Assembly: GCA_002724395.1 (NCBI GenBank)
Contig: PBOR01000017.1
Coordinates: 163,998 to 210,165, forward strand
DNA from: Rhodospirillaceae bacterium
Lineage (GTDB): Bacteria > Pseudomonadota > Alphaproteobacteria > UBA8366
Reading direction: 5' to 3'
DNA: 46,168 nt
The notes beneath the pieces are model-generated. The model was not told the DNA's origin, made no database searches, and saw only the letters and a list, made by a program, of their open reading frames with translations. Position 1 is the stretch's first letter; each line of letters opens with the position of its first letter. This document shows, one piece after another, positions 1-46,168 of this stretch. The translations under genes and the position numbers were made by a program.

Positions 1-1877
1 GGGTTTGGATAAGTTCGCAATACGGAATCGCCTCTTCGAAAATTTTCCGATGCCTCTTTCCAATTTCCCAGCTTCGCATTGAGAAAACCGCGCCATAGGG
101 ATGCCTCGCGGTACCGATCCAATCTAGGATTACTCAGATCCTCTTTAGCATCATTAACATGATTAGCGAGCAGCCTTGCCGCACCGCGTAGGGCAAGAAA
201 TTCGGCCCTACCCATTGTCCTAGGGTTTGCCTTTGCGATGACATGCAAAATACCCAGAGTTTCAGCACCCAAGCCACGCGAAAAATAAAATCGTGCAAAA
301 TCGAGACGCGCCTTTTCACGGATTTGCGCGGGCACTTCCGCGGTTGCACGCAAGGCTGCTTGACGAGCCGCTATAAAATCGTTCCCTTCGCCTTTCATCC
401 ATGCTTTAGGCTTGAAAATACGTTCACCAATGAGCGGATCCCTGCGGCTCGCCCCTCTTTCTACTGAACCCGCAGAGACGAATAAGCCCCCTGCGGTCGA
501 CACCAGCAATCCCTTTCCACGAGAATTCGCAAACTCGACCTCATCACTCAAGGGTACCAATGCCACTCCCTGAGACGATGCCAACACCTGAAACTCTGAG
601 TAGCGCCGCTTCAGCCGAATTCCCTTTCCAGGATCCGGCAGGGCGGCAACACGAATCATATCGCCGATTTCTGGATCAGGCACATTAATAATCTTAAACG
701 ACTCCGCATTCGCGAATAAAAGCTGCGGAGCTCCCGCATCATTAGCAGTTATCTCTAGCGAAATTGGTAGATTTGGTTCCATCGGCCAACGCCCGAAATG
801 CAATTTCCATTTGAAGCCCGATTGAGAGACTTTCGGATTGATCCCGGGCTTCGTCTTCATCCGCAAGACAGTCCCCGCGGCGAAAGGTAACTGCTCTATT
901 TTCTCGATCAAGGGCCTACCCTTCGCCCGTAATGGCGCGAGATCAATGAGTTGACGACGATCAAATATCACCCAGATAAAATTTTCCCGCCGAAACACCG
1001 CCGCACCTACAGGCTCCGACCAATCAAACACTAAACTTACTGGTGTACGTATAGGTGACTTAACTTCTTCTTTTTCTGCTATCTCCAATATAGGTTCAGC
1101 AACCTCGGATACTGATTCCACGGCCTCAGGAAGACGCTTTGCCCCTACCGGTTCCGGCACCGTATTAGGTCTTTCGGAAGCAAGAGGTTCATCCGCGTCA
1201 GCTACCGCGAGTTCTGCAACGCTAGCGGGAGGAATATCCTCGGCCTGCCGCTGTGGCGATTCCGGCTCTTCTTTCGGGGTCCGCAGACGCGTTGTAAGAG
1301 ACGTTGGTAGTGTGGACCGACCGACCGGAGGAGAACGTTTACCAAGTGTCCCGTCCTTTGCGGCCAACTCCGGATCCTGTCTTGGACGAGGCTCTACCTT
1401 CCGAATTTTCGGCTTTTTAAGTTTCTTAGACTTTACCTTTGGTGAGGCTTTCTTCAGCGGTTTTTTTGCCTCATATATATCAACAACAATTTTGTTGCCC
1501 ACACGAAGATCACGAACATCGCGTGTCGGTTCTTTTTCCAATGAAAACACCAAGTTCCCAGCTTTATTTAAAGCAGACGGATTGATGAGACCAGCAGGCA
1601 AATTACGTTTTAGACGGTCAACATTTATTTCAGCATTACGCTCAAAGGTTACAGTAACACGGCGGCCTTCAACATTTACGGTGTACTCGACGCGCCGCTC
1701 CCAATCGAACACAATGCGCGTAAACCCCTTATTCCTGCCGACACGGACATTGAGAACACTGGCTCCAACGGCCTCACTAGCGGCTTCAACCCTATCTTGC
1801 GAACGGACCGAAGATGAATTGGTCATGATGAATAAGACCACTAGTACAGCGCAGAATGTCGAACCGCGCCACCTCAC
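1..1877 (-). CDS. Secreted AMIN-like/TPR-like flagellar-cluster protein, 3' part cut by window edge
   Basis: An open reading frame runs without a stop from a GTG at 1877 to the left edge (at least 625 codons). The GTG overlaps the motB stop (GTGA) and has AAGGAG about 7 bases upstream, so translation is probably coupled to motB. Residues 1-30 look like a signal peptide: basic start, hydrophobic core AVLVVLFIM, then small and polar residues. Roughly residues 35-140 resemble an AMIN-type beta domain (TRIVFDWERRVEY, later NKIVVDIYE). A long Pro/Glu-rich linker follows, then a second beta-rich part, then helical TPR-like sequence near the edge (REKARLDFARFYFSRGLGAE). By inference it is an envelope protein, perhaps binding peptidoglycan or the stator. 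Large TPR proteins next to motB occur in other Rhodospirillales-type clusters, but I know no assigned function. The frame is certain; the domain calls are moderate. Confidence 0.72.
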   Translation of the reverse strand, partial: MRWRGSTFCAVLVVLFIMTNSSSVRSQDRVEAASEAVGASVLNVRVGRNKGFTRIVFDWERRVEYTVNVEGRRVTVTFERNAEINVDRLKRNLPAGLINPSALNKAGNLVFSLEKEPTRDVRDLRVGNKIVVDIYEAKKPLKKASPKVKSKKLKKPKIRKVEPRPRQDPELAAKDGTLGKRSPPVGRSTLPTSLTTRLRTPKEEPESPQRQAEDIPPASVAELAVADADEPLASERPNTVPEPVGAKRLPEAVESVSEVAEPILEIAEKEEVKSPIRTPVSLVFDWSEPVGAAVFRRENFIWVIFDRRQLIDLAPLRAKGRPLIEKIEQLPFAAGTVLRMKTKPGINPKVSQSGFKWKLHFGRWPMEPNLPISLEITANDAGAPQLLFANAESFKIINVPDPEIGDMIRVAALPDPGKGIRLKRRYSEFQVLASSQGVALVPLSDEVEFANSRGKGLLVSTAGGLFVSAGSVERGASRRDPLIGERIFKPKAWMKGEGNDFIAARQAALRATAEVPAQIREKARLDFARFYFSRGLGAETLGILHVIAKANPRTMGRAEFLALRGAARLLANHVNDAKEDLSNPRLDRYREASLWRGFLNAKLGNWKEASENFRRGDSVLRTYPN

Positions 1878-2590
1878 CGAGCATCTCCTTGATACGGATG
1901 AATAACGATATCGACCCGATGAGCCAGCGCAATACGACGCTCCTCACTCAAATCTTGATCGATTTGGTTAAACCTAGAGGCACCAAGCCCCAATATATTA
2001 GTGTTTTGAGCGTAGCCACTACTCGCCAACTCATTCGCTACCGCAACAGCGCGTGCGAGCGACAGAATATAAGCAGAGTTAAAGATACCGTCTTCATCTG
2101 CCTTCGGCGCAGAATGGCCCTCAATATCGATTTGATTACCAATGGTAGAAACGATGCCGCCCATGAGGAACACGGCCTCCTTAGCCACGTCAGTGAAGGC
2201 TACCCCCCCAGATTCGAATAAAAGGTCAGATGGTAGCGATACAACAATCGCACTCTCGAGACGATGAATAATAGCACGCGCTAAAATGGGATCGGACTTT
2301 AACTTTTCTTCTAATACCTCTCCGAGATAGCCAAGCGGCAAAGCGGGAATAAGTTCCACTTTCGATAAATTATTAACTGCTTTTGGCATCTGCATTAGTT
2401 GCTTGTACGGTTGTTTGGACGAATCAAGCTTGGAAATTAGACCTTGCCATTTTTCCGATTGCAACGTCGACATGGAAAAAAGCAAAATGAAGAAAGTGAG
2501 CAACAAGGCCGTAACATCCGCAAAACTTAGTAGCCACGGAGGCGCCGGGTCTTTATCTACTATAATCGAACTTTGTTCACCGCTTTGCAT
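1874..2590 (-). CDS. motB: MotB, stator subunit with OmpA-like peptidoglycan-binding domain
   Basis: This is the stator B subunit, which anchors the torque generator to peptidoglycan and carries protons. The single N-terminal membrane segment (WLLSFADVTALLLTFFILLF, from W19) contains the expected proton-binding aspartate, Asp25. After a plug/linker region, the C-terminal half has OmpA/MotB features: IDIEGHSAP near residue 158, the helix LSLARAVAVANEL, then a GLGASRFN-type loop. At 238 aa it is short for MotB. It lies 3 bases downstream of a second MotB-like gene and overlaps the secreted AMIN/TPR gene, so the three form one unit. The partner motA is about 37 kb away at 40105. The usual GHTD signature reads GHSAP, so the peptidoglycan-binding site is slightly divergent. 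Confidence 0.88.
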   Translation of the reverse strand: MQSGEQSSIIVDKDPAPPWLLSFADVTALLLTFFILLFSMSTLQSEKWQGLISKLDSSKQPYKQLMQMPKAVNNLSKVELIPALPLGYLGEVLEEKLKSDPILARAIIHRLESAIVVSLPSDLLFESGGVAFTDVAKEAVFLMGGIVSTIGNQIDIEGHSAPKADEDGIFNSAYILSLARAVAVANELASSGYAQNTNILGLGASRFNQIDQDLSEERRIALAHRVDIVIHPYQGDAR

Positions 2591-2593
2591 CGA

Positions 2594-3283
2594 TCACCGC
2601 ACCAGACGTTGGAAATCAACTTTTGAGTGTGCCGTTTCGCGAATTTCGAAGCGCATTCTAATTTTACGCCGATCACCGCGTCTGATTCCAATAGAAATGC
2701 TTTCTTCAGAGGCACCAAACCCAATCAAAGAACTGGCAAACGCAGCTGTCCGCGCCGTCGTTAACGTCTCCTTCTGTTGGAGCTGATCGACGCTAATATT
2801 CCCGCTGCCCATCACAAATTGCAGGTGGCTTTTGAACCCAGCCCTCCGCGCACTCAACACCCGAGCGATATTCCTAATTAAGTTTTTACGATCACTTCTT
2901 AGGACGGGTTCCCCTCCGATAAATAATTCATTCGCCGGAAATATAAGCTGTAAGTATTTACCGGGAGACAGCACTTTAACACTGCTATCAGTAACTTGGC
3001 TTGACCAGAGTCGTTCAACTTCTCTCAATAATTCTTTCGGTGATCTTACAACCCCCAAACTCGAACTATAGGCCTCTGTTGACGCTCTAGTTTCGACCAC
3101 CGTGCCAAAAGTCGTAGCAAGCGATGTCAAAACATCCCGCGCTTTTGACTCTTCCACTGTCGCAAGCGCATTAAGTAATGCAAAAAAGGAAAGAAGCAAA
3201 AGAAATAGACTAAGCAATAAATATGAACCCATTTCTTTAGGTTTATTTAAGGTATCCAAATTATGATCAGCTTTTTCAGACAT
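2594..3283 (-). CDS. MotB-like paralogue lacking the proton-binding Asp
   Basis: This 229-aa protein has a short cytosolic N-terminus, one membrane segment (about residues 19-41) and a periplasmic part whose C-terminal half follows the MotB/OmpA pattern (strand LQFVMGSG, helix TTARTAAFASSLIGFG, strand SISIGIRRG). Its membrane segment aligns without gaps to MotB (LLLSFFALL against LLLTFFILL), and Ser25 stands exactly where MotB has Asp25. It therefore probably cannot conduct protons as MotB does. It is the first gene of a three-gene unit with motB and the AMIN/TPR gene. By inference it may form a heterodimer with MotB or a structural ring around the stator. A sigma-54 promoter lies about 155 bases upstream. 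An ATG start is used, with a weak ribosome site. Confidence 0.72.
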   Translation of the reverse strand: MSEKADHNLDTLNKPKEMGSYLLLSLFLLLLSFFALLNALATVEESKARDVLTSLATTFGTVVETRASTEAYSSSLGVVRSPKELLREVERLWSSQVTDSSVKVLSPGKYLQLIFPANELFIGGEPVLRSDRKNLIRNIARVLSARRAGFKSHLQFVMGSGNISVDQLQQKETLTTARTAAFASSLIGFGASEESISIGIRRGDRRKIRMRFEIRETAHSKVDFQRLVR

Positions 3284-3634
3284 ATATTTTAAGAATCACC
3301 AAGGTCCACCGTGAGCCTTTTTTTCAAAGTCGCCGCTTCGAACGACCTCACAATGTAGTTATTGACATTCACTTAATTCACTATAAAGCCCTGCCCAATT
3401 TTACCCTTAGGTTTTACCATTACAAATAGGATCTAACGCAATGCTCTCGCCACACCCACATTCTTGAGTTACTCATAGCCGGCCATAGACTAAATCTTCC
3501 ACTCGGAACCGATTAGATCATATCTCGTTTGGCGTAAATTCCCACATGAAGGCATTTTATCAAAATACTCGTCCAAATTGGTAAAACGAAACTGCCGCCC
3601 TTACAGGATATGCCCATCACCCTTTGCACTCGCA
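3284..3634. other. Intergenic region between motE 3' end and the motB unit
   Basis: These 351 bases hold no credible gene on either strand. The recognisable element is a minus-strand sigma-54 promoter at 3438-3452. A weak stretch on the minus strand at about 3570-3593 begins with CGGCAG like the upstream motif seen elsewhere, but it lacks the matching TGCC half, so I do not call it a site. I see no clear intrinsic terminator for the fliL-motE unit. Confidence 0.5.
3438..3452 (-). promoter_or_regulatory. Sigma-54 promoter for the motB unit
   Basis: The minus strand reads TGGCGAGAGCATTGC, matching TGGC-N7-TTGC, with GG and GC separated by exactly 10 bases. The predicted start point near 3426 leaves a leader of about 140 bases before the MotB-like gene. 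Of the nine promoter matches in the window, this is the one flagellar case without a convincing upstream enhancer-like motif. Confidence 0.6.
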
Positions 3635-4300
3635 CTATCTCGATAGTTTCGGCTTCTTTTTTTTCTGTTCAGCTAATTCCCGTGTAACAGCACGCGCTTT
3701 TTTCACTTCCATCGCAGCAATTATCGGGGCGACTTTGCGGACCTTCATTTTCCCCATAACCCCGAGCAAAAACCGCATTTCCAATTCGTTGAAAATACGC
3801 GCTGCATCCTTTGGCTTCATATTTTCGTATATCTTCACAAGATTCTGCAGACGTTGCTTCTCCTGCTTATCAGCAGTGCCCAATAACGATTTGATCTCTT
3901 GTCGAATTTTTTTAAGCTCTGATTGCTTAGAAACAATCTGCTGCTCTGCCGCCTTTAACAATCCCTCTCTACGCACAATCTGACGCTCGCGTAAATCAAG
4001 CGATTTACGACGCTTCACCAGTTCTTGCAGAATTAACACTTCGGAGCGGCTAAATTCCCGAGGATTCGTTAAATTTATGCCTTTTTCGGTGGTGGCAACA
4101 GGGACAGCTGCTGCGGCGCCTCCCTGAGCGGCGGCTGGTGCTTCTTTAGCAAACGGCGGGTTCTCCTGTGCTTGAGCCGTTTTAACTTCAACGCTACCGT
4201 CCAATTTGCCAAAACCCTTCCAAACATCACCAAGCTTTAACGTCAACATGAGTGCCAAAAAGACTATAAAAACCGGCAAAAGACGAACACGGCGAAACAT
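3635..4300 (-). CDS. motE: MotE-like flagellar motor protein
   Basis: A secreted or membrane-anchored protein of about 221 aa. The N-terminus is a hydrophobic anchor or signal (LPVFIVFLALMLTLKLG), followed by an Ala/Pro-rich linker. A long coiled coil comes next (LRERQIVRREGLLKAAEQQ), then a C-terminal MgtE-N-like domain (ENMKPKDAARIFNELEMRFL, then KVRKVAPIIAAMEVKKA). This architecture is that of MotE, which in Sinorhizobium acts as a periplasmic chaperone for MotC. Two adjacent starts exist, GTG at 4303 and ATG at 4300. The ATG is preferred because GAGG lies 6 bases upstream of it but only 3 upstream of the GTG. It follows the DUF6468-type gene without a gap and shares the fliL-fliM unit. 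Confidence 0.85.
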   Translation of the reverse strand: MFRRVRLLPVFIVFLALMLTLKLGDVWKGFGKLDGSVEVKTAQAQENPPFAKEAPAAAQGGAAAAVPVATTEKGINLTNPREFSRSEVLILQELVKRRKSLDLRERQIVRREGLLKAAEQQIVSKQSELKKIRQEIKSLLGTADKQEKQRLQNLVKIYENMKPKDAARIFNELEMRFLLGVMGKMKVRKVAPIIAAMEVKKARAVTRELAEQKKKKPKLSR

Positions 4301-4303
4301 CAC

Positions 4304-4768
4304 TTACCTCATTCCTTCCAAAGCCTTCAACAGGTCGGTTTTTTTTCGGCGTCGTTCACCATCATCACCTATTTCGTCATCCTGCGCCGAAGGCAATTGC
4401 TCGCGAACGCGCGCGACCATACCGCTATCGCCTTCAGCAGGTCGGCCGGAACTAATCGTCTCCTCTAGCCTATCGGCCATGTCGTTGGCACGCTCTATCA
4501 TAAAGGCTAATTCGTCGCGCAAAGTCACCGCCTTAACTACTTTGTCCTCTAAAACTTGAACGGTTTCCGCAGCATTACCTTTCAAGCGCTGAACACTTGC
4601 CTCGGCACGCTCAGTCGATTCTCCAAAGTTAGCCAGTAGTCGCTCTAGTTCAGCTTTGTCATTTTGTAAATTGCTGAGCTTTTCATTCAAACGCCATGCG
4701 TAATAAATCATTACCGCCAACATTCCAGCAACTAGCAATTCGAACAAAAGTGAAATTTCAGGAAGCAT
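4304..4768 (-). CDS. DUF6468-type membrane-anchored coiled-coil protein of the fliM-motE unit
   Basis: This 154-aa protein has a single N-terminal membrane helix (LLFELLVAGMLAVMIYYAWRL), then a long, charged coiled coil (about residues 30-110), and a basic C-terminus rich in Arg and Lys (GERRRKKTDLLKALEGM). Most of the chain should lie in the cytoplasm or periplasm next to the motor. Genes of this kind sit between fliM and motE in many alphaproteobacteria and are usually annotated only as DUF6468. The function is not known to me. It starts 3 bases after the fliM stop, with GGAG about 10 bases upstream, and ends directly against motE, so co-translation is likely. Confidence 0.7.
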   Translation of the reverse strand: MLPEISLLFELLVAGMLAVMIYYAWRLNEKLSNLQNDKAELERLLANFGESTERAEASVQRLKGNAAETVQVLEDKVVKAVTLRDELAFMIERANDMADRLEETISSGRPAEGDSGMVARVREQLPSAQDDEIGDDGERRRKKTDLLKALEGMR

Positions 4769-4771
4769 GTT

Positions 4772-5818
4772 TTAGGGCTCCAACTTCTGTTCAACCCGAA
4801 CGGCTATTTTGCCATCTTTACGGCCCATAGAACCCTTGAACATCAAACGTTCGCCGCAATGCAGGGAAACTAAGGATTCTGGTGTCGCTTGTAATTGTAA
4901 CCGCGAACCGACTTGCCAGTCTAAAACGTCGGCAAGACTAATCGTCATTTCGTCCAAAACCGCCTGTAGGCCAACTTCGGTAAACCAAAGCTCTGTTGCT
5001 AAATGGTTTTCCCAAATTGCATCACGACCAAATTTTTCCCCCATAAACATTTGCAACAGCAGATCCCGAACAGGCTCCAGCGTAGCGTAAGGGATCAATA
5101 GCTCCAGCCGACCTCCTCGATCTTCCATATCCACACGCAAACGCGCAACAATTGCCGCGTTAGCAGGCGGCCCGATCGTTGCGAAACGCGGATTAGTCTC
5201 CAATCTGTCATAACTAAAGGTCACCGAACTCAACGGGTCGAAGGCTGCCGACAGATCCGACAACACAACCTCGATCATACGCTCAACCAAATTCCGCTCA
5301 ATCGTAGTATAAGGCCTACCCTCAATACGCATCGCAGCAGTGCCACGGCGCCCGCCAAGCAAAACATCAACAATCGAGTAAATGAGCGCGCTATCAACCG
5401 TAATTAGACCAAAATTGTCCCACTCTTCCGCCTTAAATACCGACAACATCGCGGGCAAAGGTATTGCATTCAAATAGTCGCCAAACCGAATAGAGGTGAT
5501 ATTATCAAGACTGACTTCTACATTGTCCGATGTAAAATTACGCAGGCTTGTCGACATCATTCTAACTAAACGATCGAATACGACCTCCAACATCGGCAAC
5601 CGCTCATAGGAAACGCTGCCACCATCGAGAATAGCTTCGATACCGGTTTTCTCGCCACCGTCGCGCCCGCCTTCACGAAAGCCAAGCAAACTATCAATTT
5701 CGTCTTGACTAAGAATACGCTCCGGACCGCCAGCGTCATCTATGACCTCTTCATTGCTGGCCACAGCGTCTGCGTCGTCTGCGTCGTCTGCGTCAACCGT
5801 TTCGACTTCGTCAGCCAT
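4772..5818 (-). CDS. fliM: FliM, flagellar switch protein
   Basis: C-ring switch protein that binds CheY-P and sets rotation. The CheY-binding peptide is clear (LSQDEIDSLLGF, residues 36-47). It is preceded by an unusually acidic 30-residue extension containing a DAD repeat encoded by 9-base tandem repeats (5766-5794). The CheC-like middle domain (about residues 80-260, including SIVDVLLGGRRG) and the C-terminal SpoA domain (about 270-345, DVLDWQVGSRLQL and MFKGSMGRKDGK) are intact. At 348 aa it is of usual length. The partner fliN is far away, in the fliF unit at 39732, while fliM is grouped with fliL and motE. Confidence 0.96.
   Translation of the reverse strand: MADEVETVDADDADDADAVASNEEVIDDAGGPERILSQDEIDSLLGFREGGRDGGEKTGIEAILDGGSVSYERLPMLEVVFDRLVRMMSTSLRNFTSDNVEVSLDNITSIRFGDYLNAIPLPAMLSVFKAEEWDNFGLITVDSALIYSIVDVLLGGRRGTAAMRIEGRPYTTIERNLVERMIEVVLSDLSAAFDPLSSVTFSYDRLETNPRFATIGPPANAAIVARLRVDMEDRGGRLELLIPYATLEPVRDLLLQMFMGEKFGRDAIWENHLATELWFTEVGLQAVLDEMTISLADVLDWQVGSRLQLQATPESLVSLHCGERLMFKGSMGRKDGKIAVRVEQKLEP
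5766..5794 (-). repeat. 9-base tandem repeat in the fliM 5' end
   Basis: The plus strand shows TGCGTCGTC twice in tandem (5771-5788), flanked by partial units on both sides. On the coding strand it yields an Asp-Ala-Asp run at FliM residues 9-17, in the flexible acidic leader ahead of the CheY-binding peptide. The unit is a multiple of three, so copy-number change would not break the frame. Confidence 0.6.
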
Positions 5819-5909
5819 GTCACTATCACCTCAAACCAATAACACCGGACTGATCCGCTTTCTGCCTCTTAATTGAGACACTGCATCGACATTTGTAGGA
5901 TTTGCACCG

Positions 5910-6416
5910 TCACTGGACCAACATTTCCTTGAACAACACATCTTTAACTTTAACAGGATGTGCAGCTGCATTTACCCGGGCTAATAATTCTTCCTTAACT
6001 CGATAAAGCCCATGCGAGCCCTGTAACTCTTCAAGACGGAGCTCGCGCAAAAAAACTTGGAAATTATCAATAATTCGCGGCATCACTTGCTCGATTCTCG
6101 CCTGATCGGCAGCTCTTTTTAGCTCCAAATTAATGCGCATTTTCAAGAAGCTTTGCTTTTGGCCTGGCCCAGCACTTAACGTCACAATCAATTCGTCGAT
6201 TTCAAAATAATGGCCGGGCCCTTCAACTTCTGTAGAGGTATTTTCATTGACTGCCTCCGCCTTTTTATCTGGCTCACTGTCAAGCATACCAGAAAAATAG
6301 ACACCAGCACCGACAGCAATAAGCAACAGCAGCGGCACCACAACAAAAAGTACGATCTTTTTGCTACTTTTTTTGTCGGTCGCCCCGGTTACCCCGGATT
6401 CATCCATATCGCTCAT
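5910..6416 (-). CDS. fliL: FliL, flagellar basal-body-associated stator ring protein
   Basis: Single-pass inner-membrane protein that rings the stator. It has a short Lys-rich cytosolic tail, a membrane helix (IVLFVVVPLLLLIAVGAGVY, about residues 20-40), a linker, and the FliL periplasmic domain (HYFEIDELIVTLSAG; SFLKMRINLELK; MPRIIDNFQVFLRELR). I choose ATG 6416 (168 aa). The frame can be extended to a TTG at 6431, but GGGGA lies about 8 bases before the ATG. It is the first gene of the minus-strand fliL-fliM-motE group, 91 bases ahead of fliM. No sigma-54 match was found directly upstream, so it may use another promoter. Confidence 0.93.
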   Translation of the reverse strand: MSDMDESGVTGATDKKSSKKIVLFVVVPLLLLIAVGAGVYFSGMLDSEPDKKAEAVNENTSTEVEGPGHYFEIDELIVTLSAGPGQKQSFLKMRINLELKRAADQARIEQVMPRIIDNFQVFLRELRLEELQGSHGLYRVKEELLARVNAAAHPVKVKDVLFKEMLVQ

Positions 6417-6688
6417 GGCCGCTTTCCCCAACGAACTGCGAATATAAGAAGGTAAGTTTTACAAAGAAACCATATAAATTCAAATAAAATTTTATTCTTC
6501 CGCAGTCAATATATGTAAACAGTATGTAAATGTCAAAACTTCGAAAATTTCAATACAAAGAATACGCCTCAATATTAAATAAGCACCAACTTAAATTTAC
6601 CTCAAACCGTTTTTATTATTTTCTCTAAAACATCATCCCAAGCCCACGCCCATAGCCAGATTGTTATAAAATTCTACGGCAGAAAATA

Positions 6689-6731
6689 CCCGGCAAAGCC
6701 TGCCAAAACTAGGCAGGCTAAACCTGCTTCT
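6689..6731 (+). promoter_or_regulatory. Two FlbD-type enhancer-like motifs upstream of flgF
   Basis: Copy 1 (6689-6707) reads CCCGGCAAAGCCTGCCAAA. Copy 2 (6715-6729) reads AGGCTAAACCTGCTT. Both match the recurring motif CGGCAAAACCTGCCCAG found upstream of other sigma-54 promoters in this window. They lie about 50-90 bases before the flgF -24 element, a normal distance for a sigma-54 enhancer. Binding by FlbD is inferred, not seen. Confidence 0.5.
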
Positions 6732-6778
6732 GTTTTATCGAAAATCGTAACGTATTGATTTATATCAAATATATTATT

Positions 6779-6794
6779 TGGCACAGCCCATGCA
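6779..6794 (+). promoter_or_regulatory. Sigma-54 promoter for flgFGAH
   Basis: TGGCACAGCCCATGCA has a perfect TGGCAC -24 box and a GC at -12, with GG and GC 10 bases apart. One base of the TTGC box differs (ATGC). The predicted start is near 6804, giving a leader of about 40 bases to the flgF ATG. Confidence 0.72.
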
Positions 6795-6843
6795 ACTACT
6801 AGTTTGGAGGATTTTTTAGCTAGAGAGGACGGCTTAGGGGCTC

Positions 6844-7602
6844 ATGGAAAACACAATATATATCGCGCTTTCCCGGCAAATGGAGTTGCGCCGTCAAATG
6901 GGCGTTATTTCGCACAATCTCGCAAATATGAATACACCAGCCTACAAAAGCGAGAAGATGGTCTTTGTCGAGTACCTTTCAAAAGCAAAGACAGGATTTG
7001 ACCGACTAGAAAACGGAAGTGGTGATGGCAGATACGCTTTTGTCCGAGCTGGTGGTCAAGCGCGTAATTTGTCTGAAGGCCCAATGAACAATACAGGGAA
7101 TGTTCTTGACGTAGGTATCTCCGGGGAGGGTTACTTCGTAGTCGAGACAGAACAGGGAAAACGTTACACTCGCCACGGTCGTTTCCAATTGAATCAGAAT
7201 AGCGAGCTCACCAATTCTCAAGGCGATGTTGTTCAAAGTATTGGGGGGGGGAGCATCACTATTCCCGTTGAGGCAACAAGAATTTCTATCGCAACTGACG
7301 GCACTGTTGCGAATGGCGATGAGACTATAGGACAGATTGCATTGGTCACATTTGATGATCAGCAAAAGCTCAAACGCGAACCAAACAATCTCTACACGAC
7401 TGACCAGGCTGAAAAACCGGTAGAAAAAAGTAATATCATTCAAGGCATGCTCGAGCAATCAAACGTCAACGCAATCATTGAAATGACCCAGATGATCAAC
7501 ATTCATCGCTCTCATGACAGTGTGAAGCGCATGATAGATGATGAACACAAACGTATAGAGCGAACGGTTAACCGGCTCGGTAGACCTAGCCAAGGGAACT
7601 AA
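6844..7602 (+). CDS. flgF: FlgF, proximal rod protein
   Basis: Rod subunit of 252 aa at the base of the distal rod. The N-terminal flagellar rod motif is clear (MGVISHNLANMNTPAYKSE), followed by the hook/rod core (VGISGEGYFVVETEQGKRYT) and the C-terminal helix (EQSNVNAIIEMTQMINIHRS). The ATG at 6844 follows AGGGG at close spacing. It is the first gene of the flgF-flgG-flgA-flgH unit under the sigma-54 promoter at 6779. Unusually, a run of nine G (7243-7251) encodes a Gly-Gly-Gly in the middle of the gene. Confidence 0.95.
   Translation: MENTIYIALSRQMELRRQMGVISHNLANMNTPAYKSEKMVFVEYLSKAKTGFDRLENGSGDGRYAFVRAGGQARNLSEGPMNNTGNVLDVGISGEGYFVVETEQGKRYTRHGRFQLNQNSELTNSQGDVVQSIGGGSITIPVEATRISIATDGTVANGDETIGQIALVTFDDQQKLKREPNNLYTTDQAEKPVEKSNIIQGMLEQSNVNAIIEMTQMINIHRSHDSVKRMIDDEHKRIERTVNRLGRPSQGN
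7243..7251 (+). repeat. Nine-G homopolymer inside flgF
   Basis: Nine consecutive G read as three Gly codons in frame. Gaining or losing one G would truncate FlgF. This is the longest mononucleotide run noticed in coding sequence in the window. Confidence 0.85.
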
Positions 7603-7657
7603 CGCCCATGAAAACTGACATTAAAACAATCAACAGGACCCGTTTGAGGATAAAAAT

Positions 7658-8443
7658 ATGCGTTCGTTAAGTATTGGGGCGACGGGAATGCTCGCTCAAC
7701 AGCTCAATGTTGAGGTCATTTCTCATAATATCGCTAATATGAATACCACAGCCTACACGCGCCGTAGGGTCGAATTTCAAGATCTACTGTACCAAAATCA
7801 ACGACAGGTAGGTTCTACCTCCTCAGATACGGGCACTGTCGTACCCGCCGGTGTACAAGTCGGCCTTGGCGTTAAAACGGCTGCGGTTTATCGTATTACC
7901 GAGCAAGGTAACCTTACTCTAACCGAAAACTCACTAGACGTTGCAATTAACGGAGAAGGATATTTTCAAGTCACCCTACCTAGTGGTGATACTGCCTATA
8001 CCCGCTCTGGTGCATTCCAACTTAGTCCAACAGGCGAAATCGTAACCGTAGACGGATTTACAATTCAACCAGGCATTACGATCCCTAACAACGCCATCGA
8101 CATAACGGTCAATGCGAGTGGTCAGGTCGAAGTAAAGATCGATGGGACAGTAACACCCACCGTCGCAGGCCAATTACAGCTGGCAGTTTTTCCGAACGAA
8201 GCTGGCTTACTCGCAATCGGTGATAACCTATTTCTAGAAACACCCGCCTCCGGTACGGCCGCAACTGGCAACCCAGCAAGTACTGGCTTTGGCAGCTTAC
8301 AACAGGGCTTTTTAGAAACCTCAAACGTGAATGTAGTGGAAGAAATTACCAATCTCATCACCGCACAGCGTGCTTATGAAATGAACTCCAAAGTAATCGA
8401 GACCTCCGACCAGATGATGGCAACGATCAGCAATATCCGATAA
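7658..8443 (+). CDS. flgG: FlgG, distal rod protein
   Basis: Distal rod subunit, 261 aa, the usual length. The N-terminal rod motif (MLAQQLNVEVISHNIANMNT) is followed by a basic stretch and the core signature (SLDVAINGEGYFQVTLPSGD; TRSGAFQLSPTGEIVTVDGF). The C-terminus is canonical (GFLETSNVNVVEEITNLITA then QRAYEMNSKVIETSDQMM). GAGGATAAAA before the ATG supplies a good ribosome site. It follows flgF by 55 bases and precedes flgA by 13. Confidence 0.97.
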   Translation: MRSLSIGATGMLAQQLNVEVISHNIANMNTTAYTRRRVEFQDLLYQNQRQVGSTSSDTGTVVPAGVQVGLGVKTAAVYRITEQGNLTLTENSLDVAINGEGYFQVTLPSGDTAYTRSGAFQLSPTGEIVTVDGFTIQPGITIPNNAIDITVNASGQVEVKIDGTVTPTVAGQLQLAVFPNEAGLLAIGDNLFLETPASGTAATGNPASTGFGSLQQGFLETSNVNVVEEITNLITAQRAYEMNSKVIETSDQMMATISNIR

Positions 8444-8456
8444 TGGACAAACAAAC

Positions 8457-9431
8457 ATGCAGCGATCCAGAATAAAAAACGTTTTAAAAGCCCAGCTTTC
8501 CAGCATACTGACAGGAGTAATTTTATTTACCACCTCGCCGGTAACCGCTGCATCTCTTTATCGTAATATTATCGTAGATAGCAAAAATCTAAAAGTTGGA
8601 GATATTTTCGATGGCGCCGGGCAATATGCCAATAAGATTGTTGGACGTGCACCAGAGCCCGGCCGGCGTTTCACATTAGAGGCCCGATGGCTAGCCTATG
8701 TAGCGAACTCCTACAATATTAATTGGAAACCGCTCTCGACAGAAGACCGCGCAGTTGTCGAGCGAGCAAGCCACGTCATCGGCCAAGACGAAATAAAAGC
8801 TAAAATTCTCTCTGCATTGAAATCAGAGTTATCAGCGCAAGAAAAGTATTCGATAACCTTCAACAATCGGCTAACGGCACTTCATTTACCTACAGATGTC
8901 ACGCCATCTGTGACCGTTCAGAAGATCGAGCGTGACAAAATAAGCAATCGGTTCTTTGCCGTACTCACCACGCCAAAACACCAACCCGGAGCTAGACGTT
9001 ACACCATCACAGGCAAGTTATTCCGTATGGTAGAAATACCTATAGTCACACGTCGCGTACGGAAAGGCGATATTATTGAAAAAGACGATGTTCAAACCAT
9101 CAGTATACGCGTCGACAAGCTCGGACGTAATGTCTTGATGTCCAAAGAGGAACTCATCGGGAAATCACCAAAACGCACACTTATCGAGCACCGGCCTATA
9201 CGCACCAGCGATGTGCGCGAGCCTGTCCTGGTCAGGCGCTCCAGCCTAGTAACCATGGTTTATCAAACGCGTTTTATGCGGATCTCCGCTCGCGGAAAGG
9301 CGAAACAGAGTGGATCACTCGGCGACACCGTTCGGGTTCTAAATAGCGGCAGTAAAAAAGTCGTTGAAGGGACCGTAACAGGACCAAGCGAAATAACAGT
9401 GACGGCAAACAGACCCATCACCTTGAACTAA
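8457..9431 (+). CDS. flgA: FlgA, P-ring assembly chaperone
   Basis: Periplasmic chaperone for FlgI polymerisation, 324 aa. The N-terminus carries a signal peptide (basic MQRSRIKN, then ILTGVILFTTSPVTAAS). The C-terminal half holds the SAF-like module: VRKGDIIEKDDVQTISIRVD, then IRTSDVREPVLVRRSSLVTM and GDTVRVLNSGSKKVVEGTV, which is the typical FlgA ending. The N-terminal 190 residues contain the less conserved beta region. Its place between flgG and flgH is common in alphaproteobacteria. Confidence 0.93.
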   Translation: MQRSRIKNVLKAQLSSILTGVILFTTSPVTAASLYRNIIVDSKNLKVGDIFDGAGQYANKIVGRAPEPGRRFTLEARWLAYVANSYNINWKPLSTEDRAVVERASHVIGQDEIKAKILSALKSELSAQEKYSITFNNRLTALHLPTDVTPSVTVQKIERDKISNRFFAVLTTPKHQPGARRYTITGKLFRMVEIPIVTRRVRKGDIIEKDDVQTISIRVDKLGRNVLMSKEELIGKSPKRTLIEHRPIRTSDVREPVLVRRSSLVTMVYQTRFMRISARGKAKQSGSLGDTVRVLNSGSKKVVEGTVTGPSEITVTANRPITLN

Positions 9432-9444
9432 AGAGTTAATACTT

Positions 9445-10206
9445 ATGTCAAAAAATTACGCATCACTCACAAAGGATCTTGCAGCGCTAATAATATGCTC
9501 CGCCATACTCGCCGGCTGCAACACGCTTGATCGTCTCGCTAATGTTGGCGACGCGCCACCAATGACGAACATAAAGAACCCGACCCACGCCCGAGATTAC
9601 AGACCGGTCAGCATGCCAATGCCGAAACCAGTGGCCGCACACCGCGAAGCCAACTCGCTTTGGAGGCCAGGCTCACGTGCCTTCTTTAAAGATTTACGGG
9701 CAAGCGAAATTGGCGACATAGTAACGGTTGTCGTCAATGTGGACGATACGGCAAAGCTAGAAAACGAAACCGACCGAACACGAACTAATACAGAGGACGC
9801 TTCTGCCAATGCCTTTCTTGGCTACCAAACTCAACTCAATCAAGTTCTACCTGAAGCAGTAAATCCAGCGAACTTGATCGATCTCGACAGTTCAAACCGA
9901 AGCAACGGCAAGGGCGAAATTGAACGGAAAGAAGATATCGAAGTCAAGGTAGCCGCAGTAGTCACTCAAGTTTTACCAAACGGCAACCTGGTTATCCACG
10001 GCAAGCAAGAAACCCGGGTCAATTTTGAGATGCGAGAATTGCAAATTGCAGGCGTCATCCGCCCGCAAGACATTGATAATCAAAATACGGTCGCTTTTGA
10101 GAAAATCGCTGAAGCGCGCCTCGCATATGGCGGTCGTGGACATATAACCGACGTTCAGCAGCCCAGATACGGCCAGCAGATCGTCGACGTAATATTTCCC
10201 TTCTAG
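9445..10206 (+). CDS. flgH: FlgH, L-ring lipoprotein
   Basis: Outer-membrane ring lipoprotein of 253 aa. The signal peptide ends in a lipobox LAGC with the lipidated Cys25. FlgH signatures follow: LWRPGSRAFFKDLRASEIGD, VTVVVNVDDTAKLENET, NPANLIDLDSSNRSNGKGEI, KVAAVVTQVLPNGNLVIHG and the ending AYGGRGHITDVQQPRYGQQI. It is last in the flgFGAH unit, and the hairpin at 10308-10340 follows. Confidence 0.97.
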   Translation: MSKNYASLTKDLAALIICSAILAGCNTLDRLANVGDAPPMTNIKNPTHARDYRPVSMPMPKPVAAHREANSLWRPGSRAFFKDLRASEIGDIVTVVVNVDDTAKLENETDRTRTNTEDASANAFLGYQTQLNQVLPEAVNPANLIDLDSSNRSNGKGEIERKEDIEVKVAAVVTQVLPNGNLVIHGKQETRVNFEMRELQIAGVIRPQDIDNQNTVAFEKIAEARLAYGGRGHITDVQQPRYGQQIVDVIFPF

Positions 10207-10307
10207 GGCGAGCTAAAACATGCGCCCACAGTAATTGAATGAATTGAGAGTTTTGCGCCGGTCTTTTCCTCTCCTACTCCTCCCAAAGCGCTAGACCGTC
10301 GCTAAAA

Positions 10308-10340
10308 ATGAGGCCGGCACCTAAAAGGGGCCGGCCTCAT
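10308..10340 (-). terminator. Intrinsic terminator between flgH and dksA, probably for dksA
   Basis: A perfect 11-base stem (ATGAGGCCGGC / GCCGGCCTCAT) encloses an 11-base loop. On the minus strand it is followed by TTTTT, fitting termination of dksA transcripts. On the plus strand the tail is only ACATTTAC, so it would be weaker for flgH. Confidence 0.75.
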
Positions 10341-10371
10341 ACATTTACAATACTCTATTGCCACTCTTGAT

Positions 10372-10797
10372 TTAATCGTCACGACGTGTCCGTTCCATAC
10401 GCTCGTGGCGTTCTTGGGCTTCCACGCTTAGGGTTGCAATGGGCCGCGCCTCTAGTCTTTGCAACGAGATAGGCTCAGACGTTTCTTCGCAATACCCGTA
10501 AGACCCATTTTCAATTCGCTGCAGTGCCTCGTCTATTTTCCCGATCAGCTTACGCTGACGGTCACGTGTTCTGAGCTCCAATGCACGATCACTCTCATTA
10601 GTGGCACGATCGGCCATATCCGGTGCCGCAATATTTTCCAGTTGCAGGCTCTCCAGCGTCTCTTGGGATTCTTTTAAAAGATTTGAGCGCCACTCTAACA
10701 ATTTTTGGCGAAAATACTCTCTCTGCGACGCATTCATAAACTCTTCTTTTTTAGAAGGTTTATAACCCAGCGGTAGAATCGAGTCTGACATGCGCAT
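10372..10797 (-). CDS. dksA: DksA/TraR-family transcription factor, reduced zinc finger
   Basis: RNA-polymerase secondary-channel regulator, 141 aa. The N-terminal coiled coil (SQREYFRQKLLEWRSNLLKE, with acidic tip DMADRATNESDRA) and the C-terminal globular domain (IENGSYGYCEETSEPISLQR; ARPIATLSVEAQERHER) are clear DksA features. Only one Cys remains in the usual four-Cys zinc site; the other positions are Ser, Arg or Ala, as in other alphaproteobacterial DksA-like proteins. ATG 10797 or ATG 10791 could be the start. It is downstream of fliX on the same strand, and linkage to the flagellar locus may be regulatory. It has a terminator of its own. Confidence 0.88.
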   Translation of the reverse strand: MRMSDSILPLGYKPSKKEEFMNASQREYFRQKLLEWRSNLLKESQETLESLQLENIAAPDMADRATNESDRALELRTRDRQRKLIGKIDEALQRIENGSYGYCEETSEPISLQRLEARPIATLSVEAQERHERMERTRRDD

Positions 10798-10921
10798 GCC
10801 CGTATGAGTGATGCTTTAGAAAAACCGTGGAACTATATCTAAAAACATCAAAGCCTTACAAGACCGAACGTAATACATACAGATAAATTATTATTGAAGC
10901 TTTTAAGGCAAGTCGTCTCGG

Positions 10922-11341
10922 TTAGCGACGCAACTTGGCCAATTCTACACGTGCTCGCAATTCAATCTCATCGAGAATTTCATTAAGTCCCGGATCAGTA
11001 ACTTCACCACGGCCTTCTTCAACCATTTTTGTGATGGTTTCTAAGTCCCCCGACGGAATAACACCCCCAATTAAGCCAATACGCAGCATCTCTAGCTTAT
11101 CTAAAATGCTTTCGCCCCATCGCTGACCTTGGCGTTTACCACCGTCAATGGCGTCATCAACTTCCTGAATAGAAAGAAGCGCATCGACAGGCTGTGTCGG
11201 TGCAGCACCACTAACACCGGCAACACTGCCAGCCGCCTGATCTAACGCCTCGCTAAACTGCTCACCACTACTCTTACTAGCTTTCCCAGCAGATTTTACG
11301 GGTGACGATGGACGGGCAGACCCTGTTCTTTCAATCTTCAT
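10922..11341 (-). CDS. fliX: FliX, flagellar assembly checkpoint regulator of FlbD
   Basis: A 139-aa protein with a Ser/Ala-rich start (MKIERTGSARPSS), a central QPVDALLSIQEVDDAIDG stretch and a helical C-terminus (GESILDKLEMLRIGLIGGVI; NEILDEIELRARVELAKLR) typical of FliX. In Caulobacter, FliX couples early basal-body assembly to FlbD activity. The gene is divergent from flgI, as in Caulobacter, and flbD is present at 41000. The two enhancer-like motifs at 11403-11441 lie between fliX and flgI, so FlbD could act on both. No sigma-54 promoter was found for fliX. Confidence 0.9.
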   Translation of the reverse strand: MKIERTGSARPSSPVKSAGKASKSSGEQFSEALDQAAGSVAGVSGAAPTQPVDALLSIQEVDDAIDGGKRQGQRWGESILDKLEMLRIGLIGGVIPSGDLETITKMVEEGRGEVTDPGLNEILDEIELRARVELAKLRR

Positions 11342-11402
11342 ACTTGCACCATAACGCTTTTTCTACCTTAGCAAAACCGCCTTAAAGAACGGGTTTACCG
11401 TC

Positions 11403-11441
11403 AGGCAATCTTTGCCGGTCAACTCGGCAGAGCTTGCCCTA
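11403..11441 (+). promoter_or_regulatory. Two FlbD-type enhancer-like motifs between fliX and flgI
   Basis: AGGCAATCTTTGCCGGT (11403-11419) and CGGCAGAGCTTGCCCTA (11425-11441) are two tandem near-palindromic copies of the recurring motif, 22 bases apart (about two helical turns). They sit 80-120 bases upstream of the flgI -24 element. The tandem arrangement on one face of DNA fits an oligomeric sigma-54 activator. Confidence 0.6.
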
Positions 11442-11520
11442 CTGCCCATCTACCGCAAACAGCCAGGCAATGGTAATCTATTTTTATCATATTTTTCAAT
11501 AATTTATTATCCTCACTAAA

Positions 11521-11536
11521 TGGCATGACCTTCGCT
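11521..11536 (+). promoter_or_regulatory. Sigma-54 promoter for the flgI unit
   Basis: TGGCATGACCTTCGCT has a good -24 box. The -12 box has GC at the correct 10-base spacing but reads TCGC instead of TTGC. The predicted start near 11547 leaves about 33 bases to the flgI ATG. Confidence 0.62.
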
Positions 11537-11579
11537 AATAATAAAGTGCATACAAACGCGCCAATGAAAGGCGAAATTA

Positions 11580-12743
11580 ATGCTGGACACGGCAAAACAG
11601 AAGGTTGGCCTAAGAATTTGGCGAAAAATTCGCCAAAGCTCTTATGTTATAGGAGTCACACTAGGTGTCATTGCCTTCATTGCAGCACCTGCACAAAGCC
11701 AATCGCGTATTAAAGACATCGTAGATTTCGAAGGCGTCCGTGAAAACTTGCTGGTCGGCTACGGCTTGGTGGTTGGTCTTAATGGGACCGGAGACGGACT
11801 TGGCAGCGCCATTTTCACTAAGGAAAGCCTTATCGGCATGTTAGAGCGCCTAGGCGTCAATGCGCGAGATAATAATTTAGACACCAAAAACGTCGCCGCG
11901 GTGATGGTAACCGCTAAATTACCTCCCTTCTCGCGTCAAGGCAGCAACATTGATATCACCGTCTCCTCCCTGGGTGACGCTAGTAACTTACTGGGAGGCA
12001 CTTTACTGGTAACACCGCTACTCGCCGCTGACGGTGAAGTTTACGCCGTTGCGCAAGGCAATTTACAAGTAGGCGGCTTCACTGCACAGGGTGCCGCAGC
12101 TTCTATCGTCAAGGGTGTTCCCACCAGTGCCCGTATCCCGAACGGGGCAATCATCGAACGTGAGGTGCCTTTTAAACTAGCGGGTCTTAAGCGGGTCCGA
12201 CTATCGCTTCGCAATCCTGACTTCACCACCGCACGGCGCGTTTCCCGCGCGGTAAACGCATTTGTTGGCCTACCCGCCTCCCGCGTCACCGATCCAGCGA
12301 CTGTCGAAGTGGTGGTCCCAGACAATTATAAGAACCAAGTTGTCGACTTACTGACTGACATCGAGCAACTCCTAGTCGAGCCAGATCAGATTGCCAAAAT
12401 CGTGATCGATGAACAATCAGGCATCATCGTGATGGGTGAGAACGTACGCATTAGTACCGTCGCGATCGCGCAAGGCAATTTGACTATCCGCATTACAGAA
12501 ACCCCCCAAGTTTCGCAGCCTGCGCCTTTCTCAAACGGAGGCACAACTAAAGAGGTCCCACGGACAAAGATTGAGATCCAGGAAGACAAAGATAATAAAC
12601 TCACCCTACTTGCCAATAGCGTAACGCTTCAAGAGCTGGTCAATGGTATTAATGCCCTCGGTATCGGCCCCCGCGACATGATCAGCATCCTACAAGCCAT
12701 TAAAGCTGCAGGTGCCATGCAAGCTGAAATAGAGGTGCTCTAA
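11580..12743 (+). CDS. flgI: FlgI, P-ring protein
   Basis: Periplasmic P-ring subunit, 387 aa. A basic start and a hydrophobic signal core (SYVIGVTLGVIAFIAAPAQS) are followed by the hallmark RIKDIVDFEGVRENLLVGYG and VVGLNGTGDGL. The rest is collinear with FlgI (MVTAKLPPFSRQGSNIDITV, GGTLLVTPLLAADGEVYAVA, ending GPRDMISILQAIKAAGAMQA). It is the first gene of flgI-flgJ-flgN-flgK-flgL, and its stop overlaps the flgJ start (TAATG). Confidence 0.97.
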   Translation: MLDTAKQKVGLRIWRKIRQSSYVIGVTLGVIAFIAAPAQSQSRIKDIVDFEGVRENLLVGYGLVVGLNGTGDGLGSAIFTKESLIGMLERLGVNARDNNLDTKNVAAVMVTAKLPPFSRQGSNIDITVSSLGDASNLLGGTLLVTPLLAADGEVYAVAQGNLQVGGFTAQGAAASIVKGVPTSARIPNGAIIEREVPFKLAGLKRVRLSLRNPDFTTARRVSRAVNAFVGLPASRVTDPATVEVVVPDNYKNQVVDLLTDIEQLLVEPDQIAKIVIDEQSGIIVMGENVRISTVAIAQGNLTIRITETPQVSQPAPFSNGGTTKEVPRTKIEIQEDKDNKLTLLANSVTLQELVNGINALGIGPRDMISILQAIKAAGAMQAEIEVL

Positions 12744-13069
12744 TGGATATTTCAGCCAGCCTTACCAAAGCACAATTCGCAACTTCAGGCCACAAGCCTA
12801 CGCTAGTTACCGATGCAAACGCCAAGCAAATGAACCAGGCCCAGGTCCGCAAAGCTGCGGAAGATGTAGAGGCCTTTTTCATAAGCATGGTTTACGAAAC
12901 TATGTTCTCTGGCATTAAAGCTGATGGGCTATTTGGCGGTGGCCAAGGCGAGAAAATTTTTCGCTCCATGATGATCCAAGAATACGGCAAGGCGACCGCA
13001 AAGGCCGGCGGCTTCGGGATTGCCAATTCTGTGCAACGCGAAATCTTGCAGTTACAGGAGATACAATAA
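12743..13069 (+). CDS. flgJ: FlgJ, rod-binding protein (rod domain only)
   Basis: At 108 aa, only the N-terminal rod-capping domain of FlgJ is present: AAEDVEAFFISMVYETMFSG, then EKIFRSMMIQEYGKATAKAG and GFGIANSVQREIL. The C-terminal muramidase domain of enterobacterial FlgJ is absent, as is normal in alphaproteobacteria (the family is also annotated CheL or rod-binding). A separate lytic enzyme must open the wall; none is seen in this window. It overlaps the flgI stop and abuts the flgN-like gene without a gap. Confidence 0.92.
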   Translation: MDISASLTKAQFATSGHKPTLVTDANAKQMNQAQVRKAAEDVEAFFISMVYETMFSGIKADGLFGGGQGEKIFRSMMIQEYGKATAKAGGFGIANSVQREILQLQEIQ

Positions 13070-13519
13070 ATGAACCCCAACGCGCGAGCAAGCGAGCTCA
13101 TCGATGCCACCAATTCGATCATTACAATTATAGAACAAGAGAACGAGATGCTGACAAGCGCCCGTATTGCCGAAATAGAGCCATTGGTCGCCACAAAACG
13201 AACCTTAGTTGATATGTATGAGTTCCAGCTACGCGATGCCGCCCAACACAAGGAATTCCTCGAGGAAATAGACGCCGATATAAAAACTAAACTTGATCAA
13301 TCTAATGAACGCTTTGAGACAGCCGTCCGTGAGAATGTGAACGCATTACGTGCCGCGATGACCGTTAATCATCAAATCGTCGAAACTATAGCAACCTCTA
13401 TCGGAAACCAACAAGTATCAGCAACGGGCTATGGTAGTAACGGTACGTCCACCATCACGCAAAACGAAAAATCAAAAATGGCGGGGAAAATAGCCGTCAC
13501 TCTAAACAAAGAGATTTAA
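13070..13519 (+). CDS. flgN: FlgN-like export chaperone for hook-junction proteins
   Basis: A 149-aa, largely helical protein: IDATNSIITIIEQENEMLTS, ATKRTLVDMYEFQLRDAAQH, then a coiled coil to about residue 110 and a Ser/Thr/Gly-rich tail. Length, helical pattern and position immediately before flgK fit FlgN, which delivers FlgK and FlgL to the export gate. Sequence conservation in FlgN is low, so the call rests partly on context. The start codon directly follows the flgJ stop. Confidence 0.75.
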   Translation: MNPNARASELIDATNSIITIIEQENEMLTSARIAEIEPLVATKRTLVDMYEFQLRDAAQHKEFLEEIDADIKTKLDQSNERFETAVRENVNALRAAMTVNHQIVETIATSIGNQQVSATGYGSNGTSTITQNEKSKMAGKIAVTLNKEI

Positions 13520-13558
13520 CCCTAGTCACAAGCACCTGCGTCATAAGGATATCAAGAA

Positions 13559-15676
13559 ATGAGCCTTTCCCAAGCTATTCAAATTGCGGTTACGGGACTG
13601 CAAACGACCCAAAGGGCGTTGCAGACTACCTCCGACAATATCGCTAACGCTAATACGGATGGCTTCACCCGCAAGAAAGTCGAATTCACCAACATTAATC
13701 TGCTGGGCAGGGGAGCCGGCGTAGAAGTTAGCCGCATTTCGCGTAGCGTCAACGAATTCCTATTACGGCAAATCAGAGACACTCAAGGCGTTACAAACAA
13801 TTTCGAGGTGCGCGATAAAGCACTTCAGGAAATTCAGCTATTATTCGGTACACCTGAAAGCGACAATTCGATTTCCAATAGCCTGACAGAACTAAAAAAC
13901 GCCTTTGAGGCCTTGGCACTGACACCGGAAAATCAAGCCATGCAATTCGAGGCTGTTGGCATAGCACGCGAGCTTGCACTCCGTGTGTCAGAACTGGCCA
14001 ACAACGTCCAGCGCCTTCGCGCTGAAGCCGACAGCGAAATAGCCCGCCTAACCAGCCTTCTGGATAAAGGCATCCAAAACGTTTCTCAACTCAATGTACA
14101 AATTGCACGCAGCCTCACCCTTAATCAAGAAACTGGCTCCTTACAGGATGCGCGAGATAGGGAATTAGAAGCAATTTCCGAAATAATCGATATACAATCG
14201 ACCGAAAACACCGATGGTCGCGTAGATATTTTCACTAAAGGCGGCCGGTCACTCATAAACGGTAGCATTTCAATCAACGTCGCTCATACCGCCTCTGGCT
14301 CGACCAATGCAGTGACCCAATATTTAAACCCAACCGATGCTGGCTACCCGGGCGCAATCACCGGAATTTTTATAAACGGGTCAACAGCGGCGACCGACGA
14401 CATTACACCGGAAATCACCGGTGGCCAATTAAACGGTTTAATCGATCTACGTGATGAGGTGCTTCCCAATTTACAGTCAGAGCTCGACCAGCTGGCAACA
14501 ACCCTCCTCAACCGAGTCAACTCTCAACATAATACTGGTACGGCATTTCCGCCGCCCACGACTTTGACTGGCACACACAGCTTTGCCTCAACGGATAGGT
14601 TAACCGCGACCGGCACAATCAGAATTTCTACTATTGACAGGACGACGGGTAACGTAGTGGCAAACTACGATTCTCCCGGACTCAATACGATCACGTCGGT
14701 AGGCGCGCTTCTGACTTCCATCAACGGCGCCTTAGGTGCAGGCACCGCGACCTTGGACACTGACGGAAAATTAGTCCTAACATCCGGCGTCGCCACGCGC
14801 GGCATCGCCATTAATGTAAATAATAGTGCCATCACAGTAGTTGGAGCGGAAACACGGAATTTTGGGCATTTCTTTGGCTTAAATGATTTTGTTCAGGGTG
14901 TGACCGACAAATCAGACTATAATTCATTCATATCATCTCAGCAGGCGAATAGTACCACAGCAGTTGGCGGAACGTCAGGTACATTAACATTTAACATCAG
15001 CGCTGGAAGCACAGCAACGCAGGCTTACGTTAATAGCCAGACCTTGGACACGATAGCAGCCAACATTACGGCAAACGGTACTCTTGCAGCGGCTGGCATT
15101 AGCGCCAAAGTGGTCAATGACGGCATAGGCCGCCGGCTGGTAGTCTCAGACAGCGGACTTGATAACTTCGTAATAACAGATAGTGGCTCACTGTTGTCCG
15201 ATATAAAAATGTCGACTGATGACCGAGCGCAGGCAAACGTAATGACTGTCCGTTCTGATATTGCCAATGATCCAACATTGACCGCGCGCGGAATTCTGAG
15301 CCGCACAGCTGCCGTTGGCGCTAAGGGTATCTCCTCAGGTGACAGCACAGCCGCAAATGCTATTGCTGGAGTCTTTGACGTTCAGCAAACATTCAATTCC
15401 GTGGGCGGTATTTCCGGCGCACAGACAACAATTGCAGGTTATGCGGCGCAAATTCTATCCGTGCAAGCAGGACTTGCAGCAGAGGCACAATCCCAGAAAG
15501 AGTTCAACCAATCCTTCCTCGAATCGCTGCAGTTTCGAAGCGATGCGGACTCCGGGGTGAATATTGATGAAGAGCTCTCCAATATCATCATTCTGGAGCA
15601 AGCCTTTAACGCTTCTGCTCGTATCATCAGTGTCGTTGACGCCATGTTTGACGAACTATTCAACACCGTCCGATAG
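13559..15676 (+). CDS. flgK: FlgK, hook-filament junction protein 1
   Basis: Hook-associated protein, 705 aa, longer than the enterobacterial form because of an enlarged middle region. The N-terminus is canonical (AIQIAVTGLQTTQRALQTTS, DNIANANTDGFTRKKVEF), then a coiled region (LREL-type NNVQRLRAEADSEIARLTSL) and NTGRVD-like core. The C-terminus is typical (SGVNIDEELSNIIILEQAFN, ASARIISVVDAMFDELFNTV). Residues about 310-570 form a Thr/Ser/Gly-rich surface domain. It precedes flgL by 12 bases. Confidence 0.96.
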   Translation: MSLSQAIQIAVTGLQTTQRALQTTSDNIANANTDGFTRKKVEFTNINLLGRGAGVEVSRISRSVNEFLLRQIRDTQGVTNNFEVRDKALQEIQLLFGTPESDNSISNSLTELKNAFEALALTPENQAMQFEAVGIARELALRVSELANNVQRLRAEADSEIARLTSLLDKGIQNVSQLNVQIARSLTLNQETGSLQDARDRELEAISEIIDIQSTENTDGRVDIFTKGGRSLINGSISINVAHTASGSTNAVTQYLNPTDAGYPGAITGIFINGSTAATDDITPEITGGQLNGLIDLRDEVLPNLQSELDQLATTLLNRVNSQHNTGTAFPPPTTLTGTHSFASTDRLTATGTIRISTIDRTTGNVVANYDSPGLNTITSVGALLTSINGALGAGTATLDTDGKLVLTSGVATRGIAINVNNSAITVVGAETRNFGHFFGLNDFVQGVTDKSDYNSFISSQQANSTTAVGGTSGTLTFNISAGSTATQAYVNSQTLDTIAANITANGTLAAAGISAKVVNDGIGRRLVVSDSGLDNFVITDSGSLLSDIKMSTDDRAQANVMTVRSDIANDPTLTARGILSRTAAVGAKGISSGDSTAANAIAGVFDVQQTFNSVGGISGAQTTIAGYAAQILSVQAGLAAEAQSQKEFNQSFLESLQFRSDADSGVNIDEELSNIIILEQAFNASARIISVVDAMFDELFNTVR

Positions 15677-15688
15677 GAGATTCAAAAA

Positions 15689-16642
15689 ATGGTAAGTCGT
15701 ATCGGATCATTCGCCCAAAACCAAATCATCCTAAATGCAACACTCAATACTCAGGCTCGTTTGTTCGAAAGCCAAACCCAAGTCGCTTCTGGCAAAAGGT
15801 CACAAACTTTTTCTGGAATAGCAGAGGATTCGCAGCGTCTTCTCAATGCAAAAGCAGACCTTGCAAAGTCCGAGCAATTTATGGAAAATATTACTATCAC
15901 CGAGCAACGGCTCGACCTTATGCTGTTCAGTGTAGACCGATTAGATGAGATTGCCCGTGAGATGCGCTCACTATTTCAGAGCGTTCGAAACGGTGATGCG
16001 GTCAATGTAATCGATATCCCGGGTATTGCTTCGCAATTCCGCGATCAAGCAGTTGATATATTAAATGCTAAAGACAATGAGCGATTTCTATTCGCCGGCG
16101 GCAATACCGACACCCGGCCTGTTAATCTTGCCAATGGCACCTATACAGCCCCATCACCACCAGCGTTCGACGCTGGCCCGGACGTTGGCTACTATGAAGG
16201 TGACAACACACTTCTATCTGCGCGCATCGATAATAATTTTGTTGTTCAGTACGGCCAACTTGCCAACGCGGATGCTTTTGAGAAGCTTATTCGTTCGCTA
16301 GATAATATAGCACGAATGACATTTGCGAGCCCACCAACAGCAGACCAACTCGCGGTCGTGGAAGCAGCCGTTACAGAGTTAAACCGTGCGATCGAGAACA
16401 ATGGCGCTAACCCAACTTTACAGGACATTGCGTCAGAGATTGCATTGGATCAGAACTTGATATCTGCGCAACGTTCAAAACACCAGAATGTGCAGGTTTT
16501 CCTCCAAAACAAAATCGCTGACATTGAAAATATTGATACTGCCGAGGCAGTCGCCAAGTTAAACTTCGAGCAAGTGCAACTCGAGGCTTCTTTCCAAGTC
16601 ATCTCGCGCGCGCAACGGCTAACCCTTAATAACTTTTTATAG
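15689..16642 (+). CDS. flgL: FlgL, hook-filament junction protein 3
   Basis: Flagellin-like hook-associated protein, 317 aa. The N-terminus follows the flagellin pattern (NATLNTQARLFESQTQVASG, KRSQTFSGIAEDSQRLLNAK). The centre carries the insertion ERFLFAGGNTDTRPVN, characteristic of FlgL. The C-terminus reads TAEAVAKLNFEQVQLEASFQ then VISRAQRLTLNNFL. It ends the flgI-flgL unit; 101 bases separate it from the FlmG-like gene with no clear terminator, so read-through is possible. Confidence 0.95.
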   Translation: MVSRIGSFAQNQIILNATLNTQARLFESQTQVASGKRSQTFSGIAEDSQRLLNAKADLAKSEQFMENITITEQRLDLMLFSVDRLDEIAREMRSLFQSVRNGDAVNVIDIPGIASQFRDQAVDILNAKDNERFLFAGGNTDTRPVNLANGTYTAPSPPAFDAGPDVGYYEGDNTLLSARIDNNFVVQYGQLANADAFEKLIRSLDNIARMTFASPPTADQLAVVEAAVTELNRAIENNGANPTLQDIASEIALDQNLISAQRSKHQNVQVFLQNKIADIENIDTAEAVAKLNFEQVQLEASFQVISRAQRLTLNNFL

Positions 16643-16743
16643 GCCGTCGTTTAAAATCTCCAAATGTTCTTATTTTCATTAACATTGAAAGTAAACAACA
16701 CAGAAAGTGACCTCCCTATTTTAATTTTCTAGGCCGGCTAAAT

Positions 16744-18846
16744 ATGGTGGCACCCCCCCCAGAAGATCCGCCAGAAGGCTATTTCACCGGATCGCCAAAC
16801 GAAGTGCTCAATCACGTATTAGAATGTATAGATACCGGTGAGCACGATCGCGCGGAGCTAATCATCGCACAATTGATTAGCAACTTTTCCGCTAATGCCG
16901 AAGCATGGAACCTTAGGGGCATAAATAGCCTCAAAGGCGGCAATCCAGAACTCGCAATTCGATGTTTTGCTGAAGCCTCTAAATTGGATTTATCCAGTGC
17001 AGTTTATGCATCCAATCTTGGCAATGCGCTAGGAGTCGATAACCGCTGGGAAGAGGCCGCCGGTGCATGGTCACGTGCTGTATTGCTCGCTCCTAGCGTA
17101 AGCGCCTATCAGCTCGGCCTTGCCACCAGCTTGCTGCATAACGATCAAATCGAAGATGCCTTAGAACATGGCGAAAACGCTCTGAAAAAAGAGCTACCGG
17201 CAGCAAATGCAATTTTTACCTTCGCTAAAGCCTTATTCGATACCAAGCAAACCGAAGCGGCTATCAATGCTTATGAATTAGGGTTAACCCGGGAGCCTAA
17301 CAATATCGAGGGCCAATACCAATTGGCGCTATTACTGCAAACCATAGGCGACCAAAAAGGCGCGATAGAGCGTTATCGATCGCTCTTAAAGGCTAACCCG
17401 GACCATGCCGAAGCACTTTGCAATCTATCAGCCGCTGCACGAGATACCGGCGCGTTAGACGAGGCGATTCGCTACGGTGAACGGGCACTGACCCTTCGGC
17501 CCAAATTTGCTGACGCACACAACAACCTCGGCCTGGCGCTATGCGCCGCAGGTAAGATTGATAAGGCAATCGACCATTTCAAGACCGCCCTTAAAATAGC
17601 TGGGAAGCGATACGAAATACTCAACAATCTCGGCGTCGCCCAACAAGCTTGCGGCAATTTTAAAGCTGCTGAAAGCACCCTACAACAAGCCCTCAACCTT
17701 GAAGAACCCGATATTGCTCGCCCCGCTGCGGAACGCAATCTTGGCAATGTTTTGCGCCAAATGCAGCGCTTCGACGAAGCAATTATATATTATCGTATAG
17801 CACTGGAAAAAAGTCCGCTGGACTTTGCAACATATGGAAATCTCGGTTTAACGCTATTAAACCTTAATAAACCGGACGACGCCATTTCGGTTTACGAAAA
17901 AGCGCTTTCGCTGAATCCAGATCACGCCCAGCTCCGCAAAAGCCTTGGGATTGCCCAGCTTCTAAACGGCGCCTTTGAGGAGGGCTGGCACAATTACGAA
18001 GCTCGCTTGGAAGCACATCAATCAAAAAATTCTAGTAAGCGATGGGACGGCCAGACCCGGGCCAAGTCTTTATTAGTCCAAGCAGAGCAGGGCTTTGGCG
18101 ACACCATACAATTTTGCCGTTACATCCCATCACTATACAACTGCGCTGATAAAATAATTTTTGAATGCCAACCAGCACTTAAAGACCTTATGAACTCGCT
18201 TGATGAAAATATTGTTATTCGATCGCCCAAAGATCCAATAGTAGAGGCGGATTATCACATACCACTGTTGAGCCTTCCAATGATTAACGACACCAAATTG
18301 GAAACAATACCGTCAGCCGTACCTTACCTAAGGTCAGATCAGGACTTGGCTCAAATATGGCAAAATAAATTTGATGAACAGAGACCCAAAGTTGGCCTCG
18401 TCTGGTCAGGAAACTCAAAACGACAAGACGATTGGATGCGGTCCTGTCCAGCAGAATTTCTGCATACTATTTTGGATGTCGAAGGCTGCCACTTTGTAAG
18501 CTTACAGAAAGAAGGTGTACCCCAATCGCTGGCCCCACTTCACGACCTTTCCTCAGAGCTAACAGATTTCTCACAAACCGCCGCCGCCATTATGGCGCTT
18601 GACCTGGTGATTACCGTCGACACAGCAGTAGCTCATCTAGCCGGCGCCCTTGGAAAACCTGTTTGGGTTATGTTGGGCTATACGGCCGATTGGCGCTACT
18701 TATTGAAACGTGAAGATAGTCCCTGGTATCCTACTATGCGACTACGTCGCCAAACAAAACCCGGCGATTGGGACGGGCTCACAATAAAACTCGCCTCTGA
18801 ACTAAAAAAATGGATTTTAGTAGAGTGCCCGCAGGGGGAAATTTAG
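16744..18846 (+). CDS. TPR glycosyltransferase (FlmG-like), candidate flagellin glycosyltransferase
   Basis: This 700-aa fusion has about ten tetratricopeptide repeats (residues 40-420, for example AEALCNLSAAARDTGALDEA and ADAHNNLGLALCAAGKIDKA) joined to a C-terminal GT9/heptosyltransferase-like GT-B domain. The latter includes VGLVWSGNSKRQDDW near residue 550, DLVITVDTAVAHLAGALGKP near 620 and the ending DWRYLLKREDSPWYP. Caulobacter FlmG, which glycosylates flagellin, has the same TPR-plus-transferase plan, and flagellins lie 2 kb away. Codons 4-6 contain an 8-C run that could cause frameshift switching. The start ATG has only a weak ribosome site. The next gene begins 2 bases after the stop. 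Confidence 0.82.
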   Translation: MVAPPPEDPPEGYFTGSPNEVLNHVLECIDTGEHDRAELIIAQLISNFSANAEAWNLRGINSLKGGNPELAIRCFAEASKLDLSSAVYASNLGNALGVDNRWEEAAGAWSRAVLLAPSVSAYQLGLATSLLHNDQIEDALEHGENALKKELPAANAIFTFAKALFDTKQTEAAINAYELGLTREPNNIEGQYQLALLLQTIGDQKGAIERYRSLLKANPDHAEALCNLSAAARDTGALDEAIRYGERALTLRPKFADAHNNLGLALCAAGKIDKAIDHFKTALKIAGKRYEILNNLGVAQQACGNFKAAESTLQQALNLEEPDIARPAAERNLGNVLRQMQRFDEAIIYYRIALEKSPLDFATYGNLGLTLLNLNKPDDAISVYEKALSLNPDHAQLRKSLGIAQLLNGAFEEGWHNYEARLEAHQSKNSSKRWDGQTRAKSLLVQAEQGFGDTIQFCRYIPSLYNCADKIIFECQPALKDLMNSLDENIVIRSPKDPIVEADYHIPLLSLPMINDTKLETIPSAVPYLRSDQDLAQIWQNKFDEQRPKVGLVWSGNSKRQDDWMRSCPAEFLHTILDVEGCHFVSLQKEGVPQSLAPLHDLSSELTDFSQTAAAIMALDLVITVDTAVAHLAGALGKPVWVMLGYTADWRYLLKREDSPWYPTMRLRRQTKPGDWDGLTIKLASELKKWILVECPQGEI
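16753..16760 (+). repeat. Eight-C homopolymer at codons 4-6 of the TPR glycosyltransferase
   Basis: ATGGTGGCA is followed by eight C (Pro-Pro-Pro in frame). Reading with seven or nine C reaches a stop within about 40 codons in both cases, and no in-frame ATG follows closely. The position is typical of slipped-strand phase-variation tracts in surface glycosyltransferase genes. Confidence 0.85.
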
Positions 18847-18848
18847 AC

Positions 18849-19934
18849 ATGGAAATCACCAACGTCCAGGTAGAGGTTTTAAAGGTAACACTCGGACGCA
18901 CATATGCAGCAGGCGGCAGAAAAGTTGATGGGAATTGGCATGTACTCGCTCGTGTCACTACGAGTGACGGCACCGAAGGATTTGGATACGTCGTCAAACA
19001 ACGAGAAGATCTAGTCCGCGCCATTGCAGTTGCGACACAGGAATTAGGCCAACACCTTATAGGCATGGATGTGATAAATGTGGAAGCAGCATGGGAATTG
19101 CTGGCCAAACGAGCTGACTGGGTAGGGCCTGGTGGGTTTTTACATTGGGCGATCGCGCCTCTCGATATAGCGATGTGGGACGCCGCCGGGAAAGTAATCC
19201 GCCAGCCAGTTTACAAAATGCTGGGGGGTTACCAAAACAGCATAAAAGCCTACGCTAGCGATGAGCTTTGGTACAGTCTTTCCATCGATGAGTTGGAAGC
19301 ATCAGCGGCCCAACATGCCGCAAATGGTTTTTCCGCTATCAAGCTTCGCCTCGCAAAAACTGCGCCCGCCGCTGAACAAGTAAAACGCGTCCACGCCGCT
19401 AGAAAAGGGGCAGGGCCCAATGTGGGAATTATGGTCGATGCGACAGAGAGCTGGGACTTTAAACATGCGCTCGAAGTAGGACGCGCGTTGGAGGAAGTAG
19501 GCATATTTTGGCTTGAAGATCCCCTACCGCATACAGACCTCAAAGGTTTGGCTGAATTAGCATCAAAATTAGAAATTTCGGTAACGGGCGGCGAGCACCT
19601 CTATCAGCTCGTGCAATTTCGAGACACCTTCAAAATGCGCGCGCTAAATATCGCTATTCTAGATATTGCGCGTGTGGGCGGTATCACTCCATGGCGGAAA
19701 ATAGCATCCCTTGCCGAAGCCTTTCATATGAAAATTTGCGGGCACGTAATACCGGAGGTGCATGTGCATCTCCTGTCTGGCGTACCCAACGGCCATATGG
19801 TCGAATACATGCCGCGATCTTCGCCAATTTTAATCGACATGCCAGAACCCAAGGACGGAATACTAAAGGCTCCAGACAGTCCCGGATTGGGCTTTAGTTT
19901 AAATGAAAAAGCTGTAGCTCAATTCCGCGTCTAG
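18849..19934 (+). CDS. Enolase-superfamily (mandelate racemase group) acid-sugar dehydratase-like enzyme
   Basis: A 361-aa protein with the MR-like capping domain (1-125) and barrel. Catalytic and metal residues can be placed: K165-L-R167 at the end of the second strand, metal ligands D197 (MVDATESWD), E223 (WLEDPLP) and E249 (TGGEHLY), then D272 (LDIARVGG) and H299 (GHVIPEVHVHL) as the Asp-His dyad. This is the mandelate racemase/sugar-acid dehydratase arrangement, with Arg in place of the second Lys of the usual KxK. The substrate cannot be read. ATG 18849 is chosen because GGGGGA precedes it and the family motif starts there; an upstream ATG at 18810 overlaps the TPR gene. It is probably cotranscribed with the glycosyltransferase; a role in sugar supply is speculation. 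Confidence 0.85.
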   Translation: MEITNVQVEVLKVTLGRTYAAGGRKVDGNWHVLARVTTSDGTEGFGYVVKQREDLVRAIAVATQELGQHLIGMDVINVEAAWELLAKRADWVGPGGFLHWAIAPLDIAMWDAAGKVIRQPVYKMLGGYQNSIKAYASDELWYSLSIDELEASAAQHAANGFSAIKLRLAKTAPAAEQVKRVHAARKGAGPNVGIMVDATESWDFKHALEVGRALEEVGIFWLEDPLPHTDLKGLAELASKLEISVTGGEHLYQLVQFRDTFKMRALNIAILDIARVGGITPWRKIASLAEAFHMKICGHVIPEVHVHLLSGVPNGHMVEYMPRSSPILIDMPEPKDGILKAPDSPGLGFSLNEKAVAQFRV

Positions 19935-19948
19935 TGACGTCGCGTTTA

Positions 19949-20383
19949 CTAAGCGACGACACCGCCGCCTGTCACTGGTGGCTCACTCTTCAATAGATCA
20001 GGCTCTACTGCCTCTTCAGGAACAGTCATTAATCCTGCAGCAATATTTCTATTGATCTCAATCAAAACCTTAAGTTTTCCACCTTCGGGTTCGGCAAGTG
20101 CCCCCACGGTATGCTTATCTATGAACACGCTAAGACTAAGGATGTTTTCCTTAATTTCGACTGGCAACGGGTTTTCAGCCGATGCAATATCGGCCTGGAA
20201 AATAGTCCAAAGCCGCCAATTAAGGCGAAGGGCTGCTTTATAAGCATCGACATCATCCAGATTACCGGTGTAGGCATCCATCTTACGAGCAGCTTCAAGC
20301 AACGCGTTCGCTTCTCTTTGTGCAGCACTCGCACCTAATTTTCCAGAAGTTTGGTAAGCCTGACCTAATTCAGCTTGTGACAT
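19949..20383 (-). CDS. flaF: FlaF, flagellin synthesis regulator/secretion factor
   Basis: A 144-aa alphaproteobacterial protein that promotes flagellin production and export, opposing FlbT. The conserved region runs from QAYQTSGKLGASAAQREANA through AALRLNWRLWTIFQADIASA to LSLSVFIDKHTVGALAEPEG. The C-terminal 25 residues form a variable tail ending GGGVVA. The start overlaps the end of flbT by 14 bases, so the pair is translationally coupled, as in Caulobacter and Brucella. It is convergent with the enolase-family gene, with only 14 bases between stops. Confidence 0.93.
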   Translation of the reverse strand: MSQAELGQAYQTSGKLGASAAQREANALLEAARKMDAYTGNLDDVDAYKAALRLNWRLWTIFQADIASAENPLPVEIKENILSLSVFIDKHTVGALAEPEGGKLKVLIEINRNIAAGLMTVPEEAVEPDLLKSEPPVTGGGVVA

Positions 20384-20762
20384 GCGTTAGAACCTCTTCT
20401 TCATACTTCATGAGCTTCCGACATTTTTTCAATCCGCTATAAACGTCCCCCTCAATTATACATTTCCCAATCTCGAGAACAATTGGCGTGGAACTGGGTA
20501 CGGCATCAACGAACTGTTTTACGATTTGGTTAAATTTCTGATGATAGTAGCTTTCTTTTTCCGGAAACATGTAAATCATTTGAACCAAAAAATAGATACG
20601 TTTAGCAGGACTATCCGCCTCTTTTGATGACATTATATCCCGCTCTCTCAGTATACTTGCTTTATTTTCAAGTACAAGCTCTGCTTTTTCTCCACCATTT
20701 AGAATAACAGCCTGGTTAATTGCTATCTTTTCGCCAGCTCTTAAAACAATTTTTAACGGCAT
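20370..20762 (-). CDS. flbT: FlbT, post-transcriptional regulator of flagellin
   Basis: A 130-aa protein from ATG 20762, where the family consensus begins (MPLKIVLRAGEKIAINQAVI). In-frame extension to 20798 is not supported by the family. Further signatures are KRIYFLVQMIYMFPEK and a C-terminal helix (VYSGLKKCRKLMKYEEEVL). In Caulobacter, FlbT binds the 5' leader of flagellin mRNA and lowers its stability until the hook is complete. Here the flagellin leaders are about 95-115 bases by promoter prediction, long enough for such control. A strong terminator separates it from flagellin 1. Confidence 0.93.
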   Translation of the reverse strand: MPLKIVLRAGEKIAINQAVILNGGEKAELVLENKASILRERDIMSSKEADSPAKRIYFLVQMIYMFPEKESYYHQKFNQIVKQFVDAVPSSTPIVLEIGKCIIEGDVYSGLKKCRKLMKYEEEVLTHVTS

Positions 20763-20921
20763 TATTCCGTAAACCTTCATTTTACTGGAGTAAAACAATT
20801 TAGATAAGGCTTCTAATACAACATTGAATCCTATTCAATTTTTATACCAAGTGGAGCTCAGAAAGCGATAGTTCTATCCTTTTGCCAGCCGATGCTTTTT
20901 GCCAGACAACTAGCGTACCAT

Positions 20922-20956
20922 AAAAAAACGCGGGGGCCCCAAAAAGGGACCCCCGC
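20922..20956 (-). terminator. Strong intrinsic terminator after flagellin 1
   Basis: On the minus strand a GC-rich hairpin (stem GCGGGGG with CCC continuing, TTTTT-containing loop) is followed by CGTTTTTTT. It stands 25 bases after the flagellin stop and isolates the highly expressed flagellin from flbT-flaF. Confidence 0.88.
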
Positions 20957-20980
20957 ACTTAGTTCGGCATTTAACCGAAT

Positions 20981-21805
20981 TTAGCCAAAGAGAGCCAAAA
21001 TTCCTCGTTCGCTCTGAGACGCAAGAGCCAACGAATTAATACCCAATTGCTGACGTGTTTGCAGAGCAAGCAAGTTAGCACTTTCTTCATTGAGATCGGC
21101 CAGAGTTAATTTACCTGAACCATCCTGGAGGGTATTGATCAAGCTATCGGAGAAGTTCAATCGCGTTTGAAGAACCGTTGAGTTCGAACCCAAAGTCGAA
21201 GCATTGGTGCGCAATTCGGTCAACGCATTACCAATTGCTGTGAGAGCAACATTAATATTAGCAGCAGCACCAAAGTTATTAGCCGCGTTAGCAACATTCA
21301 AACCGGTAGCAGCCGTTGTCGAGTCAAGGCCAGTAACAGTCAAAGTATTGGTGCCGGTTTCATTAAAAGTAACCACCAGGTTGTCCGGTGTCGCTTTTAA
21401 CAAATTGGTACCGTTGAAACTGGCATCTTTGGTGAGATTATCGATTTGAGTCAGAATATCATTAAATTGCTTTGCGAGAGTAGACCGTTCTGTAAGAGAA
21501 CCCGTAGCCTTAGCATTGTTTGCAAGCCCCCTAGCCTGCTCTACTAATTCCGTAATGGCGTCGATGCCGTCTAGAGCTGCATTTACAGTCGAGATAGATA
21601 CATCAATATCACCACGAAGTTTGGAAAAATCATCTGCCCGGTTTGACAATGCGCGAGCAGTAAAAAACGCACCCGCGTCATCAACAGGGGAGGAAACCCT
21701 TAAACCAGAAGCTAGACGATCCTGTGTTCGATCAATGAGACCAGACGATCGTTGAAGGGTTAAAAGGTTTTGCCGGACAGCCTTTGTTAGGGTTACATCT
21801 GCCAT
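20981..21805 (-). CDS. fliC: Flagellin 1
   Basis: Filament subunit, 274 aa, in the compact D0/D1-rich form usual for alphaproteobacteria. The N-terminus (TLTKAVRQNLLTLQRSSGLI, RTQDRLASGLRVSSPVDDAG) and C-terminus (LNEESANLLALQTRQQLGIN, SLALASQSERGILALFG) are canonical. The short middle (about 125-190) is Asn/Thr/Ala-rich and offers many Ser/Thr sites for O-glycosylation. It has its own sigma-54 promoter (21930-21944) and terminator. It is a close paralogue of flagellin 2 and shares a 59-base perfectly identical block with it (21459-21517). The symbol is generic. Confidence 0.97.
   Translation of the reverse strand: MADVTLTKAVRQNLLTLQRSSGLIDRTQDRLASGLRVSSPVDDAGAFFTARALSNRADDFSKLRGDIDVSISTVNAALDGIDAITELVEQARGLANNAKATGSLTERSTLAKQFNDILTQIDNLTKDASFNGTNLLKATPDNLVVTFNETGTNTLTVTGLDSTTAATGLNVANAANNFGAAANINVALTAIGNALTELRTNASTLGSNSTVLQTRLNFSDSLINTLQDGSGKLTLADLNEESANLLALQTRQQLGINSLALASQSERGILALFG
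21459..21517. repeat. 59-base block identical in both flagellin genes (copy in flagellin 1)
   Basis: Positions 21459-21517 are base-for-base identical to 22609-22667 in flagellin 2, including all third codon positions, while sequences on both sides differ at many synonymous sites. It encodes the conserved NAKATGSLTERSTLAKQFND segment of domain D1. This is a mark of recent gene conversion or recombination between paralogues. Confidence 0.8.
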
Positions 21806-21929
21806 GGTAGACTCCTATTCTAGGATTATGTGATCAACCGCCTTCTGCGGCTGCAAACACCTTGAATTGGCTTCTCCATTTCAAGGCCCCAATTCTATCT
21901 AGAACGGGCTAGGTTCGACTTGTTAGGAA

Positions 21930-21944
21930 GCAACTGCCGTGCCA
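21930..21944 (-). promoter_or_regulatory. Sigma-54 promoter of flagellin 1
   Basis: The minus strand reads TGGCACGGCAGTTGC, a full match to TGGCACG-N4-TTGC. It is the best sigma-54 site in the window. The predicted start near 21918 gives a leader of about 113 bases. Confidence 0.88.
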
Positions 21945-22043
21945 TCAGGTGTGCTACCCATCATGCCAATCCAAGTTATTGAAATTATGGGATTTTAAGT
22001 TTGAAACGCATGATAAGAACGGTAAAAATTTACCTAGCCTACA

Positions 22044-22082
22044 CGGCAAATTTTTCCCACCGGCGGGAACTTTCTGCCCAGC
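22044..22082 (-). promoter_or_regulatory. Two FlbD-type enhancer-like motifs upstream of flagellin 1
   Basis: On the plus strand CGGCAAATTTTTCCCAC (22044-22060) and GGGAACTTTCTGCCCAG (22065-22081) are two adjacent, imperfect copies of the recurring motif, 21 bases apart. They lie 100-140 bases upstream of the flagellin 1 -24 element. The tandem spacing of about two helical turns repeats the pattern seen before flgI. Confidence 0.5.
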
Positions 22083-22130
22083 CGGTGAGATAAAAGTCTA
22101 ATTTAGGTGCTAACTTACTGCGGGAATGAC

Positions 22131-22958
22131 CTACCCGAATAGCGCCAACACAGCCCGTTCGCTTTGCGAAGCAAGCGCGAGAGAGTTTAAACCTAATTGT
22201 TGCCGAGTCTGAAGCGACAACAAATTAGCACTTTCCTGGTTGAGATCAGCTAATGTAAGCTTTCCTGCACCTTCCAACAAAGTATTCGAGAGATCTTCAG
22301 TAAAATTCAATCTGGCTGTCAGCACACTACTATTTGAACCTAGGGTCGACGCATTGGCGCGCAACTCCACCAACGCAGCATTAACCGCAGTAATTGCTAC
22401 ATTAACATTCGCAGTCGAGCCAAAGTTATTGGCCGCGTTAGCGATGTTCAAGCCGGCAGCAGCCGTGGTCATATCGAGACCAGTTATCGTAAGTTTACTT
22501 GATCCATTCTCGTTAAAATCAACAATTAGATTGTCCGGTGTCGTTTTTAAAAGATTGGTACCATTGAAACTAGAATCTTTAGTCAAATCATCGATTTGAC
22601 TCAGAATGTCATTAAATTGCTTTGCGAGAGTAGACCGTTCTGTAAGAGAACCCGTAGCCTTAGCATTATTGGCAAGACCTTTCGCCTGTTCAACCAACTC
22701 GGTAATAGCGTCAATACCATTTAAGGCAGAGGTAATTGTGCTGATACCAAGATCGATATTTTCTTTAATACTGTTCAAATCGTCCGCTCTAAATGTCAAC
22801 GCACGCGAGCTAAAAAAAGCGCTTGCATCATCTTGAGCGGAATTGACCTTCAAACCAGTAGCAAGTCGATCTTGCGTTTGGGTGATCACACGATCAGTCT
22901 TCTGCAAGGTCAATAAATTGGTTCGAACTGCAGCCGATAGGTTAACTTTGTCTGCCAT
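22131..22958 (-). CDS. fliC: Flagellin 2
   Basis: Second filament subunit, 275 aa from ATG 22958 (MADKVNLSAAVRTNLLTLQK); the frame extends upstream to 22985 but the family start is at MADK. D0/D1 ends are canonical (RTQDRLATGLKVNSA-type start and SLALASQSERAVLALFG end). It differs from flagellin 1 mainly in D1 and at scattered positions, yet shares a 59-base identical block (22609-22667). It has a separate sigma-54 promoter and upstream motif, so both flagellins should be late genes. Whether the two occupy different filament zones cannot be told from sequence. The symbol is generic. Confidence 0.97.
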   Translation of the reverse strand: MADKVNLSAAVRTNLLTLQKTDRVITQTQDRLATGLKVNSAQDDASAFFSSRALTFRADDLNSIKENIDLGISTITSALNGIDAITELVEQAKGLANNAKATGSLTERSTLAKQFNDILSQIDDLTKDSSFNGTNLLKTTPDNLIVDFNENGSSKLTITGLDMTTAAAGLNIANAANNFGSTANVNVAITAVNAALVELRANASTLGSNSSVLTARLNFTEDLSNTLLEGAGKLTLADLNQESANLLSLQTRQQLGLNSLALASQSERAVLALFG

Positions 22959-23063
22959 ATGCCGTGTCCTTTCTGACTGTGACAATGGGCGCCAACAGCA
23001 GCAAAAGGTCTTTGAAGAAGCGACCGAATTATCGCAGTGAGCGCCGAACTTACTTCATTAAGC

Positions 23064-23078
23064 GCAACGGACATGCCA
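23064..23078 (-). promoter_or_regulatory. Sigma-54 promoter of flagellin 2
   Basis: The minus strand reads TGGCATGTCCGTTGC, with GG-N10-GC spacing and an intact TTGC. The predicted start near 23052 leaves about 94 bases of leader before the flagellin 2 ATG. Confidence 0.8.
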
Positions 23079-23164
23079 CAAGCAAAAAATGTTTAAGCTA
23101 CTGTTTAATATTAGTTTTTTTAGGTAGAACGTTACTTGGCAATAGACACTTAATCTTTTCTGCC

Positions 23165-23181
23165 GGGCAAGTCTTGCCAAC
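23165..23181 (-). promoter_or_regulatory. FlbD-type enhancer-like motif upstream of flagellin 2
   Basis: GGGCAAGTCTTGCCAAC is nearly palindromic (GGCAAG-T-CTTGCC) and matches the recurring motif in either orientation. It lies about 90 bases upstream of the flagellin 2 -24 box and close to the 3' end of the aminotransferase gene (stop at 23212). Confidence 0.58.
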
Positions 23182-23211
23182 TCAGGAACAAATTTCCCAG
23201 CAAATCAGTTA

Positions 23212-24312
23212 TCATATAAATGATTCCAAGCTTGACCGAACGCGGCCAATCTCCTGTGCCGTCAGACCGGAAAAAAACGGTAAACCCAGCACACGCCTTC
23301 CTAATTTTTCAGTCACAGGCAATTCGCCACTCGAACAGTTTTCAAATGCTGGCTCCCGATGGCAGCCTTTACTCCACCATTGGCGGACCTCGATGCCTTG
23401 CGCGTTCATAAAGGTAATAGCATCATCAAGGTTACCTTCAGGAAGTAAAATATTGAATGTTGATTTCGCAAAAGTAGCATCCGAACCAGGTGCGAATACG
23501 ATCCCATCAAGCTCTTGCAGAGCCTCAGCATAAAGTACCGAACAGTCAATATTTTGGCGACGCGTTCTTTCCCATTGATCCAAGGCCGCGTGCCCAACTG
23601 CTGCACTATATTCGCTAAGCTTGCCATTGAAACCCATGGATTCTGCACTTCGTCTGCCTCTAAATCCAAAATTCGTATGGAAGAATAGCTCACGTGCCCG
23701 GTCCACATCTTCGCAAATAATGAGACCACCTTCACCAATACCAAGTGGTTTGGTGGCATGGAGACTCACAATTGTTGGGCATCGCCCCGGCGTGATCGTG
23801 TCAATACCGGCAGCAGCATCTATGATTACAGGAACGCCGGTTTCTAGTTCAATCTTATCCCAAGCAGCGACATTCAAGGGGGCACCAAATGGCGACACCG
23901 GTAGCACCGCTCGCACGTTTTCACCCAAACCAGCTAAATATTGACGTACATTATCGGGATCCAATCCCCAACTAACCGGGTCCACATCAACAAAATGCGG
24001 CGTGAGACCGGCAGCCACGGCTGCATGAGCGCTTGCAGCAAAAGTAAAAGAAGGCATGACGCAAAGCCCCCTTAATCCCTTCGCGGCTTCTCGCAATGCC
24101 ATGGTTAAACCAAGCGTACCATTTGCTGTTAACACTACATTCTCGGGCCCTACGGAAAACATATTGGCAAACCGAGACCGTAATCGTTGCTCCAACGGAC
24201 CATAATTGCTGTACCACTGGTTTATATCAATTTCAGAAAGATAGGGCACGACTGCCTCAGCATTAGGCAATCGCGGTCGCATAAGTGGAATATCGAATTT
24301 GTCCACGTCCAT
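23212..24312 (-). CDS. DegT/DnrJ/EryC1/StrS-family PLP sugar aminotransferase
   Basis: A 366-aa enzyme predicted to put an amino group on a nucleotide-linked keto-sugar. The PLP lysine is K188 in SLHATKPLGIGEGG, and the PLP-ring aspartate is D165 (VPVIIDAAAG). The SFTFAASAHAAVAAGLTPHF and FVDVDP motifs are typical of the family. Start ATG 24312 is preferred to an upstream TTG (24330) because AAGAGAG lies just before it. The gene is downstream of a sigma-54-like site (24378-24393) and next to flagellin 2, suggesting synthesis of the sugar that decorates flagellin (compare Caulobacter FlmB). No dehydratase partner (FlmA/PseB-like) is in the window. Confidence 0.88.
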   Translation of the reverse strand: MDVDKFDIPLMRPRLPNAEAVVPYLSEIDINQWYSNYGPLEQRLRSRFANMFSVGPENVVLTANGTLGLTMALREAAKGLRGLCVMPSFTFAASAHAAVAAGLTPHFVDVDPVSWGLDPDNVRQYLAGLGENVRAVLPVSPFGAPLNVAAWDKIELETGVPVIIDAAAGIDTITPGRCPTIVSLHATKPLGIGEGGLIICEDVDRARELFFHTNFGFRGRRSAESMGFNGKLSEYSAAVGHAALDQWERTRRQNIDCSVLYAEALQELDGIVFAPGSDATFAKSTFNILLPEGNLDDAITFMNAQGIEVRQWWSKGCHREPAFENCSSGELPVTEKLGRRVLGLPFFSGLTAQEIGRVRSSLESFI

Positions 24313-24364
24313 AAAGCTCTCTTCAACCAATTGAATAAATATACGACACTAGAATTGATCAGAC

Positions 24365-24601
24365 TCAGTCGAAGTGTTGCAAAAGCACGGCCAACTCATT
24401 GTCAAATGATAATACAACAGGTCGCCTATGATTTTGTTTAGCTTGCCGAAATAAATGCATCATCGAGCACCAAGGGCTATCACTGCGGCGTCTCAACCGT
24501 CGCCAATCGGGGCCGTGTGATACCACCAACCAAACTGATTTCCCCATGCCGCCCGCGCCGATATTTCCCAAGAGCCTTGTGCGAAGTGGAGATGACAGCA
24601 T
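24365..24601 (-). pseudogene. Remnant of a TPR-linked GT9-type glycosyltransferase C-terminus
   Basis: A 78-codon frame resembles the last 75 residues of the FlmG-like protein at 16744. It has GMGKSVWLVVSHGPDWRRL against GALGKPVWVMLGYTADWRYL, followed by RRRSDSPWCSMMHLFRQAK against KREDSPWYPTMRLRRQTK. The upstream sequence does not continue the transferase (no DTAVAHL region), and the N-terminal part and TPRs are missing. It is therefore a decayed fragment, most likely left by duplication and deletion of a second FlmG-type gene. An active small protein is unlikely but not excluded. Confidence 0.68.
24378..24393 (-). promoter_or_regulatory. Sigma-54-like promoter before the aminotransferase
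   Basis: The minus strand reads TGGCCGTGCTTTTGCA, with GG-N10-GC spacing and a perfect TTGCA -12 box. The predicted start near 24368 is about 55 bases before the ATG at 24312. It lies inside the glycosyltransferase remnant and lacks a clear upstream enhancer-like motif, so a chance match is possible. Confidence 0.45.
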
Positions 24602-24684
24602 CTTCCATACTGTAACTTTACAGTGGCTTTGCCGTAAGCGAAACAGACTTGGTACTAATGGCCGGGCACCGCTATGATCTATAT

Positions 24685-25335
24685 ATGACCGTAGTCGCCG
24701 TAATGCAGCCTTATTTTATGCCCTATGCGGGCTATTTTCGCTTATTCGCAGCGGCGGACCTGGTAGCAATTTTCGATTGCGTACAATTTCCGCGGCGCGG
24801 CTGGGTTCACCGCAACCGTCTACCCAGTCGCAAAGGTGAGGCACGGTGGCTCACGCTACCACTGCAAAAGGTAAGGACTAGCACCCAAATAAGTAAACTC
24901 AGGTTTACAGGCAATGCTCCTGCAGAAATGGTTCGCCGAACACACAAATTTCCATCTCTAGATAATTGCCCTATCGACTTGCTGAGCACAATTCAAGACA
25001 CTACACCTCCAGTCGCTGAATATCTCGAGACAACCCTCGGCCTAACTTGTCACATGCTGAACCTGCCATTCGTAACTGTCAGGACGAGTACCTTGGACAT
25101 CTCACCTAAATTGAAAGGTGTCGACCGGGTTATTGCAATCGCTAAAAACTTAGGCGCCAAAACTTACTTAAACGTACAAGGCGGACGAGACATCTACGCT
25201 ACAGAAGCTTTTGAAACACACGGCATGTCCCTGCGATTTTTAAATGATTGGCAGGGTTCGAATTGGAGCCTACTGCACCGCCTCTCCTGTGAACCTGCCG
25301 ATAGAATCGCCTCAGAAATTCGCTCTCAGTGTTAG
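24685..25335 (+). CDS. WbqC-family protein
   Basis: A 216-aa protein with the WbqC opening (VAVMQPYFMPYAGYFRLFAA, then DCVQFPRRGWVHRNRL) and WLTLPLQKVRTSTQI. WbqC-like proteins accompany amino-sugar modification genes in O-antigen and flagellin glycosylation clusters; the biochemical role is not firmly known, although transfer of acyl or amino-acid groups to amino-sugars has been suggested from context. Start ATG 24685 is chosen because the family begins at MTVVAVMQP. It is divergent from the aminotransferase, across the glycosyltransferase remnant. A 249-base segment without features follows. Confidence 0.85.
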   Translation: MTVVAVMQPYFMPYAGYFRLFAAADLVAIFDCVQFPRRGWVHRNRLPSRKGEARWLTLPLQKVRTSTQISKLRFTGNAPAEMVRRTHKFPSLDNCPIDLLSTIQDTTPPVAEYLETTLGLTCHMLNLPFVTVRTSTLDISPKLKGVDRVIAIAKNLGAKTYLNVQGGRDIYATEAFETHGMSLRFLNDWQGSNWSLLHRLSCEPADRIASEIRSQC

Positions 25336-25584
25336 TACTTAACAGCCTGGACCATGAAATCGTGCAAGCTATACAACTACTCCCTATCTGAGAATTTTCT
25401 TCGCACGGTCCGCAACTTTTGTCTTAACTGATTTATAAAAGCCCTTATCGCTTTCAAAGCGGACAGTGGGCTCCTTGACATCGATCAGGCACACGATCAA
25501 CTATTAGCAAGTATAAAAAAATCGGCATCTTTATTTTGACCAGCCAGATGGTGACGTCGAGCCTCTCGGAAAAATGATTACATA

Positions 25585-27657
25585 TCAATTACTTAGTGGT
25601 ACCGATCTCAGAAATTTAGCGAGATCCTTCACTACACGTTGATCGTCAAAGATAATCGGGCATCTTTCAAGTATTTTCTCAGACACAGATGTTCGAAAAT
25701 CAGCGTCTCGGCCTAATCGAATTGCGATTTCAACATATTCTTTCGGCGAACCAGCTACGCAATCATCAATCTTCATATGCTGATAGAGGGCCATTGCCGC
25801 TCGCCCACGAAGAAATTTGCCTGGAAAAGTTACAATAGGAAGGCCCGCAGAAAAGCCTTGATAGTTTGTGTTGCCACCACCAAACGGCCAAGTGTCCAAC
25901 ATTACATCTGCCAAAGACATTATATTTAAAAACTCCTGCCAACTCACTCGTTCCAGGACAACAACACGGCAGATTGCTTCTCCAAACAACGGCATCCAAC
26001 GCTGCAATAATTTCTCCGTCCAAATCTTTGCATTTCCATGAAAGATCACCAGTTGCCCAGTAGGATCACCTTGTAAGATTTTGGCTAAGGCAGCGTCCAT
26101 TTCCGGATGAATTTTGAACAAACTTTGCGGGCAAAGATAAAGGTTCCCATCCTCCGAGATTCCATAATTGGATCGACATTTACGTTCGTCAATAAATGGA
26201 CGACGATAACATGTAGGCATGCCGCCTAATCGAATTAAGGTTTCAGTATAATGATTTGCAGCATCATCAGGTTCAGCAGAATCATTGGAGAGGTAATAAT
26301 CCATTTGCGGCAGGCCACTTGTAACTGGGTGCCCCCAGAGGACGCACTGGACCGGCGCTAAGCGAGCATAAGCCATAAAATAGCTGAGAGGGTCCATGCC
26401 AATGTCGGCATAAATTAAAATATCCAGTTGGGCTAATTCAATTTTTTGGCGGGCAATTATCAAATCATATGGCAGACTTAGAACCTTATGTGTCTGACTT
26501 GCAAGGGTATTCCAGACATCATCTTCATCGCCAGAAATTGTTATCAACACAAATTCAAATTCGTCAGTACTCAGTCCAGCCAACAAGCCCTCAACGGTGA
26601 AACCAACTGCGTGACTTCGTAAATACCGTGAAAAAAGCCCTACGCGGCGCCTACTACTGCCGGTCTCTGAAGGCTTCTGACAATGGGCTGCGGTAAAACA
26701 AAGCGAAGGACAGGCTTGCTGCCAAAAAGTCGCTTGGTTTTCCATAATTCGTCTATCGTTTTCACCATGATAAGCAAGATGAAAATTCATCACCGGTACT
26801 TCTAAGGGGTCCCCGGGCAAAGAAACTCGCTTCTCGATTAGAAGGCCAAAACCCTCCTCGAACCGCTGCCGCCAAACTGCAATATCTGCAACCGACTTTG
26901 GAATCACCGGCATCAAGCCAGCCCGAGCAATTAAGAAACGCGGCTCAGGTCGCGTAGAAATTAACACCTCAAGCGTTTGATCTGCTTCATCGATGCTACC
27001 TGCCGCCGCCAACGCAAGTGCCTTGTTGTAGCTTGCCTCTATAAAGTCGGGCCGAAGCTCTAACGCACGCTTAAAGCTCTCTATTGCCTGGGCATAATGT
27101 CCTCGGCGCTTCAATAAATTACCAAGATTATTGTGCACCTCTGCCAAAGAGGGATTGATCTCCAGTGCCTTTTCATAGCTCAACTGTGAGTCCACAATGT
27201 GACCAAGCCTCACAAGCACTTTTCCTCGGTTAGCATAAAGCGTTGCAGCCTTAGGATTACGCGAGAGTCCCTGATCCAAAATTTGGAGCGCCTCATCATA
27301 TTGCCCAATGGCATCGAGTAATACGCCAAAATTATTGTACGCATCCGTATAGTTCGGGTCACATTTGATTGCCATTTTGTAATGTTCGACCGCTGGGCCA
27401 ATAGTTCCCAAAGCAGCAGCCACAACGCCTGCATGTGTATGAAACATGGCCTGATCAGGCAGTAGGGCTATTGCTTTATCAATAGCGGGTGCAGCTTCGG
27501 CAAACCGTCCTTGCGCATGGAGGGTCAAACCGAGCATATGGAGTGCATCGGGCTGTTCGGGCTCCCTTTCAAGGACCTGTCGAAAAACCTTCTCAGCCGC
27601 GACGTGATTGCCCGCCTGCCGCAGTGCTAACCCTTTTTCTAGAATTACCTTAACCAT
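25585..27657 (-). CDS. TPR-GT41 (SPINDLY/OGT-like) glycosyltransferase
   Basis: A 690-aa protein with six to seven TPRs (residues 1-225, such as AEVHNNLGNLLKRRGHYAQA) joined to a GT41-like catalytic region. Recognisable parts are GLFSRYLRSHAVGF (about residue 337), VQCVLWGHPVTSGLPQMDYY (about 435) and LDTWPFGGGNTNYQGFSAGL (about 585), the donor-binding loop. GT41 enzymes transfer a sugar (GlcNAc in the classical case) to Ser/Thr of proteins in the cytoplasm. With the flagellins nearby, flagellin is the likely acceptor; the sugar is unknown. It is the second TPR transferase in the window, unrelated in its catalytic domain to the FlmG-like protein. Confidence 0.88.
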   Translation of the reverse strand: MVKVILEKGLALRQAGNHVAAEKVFRQVLEREPEQPDALHMLGLTLHAQGRFAEAAPAIDKAIALLPDQAMFHTHAGVVAAALGTIGPAVEHYKMAIKCDPNYTDAYNNFGVLLDAIGQYDEALQILDQGLSRNPKAATLYANRGKVLVRLGHIVDSQLSYEKALEINPSLAEVHNNLGNLLKRRGHYAQAIESFKRALELRPDFIEASYNKALALAAAGSIDEADQTLEVLISTRPEPRFLIARAGLMPVIPKSVADIAVWRQRFEEGFGLLIEKRVSLPGDPLEVPVMNFHLAYHGENDRRIMENQATFWQQACPSLCFTAAHCQKPSETGSSRRRVGLFSRYLRSHAVGFTVEGLLAGLSTDEFEFVLITISGDEDDVWNTLASQTHKVLSLPYDLIIARQKIELAQLDILIYADIGMDPLSYFMAYARLAPVQCVLWGHPVTSGLPQMDYYLSNDSAEPDDAANHYTETLIRLGGMPTCYRRPFIDERKCRSNYGISEDGNLYLCPQSLFKIHPEMDAALAKILQGDPTGQLVIFHGNAKIWTEKLLQRWMPLFGEAICRVVVLERVSWQEFLNIMSLADVMLDTWPFGGGNTNYQGFSAGLPIVTFPGKFLRGRAAMALYQHMKIDDCVAGSPKEYVEIAIRLGRDADFRTSVSEKILERCPIIFDDQRVVKDLAKFLRSVPLSN

Positions 27658-27742
27658 TCTTCCGCCAGTCTATCACTCGCCAAGGCCTATCGTTCAATCG
27701 GATAATTTGCGTCAGCGCCTTACACTGGTTTAGGGTTTCACT

Positions 27743-28405
27743 ATGAAACCCCTTATCATCTTCGGTATAGGTCAAATAGCAGAAGTAGCGCACTACTATT
27801 TCTCCGAGGACAGCTCATATGAAGTCGCAGGCTTTACGGTTGATGACGCCTACCTAGACCGCTCGGAATTATTTGGCCTACCTGCGGTGGCGTTCGAAAA
27901 TGCCACAGAACAGTTTCCTCCCGGAGAATTTGATTTCTTTGCAGCCGTCGGATACGACAAAATGAACTCGGTGCGACGTGAAAAAGTAAAGCTAGCTCAA
28001 ACAGCGGGATATGATATCGCCCATTACGTTTCCAGCCGCGCTTTCGTTTGGAAAGACTTCGAGCCACGCCCCAATTTATTTTTACTTGAAGATAATACTA
28101 TCCAACCACATGCCAAAATTGGCGAAAACGTAACCTTGTGGAGCGGCAACCATATCGGCCATCATGCCGTAATTTGCGATGATGTGTTCCTATGCAGTCA
28201 CGTGGTTGTCTCAGGCGCAGCACGTATTGGGCGCGGAAGTTTTCTTGGCGTAAATGCAACTGTCGGCGATAATATCACTATCGGAGTTGAAAATGTAATT
28301 GGTGCCGGCGCCCTCGTTCTCAAGGATACAGCCGACCAAGCCGTTTTCCCCGCCAAACAAACAGAAAAATCCAAGGTACCGAGCAACCGACTGAGATCAC
28401 TTTGA
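27743..28405 (+). CDS. NeuD-family sugar O-/N-acyltransferase
   Basis: A 220-aa protein with an N-terminal Rossmann-type PglD/NeuD domain (PLIIFGIGQIAEVAHYYF) and a C-terminal left-handed beta-helix of hexapeptide repeats (about residues 105-205: IGENVTLWSGNHIGHHAVIC; GAARIGRGSFLGVNATVGDN; VIGAGALVLKD). Such enzymes use acetyl-CoA or a similar donor to acylate an amino- or nonulosonic sugar. The catalytic-type His in the GHHAVI turn is present. Its stop overlaps the ATG of the propeller gene (TGATG), so the two are translationally coupled and probably act in one step sequence after the aminotransferase. Confidence 0.85.
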   Translation: MKPLIIFGIGQIAEVAHYYFSEDSSYEVAGFTVDDAYLDRSELFGLPAVAFENATEQFPPGEFDFFAAVGYDKMNSVRREKVKLAQTAGYDIAHYVSSRAFVWKDFEPRPNLFLLEDNTIQPHAKIGENVTLWSGNHIGHHAVICDDVFLCSHVVVSGAARIGRGSFLGVNATVGDNITIGVENVIGAGALVLKDTADQAVFPAKQTEKSKVPSNRLRSL

Positions 28406-29313
28406 TGAAGTGGCGCAAAGTTGGAAATATATTTACACCAAATGGTGATAAAGACTGGGCCCAAAGTCACGCCTCCGTGCCGATTGCTGATCATGTCTCC
28501 GGCAATATATTTCGGATCTATTATACGTCCCGCGATATCCGCAATAGATCCCATGTCGGATGGTTCGAAATAGATATCGAAAAACCAAATATTATTCTCG
28601 CAGAAGCCAATGAACCTATTTTGGCACCGGGCAAAATCGGTGCGTTTGATATGGATGGTGTCATGGCAAGCTCCTTAGTCCGCCACAACACAGAAAAACG
28701 CCTATATTATATCGGCTGGAACAAATCTATTGGCGTCCCGTTCCACAATTCAATCGGCCTCGCCGTACAAGCAGAGCCGAACGGTATTTTCGAGCGTTAC
28801 TCAGATGGTCCTATTTTGGATCGTAATCCCTCCGATCCGTATTTCGTTGCTAGTCACGATGTAGCGGTAGACACGGAATGTTGGCATATTTGGTACCTAT
28901 CTGGGCTCAACTGGCTACCTGGCGAACCACCCACTTCAACCTATAATCTTAGATATGCGAAAAGTTTCGACGGCATCAATTGGCTTTGCGATGGCACCGT
29001 CGCGATTGATTTTTTCCAACCGAACGAAATTGCAATCGCTTGCCCAAGTGTTGTAAAGGACGAAGATTTCTGGCGAATGTGGTTTTGTTTCCGGGGTAGC
29101 AATTTCAACTACCGAATCGGATACGCCGAATCACGCGACGCTATGAATTGGAAAAGACGGGACGAAGAGGCAGGAATTACTGCCTCAGAAAGTGGCTGGG
29201 ATAGTAAAATGATTTGCTATCCTCATATTTTTGACCACGGCGACCAACGGTTTATGCTTTATAACGGTAATGGTTACGGGCAAACCGGTATTGGTTTAGC
29301 AATCCTTGACTAA
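28405..29313 (+). CDS. GH43-like five-bladed beta-propeller protein, function unknown
   Basis: A 302-aa protein from ATG 28405 with no signal peptide. Blade-like repeats include IFRIYYTSRDIRNRSHVGWF, KRLYYIGWNKSIGVPFHNSI, SHDVAVDTECWHIWYLSGLN, YAKSFDGINW and FWRMWFCFRGSN, followed by IGYAESRDAMNW. This is the GH43/GH32-like propeller fold. Proteins of this type recur in O-antigen and modification clusters near aminotransferase, WbqC and NeuD genes. Acidic residues such as D in HDVAVD and E in PNEIAI could be catalytic, but I cannot assign them. Being cytoplasmic, it is unlikely to be a polysaccharide-degrading secreted hydrolase; a transferase or sugar-modifying role is inferred. Confidence 0.75.
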   Translation: MKWRKVGNIFTPNGDKDWAQSHASVPIADHVSGNIFRIYYTSRDIRNRSHVGWFEIDIEKPNIILAEANEPILAPGKIGAFDMDGVMASSLVRHNTEKRLYYIGWNKSIGVPFHNSIGLAVQAEPNGIFERYSDGPILDRNPSDPYFVASHDVAVDTECWHIWYLSGLNWLPGEPPTSTYNLRYAKSFDGINWLCDGTVAIDFFQPNEIAIACPSVVKDEDFWRMWFCFRGSNFNYRIGYAESRDAMNWKRRDEEAGITASESGWDSKMICYPHIFDHGDQRFMLYNGNGYGQTGIGLAILD

Positions 29314-29406
29314 AAAAACCATTTGCGGCTCCGCAAAACTTTAAGCGTGAGCCGCTAAACTTGAGGCCCTTTTTTCTTGCGGTTTCGTGTGCAATCCTTG
29401 GGGGCT

Positions 29407-30102
29407 ATGACCGGCCCGAAAGTAAACCCCGCCTATTACGAAATCGTCGAGCATTATGAAAAATGCCTCGAAACTCATGGCGACACCTATTTGGGTGTCG
29501 ATTGGCCAAACAAAGAAGATGCTGCAACCCGCTACAAAATTATGTTGGGGGTTATAGCCGAACCCGCCCCTCGTCCTTTGAAGTTGCTTGATTTTGGCTG
29601 TGGAGCCGGCCATTTACTTGAATTCATCGAAGCCGAGAAACTCAACCACATAGATTATATTGGATTAGACATTTCACCAAAATTCATAGCATTATGCCGC
29701 TCAAAATGGCCTGAACGGGACTTCATCGAAACCGATATTTTAATCGACCAAAATCAACTACCGAGAGTCGATTATCTCGTCATGAACGGCGTTTTCACTG
29801 AAAAACGAGGTTTAGCCTATGGTAAAATGTTCGAATATATGCGCAATGTAATGCGCATAGCCTGGCCATCCGTGGGAAAGGGCATGGCAGTGAATGTAAT
29901 GTCAAAGAGTGTAGACTGGGAGCGGAATGACCTTTTTCACCTGGGTAAAACTGAATTCGCCGCCTTTATAAAAAGGGACCTTTCCACGCATTTAAAATTT
30001 TACTTAGATTATGGCCTCTACGAATATACGGCTTATATATATCGCGACCACCCTAAAACCTGCCCGGCAAAACCTGCCCAGCTGGGACGTTTCACTGGGT
30101 AA
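29407..30102 (+). CDS. Class I SAM-dependent methyltransferase
   Basis: A 231-aa protein with motif I LLDFGCGAGHLLEF (about residues 60-73), the acidic residue ending strand beta 2 (IDYIGLDISPKF) and a motif IV-like VDYLVMNGVFT. The target (sugar hydroxyl, protein Lys or small molecule) is not visible. Position at the end of the sugar-modification genes suggests methylation of the flagellin glycan or flagellin itself. ATG 29407 follows TTGGGGG; an upstream TTG (29377) is less likely. A weak hairpin (29322-29337) separates it from the propeller gene. Its last codons (30063-30081) coincide with an enhancer-like motif for the downstream flaG promoter. Confidence 0.82.
   Translation: MTGPKVNPAYYEIVEHYEKCLETHGDTYLGVDWPNKEDAATRYKIMLGVIAEPAPRPLKLLDFGCGAGHLLEFIEAEKLNHIDYIGLDISPKFIALCRSKWPERDFIETDILIDQNQLPRVDYLVMNGVFTEKRGLAYGKMFEYMRNVMRIAWPSVGKGMAVNVMSKSVDWERNDLFHLGKTEFAAFIKRDLSTHLKFYLDYGLYEYTAYIYRDHPKTCPAKPAQLGRFTG
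30063..30081 (+). promoter_or_regulatory. FlbD-type enhancer-like motif upstream of flaG, inside the methyltransferase 3' end
   Basis: CCCGGCAAAACCTGCCCAG is the best-formed copy of the recurring motif. It encodes Pro-Ala-Lys-Pro-Ala-Gln in the methyltransferase tail and lies about 115-135 bases before the flaG -24 element. Confidence 0.55.
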
Positions 30103-30418
30103 TTTCTGCCTATTAGTGCGCTAATTACCTACTGGATTCCGGTGTGCGTGTAACCGTTTTTTAACTAAATTGTTTTTTTTTAAAGCCTTAAGTTAGTGGC
30201 ATAGCGGTTGCATCTTCAATGCGTGGAAAGCCGATCATGGTCATCAAACATAACTACGGCCCATCGGATTTCCGTTAGCGTTTCTCGCAGCATGGAAGAA
30301 TTTTCATAAAACGAGGGACAGAGCGAAACCCAAATGCGCAGCTCGTTAAGAGGGAATGAAACGAGAAAGCAGCGGATTGTCTATCAGGAGATGGCAGAAG
30401 GCCAAATCGGGGATTAAA
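30103..30418. promoter_or_regulatory. flaG upstream region
   Basis: These 316 bases contain no gene. They include a 9-T run (30173-30181), the flaG sigma-54 promoter at 30197-30212 and a predicted leader of nearly 200 bases, the longest of the set. An in-frame ATG at 30356 exists but its ribosome site is too close. Confidence 0.5.
30197..30212 (+). promoter_or_regulatory. Sigma-54 promoter for flaG
   Basis: TGGCATAGCGGTTGCA has TGGCA at -24, TTGCA at -12 and exact GG-N10-GC spacing. The predicted start is near 30223. Confidence 0.8.
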
Positions 30419-30865
30419 ATGGAATTTCCAATCACGACACTGACAACGTCGTCATCGCAAGCCAATCAATCGCAAGCTAATAATACTGCTTCACAGGTAA
30501 GCGTCGGCAATAACGCTTTACAGAGCAATCCTGCAACGACCGTCAATTTAACCGCAGAAACGGGCGGAACAGGGGGCGAACGCCAGCAGGACAGGCTCGG
30601 CGCGCAGCTCGACCAAGTTACTAATGCCCAAGAAGTAGTGAAAAACTTGCTGGTGAGCGGTCGTCGCACTCAAATCAATTTTGACGCCGAACTGAATCGA
30701 GTATTTCTTCAGATTGTAGACACCAGGACAGAGGAAGTGGTGGAGACTATTCCGACTGAGGAATTAGTGCGTCAAATGCAAGAGCAAGCAGCACCACCAG
30801 AGCAGGCTAAGGAGCCAGGAAAAGGTGCACTGCCGGTTGAAGAGGCTATTGACGAGTCTATCTAA
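30419..30865 (+). CDS. flaG: FlaG-family protein
   Basis: A 148-aa protein with a disordered Ser/Gln/Asn-rich N-terminal half and the FlaG domain at about residues 75-125 (RTQINFDAELNRVFLQIVDT, then EEVVETIPTEELVRQM). FlaG proteins influence filament length or structure in several bacteria. ATG 30419 follows GGGGATTAAA; the longer reading from 30356 adds 21 basic residues with no family support. It has its own sigma-54 promoter and lies ahead of the fliK unit, separated by 294 bases. Confidence 0.85.
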   Translation: MEFPITTLTTSSSQANQSQANNTASQVSVGNNALQSNPATTVNLTAETGGTGGERQQDRLGAQLDQVTNAQEVVKNLLVSGRRTQINFDAELNRVFLQIVDTRTEEVVETIPTEELVRQMQEQAAPPEQAKEPGKGALPVEEAIDESI

Positions 30866-30914
30866 GCCTAACCCGAAGGCGGTGCTAATTTAAAACACTC
30901 GCTATAAGGTTAGG

Positions 30915-30944
30915 GATGCTTCGCGGAGAATCCGCGAGCGCATC
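30915..30944 (+). other. Stable hairpin after flaG
   Basis: TCGCGGA-GAA-TCCGCGA forms a perfect 7-base stem, extended by GATGC/GCATC beyond a small bulge. It follows the flaG stop by 50 bases. No T-run follows on either strand, so it is not a standard intrinsic terminator; it may stabilise the flaG mRNA 3' end. Confidence 0.55.
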
Positions 30945-30994
30945 GCGCGAAATGGGGAGGAGTAAGGACGTAATTCAGGAATCCTACTCCTAGA

Positions 30995-31011
30995 CGGTAA
31001 TATCTGCCGTA
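30995..31011 (+). promoter_or_regulatory. FlbD-type enhancer-like motif upstream of fliK
   Basis: CGGTAATATCTGCCGTA is a near-palindromic variant (ACGGTA/TGCCGT) of the recurring motif, about 100 bases before the fliK -24 element. Confidence 0.48.
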
Positions 31012-31107
31012 ACGTGCGTGTATTTTTTGCCGCGCGCGCTACTATTTGCCTGCTCGCATAAATCACAAAATTAAATTTTTTCCAGAAAAAACAAATACTT
31101 ATTAAAT

Positions 31108-31123
31108 TGGCCCGTTGCTTGCT
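31108..31123 (+). promoter_or_regulatory. Sigma-54 promoter for the fliK-flgD-flgE unit
   Basis: TGGCCCGTTGCTTGCT has TTGC at -12 and exact GG-N10-GC spacing. The predicted start near 31133 gives a short leader of about 27 bases to the fliK ATG. Confidence 0.68.
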
Positions 31124-31159
31124 CTTTAAGAGGCAGACAAAAAAATTTCGGGTACCACA

Positions 31160-33049
31160 ATGAACTTGCCAATCACCGTTTCACCGATTGAAAAGCTTTA
31201 CGCTACCAGCGGCAGTGAAAAACATCGCGAATTAAATGCCGAAGGTAAAATCGATGGCCGTGAACTGTTTTCTAAATTTCTAAATGGTAACAATCTCTCT
31301 CAGGTAGCGTATGCAGGCCTTGCGCAGGAGTTCAACCTCTCGCTTTCTTTACATAAAGAAAGTTATAGAGCCAACCCGTCCGACATTCGCTCAGAAAAAG
31401 ACAACGGATCCATATATAATATTGTCGAAGACGACCACTTATCGCATAACGAAATAGATGACGACGGCTTTGAAGTAACCGGCGACCGTCCAGAACGCGA
31501 CGACACAGCCAGTACGGATGACTTGAGTGTCGATAAGGATGACTCAAGTATTGACAAACAAGTTGTCGGGTATCCTTTAGAAAGCATTGACAGTGGCAGC
31601 CTAGTTACCCCAATCGTCACAGAAAGCCAAATCAATTTAAGTACAGCTCGTGAGTCAACTATCGCTCGTGAATCAACAGTCTCTCGTGAGGTAAATATTA
31701 CTCGTGAGGCTAATAATACTGCCCAACCCTCTCGGACACCACAAACGGTCCAACAGCAAGCGTCGGAACCGCTCCAGTCAGTGAAAGTGCAAGAAAACAG
31801 CCCCAATGTTATGACACGAGTGCCGAACAGCAACGGCAACACTCAATTAAGAGCAAAAGTCATTCCTGCCTCGGGAGAACTGGCGTCGCAACCTTCCGCT
31901 AACCTTGCTGCCAGTGCGGCTGTAACCGCACAGGCCAATCAAAACAACCGCCTCGGCGGTGACGTAGCACGGTTGCCTGCTAGCGATTTAGCTAACAATG
32001 GCGTTGAAACAAATTCGAACGTTCTAGTTAGTCGCCCTGGCGGCAAACCCACCACCAACGGAGCTAACAGCCGCCAAGGTGGCAAACCCAGCACCAATGC
32101 TCATCAACACGGCCGCTTGGGTAGCGAAACAGCCCAGCTATCTGCTGGCAATTTAGCTGGTGGAGGGATCGAACCAAATTCTAACGAGCTCGTTACCAAC
32201 AAAAGCAGTAAAGCCAACTTCAACGGCCGCCTAGGCGGCGAAGCAAACCGGCTAACCTCTGGCGATTTGGCCAGTAACGGCACGGAATCAAATTCAAACG
32301 GACTCGTTAGCCGCCAAGGCGGCAAACCCAGTGCTAACAGCCATCAACATGGCAATTCCTCTAATCAAGCTTCTAACCAAGTTAAGCTAGATGCTCAAGG
32401 AGCGCTAACCGGCGGTCAGCAAGCCGCCCAGCAGGCCGCGGCTACCGCCACGCAACGCAATAATCTATTCGCCGCGACATTGGCACGCGCCAATAGCAGC
32501 ATCAGCCAACAGAGTGCACAACCCTTGAGTGGTGATATCGGTTTTGGTGTACCCAATAATGACCAACAGCAAACACAACGTGTAACCGACATGCCACAAC
32601 CGCAGCGTGCTAAACCTCAGCTGCCACCCAGATCTATTAGTGAACAGGTATCGGTCCAGGTACAACGTGCCATTGGTCAAGGTACAGACCGCATCAGCAT
32701 TCAACTCAAGCCCGCCGAATTAGGCCGGATCGAGGTCAAACTCGAAGTCGCCCATGATGGCAGGCTCAATGCAGTGATTTCCGCCGAACGTTCAGACACT
32801 CTTGATCTCTTGAAGCAAGATGCAAAAAGTCTGCAGCAATCACTTCAACAGGCGGGCCTGAACGCAGATTCATCAAGCCTCAGCTTCACCTTGCAACAAC
32901 AAGCGAAAAGCTTTGAGCAGGCGCTTGGAAAAGACAGCAATGGAAAAGCAGGCAGTGAAGAAGATCAGGGAACAGAAGACGATGCTAACGGAAAAGCATC
33001 TGGTAGCCGCAACATCATCACCAATGACGTGATCGATGTGGAAGTCTAA
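31160..33049 (+). CDS. fliK: FliK, hook-length control protein
   Basis: Secreted molecular ruler and export-specificity switch trigger, 629 aa. Most of the chain (about 90-500) is low-complexity Ser/Asn/Gln/Thr sequence, as expected for a ruler. The C-terminal Flg_hook domain (about residues 500-585) is clear: ISIQLKPAELGRIEVKLEV, then RLNAVISAERSDTLDLLKQD and SLQQSLQQAGL. The ruler part contains two sets of internal repeats (31646-31717 and 31945-32355), so its length may evolve by copy-number change. It is followed by flgD and flgE, the proteins whose assembly it measures. Confidence 0.92.
   Translation: MNLPITVSPIEKLYATSGSEKHRELNAEGKIDGRELFSKFLNGNNLSQVAYAGLAQEFNLSLSLHKESYRANPSDIRSEKDNGSIYNIVEDDHLSHNEIDDDGFEVTGDRPERDDTASTDDLSVDKDDSSIDKQVVGYPLESIDSGSLVTPIVTESQINLSTARESTIARESTVSREVNITREANNTAQPSRTPQTVQQQASEPLQSVKVQENSPNVMTRVPNSNGNTQLRAKVIPASGELASQPSANLAASAAVTAQANQNNRLGGDVARLPASDLANNGVETNSNVLVSRPGGKPTTNGANSRQGGKPSTNAHQHGRLGSETAQLSAGNLAGGGIEPNSNELVTNKSSKANFNGRLGGEANRLTSGDLASNGTESNSNGLVSRQGGKPSANSHQHGNSSNQASNQVKLDAQGALTGGQQAAQQAAATATQRNNLFAATLARANSSISQQSAQPLSGDIGFGVPNNDQQQTQRVTDMPQPQRAKPQLPPRSISEQVSVQVQRAIGQGTDRISIQLKPAELGRIEVKLEVAHDGRLNAVISAERSDTLDLLKQDAKSLQQSLQQAGLNADSSSLSFTLQQQAKSFEQALGKDSNGKAGSEEDQGTEDDANGKASGSRNIITNDVIDVEV
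31646..31717 (+). repeat. 18-base tandem repeat in fliK
   Basis: Four units of 18 bases each contain a CTCGTGA core and encode a six-residue Arg-Glu-containing repeat (ARESTI, ARESTV, SREVNI, TREANN). The frame is maintained, so gain or loss of units would change FliK by six residues. Confidence 0.75.
31945..32355 (+). repeat. Degenerate long repeats in the FliK ruler region
   Basis: Three diverged units begin at about 31947, 32111 and 32223. Each carries GRLGG or NRLGG, then a SGDLA-like motif, then ESNSN-LVSR, with GGKP and HQHG elements following in some copies. They encode roughly FliK residues 262-398. All indels are in frame. This suggests expansion by duplication of about 110-160 bases. 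Confidence 0.75.
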
Positions 33050-33072
33050 TGCTTAAAGCTGGAGTTTAGATT

Positions 33073-33768
33073 ATGTCAGATATAGCAGCCCTTTCTTCAA
33101 CCGCTAACGCTCTCGCTGGCGGCTCAACGTCGGATTCTCGAGCAGCTCTTTCGAAACTAACCTCAGATCTCGATAATTTTCTGACTATCCTTACCGCCCA
33201 ACTTCAACATCAAGACCCGCTGGAGCCGCTCGATACCCATGAATTCACCAACCAGTTGGTACAATTCAGTTCCGTCGAACAGGCCATACAGCAAAACAAG
33301 AACCTTGAGAGTATTATCGAACTAAATCAGAACAATATGGCTATTTCGGCGGTTTCTTACATCGGTAAAGAAGTATCCGCTGCCGGTAAATCCAACATGC
33401 TAGTAAACGGCAAGGCAACATTCAGCTATACTCTACCTGAAGCCGCTCAAGCTGGAACAATATCGATTACCAACCAAGCCGGTGATGTAGTATTTTTTGG
33501 GCAGGCAGAGAGGACCCCGGGCACCCATGCATTTGTCTGGGACGGCAAATCCAGCAGCGGCGTGGCTCAACCGGACGGCCAATACCAAATTAATGTGAAC
33601 GCTGTGAATTCTGATGACCAGCCAATCTCTCCATCTTTCGGCATCACCGGTAAAGTCACCGGTGTCGAATTCGACGGCTCTACAGCAATCCTGAACATCG
33701 GCACCGTGCCGGTGTCCCTGAATAGCATCACAAACATTAATGAACCTGAGCAAGATCCGGCAACGTAG
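33073..33768 (+). CDS. flgD: FlgD, hook cap protein
   Basis: Hook-capping scaffold, 231 aa. The N-terminal signature is plain (LTSDLDNFLTILTAQLQHQD, PLEPLDTHEFTNQLVQFSSV). The FlgD FnIII/tudor-like part follows (GTHAFVWDGKSSSGVAQPDG; SFGITGKVTGVEFDGSTAIL). GGAG lies 8 bases upstream of the ATG. It is 23 bases after fliK and 95 before flgE, the standard hook-assembly order. Confidence 0.96.
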   Translation: MSDIAALSSTANALAGGSTSDSRAALSKLTSDLDNFLTILTAQLQHQDPLEPLDTHEFTNQLVQFSSVEQAIQQNKNLESIIELNQNNMAISAVSYIGKEVSAAGKSNMLVNGKATFSYTLPEAAQAGTISITNQAGDVVFFGQAERTPGTHAFVWDGKSSSGVAQPDGQYQINVNAVNSDDQPISPSFGITGKVTGVEFDGSTAILNIGTVPVSLNSITNINEPEQDPAT

Positions 33769-33863
33769 AAACTTAGCCGCAGAAAATCATAGCCGTGACC
33801 CCAGTCACAGGGAAAACAAAACCAGCCGCCCCTAGTAAGGCGGGAGATAAGAGGTAAACAAAT

Positions 33864-35201
33864 ATGTCGCTTTTCGGTGGAATTCGTTCAGCAGTATCCG
33901 GGCTTTTATCGCAAAGTCAGGCCCTCGGTCAAATTGCCGATAATATCGCGAATGTGAATACAACTGGCTTTAAAGCCATTCGGCCGCGCTTTTCGACCCT
34001 AGTCACAACCCAGTCTTCGCTCACTCTGCATTCACCTGGTGGCGTGCAGTCCAAAGTAACCCGAGAAATCGATGCTCCGGGCCTCCTAGAAGCATCCGAC
34101 AGCTCCACAGACCTCGCAATCGGCGGTCAGGGTTTTTTCGTCGTAAATAGTAATGCGAATGGTACTGGCGATTTTTCTTTTACACGCGCCGGTTCTTTCC
34201 GCCCCGATAAAGATGGAAATTTAGCCAATACGGGTGGCTTTTTCTTATTTGGTTTCCCAGTTACCAATGGCGTAGTCCAGCCCACTAATATTTTGACTCA
34301 ATTAGAAGTTGTTAATGTCGCGGCCTCATCCGTTGCCCCTATTGCTACATCTACAGTGGACCTTGGCGCGAATTTGCAATCTTCAGCAGCGACCGGGGCA
34401 ACATTTGACCTAGCAGTCGGTGTACTCGACAAACAAGGCGCTCCTGACCAATTAACCTTTAGATTTACAAAGCTAGCCGCTGCTAATACGTGGCAATTAT
34501 CATCAACCTTGGCCACGCGAAGTTTTATTAACACCGCGGGTAATGCAGTTGTAAGCGGTACCGGCACTAATATTTTAGGACAAGTAGTCTTCAACGCAGA
34601 TGGCACTCTAAACTCTACTAACCTTACAGGTAGGACAATCAATTCAGCCCTAAAGACCGGAAACGACGGGTTCACATTTGATGTTGATCACGACAATAGC
34701 TTTGCTACTGGCTTAGGCACTGGTGCTACTGATGATCGTGTAACAATAACGCTCGACTTAGGCACTGTGAACACAACTACGGGACTTACACAATTCGAAG
34801 GAGCATTTACGCCAAACTTTGTGAATACAAATGGACGACAGTTTGGTTCACTAACCGGTGTGAGCGTATCCGCAGACGGCATAATAAACGCTAATTTTGA
34901 CAATGGCGAAACCCGCGATCTCAACCAAATTCCGCTCGTCACCTTTACTAATCCCAATGGTTTGGTTGAACAAACAGGCAATGTCTATCAAGAAACTACA
35001 AATTCAGGCTTCGCGGTGATAAAAACTGCTAAAACGGGAGGTGCAGGTGTAGTTGCGCCCTCGGCTCTTGAAGCCTCAACAGTGGATATTGCGGATGAAT
35101 TTACGCGTATGATCATTACTCAACGGGCATTCTCAGCCAATACTAAGGTTATCACAACAGGCGATGAGATGCTCGATGAATTAGTCAGGATCATCCGATA
35201 G
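33864..35201 (+). CDS. flgE: FlgE, hook protein
   Basis: Hook subunit, 445 aa. The N-terminus is typical (GIRSAVSGLLSQSQALGQIA, DNIANVNTTGFKAIRPRFST) and the core contains STDLAIGGQGFFVVN. The C-terminus carries the rod/hook helix (DIADEFTRMIITQRAFSANT, KVITTGDEMLDELVRII). The central part (about 150-350) is the Thr/Asn-rich hook surface domain. It ends the fliK-flgD-flgE unit; no obvious intrinsic terminator follows. Confidence 0.95.
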   Translation: MSLFGGIRSAVSGLLSQSQALGQIADNIANVNTTGFKAIRPRFSTLVTTQSSLTLHSPGGVQSKVTREIDAPGLLEASDSSTDLAIGGQGFFVVNSNANGTGDFSFTRAGSFRPDKDGNLANTGGFFLFGFPVTNGVVQPTNILTQLEVVNVAASSVAPIATSTVDLGANLQSSAATGATFDLAVGVLDKQGAPDQLTFRFTKLAAANTWQLSSTLATRSFINTAGNAVVSGTGTNILGQVVFNADGTLNSTNLTGRTINSALKTGNDGFTFDVDHDNSFATGLGTGATDDRVTITLDLGTVNTTTGLTQFEGAFTPNFVNTNGRQFGSLTGVSVSADGIINANFDNGETRDLNQIPLVTFTNPNGLVEQTGNVYQETTNSGFAVIKTAKTGGAGVVAPSALEASTVDIADEFTRMIITQRAFSANTKVITTGDEMLDELVRIIR

Positions 35202-35786
35202 TAAATTACATCAGTGATTAAAAATTGGGCCCATAACGCGCGTAAAGCACGTCGTTTTCTGCTAGCTATTACCTGAAAGCACCTAAAAACATATGCAGGT
35301 TTAGATATTGCTGATACAAATTTGGATATGCACTTTCTAACCCACGGCGGGCCGAATTACCGCTGCTAATCTGTACCAAGGCAGGCACCTATCATTGGCT
35401 TGTTCGTCGTAAAGGATTGGTGTTATTCAACAATAGAGGCGGTACTCTAAGCCTAAAATAAGCCTGTAATTATTATGAACTAAGGTAAAAAAGGTTTGAA
35501 AGTACAGGTTAAGCCATACACCGTCAGGACTAACTGGATCTGCGAGTAACCCGTCTTAATCAGTTCCAGATGCCATCTCTCATCATACCAAGGCACACAA
35601 CAAAAACCCTACCCTGCAGCTAACAACCGATTTTTAGCTATCGCTCCCGGTTTTATTACCAAATCAAAGCCAAATATTCACTACACTAAGAAATCGCGTT
35701 TATAGAACTATTTTTTGACTAACAACCTACTAATTAATGTTTTTCCTTAAGATTCGCTTGCCTTATCTTAAAATATTTGGCTTAGT

Positions 35787-35803
35787 CGGCAACTTTTGCC
35801 CAG
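35787..35803 (+). promoter_or_regulatory. FlbD-type enhancer-like motif upstream of fliF
   Basis: CGGCAACTTTTGCCCAG matches the recurring motif closely (GGCAA/TTGCC palindrome) and lies about 90 bases before the fliF -24 element. Confidence 0.58.
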
Positions 35804-35890
35804 TTTTAACTTCATTTTTATTTCGATTTGTTTTACATTCACAAATGTAGGGACTGTAAAGGGGTTCGTCTTTAAGAAATTAGTGCTACT

Positions 35891-35906
35891 TGGCGACGCT
35901 TTTGCA
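35891..35906 (+). promoter_or_regulatory. Sigma-54 promoter for the fliF-flhA unit
   Basis: TGGCGACGCTTTTGCA has TGGC at -24, TTGCA at -12 and GG-N10-GC spacing. The predicted start near 35916 is about 62 bases before the fliF GTG. Confidence 0.72.
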
Positions 35907-35977
35907 TTCTACTACTAGAGATGAGAATTTAATTAGCTAACGGGTTTGGCGACACGCTGCGCATAAGGTAAATTGCC

Positions 35978-37708
35978 GTGAACTCATTTTTCGAAACGAT
36001 CAGAAATCTTGGTGTTGGCCGACTTGTAGCTATGGCTGGCGTTACGCTTGCTTTGGTTGGATTCTTCTTATTTATGTTTAACCGACTGAGTACTGGCCAA
36101 ATGGCTGTGCTTTTTACCGATTTGGATAGCCGCGATAGCAATCAAATAGTTGCACAACTGCAAGCAACGGGGGTCCGCCATAAGGTCACCAAGGACGGTA
36201 CGCAAATTCGAGTACCTCAAGAAGAGGTCAATCAGCTTCGACTCAGCTTAGCGCAGCAGGGTATACCGGCCAGTGGCTCTATCGGCTACGAGTTATTCGA
36301 TCGTGAACAATCTATCGGCACATCAAGCTTCGTACAAAACATCAACCGGGTTCGGGCCCTGGAAGGTGAATTAGCTCGCACCATCGCCGGCTTCCAATCA
36401 GTGCATGGCGCGCGCGTTCATCTGGTCTTGCCACGGCGCGAGCTATTTAGCCGTCAGCAAGTGGAGCCAAGCGCCTCGGTAATTCTTCGCATGCGTGGCG
36501 CCGTTCGCCTGGATAGCTCGCAAATTAAGGCAGTCCAGCATTTGGTAGCTAATGCAGTACCGTCGCTGACGACGGGCCGCATCTCTATTGTAGATCATCG
36601 TGGCGCCCTGCTCGCAAAAGGCTCCGAACAAGGCAAAGGACAGGGTTCAGCAGAAGATTCCAACGAAAGGAAGGTCGCCTTCGAAGCTCGAATGTCCCGC
36701 ACGCTCGAACAATTACTGGAGCCAAGCGTTGGTATCGGCAATGTGCGAACGGAAGTACGCGCCGATATGGATTTCGACCGAACCACCACACAAGAGGAAA
36801 CATACGATCCAGAAGGCCAAGTAGTACGATCCGAACAAAGTATTACAGAATCCTCCAGTTCTTCGGAAGCTAAACAGGACGCGGTAACCGTCGGCCAAAA
36901 CCTGCCCGACGCACCTAATTTGGGCGGTGACCAAGGCGGCGCCCAATCGGGAAGTCAGCGAACTGAAGCGTCTACAAATTTCGAAATTTCAAAAACAATT
37001 ACAAACCATGTCAAGGAAGTGGGAACGGTTAACCGCCTTTCCGTTGCCGTCTTAATCAACGGCACTTTTACAGAATCTGCTGACGGTAAAACCTCTTACA
37101 AACCGCGCAGCGAAGCCGAATTAAAAAACATCGAGAAACTGGTGAAGTCGGCTATTGGCTTTGATAGAAGCCGCAACGATACAGTTGAAGTCGTAAATAT
37201 GCAGTTTGCACCTCTGCCACAAACAATTGAGGAAGAACGCACTACGTTCTTTGGCTTTACCACCGGTGATGTGAAACGCCTCATAGAGGTTGTTGCGGTA
37301 GCCGTGGTCGGATTACTAATAATTCTTCTCGTTGTGCGGCCAATTATCAGTAAAATTTTCGAAGTCACCCCAGGTGCGATTGCTCGCGCAAGCGCTGGTA
37401 CTGTCACCGACCCACAACTATTAGCGGCGGCCGGCGGCGGCGGCGGTGTGGCGAAATTAGAGGCCCCAGTGGATGAAAACGGTATGCCAATAGATCCGAA
37501 CGCTATAAGCGACGGCGGGGAAGGTGACGTAGAAGGTGGCAGTAAAATGCAAGTGCAGCGCCAAGCTCCAAAAAGTATTATCAATATGGATAATGTCGAG
37601 GGTAACCTTAACGATTCTTCTGTGAGACAAATTGGTGAAATTATCGACAAACATCCCGAAGAAGCAGTAGCAGTTATCCGTAATTGGATGTATCAGGGTA
37701 AGAACTAA
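35978..37708 (+). CDS. fliF: FliF, MS-ring protein
   Basis: Basal-body ring protein, 576 aa, with a GTG start preceded by AAGG. Two membrane helices flank the periplasmic part (about residues 13-33 and 428-448, VVAVAVVGLLIILLVVRPII). The ring-building motif region MAVLFTDLDSRDSNQIVAQL and TSSFVQNINRVRALEGELAR are intact. The C-terminal FliG-binding tail is canonical (VRQIGEIIDKHPEEAVAVIR, NWMY). It heads the fliF-fliG-fliH-fliN-motA-flbD-flhA group. A GGC microsatellite encodes an AAGGGGG linker near residue 488. Confidence 0.97.
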   Translation: MNSFFETIRNLGVGRLVAMAGVTLALVGFFLFMFNRLSTGQMAVLFTDLDSRDSNQIVAQLQATGVRHKVTKDGTQIRVPQEEVNQLRLSLAQQGIPASGSIGYELFDREQSIGTSSFVQNINRVRALEGELARTIAGFQSVHGARVHLVLPRRELFSRQQVEPSASVILRMRGAVRLDSSQIKAVQHLVANAVPSLTTGRISIVDHRGALLAKGSEQGKGQGSAEDSNERKVAFEARMSRTLEQLLEPSVGIGNVRTEVRADMDFDRTTTQEETYDPEGQVVRSEQSITESSSSSEAKQDAVTVGQNLPDAPNLGGDQGGAQSGSQRTEASTNFEISKTITNHVKEVGTVNRLSVAVLINGTFTESADGKTSYKPRSEAELKNIEKLVKSAIGFDRSRNDTVEVVNMQFAPLPQTIEEERTTFFGFTTGDVKRLIEVVAVAVVGLLIILLVVRPIISKIFEVTPGAIARASAGTVTDPQLLAAAGGGGGVAKLEAPVDENGMPIDPNAISDGGEGDVEGGSKMQVQRQAPKSIINMDNVEGNLNDSSVRQIGEIIDKHPEEAVAVIRNWMYQGKN

Positions 37709-37734
37709 TGGCAGGACAGCAGGACTAATTTTAG

Positions 37735-38751
37735 ATGCGCGCACGGGAAGATATCAGAGGGCTAGCCGGCCCTGAAAAAGCAGCAATTTTGATGTTGGCA
37801 CTTACCGATGAGCATGCATCACGGCTATTTTCGATTCTTGATGATGAAGAAATTCGCGAATTATCAACAACCATGGCCAGTTTGGGTACTGTCAGTTCAA
37901 ATTTAGTCGAGCGACTTTTCCAAGAATTTGCCGAACAACTCTCGGCCACTGGCTCGTTGGTTGGTAGTTTCGAAAGCACAGAACGGTTACTGGGAAAGGT
38001 TTTAGGCGAGGAACGCGTCGGCGGCATCATGGAAGAAATCCGTGGCCCTTCTGGTCGCACGATGTGGGACAAGCTCGCAAATGTAAACGAACTCGTTCTG
38101 GCCAACTACCTGAAAAACGAATACCCCCAAACAGCGGCTGTAGTCCTCTCCAAGATAAAATCCGACCATTCCTCCCGCGTTCTAGCCAGTCTGCCCGAAA
38201 ACTTCGCAATGGAAGTAGTAATGCGTATGCTCCATATGGGGGCGGTGCAAAAAGACGTGGTCGACGATGTGGAAAAGACACTACGAACCGAGTTCATGGC
38301 CAACTTGGCACGCACCCAACAGCGTGACAGCCATGAAATGATGGCAGAAATTTTTAGCAGTCTCGACCGCGATACAGAAGAGCGTTTTCTCACCATGCTA
38401 GAAGAGAGAAACCAAGATGCCTCTGAAAAAATCAGATCCCTCATGTTCACATTCGAGGATTTGGGCAAACTCGATCCATCTGGCGTACAAACCTTACTTC
38501 GCAATGTCGGAAACGATATACTGAGCCTTGCCCTAAAAGGTGCTTCAGAGTCCTTGCGTGAATTATTTTTCAATAATATGTCTGAGCGGGCTGGTAAGAT
38601 TCTTCGAGAAGACATGGAAAGTTTGGGTCCAGTGCGCCTCGCGGATGTAGATGAAGCCCAGTTAGAAATGATTTTGATCACTAAGGATCTCGCAGAGAAA
38701 GGCGACATTGTAATTTCTGAAGGCAAAGCCGAAGACGAATTAATTTACTAG
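37735..38751 (+). CDS. fliG: FliG, flagellar motor switch protein
   Basis: C-ring protein coupling stator and rotor, 338 aa. The N-terminal FliF-binding domain ([20 protein letters not shown]), middle domain ([20 protein letters not shown], a PxTAA-type EHPQ equivalent) and C-terminal torque domain ([40 protein letters not shown]) are all recognisable. Charged residues on the torque helix (R, D, E) are present. The gene begins 26 bases after fliF. Confidence 0.96.
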
Positions 38752-38819
38752 ACCTATACAAAACTAAGCGGTTTTTATATTCGCTATCGATAATGGATGA
38801 AAACTCAGTCAAGGAATTA

Positions 38820-39713
38820 ATGTCAGACAGCCCTAAACCTGCGCGACCTTTTAGTTTCGACGTGTCCTTCGACGCCCCCCTCCTCAGCCAAAATTTAGCA
38901 GAGGAAGTAACCGTTGAGGAAGAGCAGCCAACATTTTCTCTAAATGATCTAGACGAAGCGCGTAAAGCAGGGTTTGAAGACGGTCGTGAAGCGGCTTTAA
39001 AAGTCGCAGCCAGTGGCATCGAAGAACGCATTGCTAGGTCGATAGAATCTATTGCTGAAGATCTCTCGAGGGTCGATGTCTACGATGCAAATATAAGCGA
39101 GCGAAATCAGCTACTTTCGATTGACTTAATTCGTCACATTACGGAAAAACTCCTACCAGCCACTGCAGAAAAGTATGGGCTGAAAGAAATCGAACAGGTT
39201 CTGAAAGAATGTCTGCCACTCCTCACCGAGGCTTCAACATTGTCTCTCCATGTCAACGACCAAGCTGCTCCTGAAGTCGAGCGACATCTGAACGATATCA
39301 TCCAAATCAACGCTCTAACTGTGAGGGTCAACATTATTCCCGATACTAGTCTTGGCCCGTCGGATTGCCTCATAAATTGGGGCGATGGAGGTGCAGAACG
39401 TAACTACGATTCGATTTGGAATGAAATTGAAAGTATATTGGTGCAAACCCAAGAAAAAGAAATGGGAATAACTTCGCCTCAAAAAGAAGACAATGCCGAC
39501 ACAAGGTCGGAGCAGAAAAGTGCCACGACCCGCAGTTTCGGCCCTGCTTCCGCACCTCAAGCCTCGGACGACGGCGCGACAAATGATACTGACACAAGTA
39601 TCATCATGCCAGATGCACCAGAGCCAGAAACAGAGCAGTCCCCTGAGACTCTAAACGTTATCGAAACGATACCGGCAGAAACGCCAATATCGGAACCAAC
39701 CACAGAATCCTAA
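38820..39713 (+). CDS. fliH: FliH-like negative regulator/stalk of the export ATPase
   Basis: A protein of 297 aa from ATG 38820, or 306 from ATG 38793. AAGGA precedes the later ATG while the earlier has no ribosome site, so 38820 is preferred. The FliH features are the helical stalk (LDEARKAGFEDGREAALKVA) and the C-terminal region (LIRHITEKLLPATAEKYGLK, ASTLSLHVNDQAAPEVERHL, LGPSDCLINWGDGGAERN). The tail from about 215 is acidic and Pro/Thr-rich. It lies between fliG and fliN as usual; the ATPase gene fliI is not in this window. Confidence 0.86.
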   Translation: MSDSPKPARPFSFDVSFDAPLLSQNLAEEVTVEEEQPTFSLNDLDEARKAGFEDGREAALKVAASGIEERIARSIESIAEDLSRVDVYDANISERNQLLSIDLIRHITEKLLPATAEKYGLKEIEQVLKECLPLLTEASTLSLHVNDQAAPEVERHLNDIIQINALTVRVNIIPDTSLGPSDCLINWGDGGAERNYDSIWNEIESILVQTQEKEMGITSPQKEDNADTRSEQKSATTRSFGPASAPQASDDGATNDTDTSIIMPDAPEPETEQSPETLNVIETIPAETPISEPTTES

Positions 39714-39731
39714 CGCTTTCAGGAGGCCACT

Positions 39732-40088
39732 ATGGCTGATGAAGACAATTTAGATTTAGACGAAATTGACGATGTCGATGAAGAAACCCCAAATGAGGTG
39801 CCGGATCTCGATGATGTAGAAATAAATAGGCCGACTAGTGCACGGGATTTAGAAGCGGTTTACGATATTCCTGTTCGAGTATCAGCAGTACTCGGAACAG
39901 CTACAATGCAGGTAAATCAGCTGCTGAAACTTGGTCGGGGTGCTGTGGTAGAATTAGATCGTAAAGTAGGCGAAGCGATTGATATTTATGTTAATGACCG
40001 ATTGGTCGCACGCGGCGAAGTCGTAGTAGTAGAAGACAAACTCGGCATCACCATGACTGAAATCATCAAATCCGACCAGAACAGTTAA
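39732..40088 (+). CDS. fliN: FliN, flagellar switch protein
   Basis: C-ring component, 118 aa, with a very acidic N-terminal 40 residues and a complete SpoA domain (YDIPVRVSAVLGTATMQVNQ, LLKLGRGAVVELDRKVGEAI, NDRLVARGEVVVVEDKLGIT). A strong AGGAGG ribosome site stands 6 bases before the ATG. fliM, its usual partner, is in another unit at 4772. Confidence 0.96.
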   Translation: MADEDNLDLDEIDDVDEETPNEVPDLDDVEINRPTSARDLEAVYDIPVRVSAVLGTATMQVNQLLKLGRGAVVELDRKVGEAIDIYVNDRLVARGEVVVVEDKLGITMTEIIKSDQNS

Positions 40089-40104
40089 CGGTCTCAGAAC
40101 AGCC

Positions 40105-40947
40105 ATGGCATTAAATTCAAATTCCAGCGCACGCGCAGCGCACCAAGGCAGCTTGCAAGCGCCCCATGCGAAAGCTTCGGTGGATATTGCGACACTAGCA
40201 GGCCTTTCGATAGCATTTTTGCTGGTCATTGCCGCTATTATTCTAGGCGGGTCACCTGATGCCTTTTTTGATATAAAGGCTGTATTTATTGTGATAGGTG
40301 GTACATTTGGAGTCGTCACAGCCTGCTTCTCGTTTCGTGATATGAGCTCTGCCTTTAAAACTGTCGCGCAAGCGGTATTCCGCACTGCCCGTGATCCGTC
40401 TGAAGCGGCGGTGCACGTACTTCAGATTGCTGAAATTGCGCGCCGCCAAGGCGTATTAGCGATGCAGCAGTACCTGCCTGGGCTGACCAGTACCGGGATG
40501 TTTTACCGGGGAATAAGCATGGCAATTGACGGTGCGCCTGGCGAAGAAATCGAACGTATAATGCGACGGGAGCTGCGGTCGGCATCCCAACGCAATACGC
40601 AGACGGTCAGTATGCTCCGGAAAGCAGCAGATATTGCACCGGCAATGGGCCTGATCGGAACATTGGTTGGCCTCGTGCAAATGCTTGGCAATCTAGAAGA
40701 CCCAAGTACAATCGGCCCCAGTATGGCTATAGCTTTATTGACCACCTTTTACGGCGCCATTTTGGCTAACATGGTTTTCACACCGCTTGCCTCAAAATTG
40801 GAACGTAATTCCGCAGAAGAAACGTTGATCAATACGCTATACGTTATGTCGGCGACATCGATCGGACGTCAAGAAAACCCAAGGCGACTGGAAATGTTAC
40901 TAAATACAGTCCTACCACCCAACCATAAAATTGATTATTTCGGATAG
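40105..40947 (+). CDS. motA: MotA/PomA-type stator channel protein
   Basis: Stator A subunit, 280 aa, with four membrane helices (about 28-48, 55-75, 175-195, 207-228). Family motifs are DIKAVFIVIGGTFGVVTACF, LRKAADIAPAMGLIGTLVGL and MAIALLTTFYGAILANMVFT, PLASKLERNS. It is the only motA in the window. It sits in the fliF unit between fliN and flbD, while its MotB partners lie about 37 kb away, so the stator is assembled from two separate sigma-54-dependent units. Whether it conducts H+ or Na+ cannot be decided here. Confidence 0.93.
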   Translation: MALNSNSSARAAHQGSLQAPHAKASVDIATLAGLSIAFLLVIAAIILGGSPDAFFDIKAVFIVIGGTFGVVTACFSFRDMSSAFKTVAQAVFRTARDPSEAAVHVLQIAEIARRQGVLAMQQYLPGLTSTGMFYRGISMAIDGAPGEEIERIMRRELRSASQRNTQTVSMLRKAADIAPAMGLIGTLVGLVQMLGNLEDPSTIGPSMAIALLTTFYGAILANMVFTPLASKLERNSAEETLINTLYVMSATSIGRQENPRRLEMLLNTVLPPNHKIDYFG

Positions 40948-40999
40948 GTGTACCATCCTGCACTAAAGCGGGTTATTTGGCACAAACGGAACGAAGCAT

Positions 41000-42340
41000 A
41001 TGAGATTACTGATAGTCGGAACGCTAGAAGGACACATAACTACTGCAGGCAAAATTGCGATGTCGCATGGTGCCAAAGTAGCTCAGGTCAGTAGCATAGA
41101 CGAAGCATTGAATGCGCTGCGGACGGGTAAAGGCGCGGATCTAGTCATGATTGATATCAAGCTGGATACCGGCAATCTTGTCCAGCGACTTGAGATCGAG
41201 CGCATTGCTATTCCTGTAGTTGCGTGCGGTATTGGCACAGATGCAGATGCGGCGGTAGCCGCTGTCGAACAAGGTGCGAAAGAATATATTCCTCTTCCAC
41301 CCGACGCGGAATTGATCGCCGCAGTCCTAGAAGCAGTGTCTGAAGAAAGTAGTGAAATTATTTTCCAAGATACAGCAATGGATAGTGTAATTGCCCTTGC
41401 AACGCGCATCGCCCCCTCAGAAGCATCGGTGCTAATCACTGGAGAATCGGGCACAGGTAAAGAATTAATGGCCCACCATATCCACAAAAAAAGCAAACGC
41501 TCCACCGCCCAATTCGTCGCGGTGAATTGCGCAGCGATCCCCGAGAATTTACTAGAATCGGAATTATTCGGCCACGAAAAAGGTGCTTTCACCGGTGCAA
41601 TAGCGCGACGCATCGGAAAGTTTGAAGAAGCCAATGGTGGCACTCTTTTATTGGATGAAGTAAGCGAAATGCACCCTCGACTGCAGGCTAAATTATTACG
41701 AGTCATTCAGGAACGGGAAATCGACCGGGTCGGCGGCACTCAAACCATCCCGGTGGATGTGCGTATTTTAGCAACTTCGAACCGAAATATGGAAAAATCC
41801 GTTAAGGACGGTGATTTCCGAGAAGATTTATTCTTCCGCCTTAATGTGGTTAACATCACGCTGCCACCCCTACGCGAGCGACCAAAAGATATTATTGCAC
41901 TAGCAAACCATTTTTCCAAAAAATACGCCGATGCAAATAGTGTATCTGAGAAAGCCTTTAGCAAAAATGCAATTGACGCCCTTCAACGCCATAGCTGGCG
42001 AGGCAATGTCCGAGAATTGGAAAACACCATTCATCGCTCGGTCTTGTTAGCGCAAGGTGATGAAATTGACACCGATGCGATCATGTTGAATTTAACAGAA
42101 GGCGAGGTCATAGATGCTGGCACCGCAACAGCCGCAGTTGTCGCAAGTGCTGCGCAAAATATGGTAGGCAAGACAGTAGCAGAGGTAGAGCGCGACTTGA
42201 TCATCGGTACATTAGAACATTGCTTGGGTAATCGCACCCATGCAGCGAATATACTTGGTATTTCGATAAGAACTCTTCGAAACAAATTAAAGCTCTATAC
42301 TGAACACGGAATTGCCGTCCCAATGCCAGGCGAGGGATAA
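41000..42340 (+). CDS. flbD: FlbD, sigma-54-dependent flagellar activator
   Basis: Enhancer-binding protein, 446 aa. The N-terminal receiver-like domain (1-115) lacks the acidic pocket at its start (LLIVGTLEGH in place of a DD motif), as in Caulobacter FlbD, which is not controlled by classic phosphorylation. The AAA+ domain has the Walker A GESGTGKE (148-155), sigma-54 contact loop GAFTGA (195-200), Walker B GGTLLLDEVSEM and the R-finger region. A Fis-type HTH ends the protein (GNRTHAANILGISIRTLRNK). Its control by FliX is known in Caulobacter. The motif repeated upstream of the sigma-54 promoters is its likely target. Confidence 0.96.
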   Translation: MRLLIVGTLEGHITTAGKIAMSHGAKVAQVSSIDEALNALRTGKGADLVMIDIKLDTGNLVQRLEIERIAIPVVACGIGTDADAAVAAVEQGAKEYIPLPPDAELIAAVLEAVSEESSEIIFQDTAMDSVIALATRIAPSEASVLITGESGTGKELMAHHIHKKSKRSTAQFVAVNCAAIPENLLESELFGHEKGAFTGAIARRIGKFEEANGGTLLLDEVSEMHPRLQAKLLRVIQEREIDRVGGTQTIPVDVRILATSNRNMEKSVKDGDFREDLFFRLNVVNITLPPLRERPKDIIALANHFSKKYADANSVSEKAFSKNAIDALQRHSWRGNVRELENTIHRSVLLAQGDEIDTDAIMLNLTEGEVIDAGTATAAVVASAAQNMVGKTVAEVERDLIIGTLEHCLGNRTHAANILGISIRTLRNKLKLYTEHGIAVPMPGEG

Positions 42341-42379
42341 CTCCGAGAACACTAGAAACCCGGGAAGCACCCTTAACGC

Positions 42380-44494
42380 ATGACGGATACCAGCCCGGAT
42401 ACGGCGTCAGACGCCAACAAAAAAAACGACAACAGTATTCTTGAAATACTGGCAGGTCGCAGCGACATAATGCTCGCCGTAGCCATTGTGTTCATGCTCG
42501 GACTGTTACTGTTGCCAGTACCCACGTGGTTCCTAGATTTCTGTCTGGCAATCTCAATCACATTTGCCGTCATTATTTTAATGACAGTCTTATTTTTGAA
42601 AGATCCGCTAGAACTCAATAGTTTTCCATCGATTTTGCTCATCGCCACAATGTTAAGGCTTGGGCTGAATGTGGCCTCGACAAAGCTGATCCTTACCGAC
42701 GGTCACACGGGTACCGATGCTGCCGGCCAGGTTATCGAGGCTTTCGGGAATTTCGTCGTTTCTGGTAATTATGTCATCGGCATCATAGTCTTTGCGATTC
42801 TAGTCATCATTAATTTTGTCGTGATCACAAAAGGTGCGGGTCGGATCGCAGAGGTAGCTGCACGCTTTAGCTTAGATGCTATGCCGGGCAAACAAATGGC
42901 TATTGACGCGGATTTATCGGCTGGCCTGGTTAATGAAGACCAAGCTCGCAAAAGACGCACCAAACTTGAAGAAGAAAGTTCCTTCTACGGCGCTATGGAT
43001 GGCGCTTCAAAATTTGTACGTGGTGACGCCATCGCTGGGCTCTTAATCACTATAATAAACATTGTCGGCGGCATCATTATTGGTGTTGCAATGCAAGATA
43101 TGACATTCGCAAATGCGGCCCAGACCTACACGCTACTCACAATTGGTGACGGACTAGTAAGCCAAATACCCGCCCTCATCGTCTCGACAGGCGCCGGTAT
43201 GTTAGTAACGAAGGCGGGCACGGGTAGCTCCACAGACGAAGCAGTATTCGGCCAATTGGGGCACTATCCAACAGCGCTTACCATCAGTGCACTCCTATTA
43301 GCCGCTATGGCAATGCTGCCAGGCATACCGGTCATCCCCTTCATAGGCCTAGCGTTAATTACGGGCGGCTTATCTTTCTTAATTTATCAACGAGAGGCAG
43401 AAGCCAAAGTTGAAGCGGCCGCCGCAGAGGCCGCAGCAGAGGAACCGGAAATCCCTGCCGAAGAACCCATCACTGCAGCCCTACAAATTGATAACATTCG
43501 CCTGGAACTAGGCTATAGCCTTCTTTCGATGATCAACGACACCAGTGAGCGACGCCTTACTGATCAAATCAAAGCACTCCGCCGCCAACTTGCAGGTGAA
43601 TTGGGTTTTGTCATGCCCGCAGTTCGCATACAGGATAATTTGCAATTGCCGTCCAATAATTATGTTATCCGGGTTAAGGAAATTGAAGCGGGAGGTGGAG
43701 AGCTATGGCCCGATTTACTCCTCGTAATGGACCCAAAGGGCGAAAAAATATCGTTACCCGGTGAAGCCACCACAGAACCAACGTTTGGGTTGCCCGCCAT
43801 GTGGATCAGCGAGCAATACCGCGAAGAGGCTATGTTCCGAGGTTATACTGTAGTCGATACCCCGACTGTCATCACTACTCATCTCACCGAGATCATTCGA
43901 GACAACATGTCGGAACTCCTTTCCTACGCCGAGACACAAAAACTCCTGGACGATTTGGATCAACCACAGCAAAAACTTATAGAAGATCTTATTCCAAACC
44001 AAATTTCCGTTGGCGGGATCCAAAGGGTGCTACAAAATCTGCTTGGTGAGCGGATCTCAGTCCGTGACTTACCAACAATCTTAGAAGGTGTTTCCGAAGC
44101 CACCGGTTATACGAGAAACATAGGCCAAATCACGGAACATGTCCGATCGCGGCTTGCCCGCCAGCTATCTGATAGCGCCACAAACGACCAGGGATTCATT
44201 CCTTTGATCACTCTCTCACCTGACTGGGAACAGGGTTTTGCAGAAGCTGTGATCGGCGAGGGCGAAGAAAAACAACTCTCTATGGCGCCAAGCCAACTAC
44301 AACAATTTATCAATAGCGTCCGCGAAACGTTTGAACGCCATGCTATGCAAGGAGAAACACCGGTGCTACTGGTCAGTCCAGCTATTCGGCCGTTCGTGCG
44401 TTCCGTTGTGGAGCGCTTTCGCCCCGTTACCGTAGTAATGTCGCAAAATGAAATACACCCTAAGGCCCGTATTAAGACACTAGACCAGATTTAG
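42380..44494 (+). CDS. flhA: FlhA, export gate protein
   Basis: Type III export gate subunit, 704 aa. Eight membrane helices occupy residues about 25-335, with the FHIPEP region RIAEVAARFSLDAMPGKQMA, IDADLSAG and the motif VRGDAIAGLLI. A charged linker (about 340-370, Ala/Glu-rich) leads to the cytoplasmic ring domain (DNIRLELGYSLLSMINDTSE, RLTDQIKALRRQLAGELG; LLGERISVRDLPTILEGVSE). The protein is full length. It begins 40 bases after flbD. flhB, fliP, fliQ and fliR are not in the window. Confidence 0.97.
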   Translation: MTDTSPDTASDANKKNDNSILEILAGRSDIMLAVAIVFMLGLLLLPVPTWFLDFCLAISITFAVIILMTVLFLKDPLELNSFPSILLIATMLRLGLNVASTKLILTDGHTGTDAAGQVIEAFGNFVVSGNYVIGIIVFAILVIINFVVITKGAGRIAEVAARFSLDAMPGKQMAIDADLSAGLVNEDQARKRRTKLEEESSFYGAMDGASKFVRGDAIAGLLITIINIVGGIIIGVAMQDMTFANAAQTYTLLTIGDGLVSQIPALIVSTGAGMLVTKAGTGSSTDEAVFGQLGHYPTALTISALLLAAMAMLPGIPVIPFIGLALITGGLSFLIYQREAEAKVEAAAAEAAAEEPEIPAEEPITAALQIDNIRLELGYSLLSMINDTSERRLTDQIKALRRQLAGELGFVMPAVRIQDNLQLPSNNYVIRVKEIEAGGGELWPDLLLVMDPKGEKISLPGEATTEPTFGLPAMWISEQYREEAMFRGYTVVDTPTVITTHLTEIIRDNMSELLSYAETQKLLDDLDQPQQKLIEDLIPNQISVGGIQRVLQNLLGERISVRDLPTILEGVSEATGYTRNIGQITEHVRSRLARQLSDSATNDQGFIPLITLSPDWEQGFAEAVIGEGEEKQLSMAPSQLQQFINSVRETFERHAMQGETPVLLVSPAIRPFVRSVVERFRPVTVVMSQNEIHPKARIKTLDQI

Positions 44495-44618
44495 CACTTC
44501 CCGCACGCATATCAAAATGAAGGTACAACCATTCGCTATCACCCCCTACTTACCGGCTACTCGACTTTCATCGAGGCGGCGAATATTGAAGCTACTATTC
44601 TTAATTTAACGAAATAAG

Positions 44619-46031
44619 ATGAGTGATCCTATCCGAACGCCAACAGTTCCGCCCGCTCAGTCGACCGTGGCACAAACGTCGGCAACTCCGAATGCTACCC
44701 TGGTGCAATTACCAGAAGGGCAAAGCCAGTTTCAAACCGGGCAAAGCCTAGTCGGCACCGTGGTAGGAAACTCTGGTAACGGGAAAATCAACATCCAAAT
44801 TCCGTCCGGCCAGTTGGTGCTGCAAACACAGCTCAACTTCTCACCAGGGACAGAGTTAACAATTCTGGTAACAGCTGGGGGAAGCACTGCCCAAATTCAG
44901 CTACAACCGCAGACGCAACAAAGACAGGGAAAAATAGCAATAGCACCGCTCACCAAGCGGCCTGCCGACACAACACCCCTAAACGTCTCAGGGTTAATCG
45001 CCCAGGGGAACGAAATTACCGCGCAGGTAATAGCCGCTCCAGCAACCGCTGCTGTCAAGGGCAGCACAACAACCGGCCGAACCAATATGCCAATGACTGT
45101 AGCATCGGCGCCCTCACCCACTTTACCTGCTGGTTCGACGGTTACGCTTCAAATCACCTCAATAGCGCCACCAGGGATGGAATTCGCCGAAACCTCAGCC
45201 GGCACCCTTGCTATCAACGGCACAACTACAGGTACTACGATAGATGGTAAACCTATTATCCAAACACCATATGGCACTCTCACACTTGAAACACGCAACC
45301 ACATTCCCCTTGGCACCAGACTTTCTCTTGAATTGGTTGGAAAACCACGTATTGCTCCAAATGTGTTGCTACAATCCATCTCGCTCACAGGACAATGGCA
45401 AACATTGCAAGATGCTATACACTTTTTGCGGCATACGAATTCCGCAGTCACTAAAACACCAGGACAGTTCATTCCTCTGCCGGGCCCACAACTTACCGCC
45501 AGCTTGTTATTTTTTATCTCTGCAATTACTTCGGGTGATATTCGTAAGATGGTGGGCAAAGAGACAAGTAAAGTACTGAAAAAAAACAATGATTTATTCA
45601 AACGTCTGCAAGAGGATGCCAAACAATTGCAACGTTTGGCAGCAAAAAACCCTGTTAAGGAGTGGCGTAATTATCTGATACCGCTTCTTACCCAAACTGG
45701 CCTAGAACAAATTAAGTTATCTGTGCGCGAAGAAAAAGTTGACGAAGACAAGGAAACCAACGATCCCAGCACTCATTTTATTGTAGAGGTTGTTTTAAGA
45801 AGCATGGGACGGACCCAATTCGAGGGTCATGCTAGCAAGAAATCGGTGCGCCTGCTGATGCGATCCCAAAACCTAATCCCAGAACAAGTGCAACAAATTA
45901 TCCAAAGAATCTATATTAATACGCTAAGCGCATTGGGAGTAACAGGCACCCTCGCGTTTCAACAAACGACCGAGTTTAATACAGCACCGCTAGAGGAAGC
46001 TGAACCAGTCGCAAAAGGCATAACTGTATGA
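44619..46031 (+). CDS. Flagellar-cluster protein with FliK-like C-terminus, function unassigned
   Basis: A 470-aa protein with a Thr/Gln/Pro-rich first half containing two SAF/OB-like beta patches (KINIQIPSGQLVLQTQLNF, then TPYGTLTLETRNHIPLGTRL). A helical middle follows, with a long Lys-rich helix (about 305-350), and a C-terminal domain (HFIVEVVLRSMGRTQFEGHA, SKKSVRLLMRSQNLIPEQVQ) that resembles a FliK Flg_hook-type fold. True FliK is at 31160, so this would be a second, divergent member or a different secreted or motor protein. It lies between flhA and the truncated right-edge gene, whose start overlaps its stop (ATGA). Confidence 0.55.
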   Translation: MSDPIRTPTVPPAQSTVAQTSATPNATLVQLPEGQSQFQTGQSLVGTVVGNSGNGKINIQIPSGQLVLQTQLNFSPGTELTILVTAGGSTAQIQLQPQTQQRQGKIAIAPLTKRPADTTPLNVSGLIAQGNEITAQVIAAPATAAVKGSTTTGRTNMPMTVASAPSPTLPAGSTVTLQITSIAPPGMEFAETSAGTLAINGTTTGTTIDGKPIIQTPYGTLTLETRNHIPLGTRLSLELVGKPRIAPNVLLQSISLTGQWQTLQDAIHFLRHTNSAVTKTPGQFIPLPGPQLTASLLFFISAITSGDIRKMVGKETSKVLKKNNDLFKRLQEDAKQLQRLAAKNPVKEWRNYLIPLLTQTGLEQIKLSVREEKVDEDKETNDPSTHFIVEVVLRSMGRTQFEGHASKKSVRLLMRSQNLIPEQVQQIIQRIYINTLSALGVTGTLAFQQTTEFNTAPLEEAEPVAKGITV

Positions 46032-46168
46032 CAGCAACAACCAATCCGGAAAACAACTCCGCAGATATGTATCAACAACGTTTACTGCGTCGCGAACAAC
46101 TGGCAGCCGAATTGGCCCCTAAATCAAAGATGGATTATCTCGTAACACTGAAAAGCGAAACGGACTCT
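46028..46168 (+). CDS. 5' end of an unrecognised gene, cut by the window edge
   Basis: An ATG overlapping the previous stop (ATGA) opens a frame of 47 codons to the window end: MTATTNPENNSADMYQQRLL, a basic stretch, then AELAPKSKMDYLVTLKSET. It is soluble-looking and charged, with no signal peptide. The overlap implies translational coupling to the FliK-like gene. I do not recognise the family from this portion. Confidence 0.5.
   Translation, partial: MTATTNPENNSADMYQQRLLRREQLAAELAPKSKMDYLVTLKSETDS

Follow-up and report, generated by a model that had tools for sequence, protein, structure and literature searches.

The window, that is, the whole stretch of DNA analysed here, comprises 46,168 nt of the forward strand of contig PBOR01000017.1 (positions 163,998-210,165; assembly GCA_002724395.1) from a Rhodospirillaceae bacterium. 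It carries flagellar genes, several of which are preceded by a short dyad and a sigma-54-like sequence. Distances in the list below run from the dyad centre to the promoter start, and left-out ranks were obtained with the dyad's own promoter left out.

6677..6691, weak partner dyad at flgF, 9.9 bits
6691..6705, strong dyad CGGCAAAGCCTGCCA, 81 bp upstream of the flgF promoter, 17.4 bits, left-out rank 7
6779..6794, + strand, flgF sigma-54-like promoter TGGCACAGCCCATGCA
10922..11341, - strand, fliX, FlbD partner (PF10768, 129 bits)
11403..11417, strong dyad AGGCAATCTTTGCCG, 111 bp upstream of the flgI promoter and 76 bp from the divergent fliX start, 16.7 bits, left-out rank 9
11425..11439, strong dyad CGGCAGAGCTTGCCC, 89 bp upstream of the flgI promoter, 18.6 bits, left-out rank 5
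11521..11536, + strand, flgI sigma-54-like promoter TGGCATGACCTTCGCT
21929..21944, - strand, sigma-54-like promoter TGGCACGGCAGTTGCT of the first flagellin (gene 20981-21805)
22044..22058, strong dyad CGGCAAATTTTTCCC, 107 bp upstream of the first flagellin promoter, 17.6 bits, left-out rank 7
22065..22079, weak partner dyad at the first flagellin, 9.3 bits
23063..23078, - strand, sigma-54-like promoter TGGCATGTCCGTTGCG of the second flagellin (gene 22131-22985)
23165..23179, strong dyad GGGCAAGTCTTGCCA, 94 bp upstream of the second flagellin promoter, 18.1 bits, left-out rank 7
30065..30079, strong dyad CGGCAAAACCTGCCC, 125 bp upstream of the flaG promoter, 19.2 bits, left-out rank 1
30097..30111, weaker partner dyad at flaG, 11.9 bits
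30197..30212, + strand, flaG sigma-54-like promoter TGGCATAGCGGTTGCA
30995..31009, dyad CGGTAATATCTGCCG, 106 bp upstream of the fliK promoter, 15.1 bits, left-out rank 11
31108..31123, + strand, fliK sigma-54-like promoter TGGCCCGTTGCTTGCT
35787..35801, strong dyad CGGCAACTTTTGCCC upstream of fliF, 18.6 bits, left-out rank 7
35806..35839, + strand, promoter-like block at fliF: TTAAC, TTCATT (35811-35816), 17 bp, TACATT (35834-35839)
35891..35906, + strand, doubtful sigma-54-like sequence TGGCGACGCTTTTGCA at fliF, 9.8 bits
35978..37708, + strand, fliF, head of the cluster fliF-fliG-fliH-fliN-motA-like-flbD-flhA
41000..42340, + strand, flbD, encoding the predicted binder (NF050807, 750.1 bits, cut-off 750)

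The first-pass annotation had noticed by eye a recurring 17-base near-palindrome in this window, and formal EM motif discovery in the 200 bp upstream of the seven sigma-54-like promoters did recover an enriched dyad. The pattern GGCAA-N3-TTGCC reached a log-likelihood of 63.4, as compared with a mean of 44.6 and a maximum of 52.3 in 30 dinucleotide shuffles, which had been given fewer EM starts than the real data. At equal settings the value was 61.1, against a mean of 45.1 and a maximum of 50.3 in 60 shuffles; a palindromic model at equal settings gave 45.5 against a shuffle maximum of 39.1, and leaving out the fliF region gave 56.3 against a maximum of 45.7 in 40 shuffles. The element found de novo is a 15-bp dyad with an odd centre, CGGCAA-N3-TTGCCG (CGGCAANNNTTGCCG). 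When scored with a symmetric 15-mer matrix, the eight strong dyads (15.1-19.2 bits) all ranked between 1 and 11 among about 46,150 positions of the window with their own promoter left out. Seven of them stand in front of six promoter sequences called by their match to the sigma-54 consensus, those of flgF, flgI, both flagellins, flaG and fliK, at distances of 81-125 bp. Of the eight, the fliK dyad scores lowest, and in its region the palindromic EM models chose a different spot.

The recurrence seen by eye was thus borne out by the shuffles and the left-out ranks, but not the 17-base consensus, as the 17-mer given earlier has only two occurrences within three mismatches and the unit is the 15-bp dyad. 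Ten places had been listed: eight are strong dyads, 22065 is weak, and 6715 falls outside the 45 best positions; the partner dyads at 30097 and 6677 had been missed. Several tandem pairs had been described, of which only that at flgI consists of two strong dyads, 22 bp apart. The count of eight promoters was not upheld, since we found seven sigma-54-like sequences paired with dyad sites.

We examined these arrangements in a family set of nine genomes, which includes the window's own and whose members are mutually non-independent. A dyad followed by a sigma-54-like sequence was present at flgF in 8/9 genomes, at flgI in 9/9 (with two dyads in every case), at the first flagellin in 9/9 and at the second in 8/9, although both flagellin queries match one gene in G002, G003 and G006. 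The pair was also found at flaG in five of the six genomes where this gene was found, and at fliK in five of five. The dyads are conserved while their flanks turn over. No such pair was detected in the nine genomes at flgK, the TPR gene or flaF (0/9 each), and the control genes flgD and flgE showed three weak dyads (9.1, 9.1 and 9.7 bits) and no correctly ordered pair. Across 65 relatives' loci, a dyad of at least 14 bits occurred within 200 bp upstream of 16/50 sigma-54-like sites, as compared with 1/50 in the downstream control and 111/5311 background windows.

The genome encodes the proteins that such a system would need. Besides the FlbD orthologue, a FliX (cut-off 25 bits) and one sigma-54 (PF04552, 223.6 bits, a single match) were found. 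The FlbD recognition helix GNRTHAA-x-ILGISIRTLRNK is identical in 58 of the 59 readable FlbD loci (60 were given, and L172 was left out). Matches to sigma-54 activators number three strong ones genome-wide, and two further ones are weak (25-28 bits). The two strong matches besides FlbD leave some room for the dyads being bound by another protein, an NtrC-/NtrX-like activator or an unrelated regulator, but both sit together on another contig, the recognition helix of the NtrC-like protein L002 is unlike that of FlbD, which led us to reject NtrC-like proteins as binders, and the fliF dyad tracks FlbD across genomes. We consider another binder improbable. The FlbD orthologue, FliX, the one sigma-54 and the scarcity of rival activators support the earlier prediction well, and FlbD is likely the protein that binds the dyads.

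The eighth strong dyad lies upstream of fliF, and we surveyed this position more widely. Of 70 loci, two were too close to an edge and six had no usable fliF start; the 62 scored regions include repeated species (e.g. L053 and L075). A dyad of at least 13 bits, a threshold chosen with the scores already known, was present in 51/62 fliF upstream regions (11 were under 13 bits), as compared with 1/13 fliF genes from FlbD-less genomes, where two more dyads fall just under the threshold (12.9 and 12.4 bits). Class-wide, 289 genomes were examined and 40 FlbD loci were taken, a non-random sample because they were picked by score and family spread; among the 38 with a usable fliF, 30 had the dyad at 13 bits or more (Fisher p 8e-6 against 1/13), and at 11 bits the counts were 34/38 and 3/13 (p 2e-5). 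The controls came from 60 genomes without an FlbD-level match, 15 of which have some fliF match; scoring covered 13 fliF genes in 12 genomes and set aside the partial matches of G039, G210 and G284 as well as a third match of G067. All nine family genomes carry the fliF dyad. Some single matches do lie inside genes, as would be expected if the recurrence of the dyad reflected chance or the shared ancestry of neighbouring DNA; the shuffles, the left-out ranks, the conservation despite flank turnover and the class-wide recurrence contradict this explanation and make it very hard to credit.

The surroundings of the fliF dyad differ from those of the other seven. In all nine family genomes, a sigma-70-type block, TTCATT-N17-TANNNT, follows it at a fixed distance; in the window, the transcript start predicted from it is near 35846. 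For an alignment of the flanks, the six of the 62 regions that scored under 11 bits were dropped, then three with less than 70 bp of left flank and eight near-duplicates, leaving 45 non-redundant regions. Counted from the dyad start, a CtrA-like box lies at +17 to +22 in 18 of these and at -25 to -23 in seven, as compared with means of 0.29 and 0.25 and a maximum of two each in 300 shuffled-flank sets; 20/45 have the box at neither offset. With 25/45 of the relatives' regions having the box adjoining the dyad, the arrangement resembles the CtrA-activated class II promoters of Caulobacter and Rhodobacter sphaeroides fla2; at R. sphaeroides fliF2, CtrA sites are described near the -35 (PMC6180460). 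Unlike in such promoters, the window's own box is one letter off consensus and no CtrA was detected: the draft genome (75 contigs) encodes five PF00486 proteins, the best of which scores 150 bits for CtrA against 350. We therefore rejected the box as a working neighbour of the dyad in this genome, and TTAAC is read only as part of the promoter-like block. The same absence was seen in 5/5 genomes searched from two genera (this one and four relatives), whereas CtrA is present in 38/40 other FlbD-bearing genomes, and G002, G003 and G006 of the family are CtrA-bearing.

The first-pass annotation had placed every site upstream of a sigma-54 promoter, as an enhancer. At six promoters this role fits and is conserved; at fliF it is doubtful, as TGGCGACGCTTTTGCA scores 9.8 bits against leave-one-gene-out scores of 10.9-18.5 for the other promoters. 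If TGGCGACGCTTTTGCA were nevertheless a working sigma-54 promoter (predicted start near 35917) with the dyad as its enhancer, FlbD would activate fliF, and with it its own gene cluster in this CtrA-less lineage, instead of repressing it. In accordance with this, TGGCGACGCTTTTGCA lies at a typical distance from the dyad (97 bp; chance about 0.012 over 46 positions), 12 of the 16 columns of its block are unchanged between the two CtrA-less genera as compared with an average of 35% around it, and no sigma-54-like sequence was found at fliF of the CtrA-bearing G002, G003 and G006. Within the window's genus, however, TGGCGACGCTTTTGCA and its equivalent score 9.8 and 9.3 bits, and those of the sister genus only 4.7 and -0.2; such sequences pass the 8-of-11 test used for sigma-54-like calls in the family in 2/9 genomes. 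The dyad is class-wide, yet 58/62 regions have no sigma-54-like match at enhancer distance (three of the four that do are from the window's own genus), so an enhancer as the main role at fliF is unsupported; preservation of the sigma-70-type block in all nine family genomes also argues against activation, which we regard as unlikely. Equally doubtful is a related evolutionary scenario, in which CtrA was lost in this lineage, FlbD became the top regulator, and the fliF-to-flbD cluster gained TGGCGACGCTTTTGCA as a sigma-54 promoter downstream of an ancestral repression site, turning a negative loop into self-activation.

We prefer the hypothesis that the dyad is a FlbD binding site through which FlbD would activate the late genes as an enhancer-bound protein and repress the early fliF-to-flbD cluster, a reading from sequence to which we assign a probability of roughly 0.7. 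In Caulobacter, CtrA starts the flagellar cascade. Here, fliF, fliG, fliH, fliN, the motA-like gene, flbD and flhA would be transcribed from the sigma-70-type promoter beside the fliF dyad. By analogy with Caulobacter, assembly of the basal body would then cause FliX to switch FlbD on. At flgF, flgI, both flagellins, flaG and fliK, FlbD dimers on single or tandem dyads may loop to the sigma-54 polymerase. FlbD bound at the fliF dyad, located 9 bp before the predicted -35, would reduce expression of the early genes, including flbD itself.

Caulobacter FlbD is reported to repress fliF (PMC3930126, PMC3096577), and the fliF dyad is most likely the counterpart of that repression site. As in the Caulobacter crescentus FlbD-ftr system as described, FlbD and FliX are encoded, a site lies at fliF, and rod, ring, flagellin and hook-related genes have dyads ahead of their sigma-54-type promoters (PMC3930126); unlike there, CtrA was not found. 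The likeness is one of genes and site placement, and the letters of the dyad were derived from the present DNA alone. R. sphaeroides, unlike this genome, reportedly has no FlbD. Judging by the survey, the FlbD site at fliF seems to be an ancient and broadly distributed element of the flagellar checkpoint, and lineages keeping FlbD and FliX with no detected CtrA make the start of the cascade without its usual master regulator testable.

Two further readings were rejected. fliL as a repression target has no promoter geometry that is conserved. For the dyad nearest fliX, TAAGGT stands at offset 47 in the window and in G001, as TACATT does at fliF; a shared dyad and sigma-70 promoter geometry at fliX is not claimed because this arrangement is not shared by the remaining seven family genomes.

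The computed dyad, as a predicted FlbD recognition element, can be scanned for across Alphaproteobacteria and predicts new targets. In this genome, the pattern with at most one mismatch occurred 72 and 70 times as compared with 41 and 39 in the reversed control, a modest excess, and three of the seven exact matches lie inside non-flagellar genes. The promoter pattern TGGCAY-N5-TTGCW has 13 exact matches genome-wide, four of them preceded within 200 bp by a dyad scoring 17 bits or more. Two of these four are in the window, at the first flagellin and flaG, and the two outside it precede a FlgE-like gene on contig C31 and an uncharacterised gene on contig C65.

The draft genome holding the window, at 163998-210165 of contig C22, amounts to 3.41 Mb in 75 contigs. 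In the named genome collection, the FlbD most similar to that of the window (97% identity) belongs to a Rhodospirillaceae bacterium MAG. The window starts with fliM and fliL (minus strand), flgF, a FlgG-like gene at 7658, flgA, a gene at 9445 and FliX, continues with flgI, flgJ, flgK, flgL, FlaF, FlbT, two flagellins, FlaG, fliK, flgD and flgE, and ends with fliF, fliG, fliH, fliN, a MotA/PomA-like gene, FlbD and flhA, several of these names being taken from domain or sub-cut-off matches together with gene order. FlbD, whose gene follows fliF further along this row, reached 750.1 bits against the NCBIfam FlbD model (cut-off 750), with its receiver domain slightly under the Pfam cut-off (28.4 versus 30.2 bits). 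The MotA/PomA-like stator gene (40105-40947) is located between fliN and flbD, and two MotB-like genes (1874-3283, minus strand) are found at the opposite end of the window. At 16744-18846 and 23212-28405, two large TPR proteins, of which the second shows weak glucosyltransferase-like similarity, together with genes resembling DegT, WbqC and NeuD close to the flagellins, might constitute a flagellin glycosylation island.

A one-site-per-sequence EM motif search was carried out on the 200 bp upstream of seven sigma-54-like sequences in the window:

6779, upstream of flgF
11521, upstream of flgI
21944, minus strand, flagellin
23078, minus strand, flagellin
30197, upstream of flaG
31108, upstream of fliK
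35891, upstream of fliF

The search recovered a 15-bp near-palindrome, CGGCAA-N3-TTGCCG, the predicted FlbD binding site (hereafter the dyad), which beat every shuffle under each of three models (30 shuffles per model), and again exceeded the shuffles with equal settings (60 shuffles), likewise when the fliF region was omitted. The recurring near-palindrome that the first-pass annotation had read by eye was borne out by formal discovery, in corrected form as a 15-bp rather than a 17-base unit. When the window was scored with a symmetric 15-position matrix built from eight sites, leaving out each promoter's sites in turn, all eight sites fell within the best 11 positions, the weakest being that of fliK. 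A 14.1-bit dyad within flhA (43446-43460) may be due to chance. The annotation had placed the sites 50-140 bases from sigma-54 promoters; this held at six promoters, where dyad centre and promoter are 81-125 bp apart, whereas at fliF, with a spacing of 97 bp, the sigma-54-like sequence itself is doubtful. It had also described several tandem pairs, but two strong sites were present only at flgI, while flaG, the first flagellin and flgF each have one strong site with a weaker partner.

In nine family genomes, own included, pairs of a dyad and a sigma-54-like match recurred at flgF, flgI, the flagellins, flaG and fliK wherever the gene was found (flgF was not found in G010), except that the dyad was missed at the second flagellin in G009 and at flaG in G003. 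No such pair was detected at flgK, the TPR gene or flaF in these genomes. Measured from the divergent fliX gene, the two flgI dyads begin at 76 and 98 bp upstream.

The annotation had proposed a genome-wide scan. Seven exact copies of CGGCAANNYYTGCC are present in the genome, three inside the window; one of the four others precedes, by 114 bp, an exact sigma-54 match in front of a FlgE-like gene, and the remaining three are in non-flagellar genes. Exact sigma-54 matches (TGGCAY-N5-TTGCW) number 13. For four of them, the 200 bp upstream contain a dyad scoring 17 bits or more: those of flaG, the first flagellin, the FlgE-like gene and a gene for an unknown 374-residue protein. The FlgE-like gene (642-1907 of locus L104, contig C31), apart from the main cluster, has dyads of 19.4 and 14.0 bits with its sigma-54 match; the two genes next to it, one recJ-like and one glpX-like, are on the opposite strand. 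The 374-residue protein, which has no Pfam match, is encoded at 1543-2667 of locus L052 (contig C65), near an oppositely oriented OmpR-type response regulator. Its gene was detected in ten of the 11 family genomes; all ten show a sigma-54-like match of at least 9/11 letters and four a dyad of 14 bits or more, so that it is likely an unrecognised FlbD target.

A dyad of at least 13 bits is present in 51 of 62 usable fliF upstream regions (56 at 11 bits or more). The 13-bit level was reached in 30/38 usable class-wide draws, as compared with 1/13 fliF genes from 12 genomes that lack an FlbD-level match (p = 8e-6), and the 11-bit level in 34/38 versus 3/13 (p = 2e-5). The lone control reaching 13 bits is a draft in 350 contigs; two more scored 12.9 and 12.4 bits. 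A sigma-54-like match (at least 8/11 letters) at enhancer distance from fliF was found in only four of the 62 regions, three from the window's genus (L053, L074 and L075) and L163. On a minority reading, TGGCGACGCTTTTGCA at fliF would be a sigma-54 promoter for FlbD self-activation, and its block is indeed conserved above its surroundings (12/16 columns versus a mean of 35%). However, TGGCGACGCTTTTGCA and its G001 counterpart score 9.8 and 9.3 bits on the family sigma-54 matrix, below the 10.9-18.5 bits of the other sigma-54-like promoters, left out gene by gene, with 4.7 and -0.2 bits for the sister genus.

Other promoter-like elements accompany the fliF dyad. TTCATT-N17-TANNNT is present at a fixed distance past it in 9/9 family genomes, and in the window comprises:

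35811-35816, TTCATT
35834-35839, TACATT

This block is read as a putative sigma-70-type promoter, its -35 element separated from the upstream dyad by 9 bp. The CtrA box has the consensus TTAA-N7-TTAA. Of 45 non-redundant regions, 25 have a CtrA-like box (at least 7/8) next to the dyad in either of two constant positions, as against means of 0.29 and 0.25 in shuffled flanks (maximum of 2 per place), and the window's counterpart is TTAACTTCATTTTTA (7/8). Because FlbD is reported to repress fliF in Caulobacter (PMC3930126, PMC3096577), repression is the likeliest role of the fliF dyad.

None of the five proteins with an OmpR-type DNA-binding domain in the 75-contig draft scores as CtrA (best 150 bits, cut-off 350). 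In the family, CtrA was not found in this genome, G001, G008, G009 or G010 (completeness 84-100%); G005 and G007, at just 64-65% completeness, likewise gave no match. ctrA was also absent from the roughly 10 kb flanking flbD on either side in two relatives (L053 and L055). Among the papers listed by searches of an open-licence library, no title or abstract opening gave a description of FlbD sites in Rhodospirillales or of FlbD without CtrA. CtrA exceeded 400 bits in G002, G003, G004 and G006, and the G002 contig that holds fliF carries ctrA about 14 kb further downstream. In a class-wide draw of 40 FlbD-bearing genomes, CtrA passed the cut-off in 38; of the other two, one gave a shortened match of 306.5 bits and the other none. 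To have FlbD but not CtrA is therefore unusual among the sampled genomes.
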